Source of the DNA: Asterochloris sp. CNOR1 | Taxonomy: Eukaryota > Chlorophyta > Trebouxiophyceae > Trebouxiales > Trebouxiaceae | DNA: 64,000 bases | Assembly (NCBI GenBank): GCA_963969365.1 | Contig: OZ017752.1 | Coordinates: forward strand, 1,984,001-2,048,000 | Direction: 5' to 3' | Shown here: positions 1-64,000 of the stretch, piece by piece | Position numbering within the stretch: the first letter of the stretch is position 1 | How the letters are laid out: each line of letters begins with the position of its first letter | Made by a program: the position numbers and the translations under genes | Notes under the pieces: generated by a model | Databases searched by the model: none | Told to the model about the DNA's origin: nothing | What the model saw: only the letters and a program-made list of their open reading frames with translations

Positions 1-3000
1 CTTTCAAGTTGTCTGGCAGCTCTGATCTGCCAGCATAGCCAGGATTCATGGTGATGAATGCGTTGCAGGTTGGGCGCAGCGGCAGCTCGCTGCCCTCAAA
101 GAAGAAGCTCTTGACCTTGGCCTTGACCGCCATCTGGATCTCCAGGACCTGCTGCGCCACCACAGACAGCACCTGCAGGGCAAATAGGCAAAGTAGCCAT
201 GTCTTCATGAGGAACAGTGCATGCTTTAAGCCCAGCACTGCCAGCCTTGGTGGCTCTGGGACTTGCAGACCTGCACCTTTGCAGGTCATCGGCGGCCACC
301 TGGCAGTCCTGCAGTGGGCGAGGCAGCATGGCGCTGCATGGCTGAAATCGCATGCTGCAGGGTGCTGCGTACTGCACCCACTGCTTGCTGTGGCAAGCTA
401 TAAGCCAGGCTGCCGATATGCTGTGAATGAGCTGCAGCTGCCTGCATGATGCCACTTCTTTGCAGCTGAAGGCCCCTGCTCACTTCGAGATCAATGCGGT
501 TGAACTCATCAAAGCAGGCCCAGGCGCCTGAGGCTGCCAGGCCCTTGAAGAATTTGGCCATCGTCAGGTAGTCCAGGGTGTCACTGCAGTTGAACACCAC
601 ACACTGGCGAGCCAGGGCCTTGGCCAGGTCCTGCAGCACAGGCAGAACAGGAGGTGGCACAGATGACCACAAAATGCTTTTAGGCCAGATTGGCTCTGAA
701 GCAGGCGTCTGCAAACCTGGTGGTGACTGCCTTGCTCAGCACTCTGCTGCCAGGCTGGGAGAGCAGTCTCACCTTAGTGGTCTCGGTCTTGCCTGTGCCA
801 GCAGGGCCCTCAGGTGCACCGCCCAGGTTCAGGTGGATGGCACCCATGAGTGTACGGTAGCACCTGCACAGCAAGGTGGGAACTCAGAGAGCGCTGTGCA
901 GGCAACAGCAACACTGCCTGTTGCTGCTGCACCTCAACCAACGCAGCACAGAGAAGAGCTACATGCAATGCCAGCATCTCTATGCAGCTGCTGACACAAG
1001 CATGCTCACCTGTCAGTCAGAGGGGTGACGACCAGGCGAGCGCTGTTGCCAAGGTACTCATATCCATACTCCACTTGGGCATTCATCATGCGCACAGGAA
1101 CTGTCAGATTGTCTGAGTCACCGTGCATGTCCTGCAGATCAACCACTAAGGGTGTGCTGGCCAACAGCAAGCCTCAGGGGACTTCAACAGGTTGCTCTAA
1201 ACAGGCAGGGTTAAAAACCGAAACCAGGCTGAGAAAGCCACGACAGTAATCTGCCTTGTCACACATGCTGTCCAGATGCTGACAGCAGCCTTACCTCCCA
1301 GTACATTCTGAGCTGAGACAGCCAGGCAAAGTCTGTGACGTTGCCTTCTACGCCCTGGGCAGCCAGGTTGACCACCACATCCCTGCAAGAGACAGGACCA
1401 AAGTCTCACCTACACACCAAGAGGCTGGCCCACTGCTGCATAGCCATATACCACTTGCACCGCACGGCTCCAGCCTAAGTATAGCTCCAGCCGCTGGGCT
1501 GTTGACCGGTGCTGCCAGGTATGCATGGTAGGTGGTGTTCTTGAGTACCCATACAGTGACCACCTAAGTCGCTGACCTGTTGTGCACATCCATGACGACC
1601 AGCGCACTGAGGGTCGCCCTCTGCAGCTTGGTGAGCTGCCCACGGACCAGGCCGACAATGTTGCCCAGCTGGGCTGTGCACTTGTCAGCCACAGCTTTCA
1701 CAGAGCCTGCGGGCACGGAGGCACCGGTGTTCTTCTCAAGCCTCATGCCACTCAGACGCTGAAGTCAGGTGCTGCTCATCAGCTACTGGAAAGACGCCTT
1801 CCAGTGAGCACAGCTGCGGCACATCTCAAGAAGTTTTGGCATGCACTTGCCTGCAATGCCTTGTGTCAGCGCATTGGTGACGTCCAGTGTCCAATAGATG
1901 CCTGTGACCACCAGCACCACCTGGCCAGGCCACTCCAGCACCCACTTCTCGCGGGCTGTCTGGGCGTAGGCTGCCACACCCAGCTTGCAGGTCTCGTGCA
2001 CGCTTTCCACCATGCCGGCCTCCACCTGTACGCACAGCAGCTTTGACTGTATAGAGAATGCCTCTCTGATGATACGGCTGCCACTTGGAAAGCGCTTTGA
2101 CACTGTGGCTGGGGATGCAGGCCGAGTGCAAGGCTTCCCCTGAGTAAGGGCAAGGAGGGGCAGCTCCAGCCAGCGCAGACAACAGCTGCAGCTGATCCAG
2201 CCACCTGGCAGCATGGCCGGGGCGTGTTGGGTACCCACCTGAATGAGCCACTTCTCGACAGCGCCGCCCACCAGCGAGGGCTTGATGCGAGCCTTGAGGG
2301 GCACCAGCTCGCCCTCTGCCGACATCATGCCGCTGATGTCTCCATTGGGCTGGAAGTGAAGCTTGTCAATACCTGCATAGCCAAAGAGGTCGACAGCATC
2401 AGGATGGCACTCGGCACTGGCAGGGGTCCATCATCAGGTGCAGGAATGCGGGCAGCTGCTGCACAGTGGAGCTGCTCTGCATGAGAGGCTGCTGTGAGGC
2501 TGCATACGTGTGGCCTTCTTCTCTCTGCTGCAGGGTGGGTCCCCCAGCCGCCATCGAGGCTGCCATGGCGGGCAGCGCTGTCATATTGGCTTTCATCAAG
2601 CAAGGCCAGGACTGCATTGACAGGCAGTGGCACCGCGCACCTTCGAAGCACTTCTTGAGGTGTGGCTGCACTCTAGTGGGGTCCTTAGTCTCACTGAGAA
2701 TCTCCAGCATCTCATCATTAGATAGAAAGTAGAACCTGGGGAAGGCAATCCGCTTGACCTCTAGGTAGGCAGCCAGGCCCTTCTGGATCTCCTCCAGCAG
2801 CCTGTTGTTCTCAATGAGCGCTGCACAGCAAGCATGCTAATTTGACAGGAGCACGGGATGCGCATGCAGTGCCTCTTAGCCTTGCACAGCAAGCACATGC
2901 AGGCATTGCCTCTTCCTGCAAGCACTGTGCAGCCTGGTTTGTCAGGAAGGCGGACAGGTGTGGCATGCCTGCTGCAGCTGTCAGTTGCGTCATGCTGCTC

Positions 3001-6000
3001 AGGACATCTGCAGAACTGCTGCCGCACACTGATTCGTGGCACACTGTGGCAGGGTACCTGTCAGGCGATCCTTGTCTGCCGCAATGATGATGCAGTTGGG
3101 CTGCTTGGAGGCACTCTCCATCATCTCACGCCACTGCTGGTCCACCTGCAGTTGGGAAGTGCACTTGCTCAGCTCAGGCACAGGGAAATCAAATGCACAT
3201 GCATACTTGGGCTCTCAATGTGCAATCTAGGCCTCAGGCCATCGCTTGAGCCCAAGCCAGTCAAGCCACGGGGGGCACAGACTGCGAGCAAGCATTGGTC
3301 AGCAGACTGCATTGTCTCTTTTGAAGACGTGACATGGCGCAACAGAGCCTGTCACCTGCACAGCCCAAGGCAGTCAATGAAGCTTTGAGGCCCACCGGCC
3401 ATCAAGAGCCACCCAGACAGCAAAGCATATGGCTTGCAGCTGCAAGTGAGCATTGGCAAGCCAGCCTGCCCTGCAGCACACCACCAGACATTCCCCCAGA
3501 GTCGGCCTGTCACCTGCAGGAACTTCTCCCCCTCCTCAGGCATCTGCTTCAGGATGTCGGGGGAGGTGAAGATGGGCTCCAGGTACTGCCAGGTGGCCTG
3601 GCAGGTCTGCCAGTTGTCCAGCACCTCTTGAAGCCTGTTCAGCAGCTCATCCCACTCCGTGACAGCGCCCTCCAGGGGCCCAATGAAGGGCGAGGCACGC
3701 ATTGACTGCGTCTTGACAATCTGGTCATCCAGGATGGCCTGCATGGCACCAAAGCAGCAGATGGCTGGCGCTCTGTCCCACAGCAGAACCAGGCAAGGGC
3801 CAACCCTGTTGGCTGCAGCTCAGCTTTGCAGCTCTGGTGCTCTGCGCAGCTGCCAGGTCAGAACGGCATGCCTCGTGCCACCAGCTTCCAAGTGAGCATG
3901 CATGGCTTACCGTCAACGCGGCACAGCACAGCACTGCACAAGACCGGACACTTCAGGGCCGGCTAGCCAGCTTAGCTCACAGCACTCCCAGCACTGGCTG
4001 GCATGTCATCTGCACAGCAGGGCGCAGCACTGCCATCCCGCCCCAGCAGAGCAACAGGCCCCCTTTTCGGGCCTCGCCGGATTGTCATCAGCACCCCCCC
4101 AAACCCCATGGCAAGACAAAGACTGCATCTCCCAGTAGACCAACAGCCTCACCCAGCTTGTGTCTGGATCTCATGAGGCCCCCATGAAGCAGCCCCACAC
4201 CCCTTCCCCCTTGGCACAACCGTTGGCTGCAGTCAGCGCAGCAAGACGACACCCCCGTCCAGCCCTTCCCTCACCTGAACCTCATCAGTCCCCCCCATGA
4301 TGAAGGTGCCTGTGTCTTTGTACTCCACAATGCGGAACTCTAGGCCCTCCCAGTCCGCGTGCATCTTGTCCAGCGCCTTCTCCAGGGAGAACTCCTTGCT
4401 GGCATTGGTGCTGATGGTAGACACAGCCTCCAGGTGGTCCAGTACCCCCTTCTGCAGCAGGTCCTCCACCGAGAAGGGGTCCCAGATGCCCAGCTCCGTC
4501 TGGTGGATGCCTGCCTCACCCTCCTGCAGGACAGCAAAGCACCTGCCTTGAGTGATTTGTTGTTGTTTCAAGCCCTTCTGGAGCAAGTCCCTCCACCAAG
4601 GAAGGGTCTTATGTGCCCACCACCATTTATTTGATGCCTTCCCCACCCTCCTGCAGAATCAGGGTCACAGTAGAGATGGCCCTTCTGGAGGCAGTCAGGC
4701 TCTTTGTGGGAGTTGCTACCTTCACAAACGGTTGCCGAGCAGGTCCTGCTGTGCATCGCACCATCCACAGCCCTCAGGGATGGGCCTGCTGCCGTCTGTG
4801 TTGGACATTGCACGCTGCTGCTGGGCATGCTGCAAGCCAGGCTGCAGTCTCATCATGTGTGCTTCAAGGAGGCTGTTGCAGGCCAAGCCACACTCCTCTT
4901 TATCTTGATGAGCCCAGCTTTGTCAGCTGGGGGCGCCAAAGGCAGGTCTGCATGAGTGCTGACACATGGCTGCAAGCTACACAGTCAGCAACCCATATGC
5001 ACAGTTGTCAGGATAAGCAGGCTATTGACGGCGCACCACATCCAGACCAAGGAGGGTGAAGATGGCGCGCCAGTGCCGCTCCTTGAGGGCTGGGTTGCAC
5101 AGCTGCTCCATGACAGGAAGCACCTGCAGACAAGGCCGATTGTCGTGCTGATGTTGTCAGTCTGGAAGAAATGCTGCAAGCATGCAGAGCTCAGCTCTTT
5201 AGCAGAGGAACATTCGGTGCAGGCTGCACGGACCAGCAACCAAACGCCGACAATTGCGGCAACACAGGGCGCCAGGCAGGCCATGGGTCGGCTGAACACA
5301 GGCAGCTTCAGATCACAGACGCTGCGTTTTGGTCCACCGAAGCGACATGACAAATCAGCCACCCAGGTCGTCTGGGGCAGGAGCGTGAGGACAGCACAAG
5401 CTGCAGCTGACCCACTGACCATGCAAGAGCACCACCCCAACTAACCTGCTTGAACTCCTCCAGTTGGTCCTTGAGCACAGTGACCACTCGGTCATCCTTG
5501 TTGGCTTTGGACATTTTGTATGCCTTGGTGTTGAAGTCCTCGGCCTCTGACCTGACGGCTTCCATGGATAGGCGCACCTGAGGAGCAGGCATGAGACTAT
5601 CCCACACAGTGTCAAGCATGCTTCTGCAGCATCAGTCAATGAGCTGCTCATCCTGCAGCAATGACTCCTGCGGCCAGGAGCAAGCTGATTCAGAGCCTCT
5701 GCAACAGACACCTGGGCAGCCTGCTTGACAGCACTGTCAGCGCTGGGGCTGTGCCTCCCTCCACAGGCCTCAGCATCCTCAGGCCTGGCCCAGCCTTCCT
5801 GCACTGCATTCGCCAAGCAAATCGTGGAATTGTGCCCACTCACCGTATTGTCAGACAGGTTGAGCACTGGGCCCGTGGTCCAGTCAATGACCTTCTGTTG
5901 CAAGTCATACAGGGCCTTCCAGACAGCATAGCGCCCCTCGATCTCCTTCTCCACAGCGTCCAGGTGCACAAACTCCTCGCGCTGCATCTGGAAGATGTCG

Positions 6001-9000
6001 TTGTACCCGTTGTATGTCTCGATGGCTTGCTGCAGGCAGAGGGGTGAGGTGCATGTCAGCCTTGACGTGTGGCCAAGCAGTGTCTGTTTGTTTGGCATTC
6101 AGCTATGACTGGCCAAGCGGCAACTTGTCAGCCCAGCTTGTGGGCAGCCGAGCTCAGCATCACACCTCAACACAGCCTGGACTGCCTTGCATGCTGCCGG
6201 CCCTGCAGCTGCGCCTGCCGCGCGTATCCTCCTGCACACGGCTCCACAGCCATGCATGAAACCCTGTCTTACCTTGAGCGCCTGCAGCCGCGCTTGCAGC
6301 TGCTCCAGGTCGTTCACCACCTCAGCTGGTGGCGCCTCAGGGTCCACAAACTCGCCCTGCTGCAGGCTGGCCAGGGAGCTGGCCAACTCCTCATTCACGC
6401 TGCGTATGCCTGTGCTGAGAGCGTCCAGCTGGCTGCCCTTCTGGTCGGCAATGAACTCCTTGCCGGCCACCAGCTCCTCCACATAGTGCTGGGCTGCCTC
6501 CTTCAGGTCGTCATGCTTCACCTAAACAGGGAGCAAGTAAGTATAGCTTGTTAGTCAATAAAAGGCTGGGCAGCCATCTTTAGGTTTTCAGCTTGAAGCT
6601 GGAATGAGCTGTCTGAGCCATGTGCTCTGTGCTGAGCAAGGTGCAGTCCAACATAAAGAACATGGCATGACCAGCTGCAGCTGGCATGTGTTGAGAGCTG
6701 ACCATGCTGCACTGATTGCCAAGCTCAGCTGCACAGTGGGCGTGCACACAAGAAGAGATTGATCCGCTTGCAACATAGCCCTGGTGCCTTGGCAGTGCTC
6801 ACCTGGTCTGCTGTGGGTACCTTCTGCTCATATACAGCCAGCATGTCATACATGTCATCCACAGCAGTGGCCTCTTGCATCACAGAGCGCTTCTCCTCCA
6901 CCTGCTCACGGTGCACAACCTGCACCACATAGCAGATTTGAATAGCAGAGCAAGACATGCTACACCACTGCTGTTGCGAGACGCTGCCATCCATAGGCAA
7001 GCCTACAGCAAGAGCAAGCAGCTGCCCAAGCAGCCTAGATAGGATGGTGACGCGGAAAGGGTTGATCGGCCGCTGCTTGACAGAGATTCCTGCTCCAAGC
7101 ACAGCTTGTGGCACAGCGTCAATTGACAGGGCTACCATCCAGATCACCTGGTAGGCCATGAAGGTATCCAGGTCAGCAGGCCGCTCTTGCAGCATGCGGA
7201 TCCGGTCCTGCAGGCTGGCCAGCGCGTTCATGCAGCTGTCGCGCGCCAGCGACAGCAGCAGCATCTTGATCTGCAGGCGCACAGTCACCATCCTGGCAGT
7301 TATGCTCTGTTGAGCTGGCCAGTGTCAGCAGCAAGTGCTGTAGATGCACAAGACACAAGCCTATGCTGGCGAGAAGGTCTTCGCTCCTGATTTGTCTTCG
7401 TACTGTCAAGCATGTGTCAGCCTGAGCCGGTGTGAGACGAGCGCTGTTATGACTCAGCGGAGTGTCGAGCAGCACCCTGGCACTCACCTGGTCCAGGGTC
7501 CTGGTTGTGATGGGGACCAGGCTGTTGCGCAAAGTCTTGGACTCCACATTGAGGCAGCCCACAATGTTGCCTATCTTCATCTTATCCAACTCGTTACGCC
7601 ACTCACGCTGCTTGTGCATGTCACGCCTGATTTCACGCACCGTCCTGCAAAAGACACAGCACTGCTGAGCCCAAGAGCACACTACAGCTGCTGTCTGCGT
7701 GCTGCCAAGCCCTTGACTCAAGCTCCCTCCCTGCACCCAGTGCAGTTCTGGACATTGGCAACAATTATGCAGTTGGGCTGCTCACAACCCACTCCAGCGT
7801 GGGCTGCCTCCACAAGCAGTGCTGCCTGCTTTATTGTGAAAGCACAGCACAGCAGCTACCCAGAAGCCAGCCCTGCAAGGCAGCTCACTTCTTCTTGCTG
7901 GAGTAGGAGTCAAAGTTCCAGGTGCGGCCAAAGTCATAGACCTTGCGGTGCTCCTCAAAGATGGCTGCATACTCCAGGGCGGCCCCATAGTCCTGGGTAA
8001 TCACGTCATCGATGCGCTTTCGCAGCTGTTGAAAGTGCGGTGTGGCCCTGCAGCAGGATGCTTTTCTCACTGTATTGGGAGAGTATGCACATGCACAGGT
8101 CAAAAGGACATGTGCCTGGTGCACCCCACAGGCTGCTGCCAGGCAGCTCTCAAAACATCATGTCTGGGCCTGCAGCATGGCCCAGAGGGCTGCCAGTATG
8201 CAAGGGTCGTCTGAAACAAAGGGTGCTCATCTTCATACCCAGGCAGCCATGAGGCATGTAGTACAAAGACAGCTGCAGGGCTCATCGACCCAGCAGAGGG
8301 CTGCCAAACAATCTGGCTGTTGAACCCACAAGATCTAAGAGGGGCCCCACCTGATGATGGCCACAGGGTTCAGCCCTGAGGGCTTGCCCTCGAAAAAGTG
8401 GCTGAAGCTGCGCATGAAGAGCAGGCGGGGGGCAGCCTGGGCCACCGACACGCAGCCCTCGATGGTGTTGCTGTTCAATACATCCAGGACGGCATGCTTG
8501 TCCGGTGTGAAGGCCATGCCATCCTCTGAGAAGGCCAGTGTGGTCAGGAACACACCCTGCAGGCTCCACAAAGTCAAGCACTGCAAGACCGGCTATGAGC
8601 ACTGTTTTGTGGGCTTGCAGCTGGTGCTTGGCGTGCAGCATGAAATGAAGTTGTTGCCGAAGTTGTTTGGGACTCCAGGCAGCCTCCTGCACAGCCAGCA
8701 TGGTGGGGTCTGCCTGCTTACGGCATGCAGGTGCTTGGGGAGGGTCGCAGGACCAGGCTGTAGAAGCAAGGGGCAGCAGATGTCTAAAGCCCCCTCAGCA
8801 AGGAGCACTACAGCTATGCTGGGGCGCCCGGCGGCTTTTGCTGATGCCGTGTGTACATCAAGCTGCACAGTTCACCTTCTGCATCTTATCCTGGGAGGTG
8901 CGGGGTGCCTCCAGGGTGCTCAGCAGCTCCTCGACAGTTATGATGACGCGATCCACAGTGCCCTCCACCAGCATGTAGTCCACCAGGCGAATTACATTGC

Positions 9001-12000
9001 CCAGCAGGCTCGCCTCCTGCATCACCTTACGGTATGTCCTGCAGGAGGCGGTGGCACAGCCTTTGGCTAAACAGATGTCTGCGCAGCTCAACTCATCAAG
9101 AGCCTTAGTGCTGTCAGGCCTGAAGCAGCTACCTAGCTTCCTGCAGGGCTGCACTGCCCACATGCATGTTCTGCACACAAACGGTGTAGCTTATGCAGTT
9201 GCCTGCCAAATGCCATCATGTAGGCATCTGGGCAGCAGCTGGCTGCTATATGCCCTTTTGAGCGTGCATGTGCAAAGGCCTGCCAAGCAGCTCTGGACCA
9301 GGGCGCTGGCCCACAAGCAGCTGACAGGCACCCACTTGGCCCGCTCAATCTTCTCTGTCTTGATTGCAATCATGCTGCGCGCCTTGCCGCTGTCCCGTCC
9401 CTGGTACAGCTCTACCCCCGTGGTGTCCTCCAGCTCGGACATGTCCCGGATGCTCTCCTGGTAGATGCGCGCCTGCTTCTGGGCAGCCTTGCACACCTTC
9501 TCCACCACCTGCAGGAGGGTGTGGCCAACTGCTGCATCATCCTGCTGGCCAGAGACATCACTGGAACGGCTGCTGTTGCTAAAGCCAGGCGGTAGAGACG
9601 TGATGAAACTGGCTATGGAACTGCATTCTACACAGGGGAGCTTCAGCAGGGTTTTGGCATTTTGACAGCCTGCATGCTGTGGCATGGAGCTCTCCTCAAG
9701 CAAGCAGCTTCAGCAGCAGCACCAAGCTGCAGGCCTCCCTGCATGCCATGCAATGCGGCTTGCGCAGCCAACCTTGCACAAGCCCCCCACCTGCTGGATC
9801 TTCTCAGCAATGGCCTCCAGGGCCGGCTTGGCCTTCTGCTCCCGGGTAGCTAGCTGCAGGTCTGCATATTCCTCCAGCTGGTACAGATGGTTGGGATTGC
9901 AGTAGGACATCTTGACTGCGGCAATGTCCGCTGCATGGCTGTGAATGTCTATCAGGTGGGAGCAAAAGGTCGGCTTGGCCAGAAAGAGGCGCTCCTCTAT
10001 GCGCTGGCGCACCCGATTGAACAGCGTCTTCCTGACGCACTGCACAGTGAGCAGCAGGAGTGTCAGAATGGCGTTGGAGGTTGCTGGCAGGACTTTTGAG
10101 CACAAGGGAGCTGGCCACTGCCAGTCATTGAGCAGCATTTACTGCAAGTCCAGCACACTGCACGCAGACCTCCAGCGCCTGAAGCAGCGCTTCACCAGGC
10201 CAGAGCATATCCTAAGACTGCTTAACCCCCTGCCTCCAGCAATGGAAGCAGCACCCCACCAGGTTGCTCCCCTCAGGCCAGAAGGTTTGCATGCACCTGC
10301 AGCATGCAGGAATGCTGCCCTCCCTGCTGCTGCCTCGTCTGCTGCCAGCGCTGAAGCAATGCCCCACCAGGTGCCAGCCCCTTTAAGACTGCTGATCCCA
10401 TTTTGGGCCTTACTGCTTGCAATGGCGGAAAGAAGGCCCCTTCACTTGGAGATTCTATCCAGGTCGCCGGACCGCTGCCGTAGCCTCACCTGATTTCAGT
10501 GCCTGAAGCAACGCCTGATCAGTCTCACCACTTTCACGGCTGCTGACAGCTGCCACAGTGTCTCACCTGCTTCCAGCGCCGGAAACATCGCCCCACCAGG
10601 TATGTCCGGAAGTACTTGATCTTGCTGATCAGGTCAAACATGGTCTTCTCTCGCATCCACTCCCCTAGGGGAGTGAAGTCTGACTGCACGCCCTTACGGA
10701 TGTGCATGACCCCCGTGGCTGAGATTGTGAAGTACTCTGGCTCGATCTCTTCCCGCCTGACGACCACCAGGTCATAGGGGCGGAAGAGCACCCTCAGCCT
10801 AGCCCTGCAGCTTGTGTGAGGCAGCATTTCAGGGGGCAGCCCTGAAAGCTCCTTCTTGTTCTGTCTGAGCACCAGCAGGTCATAGGGGGGCGGCCCTTGG
10901 CTGCATCCAGTGGCAGTCGGTGCAAGCCAAGCAACACCAGGAGGCTAGAGCGTGCACAGGACCCTGACATTGCCATTGTGCAAGCATGGCAGTCCAAAGG
11001 CACACTGGATTGAAAGACGTCATGGCCCTGTCAGGTCTCCAGAGTGCAGGTCCGGCTTGAAGCAGTGGCTTCGCTGAGTGCTAGGTACTAGCAAAGCACA
11101 GAGACGCCCACCTATTGCAGTAGAAGAATTTGACAGGGCTGTCCTGGCCGAACTTGGCATAGAAGTCCACAACATCGTCGCCTGTCCTGATGTCCGGGTA
11201 CAAATCCACATCATCCTGCTCAGATGTGTGGCCTGCACAGAGCGAGCAAACACAAGATGCCAAGCTGCTCTGCCAAGAGTTTGCAGATAGCATTTCAAAT
11301 GATTCACAAAAGCTGTTGTTCAGGTTGTCAATGTGCCAGTAGGGGCCCCAAGGTGGCCAAGGCCTTGCCTCGAGCGGCTGTTGCCTCTGACACCCCAGTC
11401 TGGCTGCGGGCAGCCTTGATGGAGGCTGGCGGCAGCGGTTTTGCCCCCTGAGCTGCCGGCTGCCCTGTCTTAGTGCCAGCTCCTGCCTGCGACTTCCAGC
11501 TGGCTGCCTGCTTCGCAGGGGAGAATGAGTGCATCTGCAGGACAGGGCATGCCATCACTGAGACCCTCAGGGAACCAGCACCAGCAGAACAAACGGGTTT
11601 TCGGTCTGCCCTGCAGGGAGCAGAGGCTTTTTGCGATTGACGCATTTGCGATCGCCACTGAATAGTAGCAAGCTAGCTTCATGCAGTCATCTATGCACCT
11701 GCTTATTGATCTTGCTGGACGGCAGTTCATACTGCATGGTGGGCAGCGTGTCGGTGCTGAACAGTCCAGCAACGTCCCGCTTGTGGCTCATGGTGCTGTT
11801 CCGGCCAGTTGCATTTAGCTGCGGCAGGCCACCATTGGCCTCCTGCTTGTTTCCTGCAAAGACACAGCATTGTGCTGTGACCAAAACGTAGCACCTCCCA
11901 AGCATGCATGCAAGTTGCTGTCAGCTGGCGCAGATGAGTTTGCAGCGGTGCACGAACCTGGACGGGCCTTTGCTGGGTACCACATGGTGCCCTCTGGCAC

Positions 12001-12069
12001 CGGTACCTGTAGGCCTGATTGCTGCTCTTCATGATCACCATCCCTCTCTGCGGGTCTGATACCAGGCAT
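1..12069 (-). CDS. axonemal dynein heavy chain, N-terminal part (3' end beyond the window)
   Basis: This is the force-generating ATPase of an axonemal dynein arm. The window holds the tail, linker and start of the first AAA domain. Exon 773-863 carries the AAA1 P-loop [12 protein letters not shown]. Exon 484-630 carries Walker B ([12 protein letters not shown]). The exon ending at 172 continues with LSVVAQQ and [11 protein letters not shown]. Just upstream (about 1020-1100) is the family signature [16 protein letters not shown]. Further upstream are linker motifs: [15 protein letters not shown] near 2.6 kb, [11 protein letters not shown] near 3.7 kb, [15 protein letters not shown] near 4.4 kb. 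Tail pieces include [16 protein letters not shown] near 10.7 kb. The start at 12069 ([11 protein letters not shown]) is the best available, joined through a donor near 11957 to GNKQEANGG; it is less sure than the rest. The type looks like a single-headed inner-arm chain, but I cannot name the isoform. Many exons, mostly 90-400 bases. Confidence 0.95.
4574..4712 (-). repeat. intronic copies of a dynein exon start
   Basis: Bases 4574-4660 repeat 4446-4535 at roughly 70% identity with a few indels, including the TGCAG acceptor and about 80 bases of exon. A shorter third piece starts at 4680 (CCCTTCTGGAGGCAGTC). The copy is broken by stops. Confidence 0.75.
10169..10523 (-). repeat. four intronic copies of a dynein exon end
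   Basis: The real exon edge (last coding base 10567, segment 10567-10599) is echoed at 10169-10201, 10231-10263, 10343-10372 and 10486-10523. The first three each match about 24-25 of 31 aligned bases. The copy at 10486 also keeps the GTGAG donor. Confidence 0.75.
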
Positions 12070-12370
12070 TCTGAGCTAGACCACAAGGTCACAGCGGCTT
12101 CATTACTGAGTGCAAGATATATCAGATTGATGACATGTCCTGGCTTGAGGTCTATTGACAAGCAAGACTACTGACTCCCAACCTCACAGTTGCTCTTGGA
12201 TAACGATGGCATCCCTGATTCCAGCATGGCATTGTCGAAGAAGAAGAGTTGCCGTTGAACTCTGAATCCAGGAGCGTGCAAAACTTTGGCAGCAGGACAT
12301 CTGCCTTGCGATCTAGAAGTGTGAGGAAAACAATCTTGAAGGCCTTAGGGAGCTCAACAAGCTTGGCAGC
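12070..12370. promoter_or_regulatory. divergent intergenic region, dynein / exportin-2
   Basis: About 300 bases separate the two head-to-head start codons. I see no clear TATA box or recognisable motif. Its position makes it the likely shared promoter and 5' UTR region for both genes. Confidence 0.5.
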
Positions 12371-15300
12371 ATGAACATGGAGACTGCCCCGCTTGTGGAT
12401 GCCTTCTCCCAGACAGTCAGCCCTGATCCGGTGAGCCAAACCGTCCACTGTGACCCGTTTTTAGCTTCACAGGCAGGCTATGCAAGTTTTGTCTGTGTCT
12501 ATGCGTTGCAGGCCAAGATCAAGCAGGCTGAGCTGGTTCTCAGGACGTACAGTTTGCAGCCAGGCTTTGGGATTGCAGTCCTGAGGGTCAGCAACTCAGA
12601 TCAGAGCTGCCTCCCCGGTGCACTACTGGCCTGCGCTGGCTCTGACCTCTCTGGGATGTTGCAGGTGGTGGCATCTGAGGCTCCCATTGAGATCAGACAG
12701 GCTGCAGCTGTCAACTTCAAGAACTTGACCAAGCAGCGATGGGTGGGTCCTCTTTGTTGCGTTAGTTGTTCTGTACCTGCCCTCCCTGGGAGTGTTTTCT
12801 ATGGTGCCATCCTGTGCTGCAGGTCCAGCATGAGGAGAGTGACGTAACGCCTCTGCCAGATGCTGAGAAGGTAAGTCCTGTACCTCTGCACTATGCTCAG
12901 TGTTAGTCAGTTCCTCAGCTGGTGCCTGTCATCCATCGCTATGCTGCCCAGTCCCTCACACTGGTGTCATGTGCTCTGGCCGTATTCCTCTGCACCTTCC
13001 ATGCTCGCCGTCACACTCCTGGCTGCAGGACCAGATCAAATCCCTCATCACCGACCTCATGCTGAGCACGCCCCTGATTGTGCGAGCACAGCTCAGCGAG
13101 GCCCTATCCATCATCAGCATGCATGACTTCCCCAACAAGTGGCCTGACCTGCTGCCCCGACTCATCCAGAAGCTACAGACAGGGGACCCTGCCACCATCA
13201 ACGGCGTGCTGCATACGCTCAACTCCATCTACAAGCGCCTGAGGGGGCAGTTGATGACAGATGCACTGTCCATTGAGCTGGAGGTGTCCCAGCAAGTGGT
13301 GAAACCCCTGCTGCACGCTCTGGAGCACCTCACGCAGCAGGTGAGCGTGTGCACAGCCAGGGAGGCTTGGCTGCTCTGCCGAGCAGCCACTTAGTGGTGC
13401 AAGCTGCAGGAGGGGCCCAGCTGCATGCCCTGATGCGGCTGAGCAAGGCATCTTTCTGAAGGTATGTTGAAGAATCCTGGCTGCCACACGGGCTAGATTG
13501 GCTCCAGCCACAGTGCGCGGGGCAAGGCAGCTCTGCTCATGGCCTGAACATGTGTACAAGGTGAAGTGGAGAAGGGGTGGGATGAAGGCCTCCATCATTG
13601 CATGGCAACTCCTGCTGTGCAGCGTAACCTGGACCAACTCACCCACCAGGTGTGCTTATCTAGGAGCGTGTGGGGCATGAGCAATTCAAGGCACAGGGCA
13701 TCTGGCAACCATTGAGGGGCCAGGAAGTGGTGAATGTACTGGTGCACGCCCTGCATCAGCTCATACTGAGCATTTCTGGACAAGCAAAGCAGACAAGCGG
13801 GTTTGATGAACTCATCTAACACCTACGCTGGTCCCTCATACCCGGTTCCGCAGAAGCTCACCTGCTGCGTGAGCTTCTGCACAACCCTGTCAGGGACCAG
13901 ACAGGTGTTGATGAGCACGTTGAACCGTGTTATTTGCCTTGCTAGTCCAGAGAGATGCTCAGCTCTAGAACGGCATGCAGCTGAACCAAGGGATGACGTC
14001 GCAACGAACAGCAGTGCCTCACTGCCTGCTGCTGAGGAGTGCCAGCAAGCTGCCCATCGTGACAAGGCTGCAGTGGTGTCTGCAGGTGAAGGCACAGATG
14101 CAGGATCCGGCCGCTCTGAAGCAGAGCCTGTCCAGTGTGCGCCTAGTGATGAGGGTGTTTTACTCCATGAACTCCCCCGGCCTGACAGAGGTAAGGAGCT
14201 GTGGCTGCTGCGGTGAACATCTTGATGCCTTGTTGAAGCTTGCACCAGGGGAGCCATGCAGTGCACTCAAGACGCACTGGCATGCAGCCTTGCTGCAGCG
14301 GGTCACACTTGTCCCCTTGCCCATGGCAGCAGCAATGCCTGACAAGCCACCACCACTGTCCACCCAGGCCTCTGTTCTCTCCTCTGCTGTGGACCAGCCA
14401 CACAACATTCACTCTTCAAGCCTGCTTGCATTCATTGCGCAGGAGTATGAGGCGGTCCTCAAAGGCTGGTTTGACCAGTTCCATGCCTACCTCATCCTGG
14501 ACTCCCGACTGGCAGCCGAGACAGACCCCGAGAAGGAGTCAGTCCTGGACGCAGTGAAGGCAGCTGTCTGCCAGAACCTGAACCTCTTCATTGAGATGAA
14601 TGAGGAGGAGTTCAAGGAGTACCTGCAGGTCTTTGTGGGGGACGTGTGGCAGCTGCTGGTCAGCGTGAAGGTCAATCCTGGACAGGTGGGCAGCATGCTG
14701 TGCGTGCAGCGCAAAAAGCATGAGGCGCATGTCCCACACTCAGCAGCAGTGTCAACAGGGCCTTGCTGCCTTGCTCCTAACCCCAGGCAATCCTACTGCT
14801 GACCAGATGCCAACTGTTGTGCCCCTTGCCCTGGACAGGATAATCTGGCCATGAGTGCCATCCGCTTCCTGACCACGGTGGCCCGCAGCGTGCATTTTGG
14901 CCTCTTCCAGCATGAGCAGACCCTGCAGCAGATCTGCGAGCAGATCATTGTGCCTAATCTGCGCATCCGGGACGACGATCAAGAGATGTTTGAGATGAAC
15001 TGGGTGGAGTACGTGCGGCGGGACACAGAGGGCAGCGACACCGACACGCGGCGGCGGGCAGCCACCGACCTGGTTAAGCGTCTCACCGAGAAGTTCCCTA
15101 AGGAGGTGGGTTGGGTCCACAGGTGGTCCAATACATCATAGGGCATCTGAAGTTGGCCGGTGGGTGAGCCTGGGGGCCAGGCAGGCCGACAGACAAAATT
15201 GTCTTCGAGGTGGGGCTGCAGTGTAATGACAGCATGTGGTCAATCGCTGCCCTGTGCAAGCCACTGACGGAGAAGCTCGTCAAGAAAGGTAAGCTAGGCT

Positions 15301-18300
15301 CACAGTAAGCAGAGTGGCTGTGGTCTAGCCCAGGGTCTGTGAGCACAGGCGTGCCCCCACACCTCGTGGTGTCCTGTCATGCACGGCCCTCAGCCTGTGC
15401 TGCATGCTGACTGCAGCACCTGACAGCAAGGAGGGACATATGTTGGGCGCACCTTGGCCCCTGACAAGTTGTCCATAAGTTGTCAATATTAGCCTGCAAC
15501 CACAGAGCTTGCCCATGCCCCTGCAGGTCAGCGCACTGTTCACAGGGTACGTGGCTGGCATGCTCAAGGAGTACAGCACAAACCCTGAGCAGGGTTGGAA
15601 GGCCAAGGACTGCGCCATCTTCCTGGTGCTGGCCCTGGCAGTCCAGGGGAAGACTGCTGCATCAGGTGGGGGTTATCTACATAATTGCTGCTACCCTATG
15701 GCTGCACAGGCGGCAAACCTGCTGCCGCAGGCAACGTGCATGCACACTGGCTGCTGCCAGTCTGCGCCATGGCAGAGACATAGTGGGTGCCTGCTTTGAC
15801 ACAGCTTTAGCACACTTGTTGTGTGCTTGGCCCTGGTAGGCACACCTTCATGTTGCAGGTGCAACCAGCACCAATCAGCTGGTCGATGTGGGCCAGTTCT
15901 TTGTTCAGCACATCCTGCCGGAGCTGCAGTCTCCCAATGTCAGTGAGCGCCCCATCCTTAAGGCAGACGCCCTGAAGTTCCTGACTACCTTCAGAAGCCA
16001 GATACCAAAGGAGGTTTGTGTACAGGTGAGTTCCTGATCTGGGCTGCCGCTTTCGCAGAGGTGTTGCCCTCCGTTTTGTGGCCTTGCATGGCATGCCAAA
16101 GCTCAACCTGCAGCCCCATGCTTTGCTTTCGCTGTTGCACTTCACAGTTGATACTGCCACTGAGGCAATTTTGTGTGGGCTGCAGCTGTTCCCAAGCCTA
16201 GTCAACCTTCTGGGGTCAGCGTCCAATGTGGTGCACTCCTATGCTGCCATCGCAGTGGAGCGACTGCTAGCCTCAAAGGTGTGATGTGCTGCCCAGTGGG
16301 CTGTCCACTGCCAACTCCGCTTGCACTCAGTCTCAATGCCCAAGTTATGAACTGCACACCTGCTCTGCAAGTTTGCCAGTCTGGGGTGATGTGGAGGAAA
16401 AGCGCCAGCTGACCTGCCACATCATTCTCCGACACTGGAATACCCATGAACATGAGAGTCGCCAGCTGACTATAGAGCAGTGGTGTTGGCCTCAATTCCA
16501 CAAGGCCCCCTGGCCGCACTGTTCTGCGATGCAGGGCAGTGTGTGTGCAGCGAGAGGCCCTGCCAGATGGCAAAAGTGGCGCATTTCTGGGAAGCCTGCT
16601 GTGCCAGTGTGTTCAAATGCAAGTGTGTGCGTGCAGGAGGGTGGGCACCTTCGGTTCAAGACGGCAGACCTGAGGCCAGTCCTGGAGGGCTTGCTGGGCA
16701 AGCTGTTCGGCATCTTCAGCCTGGAAGATTCCTCTGAGAATGAGTACGCCATGAAGACCATCATGCGTGTCATCAGCTTTGTAGGGCCAGAGGTCAGTAC
16801 CAGCCGTGCAGTCCTGCTTTCTGGGACAGAGGTCAGGTCTAGACGCAAGGGCTCCTCGCGACTTGGTTGCTGTTCCGGCCGCATGCTTGTGAGGTGCAAG
16901 GCTGCTCAGCACCATGACTCTGCTTTGGGGTTGCTCTGTCTCACCCCTAGAGGGCTTCATGCACGTCATCAGCACTGTGGGGCAGAGGTGATAGGTGGCT
17001 GTGCAATCTGCTCTCGAGCATCCCTAACATGAGCCTGTCGTACTACATGAGCAAAAGTGCTTGGGGCGCCACACCCCAACACATGCCTGAAATATTACTA
17101 ATTTGTGGGGCAACAGAACAGCATTGCAGTGCCGTGGCAGTTCCATGAATTCCAGGGCCACAGTACTCCTTTGGGCTCAGTTTTGGCATTGTCGAACAAG
17201 CATTCGCATAAATGGCTTATGGAATGTGATATGTGAACCGCTTTGTGTCTGGTCTGCGCTGTCAGGTTGCACAGCACTCAACTGTTGACCACCAGGCCTT
17301 CTTATCTGTCAGACGGGGGGGTGCTGTACAATGACGTGTGCCCTGACTCAGTAAAATTTAGCAACCTGCGCAAGTTGCCTGGCGATGCTCTGCCTACCAG
17401 CGGCCCCCTGACTGGGTGACCCTGCACACTGCCTGTCACTAGGTGATTGGAAGTGCTGCTGGTCATGCAGATTGCGCCTGCCATCCCCGCCTGCCTCTCA
17501 GCGCTGGCAGGGGAGCGGGGCATCCTCATGAGGGTCTGTCAGAACCCTCGCCAGCCGGGGTTCAATCACTACATGTTCGAGTCAGTGGCCGCGTTGGTCA
17601 GGCAGGGATGCGCCAGCAATGCCAGCATGGTTACTCAGCTGGAGGAGGCTCTGTTCCCGCCCTTCCAGTATGTACTGCAGCAGGATGTGCAGGTGGGTGT
17701 GATGGATGTTGACTGCTGTGATAGCTACAGTTGCATTCGGAGAGGAGATGCGATTCTAGGCCTGCCAGTGCATGCTGCAGCAGGGTGTGCAAGTGCACCT
17801 ACACAGCGCATGTATCAGCAAGCGAAGCCAGCTCATCTTAACGTTCCCTCTGATCCTCTCGGCAGCTGAGAGGGACAGACGCCTGCTGCATCACAGCGGC
17901 AGTGCGGCGGTGTGTGAAGCTGGCATGGGCTGGCCAGGTGGCAGGGGAAAGACGACTGAAAGTGAAGCTTGCTGAGGCAGCAGTGGGCGCTCTGCTTATC
18001 TGTGCCCTGCTGCAGGAGTTCCACCCCTACATCTTCCAGATCTTTGCGCAGCTGATTGAGCTGCACCAGGACGCGCTGCCAGAGGTGTACCTGACACTGC
18101 TGCCCGGCTTCCTGTCCCCTCACTTCTGGGAGCGCCAGGGCAACGTGCCGGCACTGACACGCCTCATGCAGGTCGGGGGCCGAGCAACTCACCTGTGCTG
18201 CCTGCTGTGCTGCTGCCTGGAAATCTTGATGCAGGGGGTCAATGCAAGGTCTGCTGTGCAGGCCTGCCATGCCGGCAAGCATTGCAGTGAGGCTGAGACT

Positions 18301-19698
18301 GGCAACCTTAGATCGGTATGCAGCATGTTTGAATGTCGGCTCAGGACACTTGATGTTACCTGGAGGTTGATCCAGAGCTCAGTATGCTGTCAGCTCAGGC
18401 AGATTTGTCCTGTGCTCTGCAGGCCTACTTGCGCAAAGCATCCCCCCAGATTGCTGCCAACAAGCAGCTGGAGCCCCTGCTGGGGGTTTTCCAGAAGCTG
18501 AATGCCAGCAAGGCGCTGGATCATGAGGCATTCAACCTGCTGGAGGGCCTGACCCAGCACCTGTGGGACAAGGGGCTGCAGCAGTACATGGGGCGGGTGA
18601 GTGGGGCGGGTGCACCGCACACCTGCATTTGCTAAACCCACAGTCAACTGACAGCTGCCCTGGCTCAACTGTGCCATGCCTTTCCCTGCAGGTGTGGAGT
18701 CTGCTGCTGACCCGCCTGCAGCAGGGGAAGACCACCAAGTACATCCGCTGCTTCATTGCCTTCCTCTCGCTCATGATCGCGCTGCACGGCCCAGCCGAGA
18801 TCGAGAGCCAGCTCAATACCATGCAGCCGGGCTTGCTGCTCATGCTGCTGCAGCAGATTGTGCTGCCCCAGCTGACAGCTGGCTTCTTCTCCAACAAGCA
18901 GCAGAAGCATGTGGAGGTGGCACTCATCAAGGTGAGAACAGTGCTATGCATGACATGCTGCTTTTGCTCCTGCTGGGTTGGTGGGAGCTGAGTCCTTTGC
19001 AGCAGGGAGAAGGCTGCTCGAGGAGCTCAAATGCGCCATTGCTGCCATTGCGTGCACAAGCTTTGCCCTAAACCTGACTGGCCGACAGGGTCTGCTACTG
19101 CCTAACCCAGAAGCACAGCCTCGCTTTCCCAGACCCTGTGCTTGGCTGCATCAATGCACACTGCACCTCTGCTGCAATCAAGCTTCTGATTACTTCTACG
19201 GCATCGTCACAAGCCCCACAGGTCGCGAATCCTGCCTGCAGGTGCTGACACTGTGGTCGCCGCTGCAAACGCCACAGCACTGGGTGTTCACTATCTAGTC
19301 AAGCATCTGTGCCATTAAATGCCTGCCTGCAGGTGCTGACGGAGTGGCCCCCCCTGCAAACGCCGCAGCAGGCCAAGCTGTGGGCCCAGCTGCTGTCCTC
19401 GCTGGGCAACTTGCTGGACGGCCGCAGAATACCTGCCAAAGGCGGCGCCGACGAGGAGAATGTGGATCCAGACGAGTTCACTGGGTACACTGCAGCATTT
19501 GCGCCACTGCATAATGCTGCAGCGGTGGACAGGGATCCCCTGGCTGGCCTGCCCGAGCGCAAGCAGCTTCTAGCAAACTCCCTGGCTGCGGCCAGCAAGC
19601 AGAGCCCAGGTCAGCTGGCAGGGTTGGTGCAGCAGGTGCCTGAGTTCAAGGAAAAGATCCTTACATACTGCCAATCGCTGGGTGTCCAGCTCAGTTGA
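12371..19698 (+). CDS. CSE1: exportin-2 (importin-alpha re-exporter, CSE1/CAS)
   Basis: Exports importin-alpha from the nucleus with RanGTP so that it can be reused for import. I can model the whole gene: exons 12371-12430, 12512-12586, 12665-12742, 12823-12870, 13029-13340, 14086-14190, 14443-14685, 14839-15105, 15527-15665, 15859-16025, 16186-16278, 16637-16792, 17471-17692, 18016-18171, 18423-18596, 18692-18931 and 19333-19698. All phases agree and they sum to 966 codons plus stop, against about 960-971 residues in yeast and human. Family landmarks in order: N-terminal SQTVSPDP, ATINGVLHTLNSIYKRLRG, YVRRDTEGSDTDTRRRAA, ILKADALKFLTTFRSQIPKE, SSENEYAMKTIMR, FNHYMFESV and GVFQKLNASKALDHEAFNLL. 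The fold is all HEAT repeats. Introns range from 78 to 745 bases; several contain decayed copies of the neighbouring exon edge. Tail-to-tail with ATM. Confidence 0.97.
13628..13775 (+). repeat. two direct copies of the exportin-2 exon 5 end
   Basis: 13628-13655 matches the exon 5 donor edge (13319-13346) at about 22 of 28 bases. 13709-13775 matches a longer part of exon 5 and keeps a frame reading EVVNVLVHALHQL against QVVKPLLHALEHL in the real exon. Confidence 0.8.
13850..13880. repeat. perfect inverted repeat containing an inverted exon 5 donor
   Basis: Twelve-base arms (GCAGAAGCTCAC and its complement) flank a 7-base loop. Read on the minus strand, 13873-13856 is identical over 18 bases to the exon 5 splice junction at 13329-13346 (CTCACGCAGCAG then GTGAGC). 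Confidence 0.85.
15246..15295 (+). repeat. intronic copy of the exportin-2 exon 8 end with intact donor
   Basis: The frame reads AALCKPLTEKLVKK against ATDLVKRLTEKFPKE at the true exon end (15061-15105), and a GTAAGC donor follows at 15289. Confidence 0.75.
16952..16992 (+). repeat. intronic copy of the exportin-2 exon 12 end
   Basis: TTCATGCACGTCATCAGC and the following GGGGCAGAGGT echo the true edge at 16757-16796 at nearly 80%. A shorter copy (GGGACAGAGGTCAGG) lies at about 16822-16836. Confidence 0.7.
17761..17802 (+). repeat. intronic copy of the exportin-2 exon 13 end
   Basis: 29 of 40 bases match 17661-17700. The peptide QCMLQQGVQV mirrors the real QYVLQQDVQ at the exon end. Confidence 0.7.
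19231..19283 (+). repeat. intronic copy of the exportin-2 exon 17 start
   Basis: 53 bases starting CCTGCCTGCAGGTGCTGAC repeat 19322-19374 at about 80%, covering the acceptor and about 40 coding bases (VLTLWSPLQTPQ against VLTEWPPLQTPQ). No good donor follows and the frame soon ends. Confidence 0.85.
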
Positions 19699-19998
19699 GG
19701 TGGCCTGCAGGCCTCGCTTTATGTTTGCTTGGCATTTGATGTCATTTTATGGTGATGTTCACCCTGCTTCTCATCACCCACAAAATACAGAGACAAACAG
19801 AACAGTAATAACTCTTGATTGTGACCATGTGGGAACCCGACAGATGTGGTCATTTCGCAAGATTGTCAGTCTAGTGTTTAGTACAGACACTGGCAGCAGC
19901 AATGAAACAAAAGGAGGGGCTCATGGCTAGCTGCAATGTGCAGGCGCGGCCAGGCTTGATGAATTTGCAAAACATTGACGAAATGCTGTAGGACGGCT
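19699..19998. other. convergent intergenic region, exportin-2 / ATM
   Basis: This 300-base gap between two stop codons must hold both 3' UTRs. I see no TGTAA-type polyadenylation signal on either strand and no further gene. Confidence 0.5.
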
Positions 19999-22900
19999 TC
20001 AGAGCCAAGGCGCCCAGCCAGGGAACATGCGACAGAGCCTGTCGGGATCCTGGGCTTCCTGTAAAAGCTGCTGCACCTGCCCTTCCACAGTGCGTGCCTC
20101 TCCGCCTCCTGCAGTGTGACAGGTGTACACACTGGGCCTCTGCGCAACAGCGTGTGTGCAGAAACCCATGCATAGATGCTTTTCTGACAGCTTAATCAGC
20201 CTGACAGAGGGCAGAGGCACAAGCTTTTCACCTGTGTCAATACCGTCCAGCTTGTGCTTGATGCGAAGCAGTGCGCGCTCTGCATCTGCATTTGCCAATA
20301 CATTTTCTGTGGTGCTGCTGACAGCCGCAGCGCCAGGCCCACCCTGCAGGGTGCACAGTGTCTTGATACTGTGTGTGGGCAGTGGCACTACACAGGGCCA
20401 CCGCCCACAGCTTGCAGGCGATTGCGGTTTGTACAGCAAGTAGGTGGCAGGCACGCGCTGACGGCGCACCCGTTCGCTTGCACTGGAGGGCCTGGACTGC
20501 TGGCCTGAGTTTGGATCATCTCTCTGCCGCTGCTGAACCCCCTTGGGGGTGAGGGCCCACTTGTAGAGGGGATCGTGAATGAAGACCTGCAGCCGCAGTA
20601 GGCAGAGGTGCAACATTGTGCATGCTTGCAGCTGGCGCATTGACATGCAGGGTGTCAGCATCTGGGAGTCTGCCAGTGGAACAGAGACACGCAGATCTCA
20701 CCTCGATGATGGTCAGCAGAGACTCCTTGTTCTGCCGCAGCACACGCATAGTGTCTTCTGAGCAGCGCCGCATGACGCCCTCCACCCCTGCACCAGCACA
20801 CACAGGCGCTTTCAGCTTGACCGTCATTGAGCCAGTTGTGAACCAGGCCCTGCCCCTTCAGGGAGGGCATGCACGCCCAGCCCAATTCAATAAGATCCCA
20901 GCATGAGCTGGGTGCACTGGGCCATTTGCCAAAAGCAGCACTGTCTGCCAGTAGCCGAGCCCTCAGGTATCCAAGAGCACGATACGCATGTCAGATTCTA
21001 AGCATGTCATTTCAATCAGCATCAGCTGGCTGGCCAGCAATGTCAGCACAGTCTGGCAGCAAGTGGACCTCAGGCACCCACTGACCCCACCTCTGTTGCC
21101 CATGCCGTGCTCCCAGTGTGAGCAGGACACAGAGCAGATGCTGACAGAGCCCAGCCTTCCCAGCCAACCTGTGACGCCCATGCCGTCCACAACGTCCCGT
21201 GTGAGGCGGAAGGGCACCTGCTCGGGGGTGTTCAGGAAGCGTCCCTGCTCAAAGGCAATGCCCAGGTCGATGTGCGCCACCTCGGCAGTGCCCTTGTGCA
21301 CCAAAATGTTGGAGCTGTGGCGGTCCCCCAGGCCAATGATGTAGCCTGCAGACACAGCAAGCGCCCTGGAGGAGTAATGTGGGCTGACCATGCGTGGACC
21401 AGTTTGGCAGCATCGTGGTGGGCACGAAGAGTCCCTGGGGTGGGCAAAATAAGACAAGGCAATCATGCAACTTTCGAGAAGGGGCAAGCAATTAGCCTCC
21501 AGCAGCTTGCGGAGCGAAGTGGTAGCTGTGACACTTGAGAGCAGGCGGCAGCCTCCACGAAGCACGATACCTGAGGCTGACCTATAGATGAAGGCTGCAT
21601 TGAGGCAACCCCGCAGGGATTCACATAGCAGAACTCTGAGATAGGAGGCAGGAGGCAGGCTGAAGTCATTGCTGCATTTCTGCTTGCGGCGGCACCCAGC
21701 AGCACTGACCTGCCATGGAATTGACTGCGGTGCTGCGCGTGAAGCTGAGGCGCCGCTCAAACCAGAGTGACGGCTGACGGAAGGCCTCCAGGAACCAGTG
21801 GTGCAGCACTGGCTTGAACCGCTCGTAGATCTGCATCGCAAGATCCCTTGTCACACAGCTGCACCCAGCACAGGCAGGTCGATCCCCAAACGCTCTGCAC
21901 TGCTCTTGGATTCCACAGGCAGCTCAGAGAGGTAGATGCACATCCGACAGCTTGAGATCAGGGTTGCAGCTCAGTGCGGCAGGGCACAATTGCCCAGTGG
22001 CTGAGCAGTCCACCTTGGCAAAAGCAGCCTGATGCTGTGCAAAACCACCGACCATCTGCCTGGTGGGCGCCCCCAACAATGCCAAAGGTCTCCAGTAAAC
22101 TCAAACACCAAGCTGGGACACTCACCTTGGCGAAGGTGGCCTGCTGCCTGGCAAAGAGGGTTGAGACGTTGGGGGCTTGCCGCTCATCTACCAGAGCCTT
22201 CCAGCACTGCACATGGCTGTAGTCGTTGGGGCGAGCATGGCGCCCATGCAGCGAGAGGGCAAAGTTCTTTCCCCCTGCGAGGACATCCAGCAGAGGGGTG
22301 GTCTCCTCAATCCACTCCAGCAGGCCAGCTGCGTGCGTAAAGGGCACCACCTGCATCGCCACTGCGGTCATTGAGCTGGGGTGCGGGCAAGTACTGGGCA
22401 GTGCGCACTGCTGGGGCCCACCCACTCCTGCAGGCCAGCTTCATGCATGAGGGGGACCACCTACACCCAGCCACCTGTGGTGAGCCAGGTGCAGGCGGTT
22501 GCTGAGCAGGAACACTGTTCATTCATGCATGACACTTCAGGCGGCCGCCTCAGTTGATGAGAGGACCACCTGTACCATCGATATGATCAGTTGCATTGAT
22601 CGTGAGCGCTTGCAGAGGCACTCTGAACCAGCAGGAATGCAGAAGTCCACCTGCACCAATGGCAGGGATGCTGAGGCCTGCTCATCGACGCGTGCAGGGG
22701 CACACTACTTCAGCAGGCCAGCCGTCTGCAGCAGCAGGGGTCTTGTGAGGCAGGTGCAGCCACGGCAATGACTAGTCCATCAAGGAGTGGGGCGATCAAC
22801 ACTGAAGAGACCAGCTGCGGCCCCTGTACATTGCCCCCCGCTTGGGTGCTCAAGCCTGGGGCAAAGACCCCTCCCAACGTGATGTACAGCAGCAGATGCC

Positions 22901-25900
22901 CCCAGTTGATCAGCAGGCACGCTTATGCTACTGTGTTGGAGCCGCACAGTCCCAGTGCACTGGCATGAGATGGGCTTGGGGGGCATGAAGTTCAGCCAAG
23001 GCCGGCCATCTGGTGCCGCACCTTGTAAGTGGCAATCCTCAGCTTGCGGCTGGCGCTGGAGGCGCTGGCAGCCAGCACGCGGTTGATCAGCTCGAAGAAC
23101 TGCTGCATCACCGCATCCTGCCTCAGGTCATCATTCCCCGACTTGACCTGCAGCCAATCTACCAAGGTGAGCAGGGTGCTCGACGCGCTCAGGGCATGCT
23201 GCTGCGGAGTAACCAAGGGCAGCTGAAAGGGTGGTGCTGCGCTGTACAATGGACAGAAGGCAAGCCTCTGCTTTGCTAGGAGGCGACCATCAGTGCAGCG
23301 CTGTGCTTCAGCAGGGAGGCACTGTGTGGTGATGTGCAGGCAATACAGCACATGTTCTTGGGTACAGATATGCTTGAAACTCTGTAGGCTCACCAGCTGC
23401 TTGTGGCGGTGGCCATGCGAGTCGTAGCAGTCCACCAGCTTGGGCCTGTTCACACCTCCCACAAATCTGCAGGGGGCGGGGGGTGCCTGACAGTAATGTT
23501 CTCCCTGGCAAGCAAGGGCCTGTTAAAACATAGGGAGTTTGGCCATGCAGTAGACGTGAGACAGGTGGGCTTCTGATTTCAGGGAGCAACATGGATGCAA
23601 AGCCAAGGTCATTCCAGGGGCTTCTGCAGAGGTGTGCACGCCAGCCAGGGGTACAGCACTGTGTTGTGCAGTGCCTTAGGAGCTCTGCAGCCCTCCGCTC
23701 AGCGCTGCCAGCTTGCGTTTCTCACACAGGTCAAGCTGCCTTTGCAATTGCGTGAGGTGCGTGGTGCTGGCAGCATATGATACTCACAAAATGGTCGCTC
23801 CGAAGCTGGCAAAGTGGGCCAAGCCCTGGTAGCGCCCTGCTGGGTCGACAGGCACAGGTACGCTGACGATGGGCACCAGAGGCAGGGCGTGTGCCCCACG
23901 CTTGATGCTGGAGGGCATGACCATCTTGGGGACATCCTGCAGGCAGAGTCAAAGTCTCGCACAGCTGCGCCACTGTATTGCTGAGATGGTGGGTGTTGAA
24001 CGGGCTGCACTCTTGGGCATGGCAACGCTGCAGGCAGGGAGGATGAGAGGTTTACATGTCGGTGCAGGACAGGAACGGCCCCACTGCTGTTGGCGTTGCA
24101 CAGGTGGTCGATCATAGGCGGCTGGCTGCAGGCAGGCAGCGCAGACATCTGAAGGCATTCATGTGCAGCTTGTGGGGCTGCTCGCTACACTGGGCCAGCT
24201 TGGGGCAGTGCCAGGGGCAGAAGCGCTCTGCAGGCAGCTGCATGTGCGTCCAGGGAGGATGCACCAGAGTCTCAAGAGTGTGCATCAGGGGTCACCAGGA
24301 ATACAGGCCAGAGGGCTGCCTCAGGAGTACTTGTATGTGGGGGCTCAGCCAGCATACCTTGGGCACTGGTGTGGCCGCCAGCGAGATGTAGGTCTCAATC
24401 ATGGAGTTGATCTGCTCCACAATGAGCTTCCTGCAGCCATTTGCAAGAAACTCATCAAGATCTTGTAAAGGTGCAGCCCCAGATGCAGGCGGCACCAGCG
24501 TGCTGCAGACCGCGCAGCTCAATTCAAGCCACAGGCAGCACCCTCAGCTGCTGGGCCAGGTCTCACTGCCATCTGCTGGAGCTGCAGCAAAGCCCACAGA
24601 TGCCTTCAAAGCGGGCCCGACAGCTCGCCAGATGCGCCAGCTATCACCTGCAGCTGCCTGGCCAGCCTGGCATGTTACCTGCTGGAGCTGTGGGCCTTCA
24701 CACTTTCTATAACGCATTTGGCTGCTGCCACTTTCTCATGGTCAATGTTGAGCTCCATGGCAGCCTTGCTGGTGGTGCTGCTGATCTTCTTGCCGTCATC
24801 CCCGCAGTCCCCATTGGCCAATGCAAAGAGATGGTACAACACATGATAGGGGTGCTCCACAGCCATGCGGCGCAGCATGGCCTGCAGGGTCGCCTGTAGG
24901 CAGGGGGCACACGCTGGCCAGTAGTCGACAGTCTGTGTATGCGCAGCAACAGCCATGCAGCACAGCATAGCCCGCAAGCTTGTTTGCAGCCGACACGAGG
25001 TATGCACAGGTCAGTGCTTGACATGTCTACCTGGGCACCCCCCAGACCAAGCAGCACAGCATGACCTGGAGCAGCAGGCATGGTGCACACACAAGCCAGT
25101 CTCTGCGTGCACAGCATGGCCTGCACACATTCTCTGCTGGGGCAGCTGCAACCACAATTTCCTGTAAGGCACCTGCTGGCTGTACCTCAGCCTGCCATCA
25201 CGGCATATGCATGTGACTCTGCCAGATGACTAGCAGTGCACATGCACAGGTGCAGCCGCCACTCCGGAGGCAGCATGTCTGGTAGCCCCCAAAATTGCTC
25301 TCTGCATTGTTGGCCAGCCAGAGGCACACCTGGAAGCCGCTGCTGACCAGAGGCCCGGCTGCTGCGCTACTGAGCCTGGAGGCCATCTGGTAGGAGAGGC
25401 ATAGGAACTTGTAGGAGGGCGTCTGCTCAAGAACGGTCTGCAGCTGGGCATTTACAGCGCCCTGTGTCCCATGCTTGAACCACAGCTGGCAGAGGCGGAA
25501 CACCACCTGCAGGTCATACTTGTTGCCAGCTACCAGGCACCTGCAGCATGGCAGCACCTTGCATGACCATCTGCCTGCTGCTTCCAGAAGGCCCCACTAT
25601 ACCTGCCGCACCATGCACTGCCGCAGGCCAACCTTTGCGTTGCAATCAGGCTGTGTGTTTGCAGCCCGCAGCCTACTGCTCAGCACCAGCCTATGCAGTG
25701 TGGCATCACCTCACCTTGACAGGTGGCCGCTTTTTGAACGCAGACACCTCTGCACCATGCGCCTGCATCACCGTCTTCCTGCTGCTTAATGGTTGCTCAC
25801 AAGGTCGCAGACCAGAGCATGTCAGGCAGCTTTGCAGACATTGTGAGGTGCATGCAGGTCGCTGAGACATGAGGCCATTCCGGCTGTGGCAGCTTGCAAC

Positions 25901-28900
25901 CTCATGGTGTCTCTGAAGGCGACCTGCCTCTGCCTACGATGTGATGATGTGGGCACATCACCTGCCTTTGCAACGTGGTTGAACAAGCAAAGTGATGACA
26001 CCTTGAATTTGATCTTAGCATTTGCCTTGAAAACCGCGGCGCAACTCGCACCTGCCATAGTTCTCAATGGCGGCCTTCAAGAATTCTGCCTCATTCTGCT
26101 CCAGAGCTGCCCGTTCCTGCTGTTCATGGTCAATGGGGCGCTGTAGCTGCCCGATTTGATGCTTCAGCATGGCTGCATCCCGGTCAAGGTACTTGCCCTC
26201 ATGATTCTTTTTAGCTATACCTCGTTGCTCACGATCCTTCAGCTGCTCGTTCAGCTGGTTCACCTGCAGCATGCCAGCACTTTTGCAGCTCCTAAGACGC
26301 CAGTAATGGCATTTTGACAAACATAGCTGCCAGCAAGACCATCAGCTGCCTGCTTGGCAGCAGATATGCGCATGTTGTGGCAAAATAGTAAGAAACAGTG
26401 CACATCAGGCCTGTACACATCTTAGAAGCCAAACCAGGCCGCTGGGTGTCTGCGGGCAACAAGACGGTGCGTGCAACAAGATGATGTTGTGGCAACTAGC
26501 ATATCCCAATGAAGGCAGCTCAAGTAGTGGCCTAGGCTTAGTTGCTGCAAAACACAGGATCTCACGTTCAGCTGCGCAACCGGGTAGCACAGGATCTGAC
26601 TACCTGTGGCATGTGTCTTTGGCCGGCCAGCTGCTGGCTGCAGATGATTGCTGGGAGCATTACTAGGATGAACGCAAACAGTGGAGTGAGGGCCGGCCAC
26701 TCAGCGCTGCTGCTTGGGCTAGGGTTCATGCAGCTGCGCAACTGATGGCAGGCCACCCACGTGCTGCTGCATTTTCTGAAGGAAGGCAGCTGCACATGTC
26801 AGGGCAGGCCACCCACTAGCTGCTGATGAAAGCAGCTGCAAAGCTGAGGGCAGACCACCCACCTGCTTCTGCTTGGTCTGAATGAAGCCCCGGACTGTGT
26901 CCCACTCTGGCGAGGCCCTCTGCAGCTGAATGCCCTTGTACAGGGTGTCTGCGTAGTAAGCCAGGCGGTGCATAACCCTGCAAGCTGCTGGCCCTGAGGC
27001 TTCGCCGGCCTGCAGCAGCTGCTCTGCGGCGGCACGCATCAGCTGCCGCACTGCGTCCGCGCCCTCAGCACTGCATGCATACAGCACTGCATGAGCTGTA
27101 GGGCACCTCACTGAAGGCGGTGGCCGCAAGGAGGCTCTGCATCCAGGGTGCAAGGTGGGCTCATCTGCCAAGCAGCCGAGATGTACATGCTGCTATGCTG
27201 GACGTTCATGCTGCTGGGCTTCAGCTGTCAGCAGCTTCGCCTCAGGCTTGATGTGCACGCGAGTCAGGTCATGTAGACAGAGATGGCAAGGGGTGGACAC
27301 ACTGCACCTGGCATGCGCCAGCCATTTGCCCGTCAGGCTTCTGAGCTGCGCGTGCTGGAGCGTGGGCCAGCTGACTTGTGCTGCCAGCAGGGCCCGGACC
27401 AAGCGCAGGGCCACCTGGTGCCGCTGCTGAGCCCACAGCAGCTTGGCCTCCTCCACATGCCAGCTGGCGCTGGCTGAGGCGGCCTCCACTGCCCACGGCT
27501 CCGCCCTGCAGCCCTTTTTAGAATTCCATATTTGAAGGACAGCTGGCAGCAGGACAGGCCCTGGGTGCCTTCTGGACGCATCTGGCAGATTGAAGATGGC
27601 TACAGCCACACTCATGCAGTGTATAGAAGCATTTGCAAGGCAATCTTGGCATCTGATACACATGCATATATGTGCTAATAACACGTAGCTAGCCACACAA
27701 GTGTCATCGGGGGAAGTCCTCATGCCGCCTTGGGCACAGACAGAGGCATGCCTACTGCTGAACGGCACAAGATCCCACTACGTCTGTGACTTTGTGCGCC
27801 GCATGCGTGTAAGTGCACACCTCTGCTTGCCCTGCTCCACGATGGCCCGCAGCTCATGAACTGCACCCATGGCATGAGTCAAGCGCCCAGCCTTCCGTGC
27901 AGCCGCCGCAGTGCGCTGCAGCACATCCACTGTCAGGCTGGGGCTCTCCAACAGCTGAAACAAGATCTTGTGCAGGGCAAAGAGGGGCTCCTGCAGCTGG
28001 TAGCGGCCGCCAGCGCCTGCATGCATGTACCCACAGGTCAGGCACTGCATCAAAGAGCACACTGTAGCACAAGATGCTCATGGCTGTTTGTCTGGTGAGG
28101 TTTGGAGGTTGCAGCAGCATGGTCATTTCTGCTGACACCCACCTGCTTCTGCCTCCTGCTGGCGCCAGTTGTCATTGAGTCTTGCCAGGGACAGCTTCAG
28201 CTGCCGGCCATCCTTGGCAGGCTGCCACGCTGCCTGCAGCAGGACCAAATCGTAGCTTTGGTTTTCGGGAGGCCTGCAGGCCCCTGCAGGCACGCCGTTA
28301 AGTGCCCCATGTTGGACATGACCGTCCACCTCCTGGTGCAGCCCTGTGACAGGCCGAGGGTCAAAGGCTCTCTGTCTCACCTGAACAGGTGGCCCCTGAG
28401 GCTGCAGCTGCATCTGAGGCCACTTCACCCCCCAGGCAGCCTCAATGGCACTCAGCTGCTGCAGCTGCAGCACTGCAGGGTTGACATCCGCGCTACTCTC
28501 AGTGCTGACGCTGACGAGAGCCCTGACCACAGACTGGCGGGCAGCAGCCAGCACTCCGCTGCACTGCTCCCTGTCCCCAGACACCAGAGCCTGCAAGGTG
28601 CAGCTCAAGATGTTGAGCCTGGTGTCCACGGCATTGCCAGGACAATGGTGTGCTGCATGCATGCATCTGGACGCATAACAGTGCGCGCTCTCCAGCAGGT
28701 GGCGTGCCCCCTCGGATCAAGAGCTGGCAGCAGAGCACCCTTGTTGCATCCTGGCTGAGCCCATGTGACAGGCACACGCACCTGCACCCCAGCTCTGATG
28801 GCTGAGTTGATGCCAACGTCTTGCATGGCTGGCACGCTGCTGGGCCCCTGGTCCTCCAGGGGCTGCCAGGAGCCCATCCTCCAGGCCACCTCCTGCTGCA

Positions 28901-31900
28901 GCTCAGCCATTGCTGGATTTCCTGTAGCACAAAATGTGTTTGTGGGCACCAGGGAGCATAAAGATGTGTCTGCAGCTTCTGATACGCATACCAGAAATGG
29001 CAGTAGCACTGCTGTGTCCCGCATGCTTTCGAGCCCAGGAGAGTAACATGCAGGGGCTGCTGGCGCTCTGGCTGGGCGGCTGCTGCTGACAGACGTGCAG
29101 ACAAGACCGCCAGACCCACCTGAGACATCGCTGCCCTGTGTGACACAGGCGATGAGGTGCTGGCAGCCCAGGGACTGGGCGCATGCCAGCTCCTGGGGGC
29201 GCACCCTTGTACCAGAGTCAGGCCCCCCACCAGCAAAGCTGGTCTGCCTGCTGAGGATGTCTTGCACGGCCAGGGCATTGTGCCAGCTGCCCTCGTGCTC
29301 AAAGATGTGCAGCTGAGACAGGAGGTTGTGGCTGCGGGCCACTGCATAGATGCCATCTGGCTCCCCGATGCGGCTGTAGATGTCCAGCAGCAGCTGCTCG
29401 TGGCAGGTGAGGCCACCCTGCATGTAAACACAGAACTAGGTTTGGTGTGCGCACTGGCGACTGGCTCTGCAGAGACTGCCCTGGCAGGATGCCTGCTTGA
29501 AGGCCAATTTTGACGCCCCACCTCCAGTAGGTTTTCCTCCCCAAGCTGCATGCTCCCATAGCGCTGCTCGCACCAGTACTCCACGTACAGCAGCGCAGTG
29601 AAGCAGGCTGAGCAGCGCAGGGCTGCAGCTGCTACGTCCAGGTAGTTGCAGCGCAGCCAGTAGACTGAGGCCCAGTCGCTGGGTTGCTCCACAGGCTCAG
29701 CCTGCAGCACAGTCTTCAAGGGCAGAGTCAGGTCACCCACACGTCAGCCAGGAGGAGAGTGAAGGGGCGCAGCCTGCTGCTGGGCTGCTCGACAGACGCA
29801 CCTGAAAGAGCACAGCGAAGAATGAAAGCAGCAACCAGGCAGCGCTGTCAAGCAGGTGTGCACCTGTGGCAGCATGCTGCCTCCTCGGCACACTCAGCGT
29901 GAGCTGTAGCAGACTGCCCCTGAGGAAGGCTCTGACACACTTCAGACGGTATGCCTTTGTGCTGTACCTGGGTCTTGGCAGCCCTGTTGCTGCGGACGGA
30001 ACCCCCTGGCGCGCTCAGTGGTGAGGCATCTGGCAGAATTAGCCCCAGCTTGCTGTCCAAGTGTATGTTGCGCATGTGGTCCAGGCAGGCCAGCCAGAGG
30101 CTGACTGCCTTGGCATCAACAGCAGGCTGATCGGGCGCTGGAGCACTGGGAGAGCCCACAGAAGGGCTTGTTGCAGCTGATGGCTGCCCGGAGGCATTGC
30201 TGCTGTCTGGGGCTGTCCCGAGGATCCAGGTGGACACCTGGTCTGAGATGAGATCATGTAGGGTGGCGTCTGCGCTGTGCAAAGCAATGTCTGCCAGCAC
30301 GTGAGGCAGCAGGAGCTCGGCGACGGCAGCCTTGCGGGGTGCCAGGTGCTCGAAGGCCCGCAGGGTAGGGTTGCTGGCGTGCAGCAGCAGGGCGTGGGCC
30401 AGGCGGCACACCCACAGCTCGTACTGCCCGCTGCTGCAGGTCCACATGCGCTCGACAGCCAGGCTAGGGCCTGCGCCTGCTGCGGGACGCTGCTGCGGCT
30501 GCTGGCTGCCCTGCGCTGGCAAGTGGACCTTGAGGTGACTCTGCCTGATGTCAGGTACTGCCCCCAGCGCTGCCTGCCCCACCTCTGTGGTCAGCAGGTG
30601 TAGCAGGGTGTTGTGCGTCACACGGATGACCCCAACGTCCTCATCTACGAGGTAGTCTGCCATCATGCCCATGGCAGTCACCAGCATCGCCTGGACGCTG
30701 GCGGCTCCTGGCACAGAGGCCTTGTGATCTGCCTTGTCAGCCCTGCTGCTGTGGCTACCGCCGCTGACACCCTGACAGCCCTGGCTGCTGGCAGCTGCCG
30801 GCAGCTGCGCGGGTGAGCCAGGCAGGGTGAAGGCCACGGTGGTGGGCTCCAGAGGTCCAAAGAGTGCCAGCAGCATGCCAGCAAAGGCTGTCAGGCTGGC
30901 CAGCCCTAGCTCTTGGCCCAGCTGTCTGCAAGCAGGCAATGAGGAGCTTCTTCCTGTGGCCATGTCGGGCCAGTGCAGCACCTGCTGCATGACACATGAT
31001 GCAGCACCGCAGCTGGGCTGCATGCCGGGCCCCACCTGCCACCTGCCACGCCCACCACCAGCATCATGGCAACGGCAAGGCGCAGCTGCCGGGCTCTGAA
31101 GCAGCCACAGAGCATGGGCCACTAAACCAGCCACAGAGCATGGGGGCAGAGGCCTCAACCGTTTACTCAGGCGAGATGGGCAAAGCGCTGCTGTGTATGT
31201 AGCATATCCAGGGAGGAGCCTCCCCATACGGACAAGTAGCTAATGTGCTCAATTGAGGCAGGATGCACAGGAGCCTGCTGCGCTTACGCAAGCCTCCAGG
31301 CGGCAGCTTCAGCCTCCGGTGCGCAGCAGCACAGGGCCTGGCCCCTGCCCTGCGCTGGCTCCTCGCCATTCCTCAGCAGCTCATGGCTCCGTTGATGCAG
31401 GGCGTCTGTGAGCAGCAGCAGGGAGTGCTGCATCAGGGCAGGCGTCATGGCAGCCGCGTGCTGGGCAAAGGACTGCAGCTGGGCTGCCAAGCTCAGGCTC
31501 TGCTGGAGGGTCTGTTGCAGCCTGCATGTGTGTTATGAAATTAGATCTGGCACCAAAGTATAGGGACGCTGTAAATGCTGGTCAGGGGGTCAGCACAAAC
31601 CTGCCTCACTCCTGTGCAGCAAATTCACCCTGAGCGCCTGCATGCCTATGCATGATGCAAGCCTAAGCAGGCACCTGCATGCCTCCTGTAGCACCGGCCA
31701 ATTGAGCAGCGGCTGGGCGTCGCGAAAGAAGATTTGCAGGTCATTTGGAGCCTCCACAGTCAGCCTCAGCACCAGCTTAACCAGGGGATGGTCTGCTGAC
31801 AGGTTCTGCCCCTCACTGCATGTAGAGCCCACAGCTGCTGGCATGTGTGGTGGTGCCTGCACAGCCCAAGTGAGGGGACGCTGAGTTTGGTTTTGCTGGC

Positions 31901-34900
31901 ATGGTGCAGTGCATGAAGTCGTGGAACCTTGCAGCACTGCCTTGAGACAGCACCACTGGATCTCTGTGGACAGCCGGATCCATGGCCAGGCACCCGATGG
32001 CAGTACCAAGGTACAATACAGGGCTGACCTGAGCCAGATCTGCATGTCGCTGCTGCCCTCCAACTGCCCAGTGTGTGTCGTGCCTCAGCAACATGCCGCC
32101 TGCTGCACCCTGACCCTGCCCCTCATCCGCCTGCTCCAGCGCTTTCAGTAGGTCAAACAGGATGCGCTGGAGCATGGTGCCCAGGTGGGGCAGCAGGGCG
32201 TTATCTCTGAGCATGCTGCCAAACATGCTGCCGAGGATCTCAGCGCACACAGCATGTAGCACCCTGCAGCAGCAGTTCATAAGACACTGTCGGTGCGTCA
32301 GGCAGAATGCACAGTCAAGGCTTGGCAACGCAGCAGAGCATGTGACCGCACTTCAGGTATGATTGACAGGCTAGCTGCGGTCAGCATCGTGGTGACAAAT
32401 TGGCCGCGCCAGGCCAGAGCTGGCTGATTTGGTGAGCGGCAACAGCATGTATACAGGTGCCAGTTTGCAGGCCAAGGCCCACGACATGGCTGCTTACTAT
32501 GGACCAGCTGCAGCAGGATGCAACAGGCAGGCAGGCACATGCTCACAGGCCCAGATCAAGTGGCTGACCTGACTTGGACCTGCTGCAGCAGGATGTGTGT
32601 CAGGTATCTGAAGACAGGTGGGGAGGTCACGCGCGGCCCCAGCAGCTGCACCACTGCTCGCATGGAGGCCATAGCCTGCAGCTTGTGCCGGGGGTGGCAG
32701 GCCTGCTGCAGGCGCTCATGCACCGCCAGCAGGAGCGCAGCAACACCCTGCCCGGTGAGCAGCTGCACAGCCAGCAGGTTCAGTGAGATCTCGAAGGCTG
32801 ACAGCAAACATGGCAGGTGCCCATGCAATGGCAGCAGCAGGGCTGTGGGACCCTGAGCAGCAGCAGAGGAAAATGATCCTTAAGCCTGGCAGCAGTTACG
32901 CCATGTATGCCCCCACCTGGTCCCAAAGCACTTTCTCGTTTCTGTGTGCCACCCGCTTTACGGCATCCTGGGTGCTGTGGACTGGGACCAGCGGCAGCCG
33001 GGGCTCAGCCTCATCCCTTGCCAGCAGCATGATCTGGACGACGGACAGAATTGTGGGCACCTTGATGAGTCTGTTGACATCTGTAGACAACCATGTATAC
33101 ACGTGATAAATGGCAGACAGACCAGCAATGCTGTGACAGCACTCTACTGGCAGGCTGGCAGGCAACAGGGTAAAGGCGTCTCATCGTTTGCAGAACAGCA
33201 ATGCAGAGCAGTCTGCTGGCAGCCCGACACGCAAGCGCAACAAATGACCATTCTCATGCGCCATGCTCACCTGGCACCACTTTCTCAATCAGTTGACCTG
33301 ACAGCAGCTCGGAGGCCATCTGGGCCCCCGCTGGCGAAGCGCAGCGAAGCGCCATGGCCACGCCTAGCACGTGCTTGAAGTTGTCAGTCACCAGTTCCCT
33401 ACTGCTCTTACCTGCAGCCATTGCAGCATGCGCCTGAGGCCTGGGCATGGAGGCGGGCTGCATGTGGCAGGCTGTCAGCAAAGCTCCTCATGAGTGTGAC
33501 AGCTTTGCAGCAGATGCCTACATGCCCAGCTCCTGACCAGGCTTCGTGTGCTGTGCCGTCTGTGGGCCTGTCTACAAATGTCAGGCAGACAGAGAGCTTA
33601 CCAGTCAGCCTTGCAAGGTACTCCAGCTGGTCCCCTGCCTGCGCCATCAGCAGCATTGTGACCAGGTGAGGGACCAGCGGCTTCAGGAATGCGGCCACAT
33701 CTTTCTGCCCAGATGCACTGGTGGCCAGAAGGGCCTGCAGGGTAGCAAGCAGATGCTGTAGCGCCTTCAGGCTGATCTGCAGCCGGAATGTTGCCAGCAT
33801 GCAGCTTCTGCATATTTGGGAAAGTCAAGCAAGTGGCTGCATGGGCCATGAGCTTGTCTGGCCACAGGGTGGATCTCTGGCTGGGCAGGTGTCCAGGAGT
33901 GCGTTGGGCCCTGCAGTTGGATCTTCAGATTCTGACATGCAGGGCAAGCTGACATGGGTGGGCGCGTGCAGCAAGGCAGGCATTAAGCAGGCTGGGTGGT
34001 CTCAAATCAGACCTGAATGCACTCAAGCTGGGCAAGCGTGTAGGAGCTGCACCCCAGGTCAAAGAGCAGGGTGGGCAAGTGCCAGGCCATAAGGGAGTGC
34101 CTGCTGGGGTACCGCAGGCCTGCTGCGATCAGGTCAAGAGCCCTTGTGACCAGAGTGCTGTGGTCGCAGCATTGCGCTGCATGCCCACACAGCAGGAAGA
34201 TAGCCTTCCTCTCCACGACCCTGCTGCTGATGGCTATCTGGGCTGCAGGACATGCCAGCAGAGCTTGGCATGATGGCACAGGATGTATGCTGTGCAGGCT
34301 AGTAAAAGTGGTGCTGGGTCATGCTTCCTTCTCGGTCAATGCACAGCTGCCCAAGAAGCTGGCCGCAGCCAGGAAGATGATGGAGTCATACCTGCCTATG
34401 CAATACTTTAAGCACTTCAAGAGGATGCATTTGCGTCAAGGATCCTGCAGCAGCAGACTCACCTAGCAGCAGGACAGCAGTCTCTGTGTGCTGAGCCCGT
34501 TGCCTTCGCTCAGGCTGCTCAGCCAAGCTTGCCAGAACCATCTGACCAGTGTAATCAGCAAAGGCAGCCTGCAGGCAGCAGGAGCATGCGTTCCCGGGTC
34601 ACCATGGCGTTCTCCTCCTCTAAGGTGGATTCTGGTCGCTGCCAAGGTTGTTGCTTATACACAGGGGCACTGCAAGACGCTTGCACCTCCTGTGCCAGGC
34701 AGCTGCTGACCAGCCCAAGACAATCTCCACAGAGGCGCGCACCTCAGGCTTTTCACACTGCTGGAGAAGCAAGGGCGCCAGCCAGGCAGCCTCGCGGCGA
34801 GCGCTGTAGCTGCCATCGCTGGCCAGTGCGATGATAGCCCTTCTGCAGCTTTCCAGGAGGCCATCCTCGAGGCTGGCCCTGTTGATCTGCATGAGCGCCA

Positions 34901-37900
34901 GCATGGTGCGCGCCTGCTGCACCCGCAGCTGGGCCGTGCTGCGAGGGTGAGCAAGCATGTTATCTGCCTGCTGTTGTCGCTCAGTCAGCACCCCCAGGAG
35001 GCCCACCATGGCGTCGAACTGAGCCCGCTGCTCGGCGCTCAGCTGGTCAAAGCACTGCCGGCCGTCTGCAGGCAAGCAGGTGTCAAGGCTCGCCGCTTTG
35101 GAGGCAGGCATCAGGGAGCAGCTGCAGGGTTCATGTGTAAGCAGCAGCAAGCCACATGGACAGCCTGCATGTGCACAACTTCAGTGACAAGCAGAGAGGC
35201 CAATCTCTATGGCTGTCAGCAGCTAGCAGCTGGGCAGGTGCTACGCGCGAGCTGGGGAAGCTGAGGCACAGGCAGAGGCAGACCCTGCGTGTCCGCCCTG
35301 CCAAAACACATGCAATCAAACATCCATTGTAAGCAGCAGGCACAGAGTCAGATGCTATGCATCCTGCGTTTGGGACGGCCCTGGAGGACCACGCTGCCTG
35401 CTGAACCACATGCGTTCTGCAGTTGGGGCAACCTTCAAGGCCATGCTCCCGGCTGAAGGTGTGTGCCAGCAGCTCCAGCTGCTGCTGCACCAGCAGGTGG
35501 ACGTGGGCCAGGAAGGCAGGCGGCTCCAACAGTCCCCCCTCCGCCTCCCCAAGCCACTCGGCTGCCAGCTGCACGCGGTCAGCGCGGGCGGCAGCGCTGC
35601 AGAGATTGCGCACCAGGTGGTGCATCACCTCCTCTGGCAGCACCACCTCTGCCCCCGCAGCAGTATTGAGCAGCTCATCGCTGACTTCAAAGACCCTGGC
35701 AGGGTCAATCGGCATCAGCGCTGACATGAGCTTGAGGCAGCTCAGACGGCAGCTGGTCGCCAGAGGGGATGAGGCCGGTGCACTGTCAGCCAGGGACCTG
35801 TAGCAGCGTGGTACAGTCAGAAGGGAGGCCCATGCAGCATGCTGGACAAAGGGCGCGATGACATGACCCCGAGTCGGGGAGGGGGGCCAAGACAGCAAGC
35901 TGGCAGATGCGAGTCCTAATGCAGTGATGGGGTGCAGTGCTTGCTTAAATGGTCACCTGCTGGCTGACGGGCAAACAGTATTCTTTTGCCGCAGGCAGAC
36001 TTCAAGTTTGCCAAGGAGTGCACTAAGTGCCATAATTGCAAAGCTCAAAGTTGCAGCTGCTGGCCCATGTGGGTCGCACTTATGACAAATCGAGCCAAGT
36101 GCTCGCCACCTCACTGCTGGGCTGCACAAGCAGTGCTTGGGGCTGCAGGTGCTGGGTGCTAGACAATGTTCAAAGCCAGGTGCTGGGTGCCAGACGATGT
36201 TCAAGGCCAGCTGCTGGGTGCCAACTGTCTGATGGCAACTTCACCTGCTGGCTGAAGCAGGCTGCATCACGGGCCCATCCATGTCCAGATCATCATCAAA
36301 CAGCTGTACTTTGCCAGGCACAGCATCCAGATCCAGGTCCATGTCCTGGGGGCTGGAGGCAGCAGCCGCCGCCTGTACCTGTCCAGCGGTCATGAGGTTG
36401 TCTGCCTCCACAAACAGCTGGCCTGCTTGGCTGAGCAGCTCGCTGAGCAGCCTACACAGCAGTAAACAGTCTCCACCATGTCAAGGCTGCAGCTCAGCCT
36501 GTACCACGCGCAGCTTGTCGACTGGTACAGTTGAGCACTGGGCATGGTGCTGGCAAGCTGCTTGAGGCTGGCATAGGCATGCTGTGTATGGAACTTGAAC
36601 TGCAGCTGAAGCAGAGAGGAATGGTGAACCCCACCTGCTGAGCCCCTGAAGCCCAGCTACATATGGCAGCCGTACCACCTCAGCAACGATACCTTGCAGC
36701 TGCTGCTCGTCCTGTGGCATGAAGGGTTGCCTCGCCCTGATTTGGGCCATGAGCAGCTCACTGATGTGCTGAAGCACAGCTTGCAGTGGACCTGCAGGCA
36801 AGCCTCTGAAAGGTGTGAGCCGCTCCCCACCAAGCATGAGCAGCAAGCATCAAGCGGGCCTTGCGCCTTGTCACGACTGCAGACCTTGTCCTCCGGCCTG
36901 GCCGCATGTAATGGGTGTGTGTGCTCACCGTGCAAGGCACCATGCCTGTGCCAGGTGGCGTCTAGCCCCATTGGAGTGCCCGCTGCGGTCACGAGCAGAT
37001 GCAGCGCCACAGTTGCCTCACACAGCAGCTGCTGAAGGTCTGCAGCTGGGCTGTCACGGGCTGCCTGCAGGCGACTGGCCACAACCTCTGCTGCCGCGTC
37101 CCCCAACTGCCAGGCTCCTCCCCTGACCGCCTTTGCAGGCTGCCGCACCTTCTGCTGCTCCATGCTCTTGAGCTCTGCATGCATCAGCTGCTCCCCTGCA
37201 GCCTCACAGCAAGGCGTCAGCAGGATGCACTAAATAAGCCCTTTGGAGCAGCATGCATCACTCACCTGCAGCCACACAACAGGCATGAGAGTGGGGTGCA
37301 CGACATGCTCTTTCACTCAGCATGCACCAGCTGCTCTTCTGCAGCCACACGGCAGAATGCTAGCAAGACATGCTTGACAGGAAAGGGGTTTGTACTCAAG
37401 CAGAATTACAGTGCAGTCAGTAGGGAGGCGATGTTGGCGCGGTGTCCCTGGCACTGCCCCCTCCCAGAAGTCAGCTACAATGGTGTGCCGCCTGGAGTGC
37501 TGGAAGTGGCCAAAGCTCACCCGGCATCAGGCAGGGCAGCTGAGCCTCTGTCTCGCCGCCAGCTGCGGTGCTCCACATGCACTCAGGGACTGGGCATGCT
37601 GTGCCCCCCTGCTGGGGCAGCATGCTGACCAGCGCGTGAATGGCGCTGACAGTCCCAGGGCACAGGGAGGGCTGCAGAGGCTGGGGGCTGTCCTCAAGGA
37701 CAAAGTTGAGCAACTCCTGCCGCATAGCCAGGTCCCGCGCACCGCCTGCACAAGCGCCATGCTGATGTTTGCTGACTACTAGTGCAGGCTGCACTGCTGT
37801 CATGCAGTCAAGGTGCAGCAGCCACATCTCGCCTACCGCCTGCACAACTGCAGACTTGACAGCTTGAGTGGCAGACTAAGCGTGCAGCACCGTCACGCAG

Positions 37901-40900
37901 GCAGCTTTTGCCGGGGCGGTGCATTGCAGATGCGCTGTAGCACGTGAGTGCTGTGCAGCAACTGTCACGCATCGAGTCCAGTAGACATCATGCACTGCCA
38001 ATGGCCCCTAGCGGGTGGGTGCACTGCAGGTGGCCGACCTTCCCTGAAAGCTGTGGCAACGAGGCACAGGGCAGCCTCCCTGCTGCTTGGCTGCCTCAGG
38101 CTCGGCAGGTCCCACAGCTTTCGGGCCCGCACAGGCAAGTTTGGCGCGAGTGCTCTTCCTGCCACTGCTGCCAGCAGCCCGCAGCCGGCAGCCTGGCATG
38201 CTGTAGGCAGATGGGTGCCCAGCAGCCAGCTCATTGTCCAGTCCCAAACCACCTGCAGACGACATAAGTCTAGACTGCCAGGGACTTTACTATGGTCAGC
38301 GCAGGAACCAATACATTGCACTTGATCCAGACGAGGAGCAGGCCTGGCCTGAACCACTTCCTGCCAGATACCACTGGAAGAGGGAGGCTGCCCAGCTCCA
38401 TGCACTCAGAAGCGCTCCTGGCCAACGTGCTGGCTTGCTTGAACCTCCCTGCCCAAATGGGTGCTGTTTTTGTCAACACGGCCAACTTGGCAGGATCAAT
38501 GCCGCACCCACCTTCCACTTGACCGCAGCACCAGCCTCCTCTTCTGGCGCCTGACCCTGCAACTGCGAGGGCCATGCCACTGCCAGGCCATGCATGCTCC
38601 TCAGGAGCCACAGCAGCCTGCCTGTAGCTGCTGCATCCATCTGACCAGCGAACCCAAACTCCTGCTGCAGGAGGGGCTGGAGTAGCCGCTGCCACTCAAG
38701 CAACACGCACTGTGGCAACTGCTCAGCATGCCTATGCAGCAGCGCTGCCAGCACAGGGCCCCAGAGGGCTGGCATGTCCAGGACACCCTGGAACATTGCT
38801 TCTCTGGGGCTCAGCACCTGCATGTGCAAAGCAAGTCTTGAAAACAGCCAAAAACCTCGATTGGTTTTGGGATTGCATACAACATGAACTCAGATGTTAC
38901 CTGCCCTGCAATGCACTGGCATGCAAGAGGTCCATGCAGACATGCCACAGCCAAGTCCTGCAGCTTCCCAGTGCATCGGCTTGCTGGGTGTCAGGGCTGG
39001 GAGGTGGGGCTTGCAAGGGCACCTGCTGTACAATCCTGCCTCGCCCTCCCACATAGAGTGCCATGCCTCTGCAAATGCCATCAACACTCACCTTCTGACG
39101 CTCAGCCTATGAAGCCATCCACTAGTCCCACTTGCATCCTGTGCAGGTGGCTGCCTGAGCATTTCTGGGTCCACCTCACAGACTAATTCTCACAGCTCAG
39201 CAGGTGGAGCTGCTACTCACCTTCAGCACTGCCCAGCATACTGCAGTGGCGCCACTGCAGGCATGAGATGCAGCGGCCAGAAGACACTAGCCCATCTTGA
39301 GGTGGTATTGCCGATGACATTCAGCCGCATGAAATGTGATGACATGTGAGTTCCCAAAAGTTATCGCTGCCATACCCCACTGCCACTCACAGTCTGCTGC
39401 CTGTCCTGCGGATGTGTCCACAGGTCTCTCATCACACAGGCAGAGCCAGCCTCGAGTACTGCTGTCGCGCACCTTTTGCCGCTTGTTTTGTGAGAAGATC
39501 TCTGGGTCCTCCTCTGCATGTGCGTCAGGCTCCTGCTGAGGCTGAGCGGGCACCTCCTCCAGCAGCTGGATCATGCCAACCATGGCCATGGCAAAGGCTG
39601 TCTGACTGTGGCTCAGCAGAAGGTTGCCAGTCCTGTCGGGCTCGCCCCTGCAGCAGGGGGGCATGGCCTCTCAGTAGCAAGCGTCAGGGAGGAGAGGAAG
39701 AAAGACAAGTGCGAGCTGGTCTGGCAAGCCAGCACTCGGAGTGGCACAGACAGTCTCACCAGCTGAAAGTCAGCCCTCCCAGGTGGTGGCACATCAGGGT
39801 GTACAGCTGCTTTGCAAGTGCTGGACATCCCTGCAGAGCAGCAGGACCCAGGTCATGGCAATGCAGCATGGCAACGTTGCACTTTTGCAGGAGCGCAATA
39901 TACGTGTTTTGAACTGCTCTGCTGTGATACCTGCACCACATCCTTACTGGCACAGTGCAGCTGCAGCCGGGCATAGCCTGTGCCGACAGCGCAATGCATG
40001 CTGCGCGACCAGCAGCTGCTGCTGGTTGACCTTGCTGCTGCACCCAGGGCAGCTTGCCTGCATCCCACAGCTGATTAAAAGGCTGCTATACCTGCAAGGT
40101 CCCCAGGCGCAGCTGGATCTTGAGGTACAGCAGCCAGGTGTCCCTCAGCTTGAGATCCCTGGGCTGCCTCCAGAAGCGGACCAGAAGGGGGTGCAAGCGC
40201 TGGTGCAGCCCCAAAGCCTTCTCTGCCACGTCCAGCCCATTGTCCAGCAGAAAGGCATTGAGCGCGGCCAGCAGGGTGGTGGTGATGCGCACATCCTCTC
40301 TGCACCAGGCAGCAACAGAAGTGATGGGGACCGATGCATCCTGCTACTACCCTTCCTGCCCTGCTCTGCTGGGGGTGCTGCGTGCTCCTGGGCAACCTAT
40401 CTGGGGCAAGGCATTGGCGCCAGCAGCGGCCAACAGTGGCCAGGCGCAGGTATGCCTGGCACAGCAACCCGCAAGTTGCAGGGCAGTCTTGAGTGGGCAC
40501 CCGCCAGCTGGCTCTCACTTGCTCTCGCCTTCAATCAGCTTGGTGAGCACATCAGCGAAGAAGTCGACGGCTTGATCCTGGAAGGGAGCCAGCACATCTG
40601 CCGGAACCCGCTTCAGGAGCAGCAGCAGCGTGGTCACGTGGCGCAGGGTGTCCTCTGTCTGGTCCTGGCCAACATGTTGCTCCAGGTGGTCCATGTAGAC
40701 ATCCAGTAACTCTGCAAGGGCAAGGATGCAGCATCTAGGGTCATCTCAATGCAGCCTGTCTGTGGCACAGGCTGTCAGCCTGGTCCTGGCTGCCTGTGCG
40801 CCGTTCATCGTGGTCATTGAAGACCTTCAGCAGCTGTGCAGCTAAAGAGAAAGCCAGGCTGGGCTTGATGTCTTGGCAGCAGGGCTCTCTCTTGCAGAGA

Positions 40901-42011
40901 GGGGTGGGGCTCTGTCAGGCAGCAGCAGGGCGGCTGCATGCAGCGCTAGACGCAGAGCCAAGGTGGAGGCTGGTGTGTAGGTCACAATCAGCTGCTGGCC
41001 ATTGTCACAATGTCAGGGGGGCAGGCAAGAGGCAGCAGGCAGCAGAGAGGTCTCCGCCCACCTTGCCGCATGCTGCAGGGGATGACCTGGCAGTATGCCG
41101 GCACGCTCAGGATGTGGACGCGCAGAATGGTGCTGCACTCCACCCCCAGCCCTGGTGCCAGGCCAGTCTGCCTCATGACCTCGTGCAGAGTCCCTACTAG
41201 CTTGGGCAGCCTCCGGAGCAGCATGGCTTGCTGCCCTGCAGCAGAGTGTCAATGGCTCCTCAAAGCCATCTGCCAGGCTGCAGCTGACACTGCGTGACTA
41301 GAAGAGGCTCATTCCATGAAGGTGAGCAGGTGTGCCATGACTGAGCAGGGGCACCAATCCCCTCCATGAGCACAGGACCTGCTGCACTCAGCATTTGAAG
41401 TAGCCCCAACACATCAGGATACGGTGAGACGCGCTGGGGCCAGAGCCCCACCTGAACGTCGCTGTCCCTCCTCTGCAAGCCGCACAAACTTGCGGAGAAC
41501 CCTTGGCAGGTTGGTGTCCACACCACGCTTCTTCTCGACCTCTGTCCTGAGGAGCTGGCACAGTATGGTGCACAGCCCTGGCCAGGTGCAGACTGCAACA
41601 CGGGCAAGCTTTTGTTTGGTGCAGCCTGCGAGGTATCAGGGTGCAGACAGACCAGGGCTCAAACTAGCCAAGTCACTCGGACAGAGGCCCCACCATGCGG
41701 CTTGCTGCTGGCGTGCAGCAGTAAGGTGGCCTGATCCAGGGCTTGAAGGAACTCTGTGCTGTCCAACAGCACCTCGAGCACCTTGACCCCTTCCTGCAGA
41801 CAATGTGGGGCGTTCTGGGACGGGCTTAGCATCACTCTGAAAGCAGGCCTGAGGCACTCTGCAGAGCTGTTCACACTGCTGACGGGTCATTGGACTGGCT
41901 GATGCATGCTCTTGCCTTGCGCTTGGTGACCCTGCTGTCGCGCAGCATGGTGCAGGTGTCTTCTGCCTGCTTCGGAGGTGGGCCCTGTGGTACCATAATC
42001 TGCTTGGACAT
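19999..42011 (-). CDS. ATM: serine/threonine kinase ATM (PI3K-like DNA-damage checkpoint kinase)
   Basis: A nuclear kinase activated by DNA double-strand breaks. Exon 1 (41916-42011) starts at the first ATG after an in-frame TGA. Its junction with exon 2 (starting 41793) reads SRVTKRK then [12 protein letters not shown], matching the TAN motif at the start of ATM proteins. A HEAT solenoid fills about 29.8-41 kb; anchors are [14 protein letters not shown] near 34.1 kb and an acidic DDDLDMDG stretch near 36.3 kb. The pre-FAT block [20 protein letters not shown] lies near 29.6 kb and [18 protein letters not shown] near 29.35 kb. FAT continues to about 24 kb with [17 protein letters not shown]. 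Kinase: [18 protein letters not shown] near 23.1 kb, catalytic loop [10 protein letters not shown] and HIDLG at 21.25-21.35 kb, then [16 protein letters not shown] ends [11 protein letters not shown] with TGA at 19999. Dozens of exons; I did not place every solenoid boundary. ATM rather than ATR or TOR because of the TAN motif and the kinase tail. Confidence 0.96.
22422..22471 (-). repeat. intronic copy of an ATM kinase exon start
   Basis: 37 of 46 aligned bases match the true acceptor edge around 22311-22362. The minus-strand peptide [13 protein letters not shown] mirrors [13 protein letters not shown]. Weaker further copies lie at about 22540-22575 and 22632-22661. Confidence 0.8.
24945..25130 (-). 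repeat. three intronic copies of an ATM FAT exon start
   Basis: The true edge at 24855-24895 (peptide [16 protein letters not shown]) is echoed at 24945-24985 ([16 protein letters not shown]), 25051-25080 and 25108-25130. Confidence 0.75.
26729..26828 (-). repeat. two intronic copies of an ATM exon end
   Basis: 26729-26780 and 26785-26828 repeat the donor edge at 26830-26880. The first matches about 41 of 52 bases. Read through the splice site, [17 protein letters not shown] is mirrored by [17 protein letters not shown]. Confidence 0.8.
32493..32530 (-). repeat. intronic copy of an ATM solenoid exon end
   Basis: The block around GCTGCAGCAGGATG repeats the true donor edge at 32571-32600. The minus-strand peptides are [10 protein letters not shown] and [10 protein letters not shown]. 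Confidence 0.7.
36146..36236. repeat. 31-base tandem minisatellite next to an ATM donor
   Basis: Units at 36146-36176, 36177-36207 and 36208-36236 share CAGGTGCTGGGTGC. The array begins 8 bases inside the intron whose exon ends at 36245. A 15-base exact copy of that donor edge (TCACCTGCTGGCTGA at 36241-36255) also occurs at 35953-35967. Confidence 0.85.
37243..37356 (-). repeat. two intronic copies of an ATM exon start
   Basis: The acceptor edge at 37159-37220 ([14 protein letters not shown]) is repeated at about 37301-37356, roughly three quarters identical over about 54 bases (EEQLVHAE then a stop), and more weakly at 37243-37290. Confidence 0.8.
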
Positions 42012-43070
42012 GGCAATGAGTGCTTCTGTGCTAGCTCTTCCAGTATGTTCTCAGCTGTCCAATAGTGGCACAACACCAGTGTAGGGCCAGACAGCTTGAT
42101 CTAGCATATGTCAAAGCCTGGGGGAGAGGACTAGTGAATGTCGGGCCAGCACCCCAGCCATCCAGTTCATGGGCCTGCTTACTTGCGAAGGCAAGCAGGC
42201 CGCGACCTGCAGCTAGGGAAGAAGGAAAGGAGAGCTGTTTGCCAAATGCTGCTCTGTAGCCTCGAAGCTGCCAGGTGGGACTGAATGCACAGCATGCCTG
42301 CAGCAGCTGCCCCTGCTTGAGGCTGCACTGCCTTACATCCCTAATAGCATGGCCGCAAAGTCCTGATCAAGCTCTCACCCTGGACCCTGTCATGAGCACA
42401 GCAGGCATTCACAGTCAAAGTGTAGCATTGCAGATGATTGTTGTGCCCAATATATGACGGCCGCAGCCTCGCAGCACTATCCACAACAAGACCCATATTG
42501 GCCTGTAGCCATATATATATGGATGTTGCGCACCTAGATTCATAAATCTCTGTTCTCATGCCTAACATCTGCTGATGGGCCTCGTCCTCATTGTAGTAAG
42601 CATAAGTTGTGCCCAAGTCTGCAAATTGTTCTCATACTCAGGCGGGGCCTCAGGATCCATGCTTAATCCAGCCTGCCATTATGACGGCTGACTGAGAGTG
42701 AAGCTGTGGCAGCTCGTTCACTCCATTGGAGAGCTTATATGTCACTATGCTTGAGGTGCACATTGATGGGCTGCCTCTGACTGACCCTGCCATCAAAATT
42801 GACGTTTAGATTCCTAGTGACCTAGGCTGTCAGTGAAGCACTATCAGCACGCCCTCGATCGTTAGGAGCTATGTCTCAGGAGCGTGGTTCACAAACCTCA
42901 TTTGCCCAAGCCTTCCCAGCCCACAGGTGCGCACCCTAAGTCCCAACTGTGCTGCATGGCTTGGATCTGCCTGGTCCTTGACCCCCGTCCACCAGGCATG
43001 CCTGGGGCGTCGGCAGCAGCAGGGCAGGAAGGCATGGCTCAAACAATGCCTGGCACCCTAGAGGCTAGCC
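42012..43070. promoter_or_regulatory. divergent intergenic region, ATM / GATA gene
   Basis: About 1.06 kb between two divergent start codons. I see no convincing coding sequence. It is somewhat richer in AT than the genes and holds one 14-base AT palindrome (42509-42522). It presumably carries both promoters and 5' UTRs. Confidence 0.5.
42509..42522. repeat. 14-base perfect AT palindrome
   Basis: CCATATATATATGG reads the same on both strands. It lies about 500 bases upstream of both ATM and the GATA gene. It could serve as a TATA-like or CArG-like element, but nothing else supports a role. Confidence 0.4.
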
Positions 43071-46000
43071 ATGTCTAACTCCTCAGCGACCTGCGGGGCC
43101 CTGCACCGCACCACGGCCATTTCGATCTACTCCGGAGCACCCGTGCTGATGTCTGCCGGTGCCAGCTGCAGGTTTCACGCCAGCCTCGGCATGCAGTCGA
43201 CCTCCGCGTCATTTGCCCAAGGTAGGCCTTCCGGATCAGCTTTCCTGTTGCAGCCTGCATCGGTGCACCTTGAATGTTGCAGTTTGGCAGCTTTGTTCAA
43301 GTGGCAGTTGAAGTGACATGCAGTGTGAATGCCCACACGGCGTTGTTGCTGCGGCACAGTCTGCGCCAGCATCCCCAGCAGCAGCTTGATGCTGCACAAT
43401 GCCCGATCAGCTTGGTTGGGGGCCACCTGCAGGCTCCTGATCGGTGACATGTCCCTACCCTAAAAGCGCCATGGGCAACCACACCAGCTGCTGAGGCTGC
43501 CAACTGCTCTGAGCACAGCCCTGCAGGATTGGCTGTGAGCAGATCCTGAAGCATCACTGTGCCTGCAGGAACCATGAACCCCAACAACCACCACCGCCAG
43601 GTCGCCAAGTCCTTGCCATCAGCCTTCCACATGCTTTCCAAGCCCTTGGTGACCAACCTGACCGGCCAGTCCTTGGCAATGGTGCCCCTGACCCTGCCGC
43701 CCACCATCCTGCACCACCCCAAGCCGCCTCCATGCCTGGCGCCCCACCCAGTGCACATGGCGCCCCACATGGCTGCTGCCGAGGCTGCCGCGGCAGCCGC
43801 TGTCAAGGTGGACAGGCTGCCCGGCGAGGGGCTCATCCCGGCGGTGCCCAGGCGCATGGCGCCCGTGACAGTGCAGCGCCGCAAGCAGGTGGTGGGAGGT
43901 GAGCTGCTGCCTGGAACCCTGCTGCTCCAAGCCATTTGATCCATCCCTTGCAGGATGTGCTTTGCACTTTCCAGTGCAGCCCTTGTGGTGCACACCAGGC
44001 AGTGGCGGCTGAGTGCTCATGTGCAGCAAGTCCACACACCTCCCACACTATCGTATGTGCCTGGGCCTCATCAGCTTCTTCATCTGCCTACAGCCATTGC
44101 AGACAAGACACTGGACCTCTTAAATCCCTCAACACTCCACAACAAGTGTTGACCACCTGCTGCCTCTCCAGGCACGGCCCAGGCCAGAGGCCACAGCCAA
44201 CACAATATGACCCTTTCCTGCACCTCATCAGTCCTTCCTTCCATCAAACGCCACCGCTCACTGCCCAGTCTGCTTCCCACCTGCAGGTGTGGCTGCAGTG
44301 GATGAGGGGGACGACGACTGGGTCCCCAACAGTGTTGAGGAAGCCGCAGCGCTGGCACGGCAGACAAGCCAGCGGCACCCCCATGACCGCCGCCGCGGCC
44401 CCTGCGTGCATTGCAATGTGACGGGTGGGTTCAAGCCCTCCTTTGCAAGCTCCCAAGCCCTTCAGGTTGTACCCCAGGTCACTCCGCATGCCGCTGCAAG
44501 CCAACTGTGCAATGCAAGGGCTCAATCCCCCTCTCAAAAGTCTCGCCGCCTGACACCTGCTCTCAGCTTGCCTTGCCGCCAAACATCGTTCTCAGGCCCC
44601 TTGCTGCTCAACACAAGTCCCCGCCCCCTTCCGGGCATTGCCTGCCCCCAAGCTGTGGCTTACCCCTGCTTGATGTTGACCATGGTGGCCTGAGGCATTG
44701 TGCTTGGCACCAGTGGTGTTCATGGGGCGTCAGCAGTGCCTTGTCCAGCCATGCAGCCATCAGTAAGCCCCTTGTGTAGACTCCCCTTGGAACTGGAGGC
44801 TGACTCTCGAACATTCCTGTCTGTGCTGCAGAGACACCCCAGTGGCGCGACGGACCTCATGGCCTGAAGACCGCCTGCAACGCATGTGGCATCAAGTGGA
44901 CACGGGGCAACCTGCCAGGCTACAACGTGAGGCAGCACCCCCTGCTCAGCCCCCCCTAAATCCCGATGGCATCCCCTGAACCTGACCCTCCTCAGGGGCT
45001 TCCCTGAGCGAGCCATCCCAGTCTCACCTCAGCCTGTGCTCCTGTGGGCCCCTGCATGCAGTGTCTACGCAGTGCAAGCTGCGACCCTGTGCTACAGCAT
45101 GCCTGACAGGTACTGGCAACACTTCCTGCAGAAGTCCTTGTTGCAGCGGCGCAGTATGCAAGGCTCCTTGCTCCCTGCAGCGCTGACTTGCCCACTCTCT
45201 CGCCCCGCAGAAGCTTACACTGGGCAGAGGATTGAGGTACACGGCCTTGGCTCCCTGCAGCACCACCACAGACCTGCATTGTCACCTTGCCCTGCAGCAG
45301 CCAGACAGCAGCAGCAAGAACTGCTGACTGATAAAGTGTCTGCAGCCCTGCACCCAAGCTGACATCTGTCCTCTCTCTGCCCTGCAGAAGCCAGATGGCG
45401 GCAAGAAGGAGGGTGGCAAGAAGGTGCCCAGCAAGAAGAGGGCCCGCGAGGAGGTGTCTGATGGCGAAACTGAATATTCTCCAGTGCACAGCGATGTGAC
45501 CGAGTCTGACAGTGACGGAAAGGTGAGACAACCCCCAGACTTCCTCTTCAAGCCCACACCTTGCCCGTGCCAGACATCTGCATTCCCCTTTTACCGCAAC
45601 AGCAGGGTTTGGCGTCCTGTACCCTTGTCAGGCCCTTGCTTCTGCTAGCTCTGCCCCATGCGCAGCGCTAGCCCTGCATCTACACACAGCACAGTCCTCC
45701 TCTGGGACCCTAAGCTTCTGCTGCACCCACTGACACTCACCACAAGCTGCCCTTGCTGCCTGTACGCCCAGCATGGGCACATGTGCAGCCCTGCTCGTCA
45801 TTGCCTGGCAGACCAGACTGCTGTGACTGGGTGCCTGCCGGCGCACATGTCTCTTGCGCAGCCTGCAACAGCACAGCACCAGACGCTCTTCCCCAGTCTG
45901 TCTCAAACAAATACGGTAGTCTCACCTGGATCCTCACATTCCTGCAGGGTCTGAAGAGGCGCCGTACCCGCACCCCTGCCTACCTGAAGGATGAGTATGT

Positions 46001-46890
46001 GATGCCCATCAGCGACCCTGCAGAGCGCTGCTCCCCTGACCCCGTCCGCAAGTGAGCCCGCCCTGCAGCCTCGGGCCAGCACCCTCAGCCTGTGCAGCCT
46101 TTGCCTTGATTGTCCGGCGAATGACCTGCAGCCCCTAACAACATCAGCGAGCCTGCCAGCTGCCTCCAGCTTTTGCTCAGCATTTACAGCAAAGCTCCTG
46201 GATCCTCAGCAGTCACCTGCCAGCCCAGCAGCCTTTCAGCCTGAATTGGATGCTGCTGTGTGAGTCAGCCGTTTAGCCTGTGCACGTGCTGCAGAGCCTC
46301 CAGTCTCAATACATCATTAGCCCTTTGCCCCAGCACTCTACCTCAACCAGCACGCACCCTTTATGTGCCCTGGTCTGCTGCCTGCAGGCGCCGCGTCCGC
46401 CGTGTGGTGGTGAAGCATGAGGAGGTTACTTGTGTGGCACCTGCAGCCAGCCCCATAGTACAGTACACTGAGGCAGGCAAGGTGGTGGTGCCCTTTGGCA
46501 GCAGCGGCGACCCCCGCCAGCGCGTGTGGTTCGGTCTGAAGACAGAGATCGTGTCTGCCATGTGAGTTGCCCTCTGCAGCAGCGCCTCCCTTGTGTGCGC
46601 CATGGGTCTGTGCACACTGGCTGCAGCTAAGGCCTGAAGGCAGGGCTTCTTCCAGTGCAGCTGCACAGGAGCATGCAGGCGTCTGACTGCACCAAGTCAG
46701 AGCATTGTGTAGCTGCACACATGCCAGCAATGCTGTACCAGAGCTTTCGCAACAGCAAAACCCACTCAAATGCACCTCACCTGACAGGCTCTGCTGCACC
46801 TGTAGGCACCTTGAGACACAGGAGGCCCAGGCTGTTGCAACCCTCTGTTGTATGTGGCATCATTGCCAGATTCAGAAGATTTGGGCCTGA
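43071..46890 (+). CDS. GATA-type zinc-finger transcription factor
   Basis: A probable DNA-binding regulator of unknown target. Phase-consistent exons: 43071-43221, 43569-43898, 44287-44424, 44832-44926, 45388-45522, 45948-46051, 46388-46561 and 46806-46890, giving about 403 residues. The finger is split by an intron: CVHCNVT ends exon 3 and ETPQWRDGPHGLKTACNACG begins exon 4, making C-X2-C-X18-C-X2-C, the class with an 18-residue loop found in plant and other eukaryotic GATA factors. Before it lie an Ala-rich stretch and an acidic DEGDDDWVPNSVEEAAAL. After it come a Lys/Glu-rich linker (GKKEGGKKVPSKKRAREE) and a basic KRRVRRVVVKHEEV block that could be a nuclear localisation signal. If the last donor (GTGAGT at 46562) is not used, a TGA at 46563 ends the protein at 376 residues. 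One finger only. Confidence 0.88.
45286..45320 (+). repeat. intronic copy of the GATA-gene exon 5 start
   Basis: TGCCCTGCAG followed by CAGCCAGACAGCAGCAGCAAG matches the true acceptor at 45378-45410 at about 80-85%. Confidence 0.65.
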
Positions 46891-48047
46891 CGAGCCGAGC
46901 CTCACACCTGATCCCACCACCTTATCTTTGTGCTAGTCCTTGGCCCCGTAATTCACCTACCAAATGTGTACATTGCTGGCAAGTACCAGCCTTGCAGTAG
47001 GCCCCAGTGCTTTGCATGCCCAACTGCGCAACCCGTCAACTTGTCATCAAACAGGGGCTGCCCTGGCAGCTATATAACACCGGTTGCTGCACAAAGCAAG
47101 GGCCTCACGCTTCAAGATACGGATAATCAGTCAGACTGAGTGGCAGGAGTAGCATTAACAAAGTATGAGGCTGTGCAGCCCCACTTTGGCGCAATTACAC
47201 GTGTAAAAAGCATGTGGAGGTAGTTGCAGCAGGCACCAGTTTTCTGAACAGAGGCTGCTCCACACCTCAAGTGCAGACAGGATTCATAGACAGCAGAAGG
47301 ACAAAGCGGCCATCAATATGCAGTGAGGTGTCAGTGCCAATAAGGCTGCCTCTAGTTCTGCTGCATTCCACTGTCAGCTGTCTGAAGCACTTCTGGGGGC
47401 AGAGCAGGTAGGCAAGGTGTCTCCAAGGGGATGAAGACTTGCTTGGCAGGTGCCTCACTCTGCAGCACATATTGTCGGGGGCCTGCCTTGTGCTGCCTAA
47501 CCACCATACAGTCTGCTTGCCACCGGAAACAGGTGGCTGCTGCTGATGTGTCCGATGCAGAATGGCCCCATGCCATCAGCGAGATCGCACAGGAGGTCCA
47601 ACCTTCCCACACACAGCGGCCCACTGCAGCAAGGACAGGTACCCTCTGTCCAGCAACCCAGCCACACAGCATGCGTCCAGCGCTGCAAAGTGGGGAGCCT
47701 CGCTGTCAGAGAGCCATTGCAGCGTCTCCGGCATGTGGCCCTTTAAGGGGCATGCAGCATAATGGAGCTGACTGTGCTCACTTCCGCTCCATCACTTGGA
47801 CACGGGCTTGTGTCAGGGCCTCAGGATCCCCAGAGGGAGAGCAGCTTGGATCAATCCTGCAGGATGTGAACCAACTTGAGAGGTCAGCTCAAGGGACCAG
47901 GTCAGTCCAGCTCTCTGAGGGCCTCTCATGGTTTGATCGCTATGGCTTTGGCCAGAGCTGTGAGCAGTGAACTTTGACCATGGACTGCCAGTCAAGCACC
48001 CACCCACCGGATGGCTAGCGCCCATCTTTGATGTCGCCATATTTGGT
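46891..48047. other. intergenic region between GATA and PLK genes
   Basis: Same-strand gap of 1.16 kb. It should contain the GATA 3' UTR and the PLK promoter. It holds the 12-base palindrome TTACACGTGTAA at 47195-47206. A 179-codon open stretch at 47431-47970 shows no domain, exon context or compositional sign of being real, so I left it out. Confidence 0.5.
47195..47206. promoter_or_regulatory. palindrome with TGTAA on both strands and an ACACGTGT G-box-like core
   Basis: TTACACGTGTAA is a perfect 12-base palindrome. TGTAA is the usual chlorophyte polyadenylation signal, so this could end the GATA transcript about 310 bases past its stop. The same bases contain CACGTG, the bZIP/bHLH G-box core, and lie about 850 bases upstream of PLK. 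Confidence 0.35.
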
Positions 48048-51000
48048 ATGGCGACTAGCAACAGTAAGCTTGCATCTGAGCCTAGATGCAGGCGACAAAT
48101 TGTGGTGAGGACAAGCGTGGTGACGATCAGGCACTCCTCTTTGGCACAGGCATGATCTGCATTGCTCCCAGCTGCAGGCCTGCCCAGATGTCATTGAAGC
48201 TGCATCTGATGGTGATGAACCTCCTCTCGTGTTTCTGAAACGAAGGTGGGCAGCACTTCTGCAGGGCCTGGCAGTCCTGCAGCGCCCGTCCAGCCCGCTG
48301 CCCTTGCTGCCTGCAGGCTCCTCGGCAAGGGAGGCTTTGCAGCTGTCTATGAGATTGAGCGAGCCCACGATGGCAGGCTGTTTGCAGCCAAGGTGAATTC
48401 TCCTGAGGTGGACAGCACTGTAGTGCACCTGTGCCCAGGCCACCGCTGCCTCACTGTGGGCAACAGCATGACAACCCAGCCACACTGGATCTCACACCTG
48501 CTGGCTGTCCAGAGCATCAGTTTCCAGCAGAGCCAGTTTGGCGTTCTGCTGATGTGCAACCCCCTGCAATTGTGTCATCCACACAGCCTGTCCCATCTGG
48601 GCATGGTCCGGCACTGTGTGCCCCTGTGTCTGCGCAGCACAGCATCACATGGCCCCTGTGCACACTCCAGACCCCAAGGGCTGTGCAGGTCATCAGCAAG
48701 GCCTCCCTCGCCCGCAGCCGCGCCCGCTACAGGCTGCACAGCGAGATGGACATCCACTCCAGCCTCCGCCATGACAGCATTGTAGCCTACCATGGCTTCC
48801 TGCAGGACCGCACGAATGTATACCTGCTGCTGGAGCCCTGCAGTGAGCTCGGCGCCTCTGTGCGTGTTGACGCAGCACCAGGGATGCTGCGGGCTTGTCT
48901 CCATGCTCAGCATCCCTCCACATCAGCATCTGATGTGCATTACAGTGCTCTGCTTGTGGTGCATTGCTTTGAACTGTGGACCTTTGCTTTGGCATGATGC
49001 TATCCTGCTGGATGGGGGGCCTTGCGATCGCTGATCGGCTGCATTGAGGACCATCTGGCAGTGCTCTGGTATCCCTGTGCTTTGCAGCTGGGCAGACGTT
49101 GGGGGATGTGGTGAAGGCAGGCGATGGCGGACGGAGCAGGGTCTGCAAGACCCTGGGGGAAGCTGAGGCAGCCAGCATCATGCACATGGTAAGGGTGTGA
49201 ATGCTGGCAGGGTACCCCTCCCTGTCCCCTGACTGGCCAAGTATAGGAGCTCTGGTAGCAGCAAACCACTCTCTTCCGACCTGACATGAATGGTGAAGCG
49301 CTAATCTTCTGCTGGTCAGGTTGACGTAGTGTCAAGATTACTGCAAAGACGAAAAGTGTGCCCTGCATGCACTGCAGGTGGTTGCAGCCTTGAGCTACCT
49401 GCATGGGGAGATGGTACTGCACAGGGACCTGGTAAGTGTTGATAGGCACCCTGCCTGGGGCCAGTTCTGCTGGGTGACTGAGGTGTCGCGGATTCTCACT
49501 GTGGGAATGCCCGCTGCCCTGCAGAAGCCCAGCAACCTCTTTCTGACATCAAGCGGCAGTGTCGTTCTGGGGGATTTTGGGTTGGCAACCAGGCTCAGAT
49601 CAAGGCAAGTGCTTGGTTTCTGCACAGGATACAAGCCTGCTGCCATGTCAAGGCCCTATGGAGTGTACTCAGGCTGATGCGCTTGACACGTCTGAGTCAT
49701 CACGGGTTGCCTCACGAGGTGCCGTTCCCGCTGCAGTTCTGAGAAGAAGTTCAGCGTCTGTGGGACGCCCAACTACATCGCTCCTGAGGTGTTGGACGGC
49801 AAGCAGGGCCACAGCTTTCCAGCTGATGTCTGGTGTGGACCAGCAAGCGGGGCACAGCACCTCTTGACTACTGTGTGGTTTGTACTGGGCAACATCTACT
49901 TGAATCCCAGTGGCCTATTTCCCCAGACGCTATGTCCACAAGCTGACTGGTGGTGTGCTTCCGAAGCCGCTGTTCCGGTGGGCTCAGCATCTGTCACCTA
50001 CACAGCATCTCTGGGCGGCCATGCAGACAGCAGCTCAGCAGTCCAATGTACACGCTTGAGACTGTGTGCCTGCAGGTCGCTGGGAGTTCTTCTGTACACC
50101 CTGCTGGTGGGGCGGCCCCCCTTTGAGACGCCCACCTGCCGGGAGACATATGCTCGCATCAAGCGCAATGACTGGAGCTTTCCTGAGGAGGTCTCCCTGT
50201 CCCTGCCTGTGAAGCAGCTCATCACCAGCATCCTCAGGTGAGCATGGCACAGCCTCCGCCTGTGCAGCTGCACTGTCCCCTCCCCCGGTCCAGTACGCAG
50301 GCAGCCATGCCTGCCCATCGCAGGTGCTGGTACCCAGCAGCAGATCTGCAGCCTCTGTGTCCTGTGCAGTGTGCCTGCGCCCTGCTGACAAGGCCCAATG
50401 CGCCCTGTTCTAAGTCCCCTGCGGGGGACATCATTGATGCCATGAGGCACCTGCCTGCCCCGTCGGTTGCTGCCACAATGGCCGCTGGTCTGATCAATAT
50501 TGTGTCCTGTTGGCTGCCTCAGATGGTGCGAGCTGGCAGACTCCCACTTGAGGCTCGCAAACTGATGCTGGCCCACCAACTAGTGCGCATTCTGCTTCTA
50601 GAGGCCGGTGGCTGGCCCCAAAGGCATCTGAGCACGATGACTCCTGCTGGTGCTGTAGGCAAGACCCTGAGCAGCGCTCCACCTTGGCAGACATCGCAGG
50701 CAGTCAGTGGCTGACAGGCTGGCCCACCGGCAGGGTGCCCCTGGGGTTGCACCTGTCGGCCGTGAATGCCACGGCGCAGGTGACGTAGCAGCCTGCACAG
50801 CAGCTATGCTGAAGTGCATGACCGCCAAGTGCCTGTCAGGTGCCAGCCCGGACAAGACATCCTTCCAGCTTGCAGCGCAGTGCAGAGCTGCATCAATCTT
50901 TGGCTGCCCCTCCGGCTGCCTGGTTCCACCAGGCCTGCTGAAGTCATGATGGCACATGTGCAGGTGGCTCCTTCCCAGACATCAGCTCGAGTCCACAGCA

Positions 51001-54000
51001 ACTACCAGGTGGCAGCAGAGCCCAGCAGCCCACCTGCTGAGTGCAGCAGCATGAGGCCAGCAGCGAACCTGCAGCTGCCTGGCCTCGGCAGCGATGGGTT
51101 CATGCTGCGCACTGGATCTGGCCAGCTGCAGAGGGGGCCGGCCGCTGCTGCCTGCTCAAGGGTCAGCCCAAACCCTCTGCGACGCAGAAGCAGGCATGCG
51201 CTGCCCGTCGGCGCAGGTCACCCCCGCAGCAGCAGCAGCGACAGCAGTGTTGCCGGCAGCAGGCTGCTGGCAAGGCTCCAGGGCCGGCAGCAGCACACAG
51301 GGGGGACAGGCATGGGGGAGCCAGATGGCAGCAGCCGGGGCGGCAGCACCACTGCTGCCAGGGGCAATCTGACCAGCGCCAGCATCTTGAGGCGGCTGCC
51401 CTCAGTAGAGCGCCTGCAGACAAGCGAGGCCCCTGACTCTGGCGCGATGCAGGCATCAGGGCTCAAACAGAGCCCAGGCCTCAGCATGGAGCAGGCGCTG
51501 CAGGCTCGGGGCAGCAGCAGCGACAGCAGCAGCGCCCAAGCTCGACGTGTGCGGGCAAGCCCGGTTGCATGTTGTCAGCGCCCTGTGCCTCCGGCAACCG
51601 CAGGCCAAAACCTGACAGAAAGGGACACCAGCAGCTGCTTGCCTGACCATGCCAGCGTGAGATGTGGGCAGCGTGCTCAGCATGCGCTGCTAGGGGGCAG
51701 CAGCTGCGACAGCAGGGCCAAGCAGGCGCCCGCCCGCGGGCGAGCCCCGTGCAGGCTGCGGGCGGACCCCTATGGCGATGAGAACGCCGCGCCTGCAGCC
51801 CAGCGCCCCCACAAAGCCAGCATGCGGGAGGCTGGGAGCAGTGCAGGAGCGCCTGGTGGAGCGGGGCGAGCCGTCAGCAGCATCCAGCCTGCTCAGGGTG
51901 CCCAGTCGCCGCCAGGCTGGCGTGCAGGAGGGGGCTGTGCTGAGTCACCTGGGGCTGGACGCATGGCCCAGCAGGCTGTGTCCAGCAAGGCCTCATCTGC
52001 CGCGGAGTCAGCGTCCGCCGTGGGCGAGCAGGCAGCGCGCGCTGTGCTGCTGTGCAGGAGTGACAGGGAGGGCCGCCAGCTGCCGCCCAGCACTGCTTCT
52101 GGTGGGGAACTGTGCTGTTTGAAAGCTTGTGCTGCATCTGCCAAGCAGCTGACTGGGCTCCAAGGCCTGGTACTCGACAGGCATGGTGCCGGCCACAGAG
52201 CATTGCAGCGGTCTATCCCGCGGCAGACAACTCCGAGATTGTTTGCTGTGCAGATGGTGCCTGTCCGTGCCTGCAGCAGCCTCTGGCTCCCAGAAGCGCC
52301 AGCGATCTGCTGCTGCTAAAGGGCTGGCAGGCCAGCACAGAGGGTCTGCAGCAGGCTGGCAGCGTTCAAATAACAGCTACCTTCCCAGCCCACCTGAGTG
52401 TGCAGCTGGGGGATTCAAGGCTGCCAGCCTGCAGCCTGGCCTCCAGCCAGACAGGTGCAGTGGCGGCTGCAACATCACCAGAGCAGCATGGGACATGCTC
52501 TGCTGGCAGCAGGCCTTCCCCAGAGGCAGGGTCAGGGACCATTCAGCGCTTGAAGCCTGATGCGGAGCATCAGGCAGGGCCAGCAGGCCGCCGCGTCCCT
52601 CACGAGGCAGCAGGCAGTCCCGGCCCTGTCCGCCACGACAGCGCCGCCAGCCTTGTGCTGGACACTGCAAAAAGGCACCAGAGCAGCAGGCTCAGCACAG
52701 CCCTGCCGGGCCTGGTGACCCGCAAGCTGGCCACCTGCAGCCGTGATGGATGGGACACCAGCTTGCGGGTGCTGCAAGACTGCTGCCATGACCAGCAGCA
52801 GGCGCAGGAGGTTGGCACCCCTGCTGCTGCTGGGGCTGCCACAGGAATATCAGCCAGCAGCTCTTCCCAGGTCGTACAGCAGCAGCGCCCTGCCGGCACC
52901 GCCAGCATTCCGCGTCTTCACCTCACGCCGCCCAGGGCCTCATCAGGCAGCGACCCTGGCAGCTGTGCAGCTTCCCCTGAGCAGGCTGGCACAGGGCAGC
53001 AGCGGCACCAGGACTGCAGCCTGGATGCCAGCATGCACACGCAGGGGCAGGGCTTGCCTGTCCCCAAGGCCTGCCGCGTGTGGGTGGTCCAGTGGCTGGA
53101 CTACACTTCCAAGTACGGCATGGGCTACCTTCTCAGCAGTGGCGCCTGCGGGGTGCTGTTCAATGACAGGAGCCGGCTCCTGCTGGCGCCAGACGCCCAG
53201 ACCTTCACATATGTCCAGCGCAGCAGCCATGGTGGGTCTTCCCAGAGCCAGGAATTGGCATCTGTGGTCACGCCGTGCCTGCAGACACTTGGAGGAAGAC
53301 AGGCAAGCTAAAGCGAAGCTATCAGGGCAAACTGCCCTAGCAGGTTCCTTCATCAGCAGAGCAGAGCTGCACCAACAACATAGCAAGCGCTGCCCTGTTC
53401 GGCTCCGTATTGGCCGAAGGACCTGCGGCCCTTGGACTCACCCTCATGCCGGCACGGCTTGGCTGCACTTCTGCACCTCTTTCCATTGCCCTGCCTGCAG
53501 GCACTACAAGGCCCTCAGGGGTTGTGCAGGCAGCCATTTTCAGCATGGCTGAGCCAGTGCCCCCTCAGCTGGCCAAGAAGCTGATGCTGCTGATCCACTT
53601 TGAGGCCCACCTGAAGGGGCTGTCCAGCCAGCGCTCGAGCCCTGTGCTGGCCTCTGCGGACCATGCCCTGGAACCCCGGCTGCAGCCTCTGGAGACCCTT
53701 CAAGCGCCAGGGCTGCACGTGCACCGCTACCTGCACACAGAGGCAGCCCATGTCTTCCGCTTCAGCAACAGGACGCTGCAGGTAGCCACCTCCTTTGAGT
53801 TCTCTTTCTCTACTCCTGCTGCTGTTTGGTGTCCTCTCTGTCGACGTCCGGTGCTGCTGGCCCTGCCCAGGCCCTGAGGAGCGTCAGTTCCCTTGGCCTG
53901 CTCTTGCTGCACACCATTGTCAGCCCAATTGTCATGTCCCTTCCCAGCAATTGAGGCCTTGCAATGCTATGGGTTGCTGGAGGCAGGTGCCGATCCCTGA

Positions 54001-54231
54001 TGAGCTCAGCCGCTGACATTAAGGTGTGCTGCTGTGCAGGTGCACTTTCAGCAGGACGGCGCTGTGTTGCTGTTGGCTAATTGTGATAATAATGTTGTGT
54101 ACAGGCTGGATGGGCAGACATCAGTGTTTCTGCTGAAGCAGCTGCCCAGGGACCCTGTTTTGATTCAGCGCCTCCGATGGACGCGCTCCCTCCTCATGCA
54201 GCTTGCCCCATCCACTCCTCGCATTTTCTGA
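48048..54231 (+). CDS. PLK: Polo-like kinase with two polo boxes
   Basis: A mitotic/centriolar serine-threonine kinase. Exons: 48048-48063, 48188-48245, 48317-48392, 48689-48842, 49088-49188, 49378-49431, 49525-49604, 49737-49832, 50076-50237, 50659-50779, 50964-52101, 52254-53231, 53501-53781, 54040-54231. They sum to 1168 codons plus stop with every phase matching. The kinase domain (about residues 24-300) shows RRLLGKGGFAAVYEIE, HRDLKPSN, DFGLAT, VCGTPNYIAPEVL and PPFETPTCRETYARIKRN, diagnostic of PLK. The T-loop phosphosite position (human PLK1 Thr210) is Ser in FSVCGTP. A linker of about 650 residues, rich in Ser, Ala, Gly and Gln, follows. Polo box 1 starts near residue 961 with VWVVQWLDYTSKYGMGYLLS and contains GVLFNDRSRLLL; polo box 2 ends the protein. 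In polo box 2 the PLK1 His538/Lys540 pair is replaced by Gly and Val (QQDGAVLLL). The 16-base first coding exon is inferred from phase. Confidence 0.95.
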
Positions 54232-54381
54232 ACTGCCTGCCTCAACAGACAGTAAAGTAGCAAATCAACAGCAGCACGTATACAGAACGCAGAGGTTAAC
54301 AACCACCAGAGATGTCTTTGAAATTCATCAAATGCCAGATCAAGTGAAACACTGAATTTGCTTGCTGGACGTTGGCATCAG
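54232..54381. other. convergent intergenic region, PLK / TTI1
   Basis: Only 150 bases lie between the two stop codons, so the 3' UTRs probably overlap. No other feature seen. Confidence 0.5.
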
Positions 54382-57300
54382 CTACACACTTGTATCAGCA
54401 TGAGCTTCGTGGACTGGAAACGAATCTAAAAGGTGTTGCACCCGCTCTGCAGCAGTGTGGCTCATTGAGGGGTCAGAGAGCTGCGCCTGAAGGCACTCTG
54501 AGACTGCTGGCTGCTCAAAAGATGCAAGGGCCTCCAGAGCCTGCATGACAACAGCAAGGTGGGGCGCTGCTTGGACAAGAGCAAGTCAAGGCCTGTGAGT
54601 AAGCGATGAGCGTACCACAGTTTGCAGCCTCTGCAGCAGACTGAGACAAGCTGCTTCAAGCATGTCAGTGATGGACCAGCCAGCCATGTGCCCCACCAGT
54701 TGGGCAGCCTCGTTGCAGGCCGCCGTCTCCCTGGGGCCGACCAAGAGGCGGCCAGCAGCTGCAGCCAACTCTCCTGTCAGCCCCTTGAAGGCCACTTGGC
54801 TGTCATTACTGGCTGCGATGCTGCGAATGCACTCGAGGGCAGCCACGCGAATGCGCTGCACCATGGCCGGCGCTGTGGCCTCAAAGTGCTGTCCTGCAGC
54901 AAAGGGGTGTAGCCTGTTCAAGGGGACAGCCACTGCTGACGCAGGGATTTCAGAGCGGCGCCCTTCAGGCAGTACGGGCCTATACATGTGTCAAGGTGCA
55001 GGGCGCAGCCATGACCGCTGGCAACCCGGGAGATGAAGCTGTAAGACATGCTGCACATAGAGAGCGGCAGCAGCCAAGTGTCGAGCACAGAAATGCGATG
55101 CTCAGGTGCGGCCGCGTACCTGGGACTGGGCGGCTGTGTCTCTGCAGGGGGTCAGCCTGCAGCAGGCGTTTCATGACGGGCCAGGCCTCCTGCTGGATGC
55201 GGCGTAGCATGAATTGCCCGCTGGCCATTTGAGTTATCTGAGGCAGCACCTCCAGTGCCCGCAGCAGAACTGCTGTGCGGGTGTCCTGCACAGGCAATAC
55301 ACTAGCAGGGTTGGAGACGCACAAGCTCTTGACAGCGTGACAGAAGATGACGCTTGTGTAGCAGCGTGACTCAGGCGACCTGCAGGCATAGCCAACAGGT
55401 CAGTACGCCACAGGCATGCAAAATACAGCGCCCTGTGCTGGCATGGCACCTGCAGGCACTCCCTTCAGAGACCAGGTGCCAGGTCAGAGATGGATGCAGG
55501 CAGGCATAAAGAGATGTGTTTCTGCCGTGGGGCAACTTCCATCTGCCAGCTTGCAGAGCCAACGCTGGCAAAGCAGCTTGCCTGGGCTTGCCCATGCTAG
55601 TAAAACCCTCAGATTCCCAGCAAAGCTGGCACTTCTGGCAGAGATGGAGAGGTCCCCTGGGGGTTCAAGAGCTCCTCCCTGATGGCAGCTGCACACACTG
55701 ATCAATAAAAGGCCTGTGCCTGCCTTGCATGGATATGCGCTGAGGCGAACTGCAGCAATTGAGCACCTGCAGGGCTGTGACCAGAAAGCCCCACATCACA
55801 TGCACCGACGGGAGCATCTTTGGCGTGTCAGGCTCCACTGGTCGGATGGCGTCCTCTCGCTTCAGGTGGGGGGTGATGACCTGCTCAAACAGGTCCAGGG
55901 CAGCCGTGGTGTTCTGCAGGGCAGACAGGCCCCACACGCAGACCTCCACTGCCAGCAGGGCTGCCTGCACAGCAGGGGAATTGTCAGCAGCAAGGCGTTT
56001 CTGGACGGGACCGCTCAAGCTCGCAGTCCTGCAGTTCCAGCAGGGGCATGGGGCTTGCATGAATGCAGGAAGTGCAGGACTGCTGGGAGTCATGATGAGG
56101 GCCTTTCAGCAGACCATCCGAGTTTTGAGGCTTCAATAGCAGCCTTGACTCATGCTGTGTGCTTCAGGCAGGGCTTGCAGCAACCCTACTGAGATGGCAT
56201 GCTCTGCGCCTGCACCATGCTGGAGCAGCAAGCATGGGCTGCCAGGCGGCACTGCCACCTCAGCAGGCATCCCAAGCGCACCCTGGTATCAGCAGCTGCC
56301 AGCAGCGGGCTGCTGACGTCAGCAGCTGCTTCGGCCAGTATGGCTGCTGCGTGTATGCGGCGACGCAGGTCATCCACTGCAGCTGTGTCCTCATCGGGCA
56401 GCTTGATCTTGGGATCATCCCCAGGCTCTGCGGGGCAACCAGGGTTCAGGGCTTCGGGGCTGGTGGTCAGCAAGCTGCAAAGCAGTACAGCTCATCTGAC
56501 AGGATGCAACAGGCATCTGGCCTTCGACTCCACCCATTACCCAGGATGATGCAGTGGAGGTAACGCGCAGTGCTGCTTGCGTCGCTGCTCTGTGCCAGCA
56601 GCGCAACTACTGCTTGTGGGAGACCCAACGATTGCGCAGCCCCCATGCCGTGCCATGTCACACAATGACCAGACCTTGCTCTGCGGCCTCCTTGCTCACC
56701 TGGAGGTCAGCAAAGCAGTGGTGTGCACAACTGTCAGCCTCAGCCATGCAGCGCTTCCCCTTCAGTGCTGCACCAACATCAACAGCCCCAGCCTCTGTGT
56801 AGGGAAGAAGGCAAGATGCACCTGCTGTGCCTGCCCCTTGCCCACCTGGTCAACCAGCAGAGCCCCAGCTTGCACAGCGCCCAGGCCCAGCCATGCAGCA
56901 GTCCCCTTCAGTGGTGCACCCACTGCGTGCCCCAGGGCCGCCCACTACCAAGTCATCACCCGCCCTTCCCCCAGTCGACCCACACCTTGCTCTGCCTGCG
57001 CCTTGTCCATGTGGTGCTGGTCAAAGTACTGGCGGATGTCTTCGATGTCGGCAGGCTCCTGGTCCATCTCCAGGGCGGCCTGCAGGTCGTCCCCTTTCTG
57101 GGGCCACCTCTCCCTGACAGCTGAGGCGATGCGATCTGCGGCCGCCTGTGTGGCCATGCAAGTCTTGGCAGCCTCCTGGACACAGGCCTTCACGATCTCG
57201 GCCAGGGCCTGCAGTGCAGCAATGCAGGGCGTCGAGGACAGGCAGGACGTCTTGGGCTGCAGCTGCAGCGCCGCAATGCAGGACACTCGGCAGCAGCCAG

Positions 57301-60300
57301 CCCTGAAGGCTGCAGTGAGCCACTCAACACTTCGTTTGAATATGTCACAGCTTATATGCCAAGAGTCTCATTTGCAGAAGGTGGCGCCAGCTGCAATTTG
57401 CCGGTACCTGCAGCAGCATCGTGTGGCAGGGCGGCAGGCTCGCAGCAGTTGGATCTCAAGTGACTACAGTGGCAGAGTGTTCGTCAAGCACCAAGAAGCG
57501 CTGACCTGCAGGAATGCCACAACCAGGTGGGGCTTGCTGCCGCGGTTGAGAATTGAGAGGCCATGGAAGGCTGACTGCACTGGCTCTGCCAGCAGGGGCA
57601 GCAGGTGGGGGGCCACATCGGCCTCCTGCAGGAGCGCGGCGAACAGGTGGGGCGCCCTGCAGGAACGCCCACCAGCACCCAGTCAGACCGCTGCCAGTGT
57701 TCCGCACCAGATGACTTGTGCACCAACCCCGTCTGTTGGTGGCAGCAGGTGTCTGTGCAGGGTGATGCAGACGAGTGCAGCCACAGGCAGGCATGGCCAT
57801 CAACAAGGGTGTCTTCCTGCAGATGAATGCGGGTTGCCCACCCCTCTCGCATGTTGCAGGAGGGCGCAGCGTTCGTGTCACAGGCAAGCATTACGCAAAA
57901 TGGCACTGACATGGGGTGGTCGCTCAGCCTGCGCAGCTGCTTGCACAGTCCGTCCACAATGTAGTCCGCATTCGCAGCCACAAGCTGCCCAAAGGTGGCA
58001 TAGCCGCCGTGAAAACACAGGCTGCTGATGGCTGCAGCAGCACTGGATGCCACAGAGGCGCAGGGGTCACTCAATCGCTCCAGCACCGGCAGCAGCACGG
58101 CGCGCAGCAGGCGGCCATTGGAGGTGAGGCCGCCCTGCAGTGCCCGGGCCAGGGTGCCAACTGCCTCCAGGCAGCTGCGCACCAGCATGGCGTTGACACC
58201 CACCTACAACAGGCAGGAGTAAGCAGTGGGCCTATGAAGGCAGCGCCACAAAACATGTTGCCCAGACCGCATCTCTTGCACCAGAAGATGGATGTGGCAG
58301 CACGCAATAAGATTGGCTGGGTGATGTAGGCCGGGCTGCAAACTTCCAAGCTTGCATCTTGGCTTGTCAAACTGTGCAGAATCACAGGATGCATGTTCAC
58401 CAGCAGGGTTGATGCTGCCAGGCTACCTGCATACTTGTCAGAATTTGATGGTTGATGTCAGCATTGTGGGTCTGCAGTCCCCATAGGGAACTGTCTGTGA
58501 GTGCCTCCAGCACCAGCAGCACTGACTGGTCCGGCAAGGGCTGAGCCACATCCAGGCGCACCTGCAGGGGCCGCATTTGCCAGTAGCGCAAGGCATCTGC
58601 AGGGGAGCACTGCAGGCAAGGGAGCACTGCAGGGAAGGGCACACTGCAGGCCAAGGGGCACTGCAAAGGCAGGGGAGCACTGCAGGCATGCAGGCAAGGG
58701 AGCACGGTGCGACACGAGGCAGGCCAAGGTGCGCAAGCACCGCAAGCAATGGCGGCCGTCATATCTGCTCAGACACTGAGGCCCGCGTCAGCACTGGGAA
58801 GGGTGAAAGCACCTGAGTGGTTGACTCTGCAAAGCTCGGAGACCAGGCTGGAGATGCGCCAAAAACCACCTCAGCCAGCACTGTGACAGTTGCTGCCGTG
58901 CTGCAGGGCCAGTCAGGGCTGACTGTGCCTGCAGCGGTGGCTGCCTGCTGGCTGACATCAAAGGGCAGGGCGGACTGCAGCAGCTGTAGGAGTCTGCTGA
59001 TGAGAGCATAGACCTGTGCACCTGCATGTGGTGGGCTTCCATAGAGTTACCGTCATGCACCACCTGGTGTGCACAATGCTGATGCCGTCGTGGTGGGCAG
59101 CCAATGGAATCACTTGAGGCGCCCCCCCTGGTGGAAGGGAGCCCTGACCTGGCAAGCACAAAGCTGCCCGCAAGGTGAACCTGCAGCTGCCATGTGAGAA
59201 TGCCTGCACCAGCCGTCACATGCCACAGCAGGCCTGGGGCAGACAGGTCCCCTTGCGCTGCAGCAAGGGGAGGACGGCACTGCTGCAGGTCACCTTGCGG
59301 GGTTGTGACGAGACACAAAGCAGGGCCCCGCAGCCAGGGCGGAAGAGATGGGCCACACCTTTGTCAGCTGGCCCGCCACTGCCTGCAGCTGCATGCCCCA
59401 GCACCCGCGCGACCTTAGCTGCGGCCTCATATGCTTTGCCGGTGGCAATGAACTTGAGGCCGCCCGGCATGCGCGGCAGCTCCACTGCTGGGAGCTGCAA
59501 GCCCTCTGGCAGTGCATGCTGCGTGGGGAGTGTAGGATCCAGGCGAGGTTCCTGTGCGCTCCCCGGCTGCCTGTCAACAGGACCTGCCACAGCCGCTGAC
59601 AGGGCGAGCGCGTTTCCGCGCCTCGAAGACTCAGCAGGGGCACAGCAGCCAGGAGCCTCAGCTGCCCGCGGGGCTGCTGCTGACCCCTGCTCTGTGGCCG
59701 GCAGGGCTTGTGGCAGGTGGGCGCCACCTGTACTTGTGTGGTGGAGCAACAGGGCAGCGGCTGCAGGGTCAAAGGCCAGGCCCTGGGTCAGCTCCAACAG
59801 GATGACCTGGAGTTGTACAGGGTTTTGGAGGACCTCTGCAGTCAGCTGGCTTGATTTGCAGGCCTGCAGACAGGCGGAGGACAAGCCATTCAGTGCAGCA
59901 TGCTGAGGGCAAGAGTGCACCACCCATGAGGCAGCAGCATGCACAGCATGCTGCCCTGAACCCTGACAGGCCGAGCACAGAGGCTTGAGGCGGAGGGTAA
60001 GCTGTCCAGGTGCAAAGGCTGACAGGCTCGCCTGGATGGCAGCTGCCAGGCGTTTGCTGTGCAGGATGCCCTGAGATTCGCCGGACTTAATGCTGGCAGC
60101 CAGTCCTGGGATGAGACGCACCACTGCAGCTTGCACGGCTGCTGCCTGCAATGACATGAAACACAGTCAGCTCTTGGGTCACCATCATAGTCTCACTGAT
60201 CAGAGAAGAGCAGGCTGTGGAGGCCATGCCAAGCAGCATTGGTGACAGCATGGTCAATCAGCAGCCAAGCGGCCAGGCGACGCTGAAACAGTGGTCAGCA

Positions 60301-62587
60301 GATAGGCTTCAGAAACAAAGAGCACCTGTGGGCCGGCCTCGCTGGGATCGGCTTGCTGCTGCAGCCATGTCTGGCAGGGACCTGACACCTGGCCCCACTC
60401 ATCTTGTGCTAGAGTCAGGAGCACGTCCAGCAGCATGCCAGCGGAGTGGTCCAGCGCTGGCAGGCAGCTGTCCAGCAGCTTGATGCAGCCTGAAGACACA
60501 GCGCAAACAGATTTGATTGTCGTTCTGGGTGCGTTCCTGGCGTGATAGTCAATGCACAATGGCCATGAGGGCAAAGGGTGAGCAGAAAGGTCTCGAGGGT
60601 GGGTCATACAAAAGCAATGTCATCTCAGCAGCAGCGTGCTGCTTGCAAACATGTCCTGCGAGAACTCACAGGCAGCCAGCTCAGCTCTGACCCTTGTGCT
60701 GGGATGGGCACACAGTGGGGGCAGCGCCTTCTGCAGGTATGGCCCCAGCCGTCTTGCGCTTGCTCTCAGCCACTCTAGAGATCTCTTGACCATCAGCAGG
60801 GGCTTGGTGCCTTGCTGCGGCCCTGCAGGCAGTGCCCATCAGCTGCTTTCTCCCTCGACCAGAGCAAACTCCGGAAAGGGCAGGCCACCACCACACCAGT
60901 GTGCTGGACCTGTCTGCCAGAAGTGGTGGATGATGCTCAAGGTGGCCCGCTTGATCTGACAGCCATCACTATATGCCCATGCAGCATCACCGGCAGTCAG
61001 CATCAACACGGGCTTACCAGGGCTGGGTGGCGCTGCCGCTGTGTCCTCAGGCTGACCGCTGGCCAACTGCTGCAGCATGCTGAGAGCATCCAGTGCGCTG
61101 GTGCTGGTGTTGGAGCTGCCCTGAAGCGATGGAACGAGGAGCTCACGTGCTTGCATATCACCCAGCGTGCTGCTCAGCACAGCAGCAAGGCCCCTCAGGG
61201 CCTCAGCAGCGGCCTGGCTGCCTGCAGCTGCACCAACAGGGCGCCCGCTGCCAGGCTCGCCAGCACCTGCACAAGTCACACTGTGTGCTTTACTGACAGA
61301 CCCTGCACTACCTAGCATGTGATGCAGGGTCCCAAAGATTTGCAGATCGACTGGGTGGCCCAAGCTTTGGCTGTTGCAGGCCATAGCCCCTGCCCGTGTT
61401 CAAGCTACAGCACAGGCAAAGTATGGGATGTGTTGTTGTTGCCTCACCTGAGGCAGCCAGCAGGGCATTGCTCAGCCCACTAGCCAGGCCAGGCAGCAAT
61501 GGCGCAAGGACGTCTCCATCAGCCACAGCCTCCAGCAGCAGTCGCAGGGCATGCAGGCTAGCGCCGCGCAGAGCCTTGCTGCCCTTCAGGCCTGCTTTGA
61601 CCTCCAGGGCAGCTGTTGTCAGGCACATGGACGTCAGGTAGGCCACCAGGGGCGCTGCCTCAGGGCTGCGCAGCCTGTGCGCACACACTGCGTTTTCTGT
61701 ATTTGGTACCTGCTCCAGGAGGGCTGCCAGAACTTGGACCCCTTGCAGCCGGATCTGCAAGCAGCACAGTGCATGCGTGGCTCCTGCAGCGCACCAGTGC
61801 AACTGTACAGGACACAGGGCACCACGAGCAATCAGCAGCGCACAACTTTTATGATGAACTGCACCAGCACAAACATGCACAACAAAGGCTGCAATGAGTG
61901 TGCACAGCATTGATTGATTGATTGTATGACTGATTGAACTGCTCACAAGCACAGGCAACAGGCTCCCACTTGATGACATGGCCTTCCAGTCTGTCAGATT
62001 GGTGCTTTGCAATGGCAGTCTTACCTCCTCGCTGGCAATGTTCTGCAGTGCTACCACTGCAGACATCCTCTGCAGCAGCTCCAGCAGCTGGTCCGGGCTT
62101 TGCACTGGACTGCGCTGTAGCAAGAGGCAGAGGCATGCAAGGAAGGCCTCTGCGACTTTGTCTGCGGCTGCGGCGGGAAAGGGAGGCTCTTGATCGGCAG
62201 AGTCACGGCCTACAGAGAAAGTGTCAATGTGTCAAGGACCTTAAAGGGGCCTCAGGACAGGTAAAAATCGAGGCAGCAGCAAAGTGCTAGGTGGGTGGCA
62301 CAGGCCTGACATGGAAAGTACTTGCCTTGCTTGCGTTTTGCCACAATGGAGTCTGCCCCAAACATCAGCGGGAACAGCACATAGTCCATGCAGCCAGCCA
62401 GGCCAACAGGCTCAGCCGCAGCCAGGAGATGCTGCAGCCTTTGCAAGTCTCTTCCAAGGCTTTCGGCATCTGCTCTGTGCCTTAGCAGTTGAGAGCAGAC
62501 AGGTTGGAGCTGCTGAAAGACTAGGGCCTTCTCCTTTTCCTGACGACCCTGATCTGACATCTGAGGCTCCATAGCTGAGGTAACCAT
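54382..62587 (-). CDS. TTI1: TELO2-interacting protein 1 homologue (TTT complex HEAT-repeat subunit)
   Basis: TTI1 works with TELO2 and TTI2 as an HSP90 co-chaperone that stabilises newly made PI3K-like kinases, including ATM and TOR. The start at 62587 is the first ATG after an in-frame TGA. Exon 1 carries LQPVCSQLLRHRADAESL and MDYVLFPLMF, matching the family N-terminus (PVC.QL then YILFPL.F). Exon 1 ends at 62326 with a GC donor. A mid-gene stretch reads SLCFHGGYATFGQLVAANAD then YIVDGLCKQLRRLSDHP near 58 kb, the family's conserved CGY..L..LI..N.DYLVN.I block. Later landmarks are PKIKLPDEDTAAVDDLRRRI near 56.4 kb and QEAWPVMKRLLQADP near 55.2 kb. The C-terminal frame crosses a TGA at 54586; a terminal intron of about 75 bases ending near 54566 avoids it and gives a helical last exon to TAG at 54382. 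If that intron is not real the protein ends at 54586. Sequence is diverged, so individual exon ends are uncertain. Confidence 0.85.
56667..56725 (-). repeat. intronic copy of a TTI1 exon end
   Basis: Shares ACCTTGCTCTGC and flanks with the true donor edge at about 56976-57032. Minus-strand peptides: CFADLQVSKEAAEQG and YFDQHHMDKAQAEQG. A second nearby pair, 56745-56783 and 56886-56925, shares CAGCCATGCAGC and CCCCTTCAGTG. Confidence 0.75.
58602..58712. repeat. minisatellite of 3'-splice-site-like units in a TTI1 intron
   Basis: About six imperfect units of 15-26 bases built on GGGAGCACTGCAGGCAA. On the TTI1 strand each unit reads TTGCCTGCAGTGCTCCC, so nearly every unit offers a TGCAG acceptor just ahead of the next exon. 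Confidence 0.85.
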
Positions 62588-62739
62588 GGTAACTCACAGA
62601 GTTTCGAGAGAGTCATTCGGGAGGGGAGCTCATATACTGCATGGCAGAGCACTGGGCAAAGTACCAGCTGTTGTAGATGCAGCTCCTGTCAGACACAGCC
62701 TGACCTAGAGGCTTCCTCCCCCCTTTTGAGAACCGGAAG
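62588..62739. promoter_or_regulatory. compact divergent promoter, TTI1 / unknown gene
   Basis: Only 152 bases separate the two start codons, so both 5' UTRs must be short and the promoter is probably bidirectional. I see no clear TATA box. Confidence 0.5.
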
Positions 62740-64000
62740 ATGCCTACCTCTCAATCAGAGTCATGGCATGCCATTCTGGTAGCCGTGACTGCCTCTGGGC
62801 TCGACATTGGCGCCCTGAAAGCGCATGCCATCAGCCAAGAATTGGTCACGGCCCTGGATATCAGTGCTGTAGTAGCTTCAGTCGAGCCAGCCTCACCTCT
62901 GGGTGCTGAGCTGGCAGCTGCAAAGGCGGTGCGCAGCGCCTGCCTGCAATTGCTGCATGCCGGCGCAACCTGTGATGCACGAAGTGGGCAAAAGCCCAAT
63001 CTGGACTTCTGCTGCATTGCAGGCTGGCGCAGCGGATGCTCCCATAGAGCTGAAGGTGAAGGCGGTGCAAGCTCAGCTGCCTGGCTTCAAGGATGCAGCC
63101 CTTGCTGCTGAGCGTGCCAGACGCAGCAAGGCTGCTGAGGATGCTGCAGCAGCTCTGCAGGTATGCTGCTGCGCCTGGACATGCGCACATAAGCAGTTCA
63201 TCACGGATCAACAAGAAAATGCACAATGTGTGACTGGCTACTTGCCAGTCAGTTGGGAGCCATGTTTGGCGATCCTGCAGTGTGATTGAGGCCCCCACCC
63301 AGTGCAGGCTGCATCGGCAGCAGCAACAGAGGCAGCTGATGCCCTGGCAGCCGTCAAGGCAGCTGTGGAGGCAGGGGCACTCCCACCAGCAGCCAGCCCG
63401 GCAATGCCGCCAGCGGAGCCCAAGCCCCCCACCCCCCCTGCAGCTGGCAAGGCTGCAGCTCCCCCTGCTGCTGGAGGCAAGGCAGCCCCAGGCAAGGCTG
63501 CTGAGGCAGGCAAGCCAGCGGCAGGGAAGGACGCAGCTAAGGCTGTAGATGCTGCTGCAGCGGCAGCTGCCGCGGCCAAGGCTGCAGAGGAGGCTGCTGC
63601 TGCACAGGCAGCCCAGGCTGCGGCCGCAGCAGACCCAGTCGGGACTGCTCAGCAGGTCGGGTACTTGTGTTTGTGCAGTTTTGGTGTGGCTATGCGGCAG
63701 CATCTGGGGCAGGGGGAGATGTCTGATCTTCAATTGTGCCTGAGCCTGAGGCAGAAGTCAGGCCTTGACGCCTCGTTTACAGTGGTAGCATGTCAGGACA
63801 ATCACAGCGCCTGAAGTCATTTGAGCTGAGACCCCAGCTTGTTCTGAGCTTTGTTCGGGCATGCCTTCAGAATTGCATGACCAGGTTCTTGTCCCCACCT
63901 GCACCTCTCAAAACGTGACATGCCCTTCAAACAACACCTCCTTGCCTGCAGACTCTTGAGGCTGCCCAGAAGCAGCTGCTGGTAGCCAGGACAGCCCACA
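62740..64000 (+). CDS. Ala/Lys/Pro-rich protein of unknown function, N-terminal part (3' end beyond the window)
   Basis: I do not recognise this family. A phase-0 model fits: 62740-62928, 63023-63160, 63308-63655 and 63952 onward. The start MPTSQSESWHAILVAVTASG is followed by a short, possibly folded region. Exon 2 encodes IELKVKAVQAQLPGFKDAAL and a basic RARRSKAAEDAAAAL helix. Exon 3 is low complexity: AAGKAAAPPAAGGKAAPG-like runs with Ala, Lys and Pro, then a long poly-Ala/Glu helix. Exon 4 begins TLEAAQKQLLVARTAH. The composition resembles linker-histone tails or appended helical linkers of large enzymes, but that is only a compositional remark. The first donor (62928) was chosen for phase and is the weakest join. 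Divergently paired with TTI1. Confidence 0.6.

Follow-up and report, generated by a model that had tools for sequence, protein, structure and literature searches.

Introns in a 64-kb genomic window carry worn copies of their own exon edges, consistent with short tandem duplication masked by splicing

Intron DNA decays fast, and apart from mobile elements the origins of its sequence are therefore poorly known. The closest described process is tandem genomic duplication, with intron cases in ATP2A1 and in potato RdRp (PMC4974935), a review (PMC3443670) and Gao & Lynch 2009. In the potato case an existing intron-exon segment was copied, and an 83-bp tandem duplication within an intron is also cited (PMC4974935). 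Small tandem duplications are also formed during break repair by CST/Pol alpha-primase and NHEJ; that source ranks them as the commonest insertions of <100 bp in the human genome and cites plant paired-nick work (PMC8355091). Repeated sequence further occurs in introns as minisatellites and other intronic tandem repeats, and as introners (PMC9860276).

We analysed a 64-kb window of green-alga-like DNA, meaning the whole stretch under study, and confirmed that about one intron in six carries old, worn copies of the adjoining exon edge, referred to below as ghosts. With tandem genomic duplication the window has in common short duplications of genic DNA that include splice signals and are masked by splicing. 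The cases described for that process are new or duplicated introns, whereas in the window introns already in place grow longer and retain decayed copies of their own edge, without a general AGGT birth signature. Break-repair duplications are likewise direct, local and small, but the units in the window are often longer, old and multi-copy, and junction microhomology is no longer legible after decay. The head-to-tail, partly regular spacing within introns is shared with minisatellites; the differences are steps of mostly ~46-230 bp, copies that are 65-91% identical and anchoring on exon edges, and Tandem Repeats Finder at score 50 reported none of the strong cases in the window. Compared with introners, the edges match their own intron and not neighbouring introns, and one family common to many introns was not seen, with no clear excess of direct matches at >1 kb. 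The initial annotation held that no named element fits, which is right for introners but overlooks tandem genomic duplication, a named and closely similar process. Among the titles and abstract openings listed by literature searches, none described introns with copies of their own edges.

The 138 introns of the window were predicted by gene models that were self-trained on it with length priors; training without these priors drifted to tiny introns (605 introns) and was not used. The models are predictions without RNA, and one of them fuses the GATA gene and the kinase. Support comes from the predicted proteins, which match solved chains of dynein, Cse1 and ATM and, in Pfam, GATA, kinase/POLO-box and TTI1. 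At least two small predicted exons appear wrong, and a stop lies close to the start of the dynein model. Exon 10297-10338, inside dynein intron 10566-10040, has a coding score of 0.5, forms an insertion relative to 8glv_Mm and was judged false; exon 13623-13649 in exportin-2 intron 13341-14085 was judged doubtful. A search of genome contigs for a comparison genome returned 15 loci, four of them on eukaryote-like contigs, all in one pond MAG, where reading frames run long without interruption and introns are too few for comparison; viral contigs gave no comparison loci.

Each edge, defined as up to 60 exon plus 15 intron bases, was compared by alignment with its own intron as well as with every other intron. 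Scores were normalised for length, edge effects and intron effects, with mispaired introns as the baseline. At mispaired p<0.05, <0.01 and <0.001, matches to the own intron were found for 27, 10 and 9 of 138 donor edges and for 25, 14 and 10 of 138 acceptor edges, where 6.9, 1.4 and 0.14 are expected per 138 edges. The comparison of own with other edges had been chosen beforehand as the one on which the claim of own-edge copies should stand or fall, and it came out in its favour for both edge types: own-edge scores exceed mispaired ones, and the neighbour and reverse-complement controls are flat or nearly so. The exon part of the edge alone gave 8/137 donor and 13/136 acceptor edges at p<0.01. 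None of 2000 within-gene intron shuffles attained the observed mean for donors or acceptors, and neighbouring introns of the same gene (±1 to 3; 768 pairs each) yielded no edge matches above chance (p<0.01 in 1.4% of donor and 1.0% of acceptor pairs). Reverse-complemented edges gave 2/138 donors and 4/138 acceptors at p<0.01 and none at p<0.001, the acceptor value being slightly raised (11/138 at p<0.05; 131 of 2000 within-gene shuffles attain its mean). The copies are mostly direct, as had been proposed, with direct similarity far above chance and inverted similarity weak at most.

The excess was maintained in a homology-backed set of 61 introns from regions matched by solved structures (dynein, exportin-2 and the 3' part of ATM), in which 6 donor and 5 acceptor edges fell in the top 0.1%. 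Removal of 10 weak frame-neutral predicted exons left 128 introns, in which 10 donor and 10 acceptor edges reached p<0.001, as against 1 and 0 when reverse-complemented; 24 of these 128 introns reached p<0.01 on either edge. Similarity to the own intron was highest at the junction and had faded by ~60 bp (donor) or ~120 bp (acceptor) into the exon, and the far side of long exons gave 1/72 and 1/75 at p<0.01 and none at p<0.001. Copies scoring at least 15.5 numbered 38 against 5.8 expected. As a separate observation, neighbour pairs of the far side of long exons stood at 2.9-3.1%, without explanation.

The copies are collected in the table. They were said to occur throughout the window, and they do affect all five predicted gene models, although not every intron. 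The copy number of one to four per intron has to be extended to five (dynein intron 10566-10040), and the identity of 70-85% was amended to 68-86% (gaps counted, 21 rows at p<0.002). The 21 strongest copies are all direct and local, at distances of 76-228 bp (median 108) from the edge.

Exon-edge copies in the window (empty cells, no value reported)
Positions	Strand	Gene	Intron	Source and copies	Spacing or steps (bp)	Identity, remarks
4573-4662	-	dynein	5036-4524	acceptor edge 4447-4534	127	69/90
10040-10566	-	dynein	10566-10040	donor edge; five copies, 10485-10522, 10413-10440, 10331-10372, 10229-10264, 10154-10199	77, 76, 75, 109, 64 from junction	
10848-10888	-	dynein	11111-10805	exon bases 10740-10780	108	31/41; source 24-65 bp inside acceptor, copy stops short of junction
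13341-14085	+	exportin-2	13341-14085	donor edge; 13607-13655, 13714-13763, 13833-13883		
16957-16989	+	exportin-2	16793-17470	donor edge 16761-16794	196	28/34
17742-17795	+	exportin-2	17693-18015	donor edge 17642-17695	100	39/54
19228-19279	+	exportin-2	18932-19332	acceptor edge 19318-19370 (exon VLTEWPPLQTPQQ)	91	45/53; ghost CTGCAG/G (slash, junction) retained
21086-21142	-	ATM	21168-20788	donor edge 21222-21164	~79	
22000-22043	-	ATM	22125-21831	donor edge 22155-22112	112	
22422-22474	-	ATM		acceptor edge 22362-22312	110	blastn 102 columns
24949-25125	-	ATM	25329-24882	acceptor edge; 24949-24976, 25033-25071, 25082-25125	90, 94, 55 outward from edge	
26690-26825	-	ATM	26862-26264	donor edge; 26802-26825, 26747-26785, 26690-26720		
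29745-29815	-	ATM	29967-29702	acceptor edge 29712-29649		
32487-32520	-	ATM	32568-32264	donor edge 32595-32561	76	weaker second copy 32419-32458
32813-32866	-	ATM	32916-32763	acceptor edge 32762-32708	104	
37238-37353	-	ATM	37520-37196	acceptor edge; 37238-37278, 37304-37353	70, 73	
37814-37847	-	ATM	38038-37746	acceptor edge 37753-37718	94	
40751-40840	-	ATM	41061-40712	acceptor edge 40716-40625	124	66/96
45175-45318	+	GATA gene	44927-45387	acceptor edge	87, 90	
51669-51747	+	kinase gene		donor edge 51482-51562	~186	edge repetitive in composition
56669-56850	-	TTI1		donor edge (exon ends 56986); 56819-56850, 56669-56721	164, 147	farther copy also predicted as putative frame-neutral exon 56675-56767

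Two or more copies were present in 12 of the 15 introns examined, and these multi-copy introns are tandem arrays that are anchored at the exon edge and have decayed. Steps were more regular within introns than between them, and consecutive steps were more alike than shuffled ones (P=0.002, all 12 multi-copy introns, unedited), as in dynein (77, 76, 75), ATM (73, 70 and 94, 90) and GATA (87, 90). In several introns the steps are irregular (209/100/122/97/225, 195/129, 206/85, 46/9/47/56/70/289), which counts against a tandem origin. At least two own-intron matches scoring at least 13.5 were found for 13 of 256 edges, with ~1 expected. Exact 10-mers at lags of 20-200 bp were direct in 94 and inverted in 41 cases; farther bins had ratios of 0.88-1.55. 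The ratio of blastn alignment length to spacing was near or above 1 in some cases (157/159, 102/110, 148/90, 119/76), and only there is the adjacency of the duplicates clear, single-copy cases giving spacing alone. The copies thus resemble small tandem duplications, which are direct, adjacent and up to a few hundred bp long, and direct head-to-tail arrays of regular spacing apart from the irregular introns. Introns without edge copies also showed internal direct self-similarity (6 overlapping tiles scoring at least 16 versus 0.3; reverse complement 0). Some inverted internal similarity in introns with edge copies (6 tiles scoring at least 16 versus 0.8) speaks against the tandem origin.

Ordinary short tandem duplication, tolerated across splice sites and followed by decay of the ghosts, is in our judgment very probably the best explanation. 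Short duplications with units of mostly ~50-230 bp would arise locally and without special aim, presumably by slippage, unequal exchange or break repair. A duplication wholly within an exon would disrupt the protein and be lost. One in an intron or across a splice site would be tolerated, because the spliceosome would keep to the copy lying farthest out, the first donor or the last acceptor, so that the mRNA is unchanged. The inner copy would turn into intron; selection would hold the exon copy while the ghost decays, and since the exon copy is preserved the ghost would stay legible against it. Repeated events may then build edge-anchored tandem arrays, a one-way growth dependent on splicing in which introns can lengthen with the protein unchanged, as splicing hides the duplications from selection. 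We infer that the duplications are neutral and that the ghost sites are unused.

Chance similarity, compositional bias or gene-model error would find some footing in the flaws of the RNA-free models described above, but the neighbour, shuffle and reverse-complement controls, together with the persistence of the result in the 61 homology-backed introns and after model trimming, make this explanation extremely unlikely. A process aimed at splice junctions, such as R-loop break repair or pre-mRNA copying, by which edges are duplicated or inserted preferentially into their own introns, would account for the clearest copies lying on edges, for the weak extension on the intron side and for the irregular steps of several introns. 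It appears improbable nonetheless: internal direct repeats also occur in introns without edge copies, some of the arrays have regular steps, which suggests tandem units, and random placement of the observed unit sizes in introns of 200-250 bp would already put 66-76% of tolerated duplications across a splice site. Only edges have one partner under selection, so that detection is biased to edges, and the weaker self-similarity inside introns likewise argues against targeting.

There is only a slim chance that the copies are functional, as parts of alternative or mutually exclusive exons or as decoy splice sites under selection. Six of 12 acceptor ghosts score at least 6.5 (95th percentile of intronic AG, 5.6), 3 of 9 donor ghosts exceed the 95th percentile of intronic GTs, one TTI1 ghost is predicted as a frame-neutral exon, and stops are rare (4/281 ghost codons). 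Against this, the ghosts are exon fragments with indels and not whole exons with both splice sites and an intact frame; their spacing shows no frame preference (remainders 0/1/2 modulo 3 in 7/8/6 cases), and mismatches are spread evenly over codon positions (.21/.22/.24). The initial annotation also envisaged new introns; birth by the AGGT route, in which an exon segment containing AGGT is duplicated in tandem and the copies would be relics of this, was assessed in splice-site register by comparing the intron 3' end with the upstream exon end and the intron 5' end with the downstream exon start. The 3' end showed a mild excess (5/138 above the mispaired 99% mark, 1.3 expected) and dynein intron 3 gave one anchored match, but that match relies on an acceptor prediction that is probably false, the 5' end had only 1/138 in the top 1% (~1.3 expected), and most ghosts are intron-internal copies that span the junction. 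Own means of 9.64 and 9.31 matches of 37, against mispaired means of 9.52 and 9.57, exceed these by no more than half a standard error, and an origin of this kind is highly improbable.

Tandem duplication with decay also has to contend with the age of the copies. Only 1 of the 21 is >90% identical, where a constant duplication rate predicts 33-38%; this counts against the account, makes the claimed mixed age doubtful, and suggests that the process was episodic or that something is missing. Symmetric neutral change would predict more divergence at silent sites, but the ratio of 4-fold to other sites, ~1.18 (95% CI 0.74-1.76), is not clearly raised. The intron side of the unit is weakly similar (mean z 0.70 for 19 testable matches, 12/19 below 1), a further point against, which simulation reproduces only at high divergence or with frequent indels. 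The lack of young copies and of raised silent-site divergence led us to consider copies born diverged through error-prone copying; they predict an intron side as similar as the exon side, which was not seen, and are unlikely.

The exon edge is the sole part of such a duplication kept by selection, so each ghost has a living template that allows it to be counted and, in principle, dated. Scanning any annotated genome for own-edge copies would give the share of splice-masked tandem duplication in intron growth by lineage and time. That it is the main route of growth, as originally proposed, is unproven, the 21 strong copies making up 2,567 of 37,042 intron bp (~7%). More speculatively, such duplication at exon edges could have acted in episodes as the dominant cause of intron lengthening in this lineage, with most introns being stacks of decayed copies of their own edges; the many ghost donors and acceptors that are still intact would then be a standing pool of cryptic sites for alternative splicing. 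The more limited claim of local duplication across junctions followed by decay is supported by the own-edge excess and by intron length. Length is greater in the 20 introns that hold strong copies (median 315 versus 243 bp, Mann-Whitney P=0.0014), a difference that is partly ambiguous since long introns give more room for matches; with one unit subtracted from each, their median is 211 bp.

All gene models are predictions from a two-strand gene finder self-trained on the window (GC 57-62% in 4-kb bins), and certain small exons look wrong. The finder converged on 138 introns with a median length of 247.5 bp and the splice consensus CAG/GTGAG at donors and CTGCAG/G at acceptors. The dynein protein pieces matched axonemal dynein heavy chain, with the Chlamydomonas chain 8glv_Mm as top solved match (two pieces scored 900 and 987 bits); a stop is present near the start of this model. 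Taken together, the dynein match and the splice consensus suggest a chlorophyte green alga as the organism. Other predicted proteins matched solved chains of Cse1/exportin-2 and ATM (the last 900 residues of ATM were compared), and Pfam searches with selected pieces confirmed protein kinase, GATA, POLO-box and TTI1 matches. The GATA gene and the kinase were fused within one predicted model. Polo-like kinases are not known from land plants.

The initial annotation had claimed that introns carry decayed copies of their own exon edges and had proposed mispaired edges as a control. The outcome of this test was clear and bore out the claim. With edges of up to 60 exon and 15 intron bases, the match to the own intron lay above 99.9% of mispaired pairs for 9/138 donor and 10/138 acceptor edges. 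Neighboring introns and far exon sides were at chance level, as was the reverse-complement control for donors; for acceptors this control was slightly above chance (11/138 at p < 0.05, 0 at p < 0.001). When introns were shuffled within genes 2000 times, the observed mean was never equalled. The excess persisted in 61 introns from homology-backed regions and also after removal of ten weak exons, when reverse-complement matches at p < 0.001 numbered 1/128 and 0/128. Counting all copies scoring at least 15.5 gave 21 for donors (3.3 expected) and 17 for acceptors (2.5 expected), and 13 of 256 edges had two or more hits scoring at least 13.5 (about 1 expected). In a blastn comparison of the window with itself, made before gene modeling, 32 of 95 direct pairs scoring at least 20 were less than 500 bp apart against ca. 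1.5 expected, the shortest-distance bin partly reflecting low-complexity and tile effects.

The strongest copies, 21 out of 276 edges, were spaced at 76-228 bp (median 108) and showed no preference for multiples of three (remainders 0/1/2 = 7/8/6). At lags of 20-200 bp there were 94 direct against 41 inverted 10-mers, and beyond 200 bp the ratio was 0.88-1.55 by bin. In a 40-bp sliding window the excess similarity peaked at the junction; into the exon it was lost at ca. 60 bp for donors and by 120 bp for acceptors. Mismatches were nearly equal over the codon positions (64/306, 68/305 and 74/304), thus giving no sign of coding constraint on these decayed copies, or ghosts. Ghosts often remain strong splice sites: 6 of 12 acceptor ghosts scored at least 6.5 (real acceptors 5.4-10.7) and 3 of 9 donor ghosts scored above 5; such ghosts could act as cryptic sites.

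The clearest array was found in the dynein intron following ...RCFRRWKQ, which measures 527 bp once a predicted inner exon of 14 residues is removed. This exon was rejected as an insertion relative to 8glv_Mm with a coding score of 0.5; by our reading of the alignment, the flanking exons join gap-free without it. The donor edge recurs five times, with steps of 77, 76, 75, 109 and 64 bp. Its cysteine codon is TGC in 4/5 copies and TGT in the exon, so either the exon has changed silently since or copies were made from copies. Steps (in bp) were 73/70, 55/94/90, 76/68 and 93/93/81/109/110 in ATM introns and 87/90 in a GATA intron; irregular steps occurred in exportin-2 (209/100/122/97/225; 195/129), ATM (46/9/47/56/70/289), the kinase (185/144) and TTI1 (164/147; 206/85). 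Weaker array copies came from a low threshold or ghost queries, and some may be chance. Over all 12 multi-copy introns, none omitted, successive steps were more similar than when shuffled (P = 0.002; 0.004-0.005 when one or other of two introns was dropped).

The own-edge copies are best explained by random tandem duplication, with splicing as a filter. Duplications would be placed randomly, not targeted to junctions, and splicing would filter which survive. Break repair, which yields small tandem duplications as a known class of mutation (PMC8355091), is one possible source. If introns start at 200-250 bp and units have the sizes seen here, 66-76% of the duplications that are tolerated should straddle a splice site even without targeting. 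The untargeted model also requires internal direct repeats in introns without edge copies, and these gave 6 overlapping tiles scoring at least 16 against 0.3 expected, with 0 for the reverse complement. Introns with edge copies gave 20 direct tiles (1.2 expected), and 6 inverted tiles scoring at least 16 (0.8 expected). This excess of inverted similarity is weak and window-wide, and lies outside the predictions of the model. Inverted blastn pairs also piled up at short range, with 23/176 under 200 bp and 0 at 200-500 bp.

Duplication followed by decay had further been proposed as a main route of intron growth. The 20 introns with strong copies were longer (315 vs 243 bp; 211 bp after subtracting one unit per copy). 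Strong units total 2,567 of 37,042 intron bp, and at about 100 bp per excess copy we calculate a share of ca. 9-14%, which is a floor because older copies are no longer visible; this floor does not establish a main route.

Some observations fit less well. Only 1/21 copies exceeded 90% identity, where simulated constant birth predicted 33-38% of detected copies; this scarcity could reflect a past pulse, assembly collapse of young tandem copies, or something unforeseen. The intron side of the unit was badly kept (mean z 0.70 for the 19 of 21 hits testable), a pattern that simulation matched only when indels were frequent and each copy carried about 0.25-0.30 substitutions per site. Silent-site divergence was not clearly above that of other sites, in mild tension with symmetric neutral change. 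Together these three features are consistent with old copies and leave room for another history.

The review PMC3443670, whose table holds 188 events, counts tandem genomic duplication among the mechanisms of intron gain, and the arrays in the window are of the same kind. In potato (PMC4974935), copying of an intron-exon segment created a new intron, whereas here existing introns grow by arrays anchored at exon edges. The potato paper mentions in passing an 83-bp tandem duplication within an intron.

Ghost splice sites and other features of the window
Feature	Position	Strand	Remarks
Exportin-2 ghost splice site	19228-19279		often still strong
ATM ghost splice site	37304-37353		often still strong
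GATA ghost splice site	45288-45318		often still strong
Tandem duplication	36146-36223		31-bp unit x2.5 at 91%; among the few young-looking ones in the window
Tandem array	58599-58688		short, 17/35 bp, rich in GCACTGCAG
tRNA-Leu(CAG)	36608-36685	-	ARAGORN call within predicted ATM gene; no Rfam hit at gathering scores; probably false
Polo-like kinase	48318-54231	+	Pkinase (Pfam, 204 bits); C-terminal POLO boxes (POLO_box, 77 bits)
Open frame	63290-63814	+	window end; rich in alanine/lysine/proline, internal repeats

In a scan of genome contigs for comparison sequences, four loci (L001, L002, L003 and L011; GC 47 to 61%) encoded eukaryotic-type dynein heavy chains with 57-80% identity. All four contigs belong to a single bacterial MAG in GTDB, Verrucomicrobiaceae H1_MAG_00039, an apparent case of eukaryotic contamination. 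Dynein frames also occurred in rumen bacterial MAGs (L005, L006, L008, L009) and at L004 and L007.
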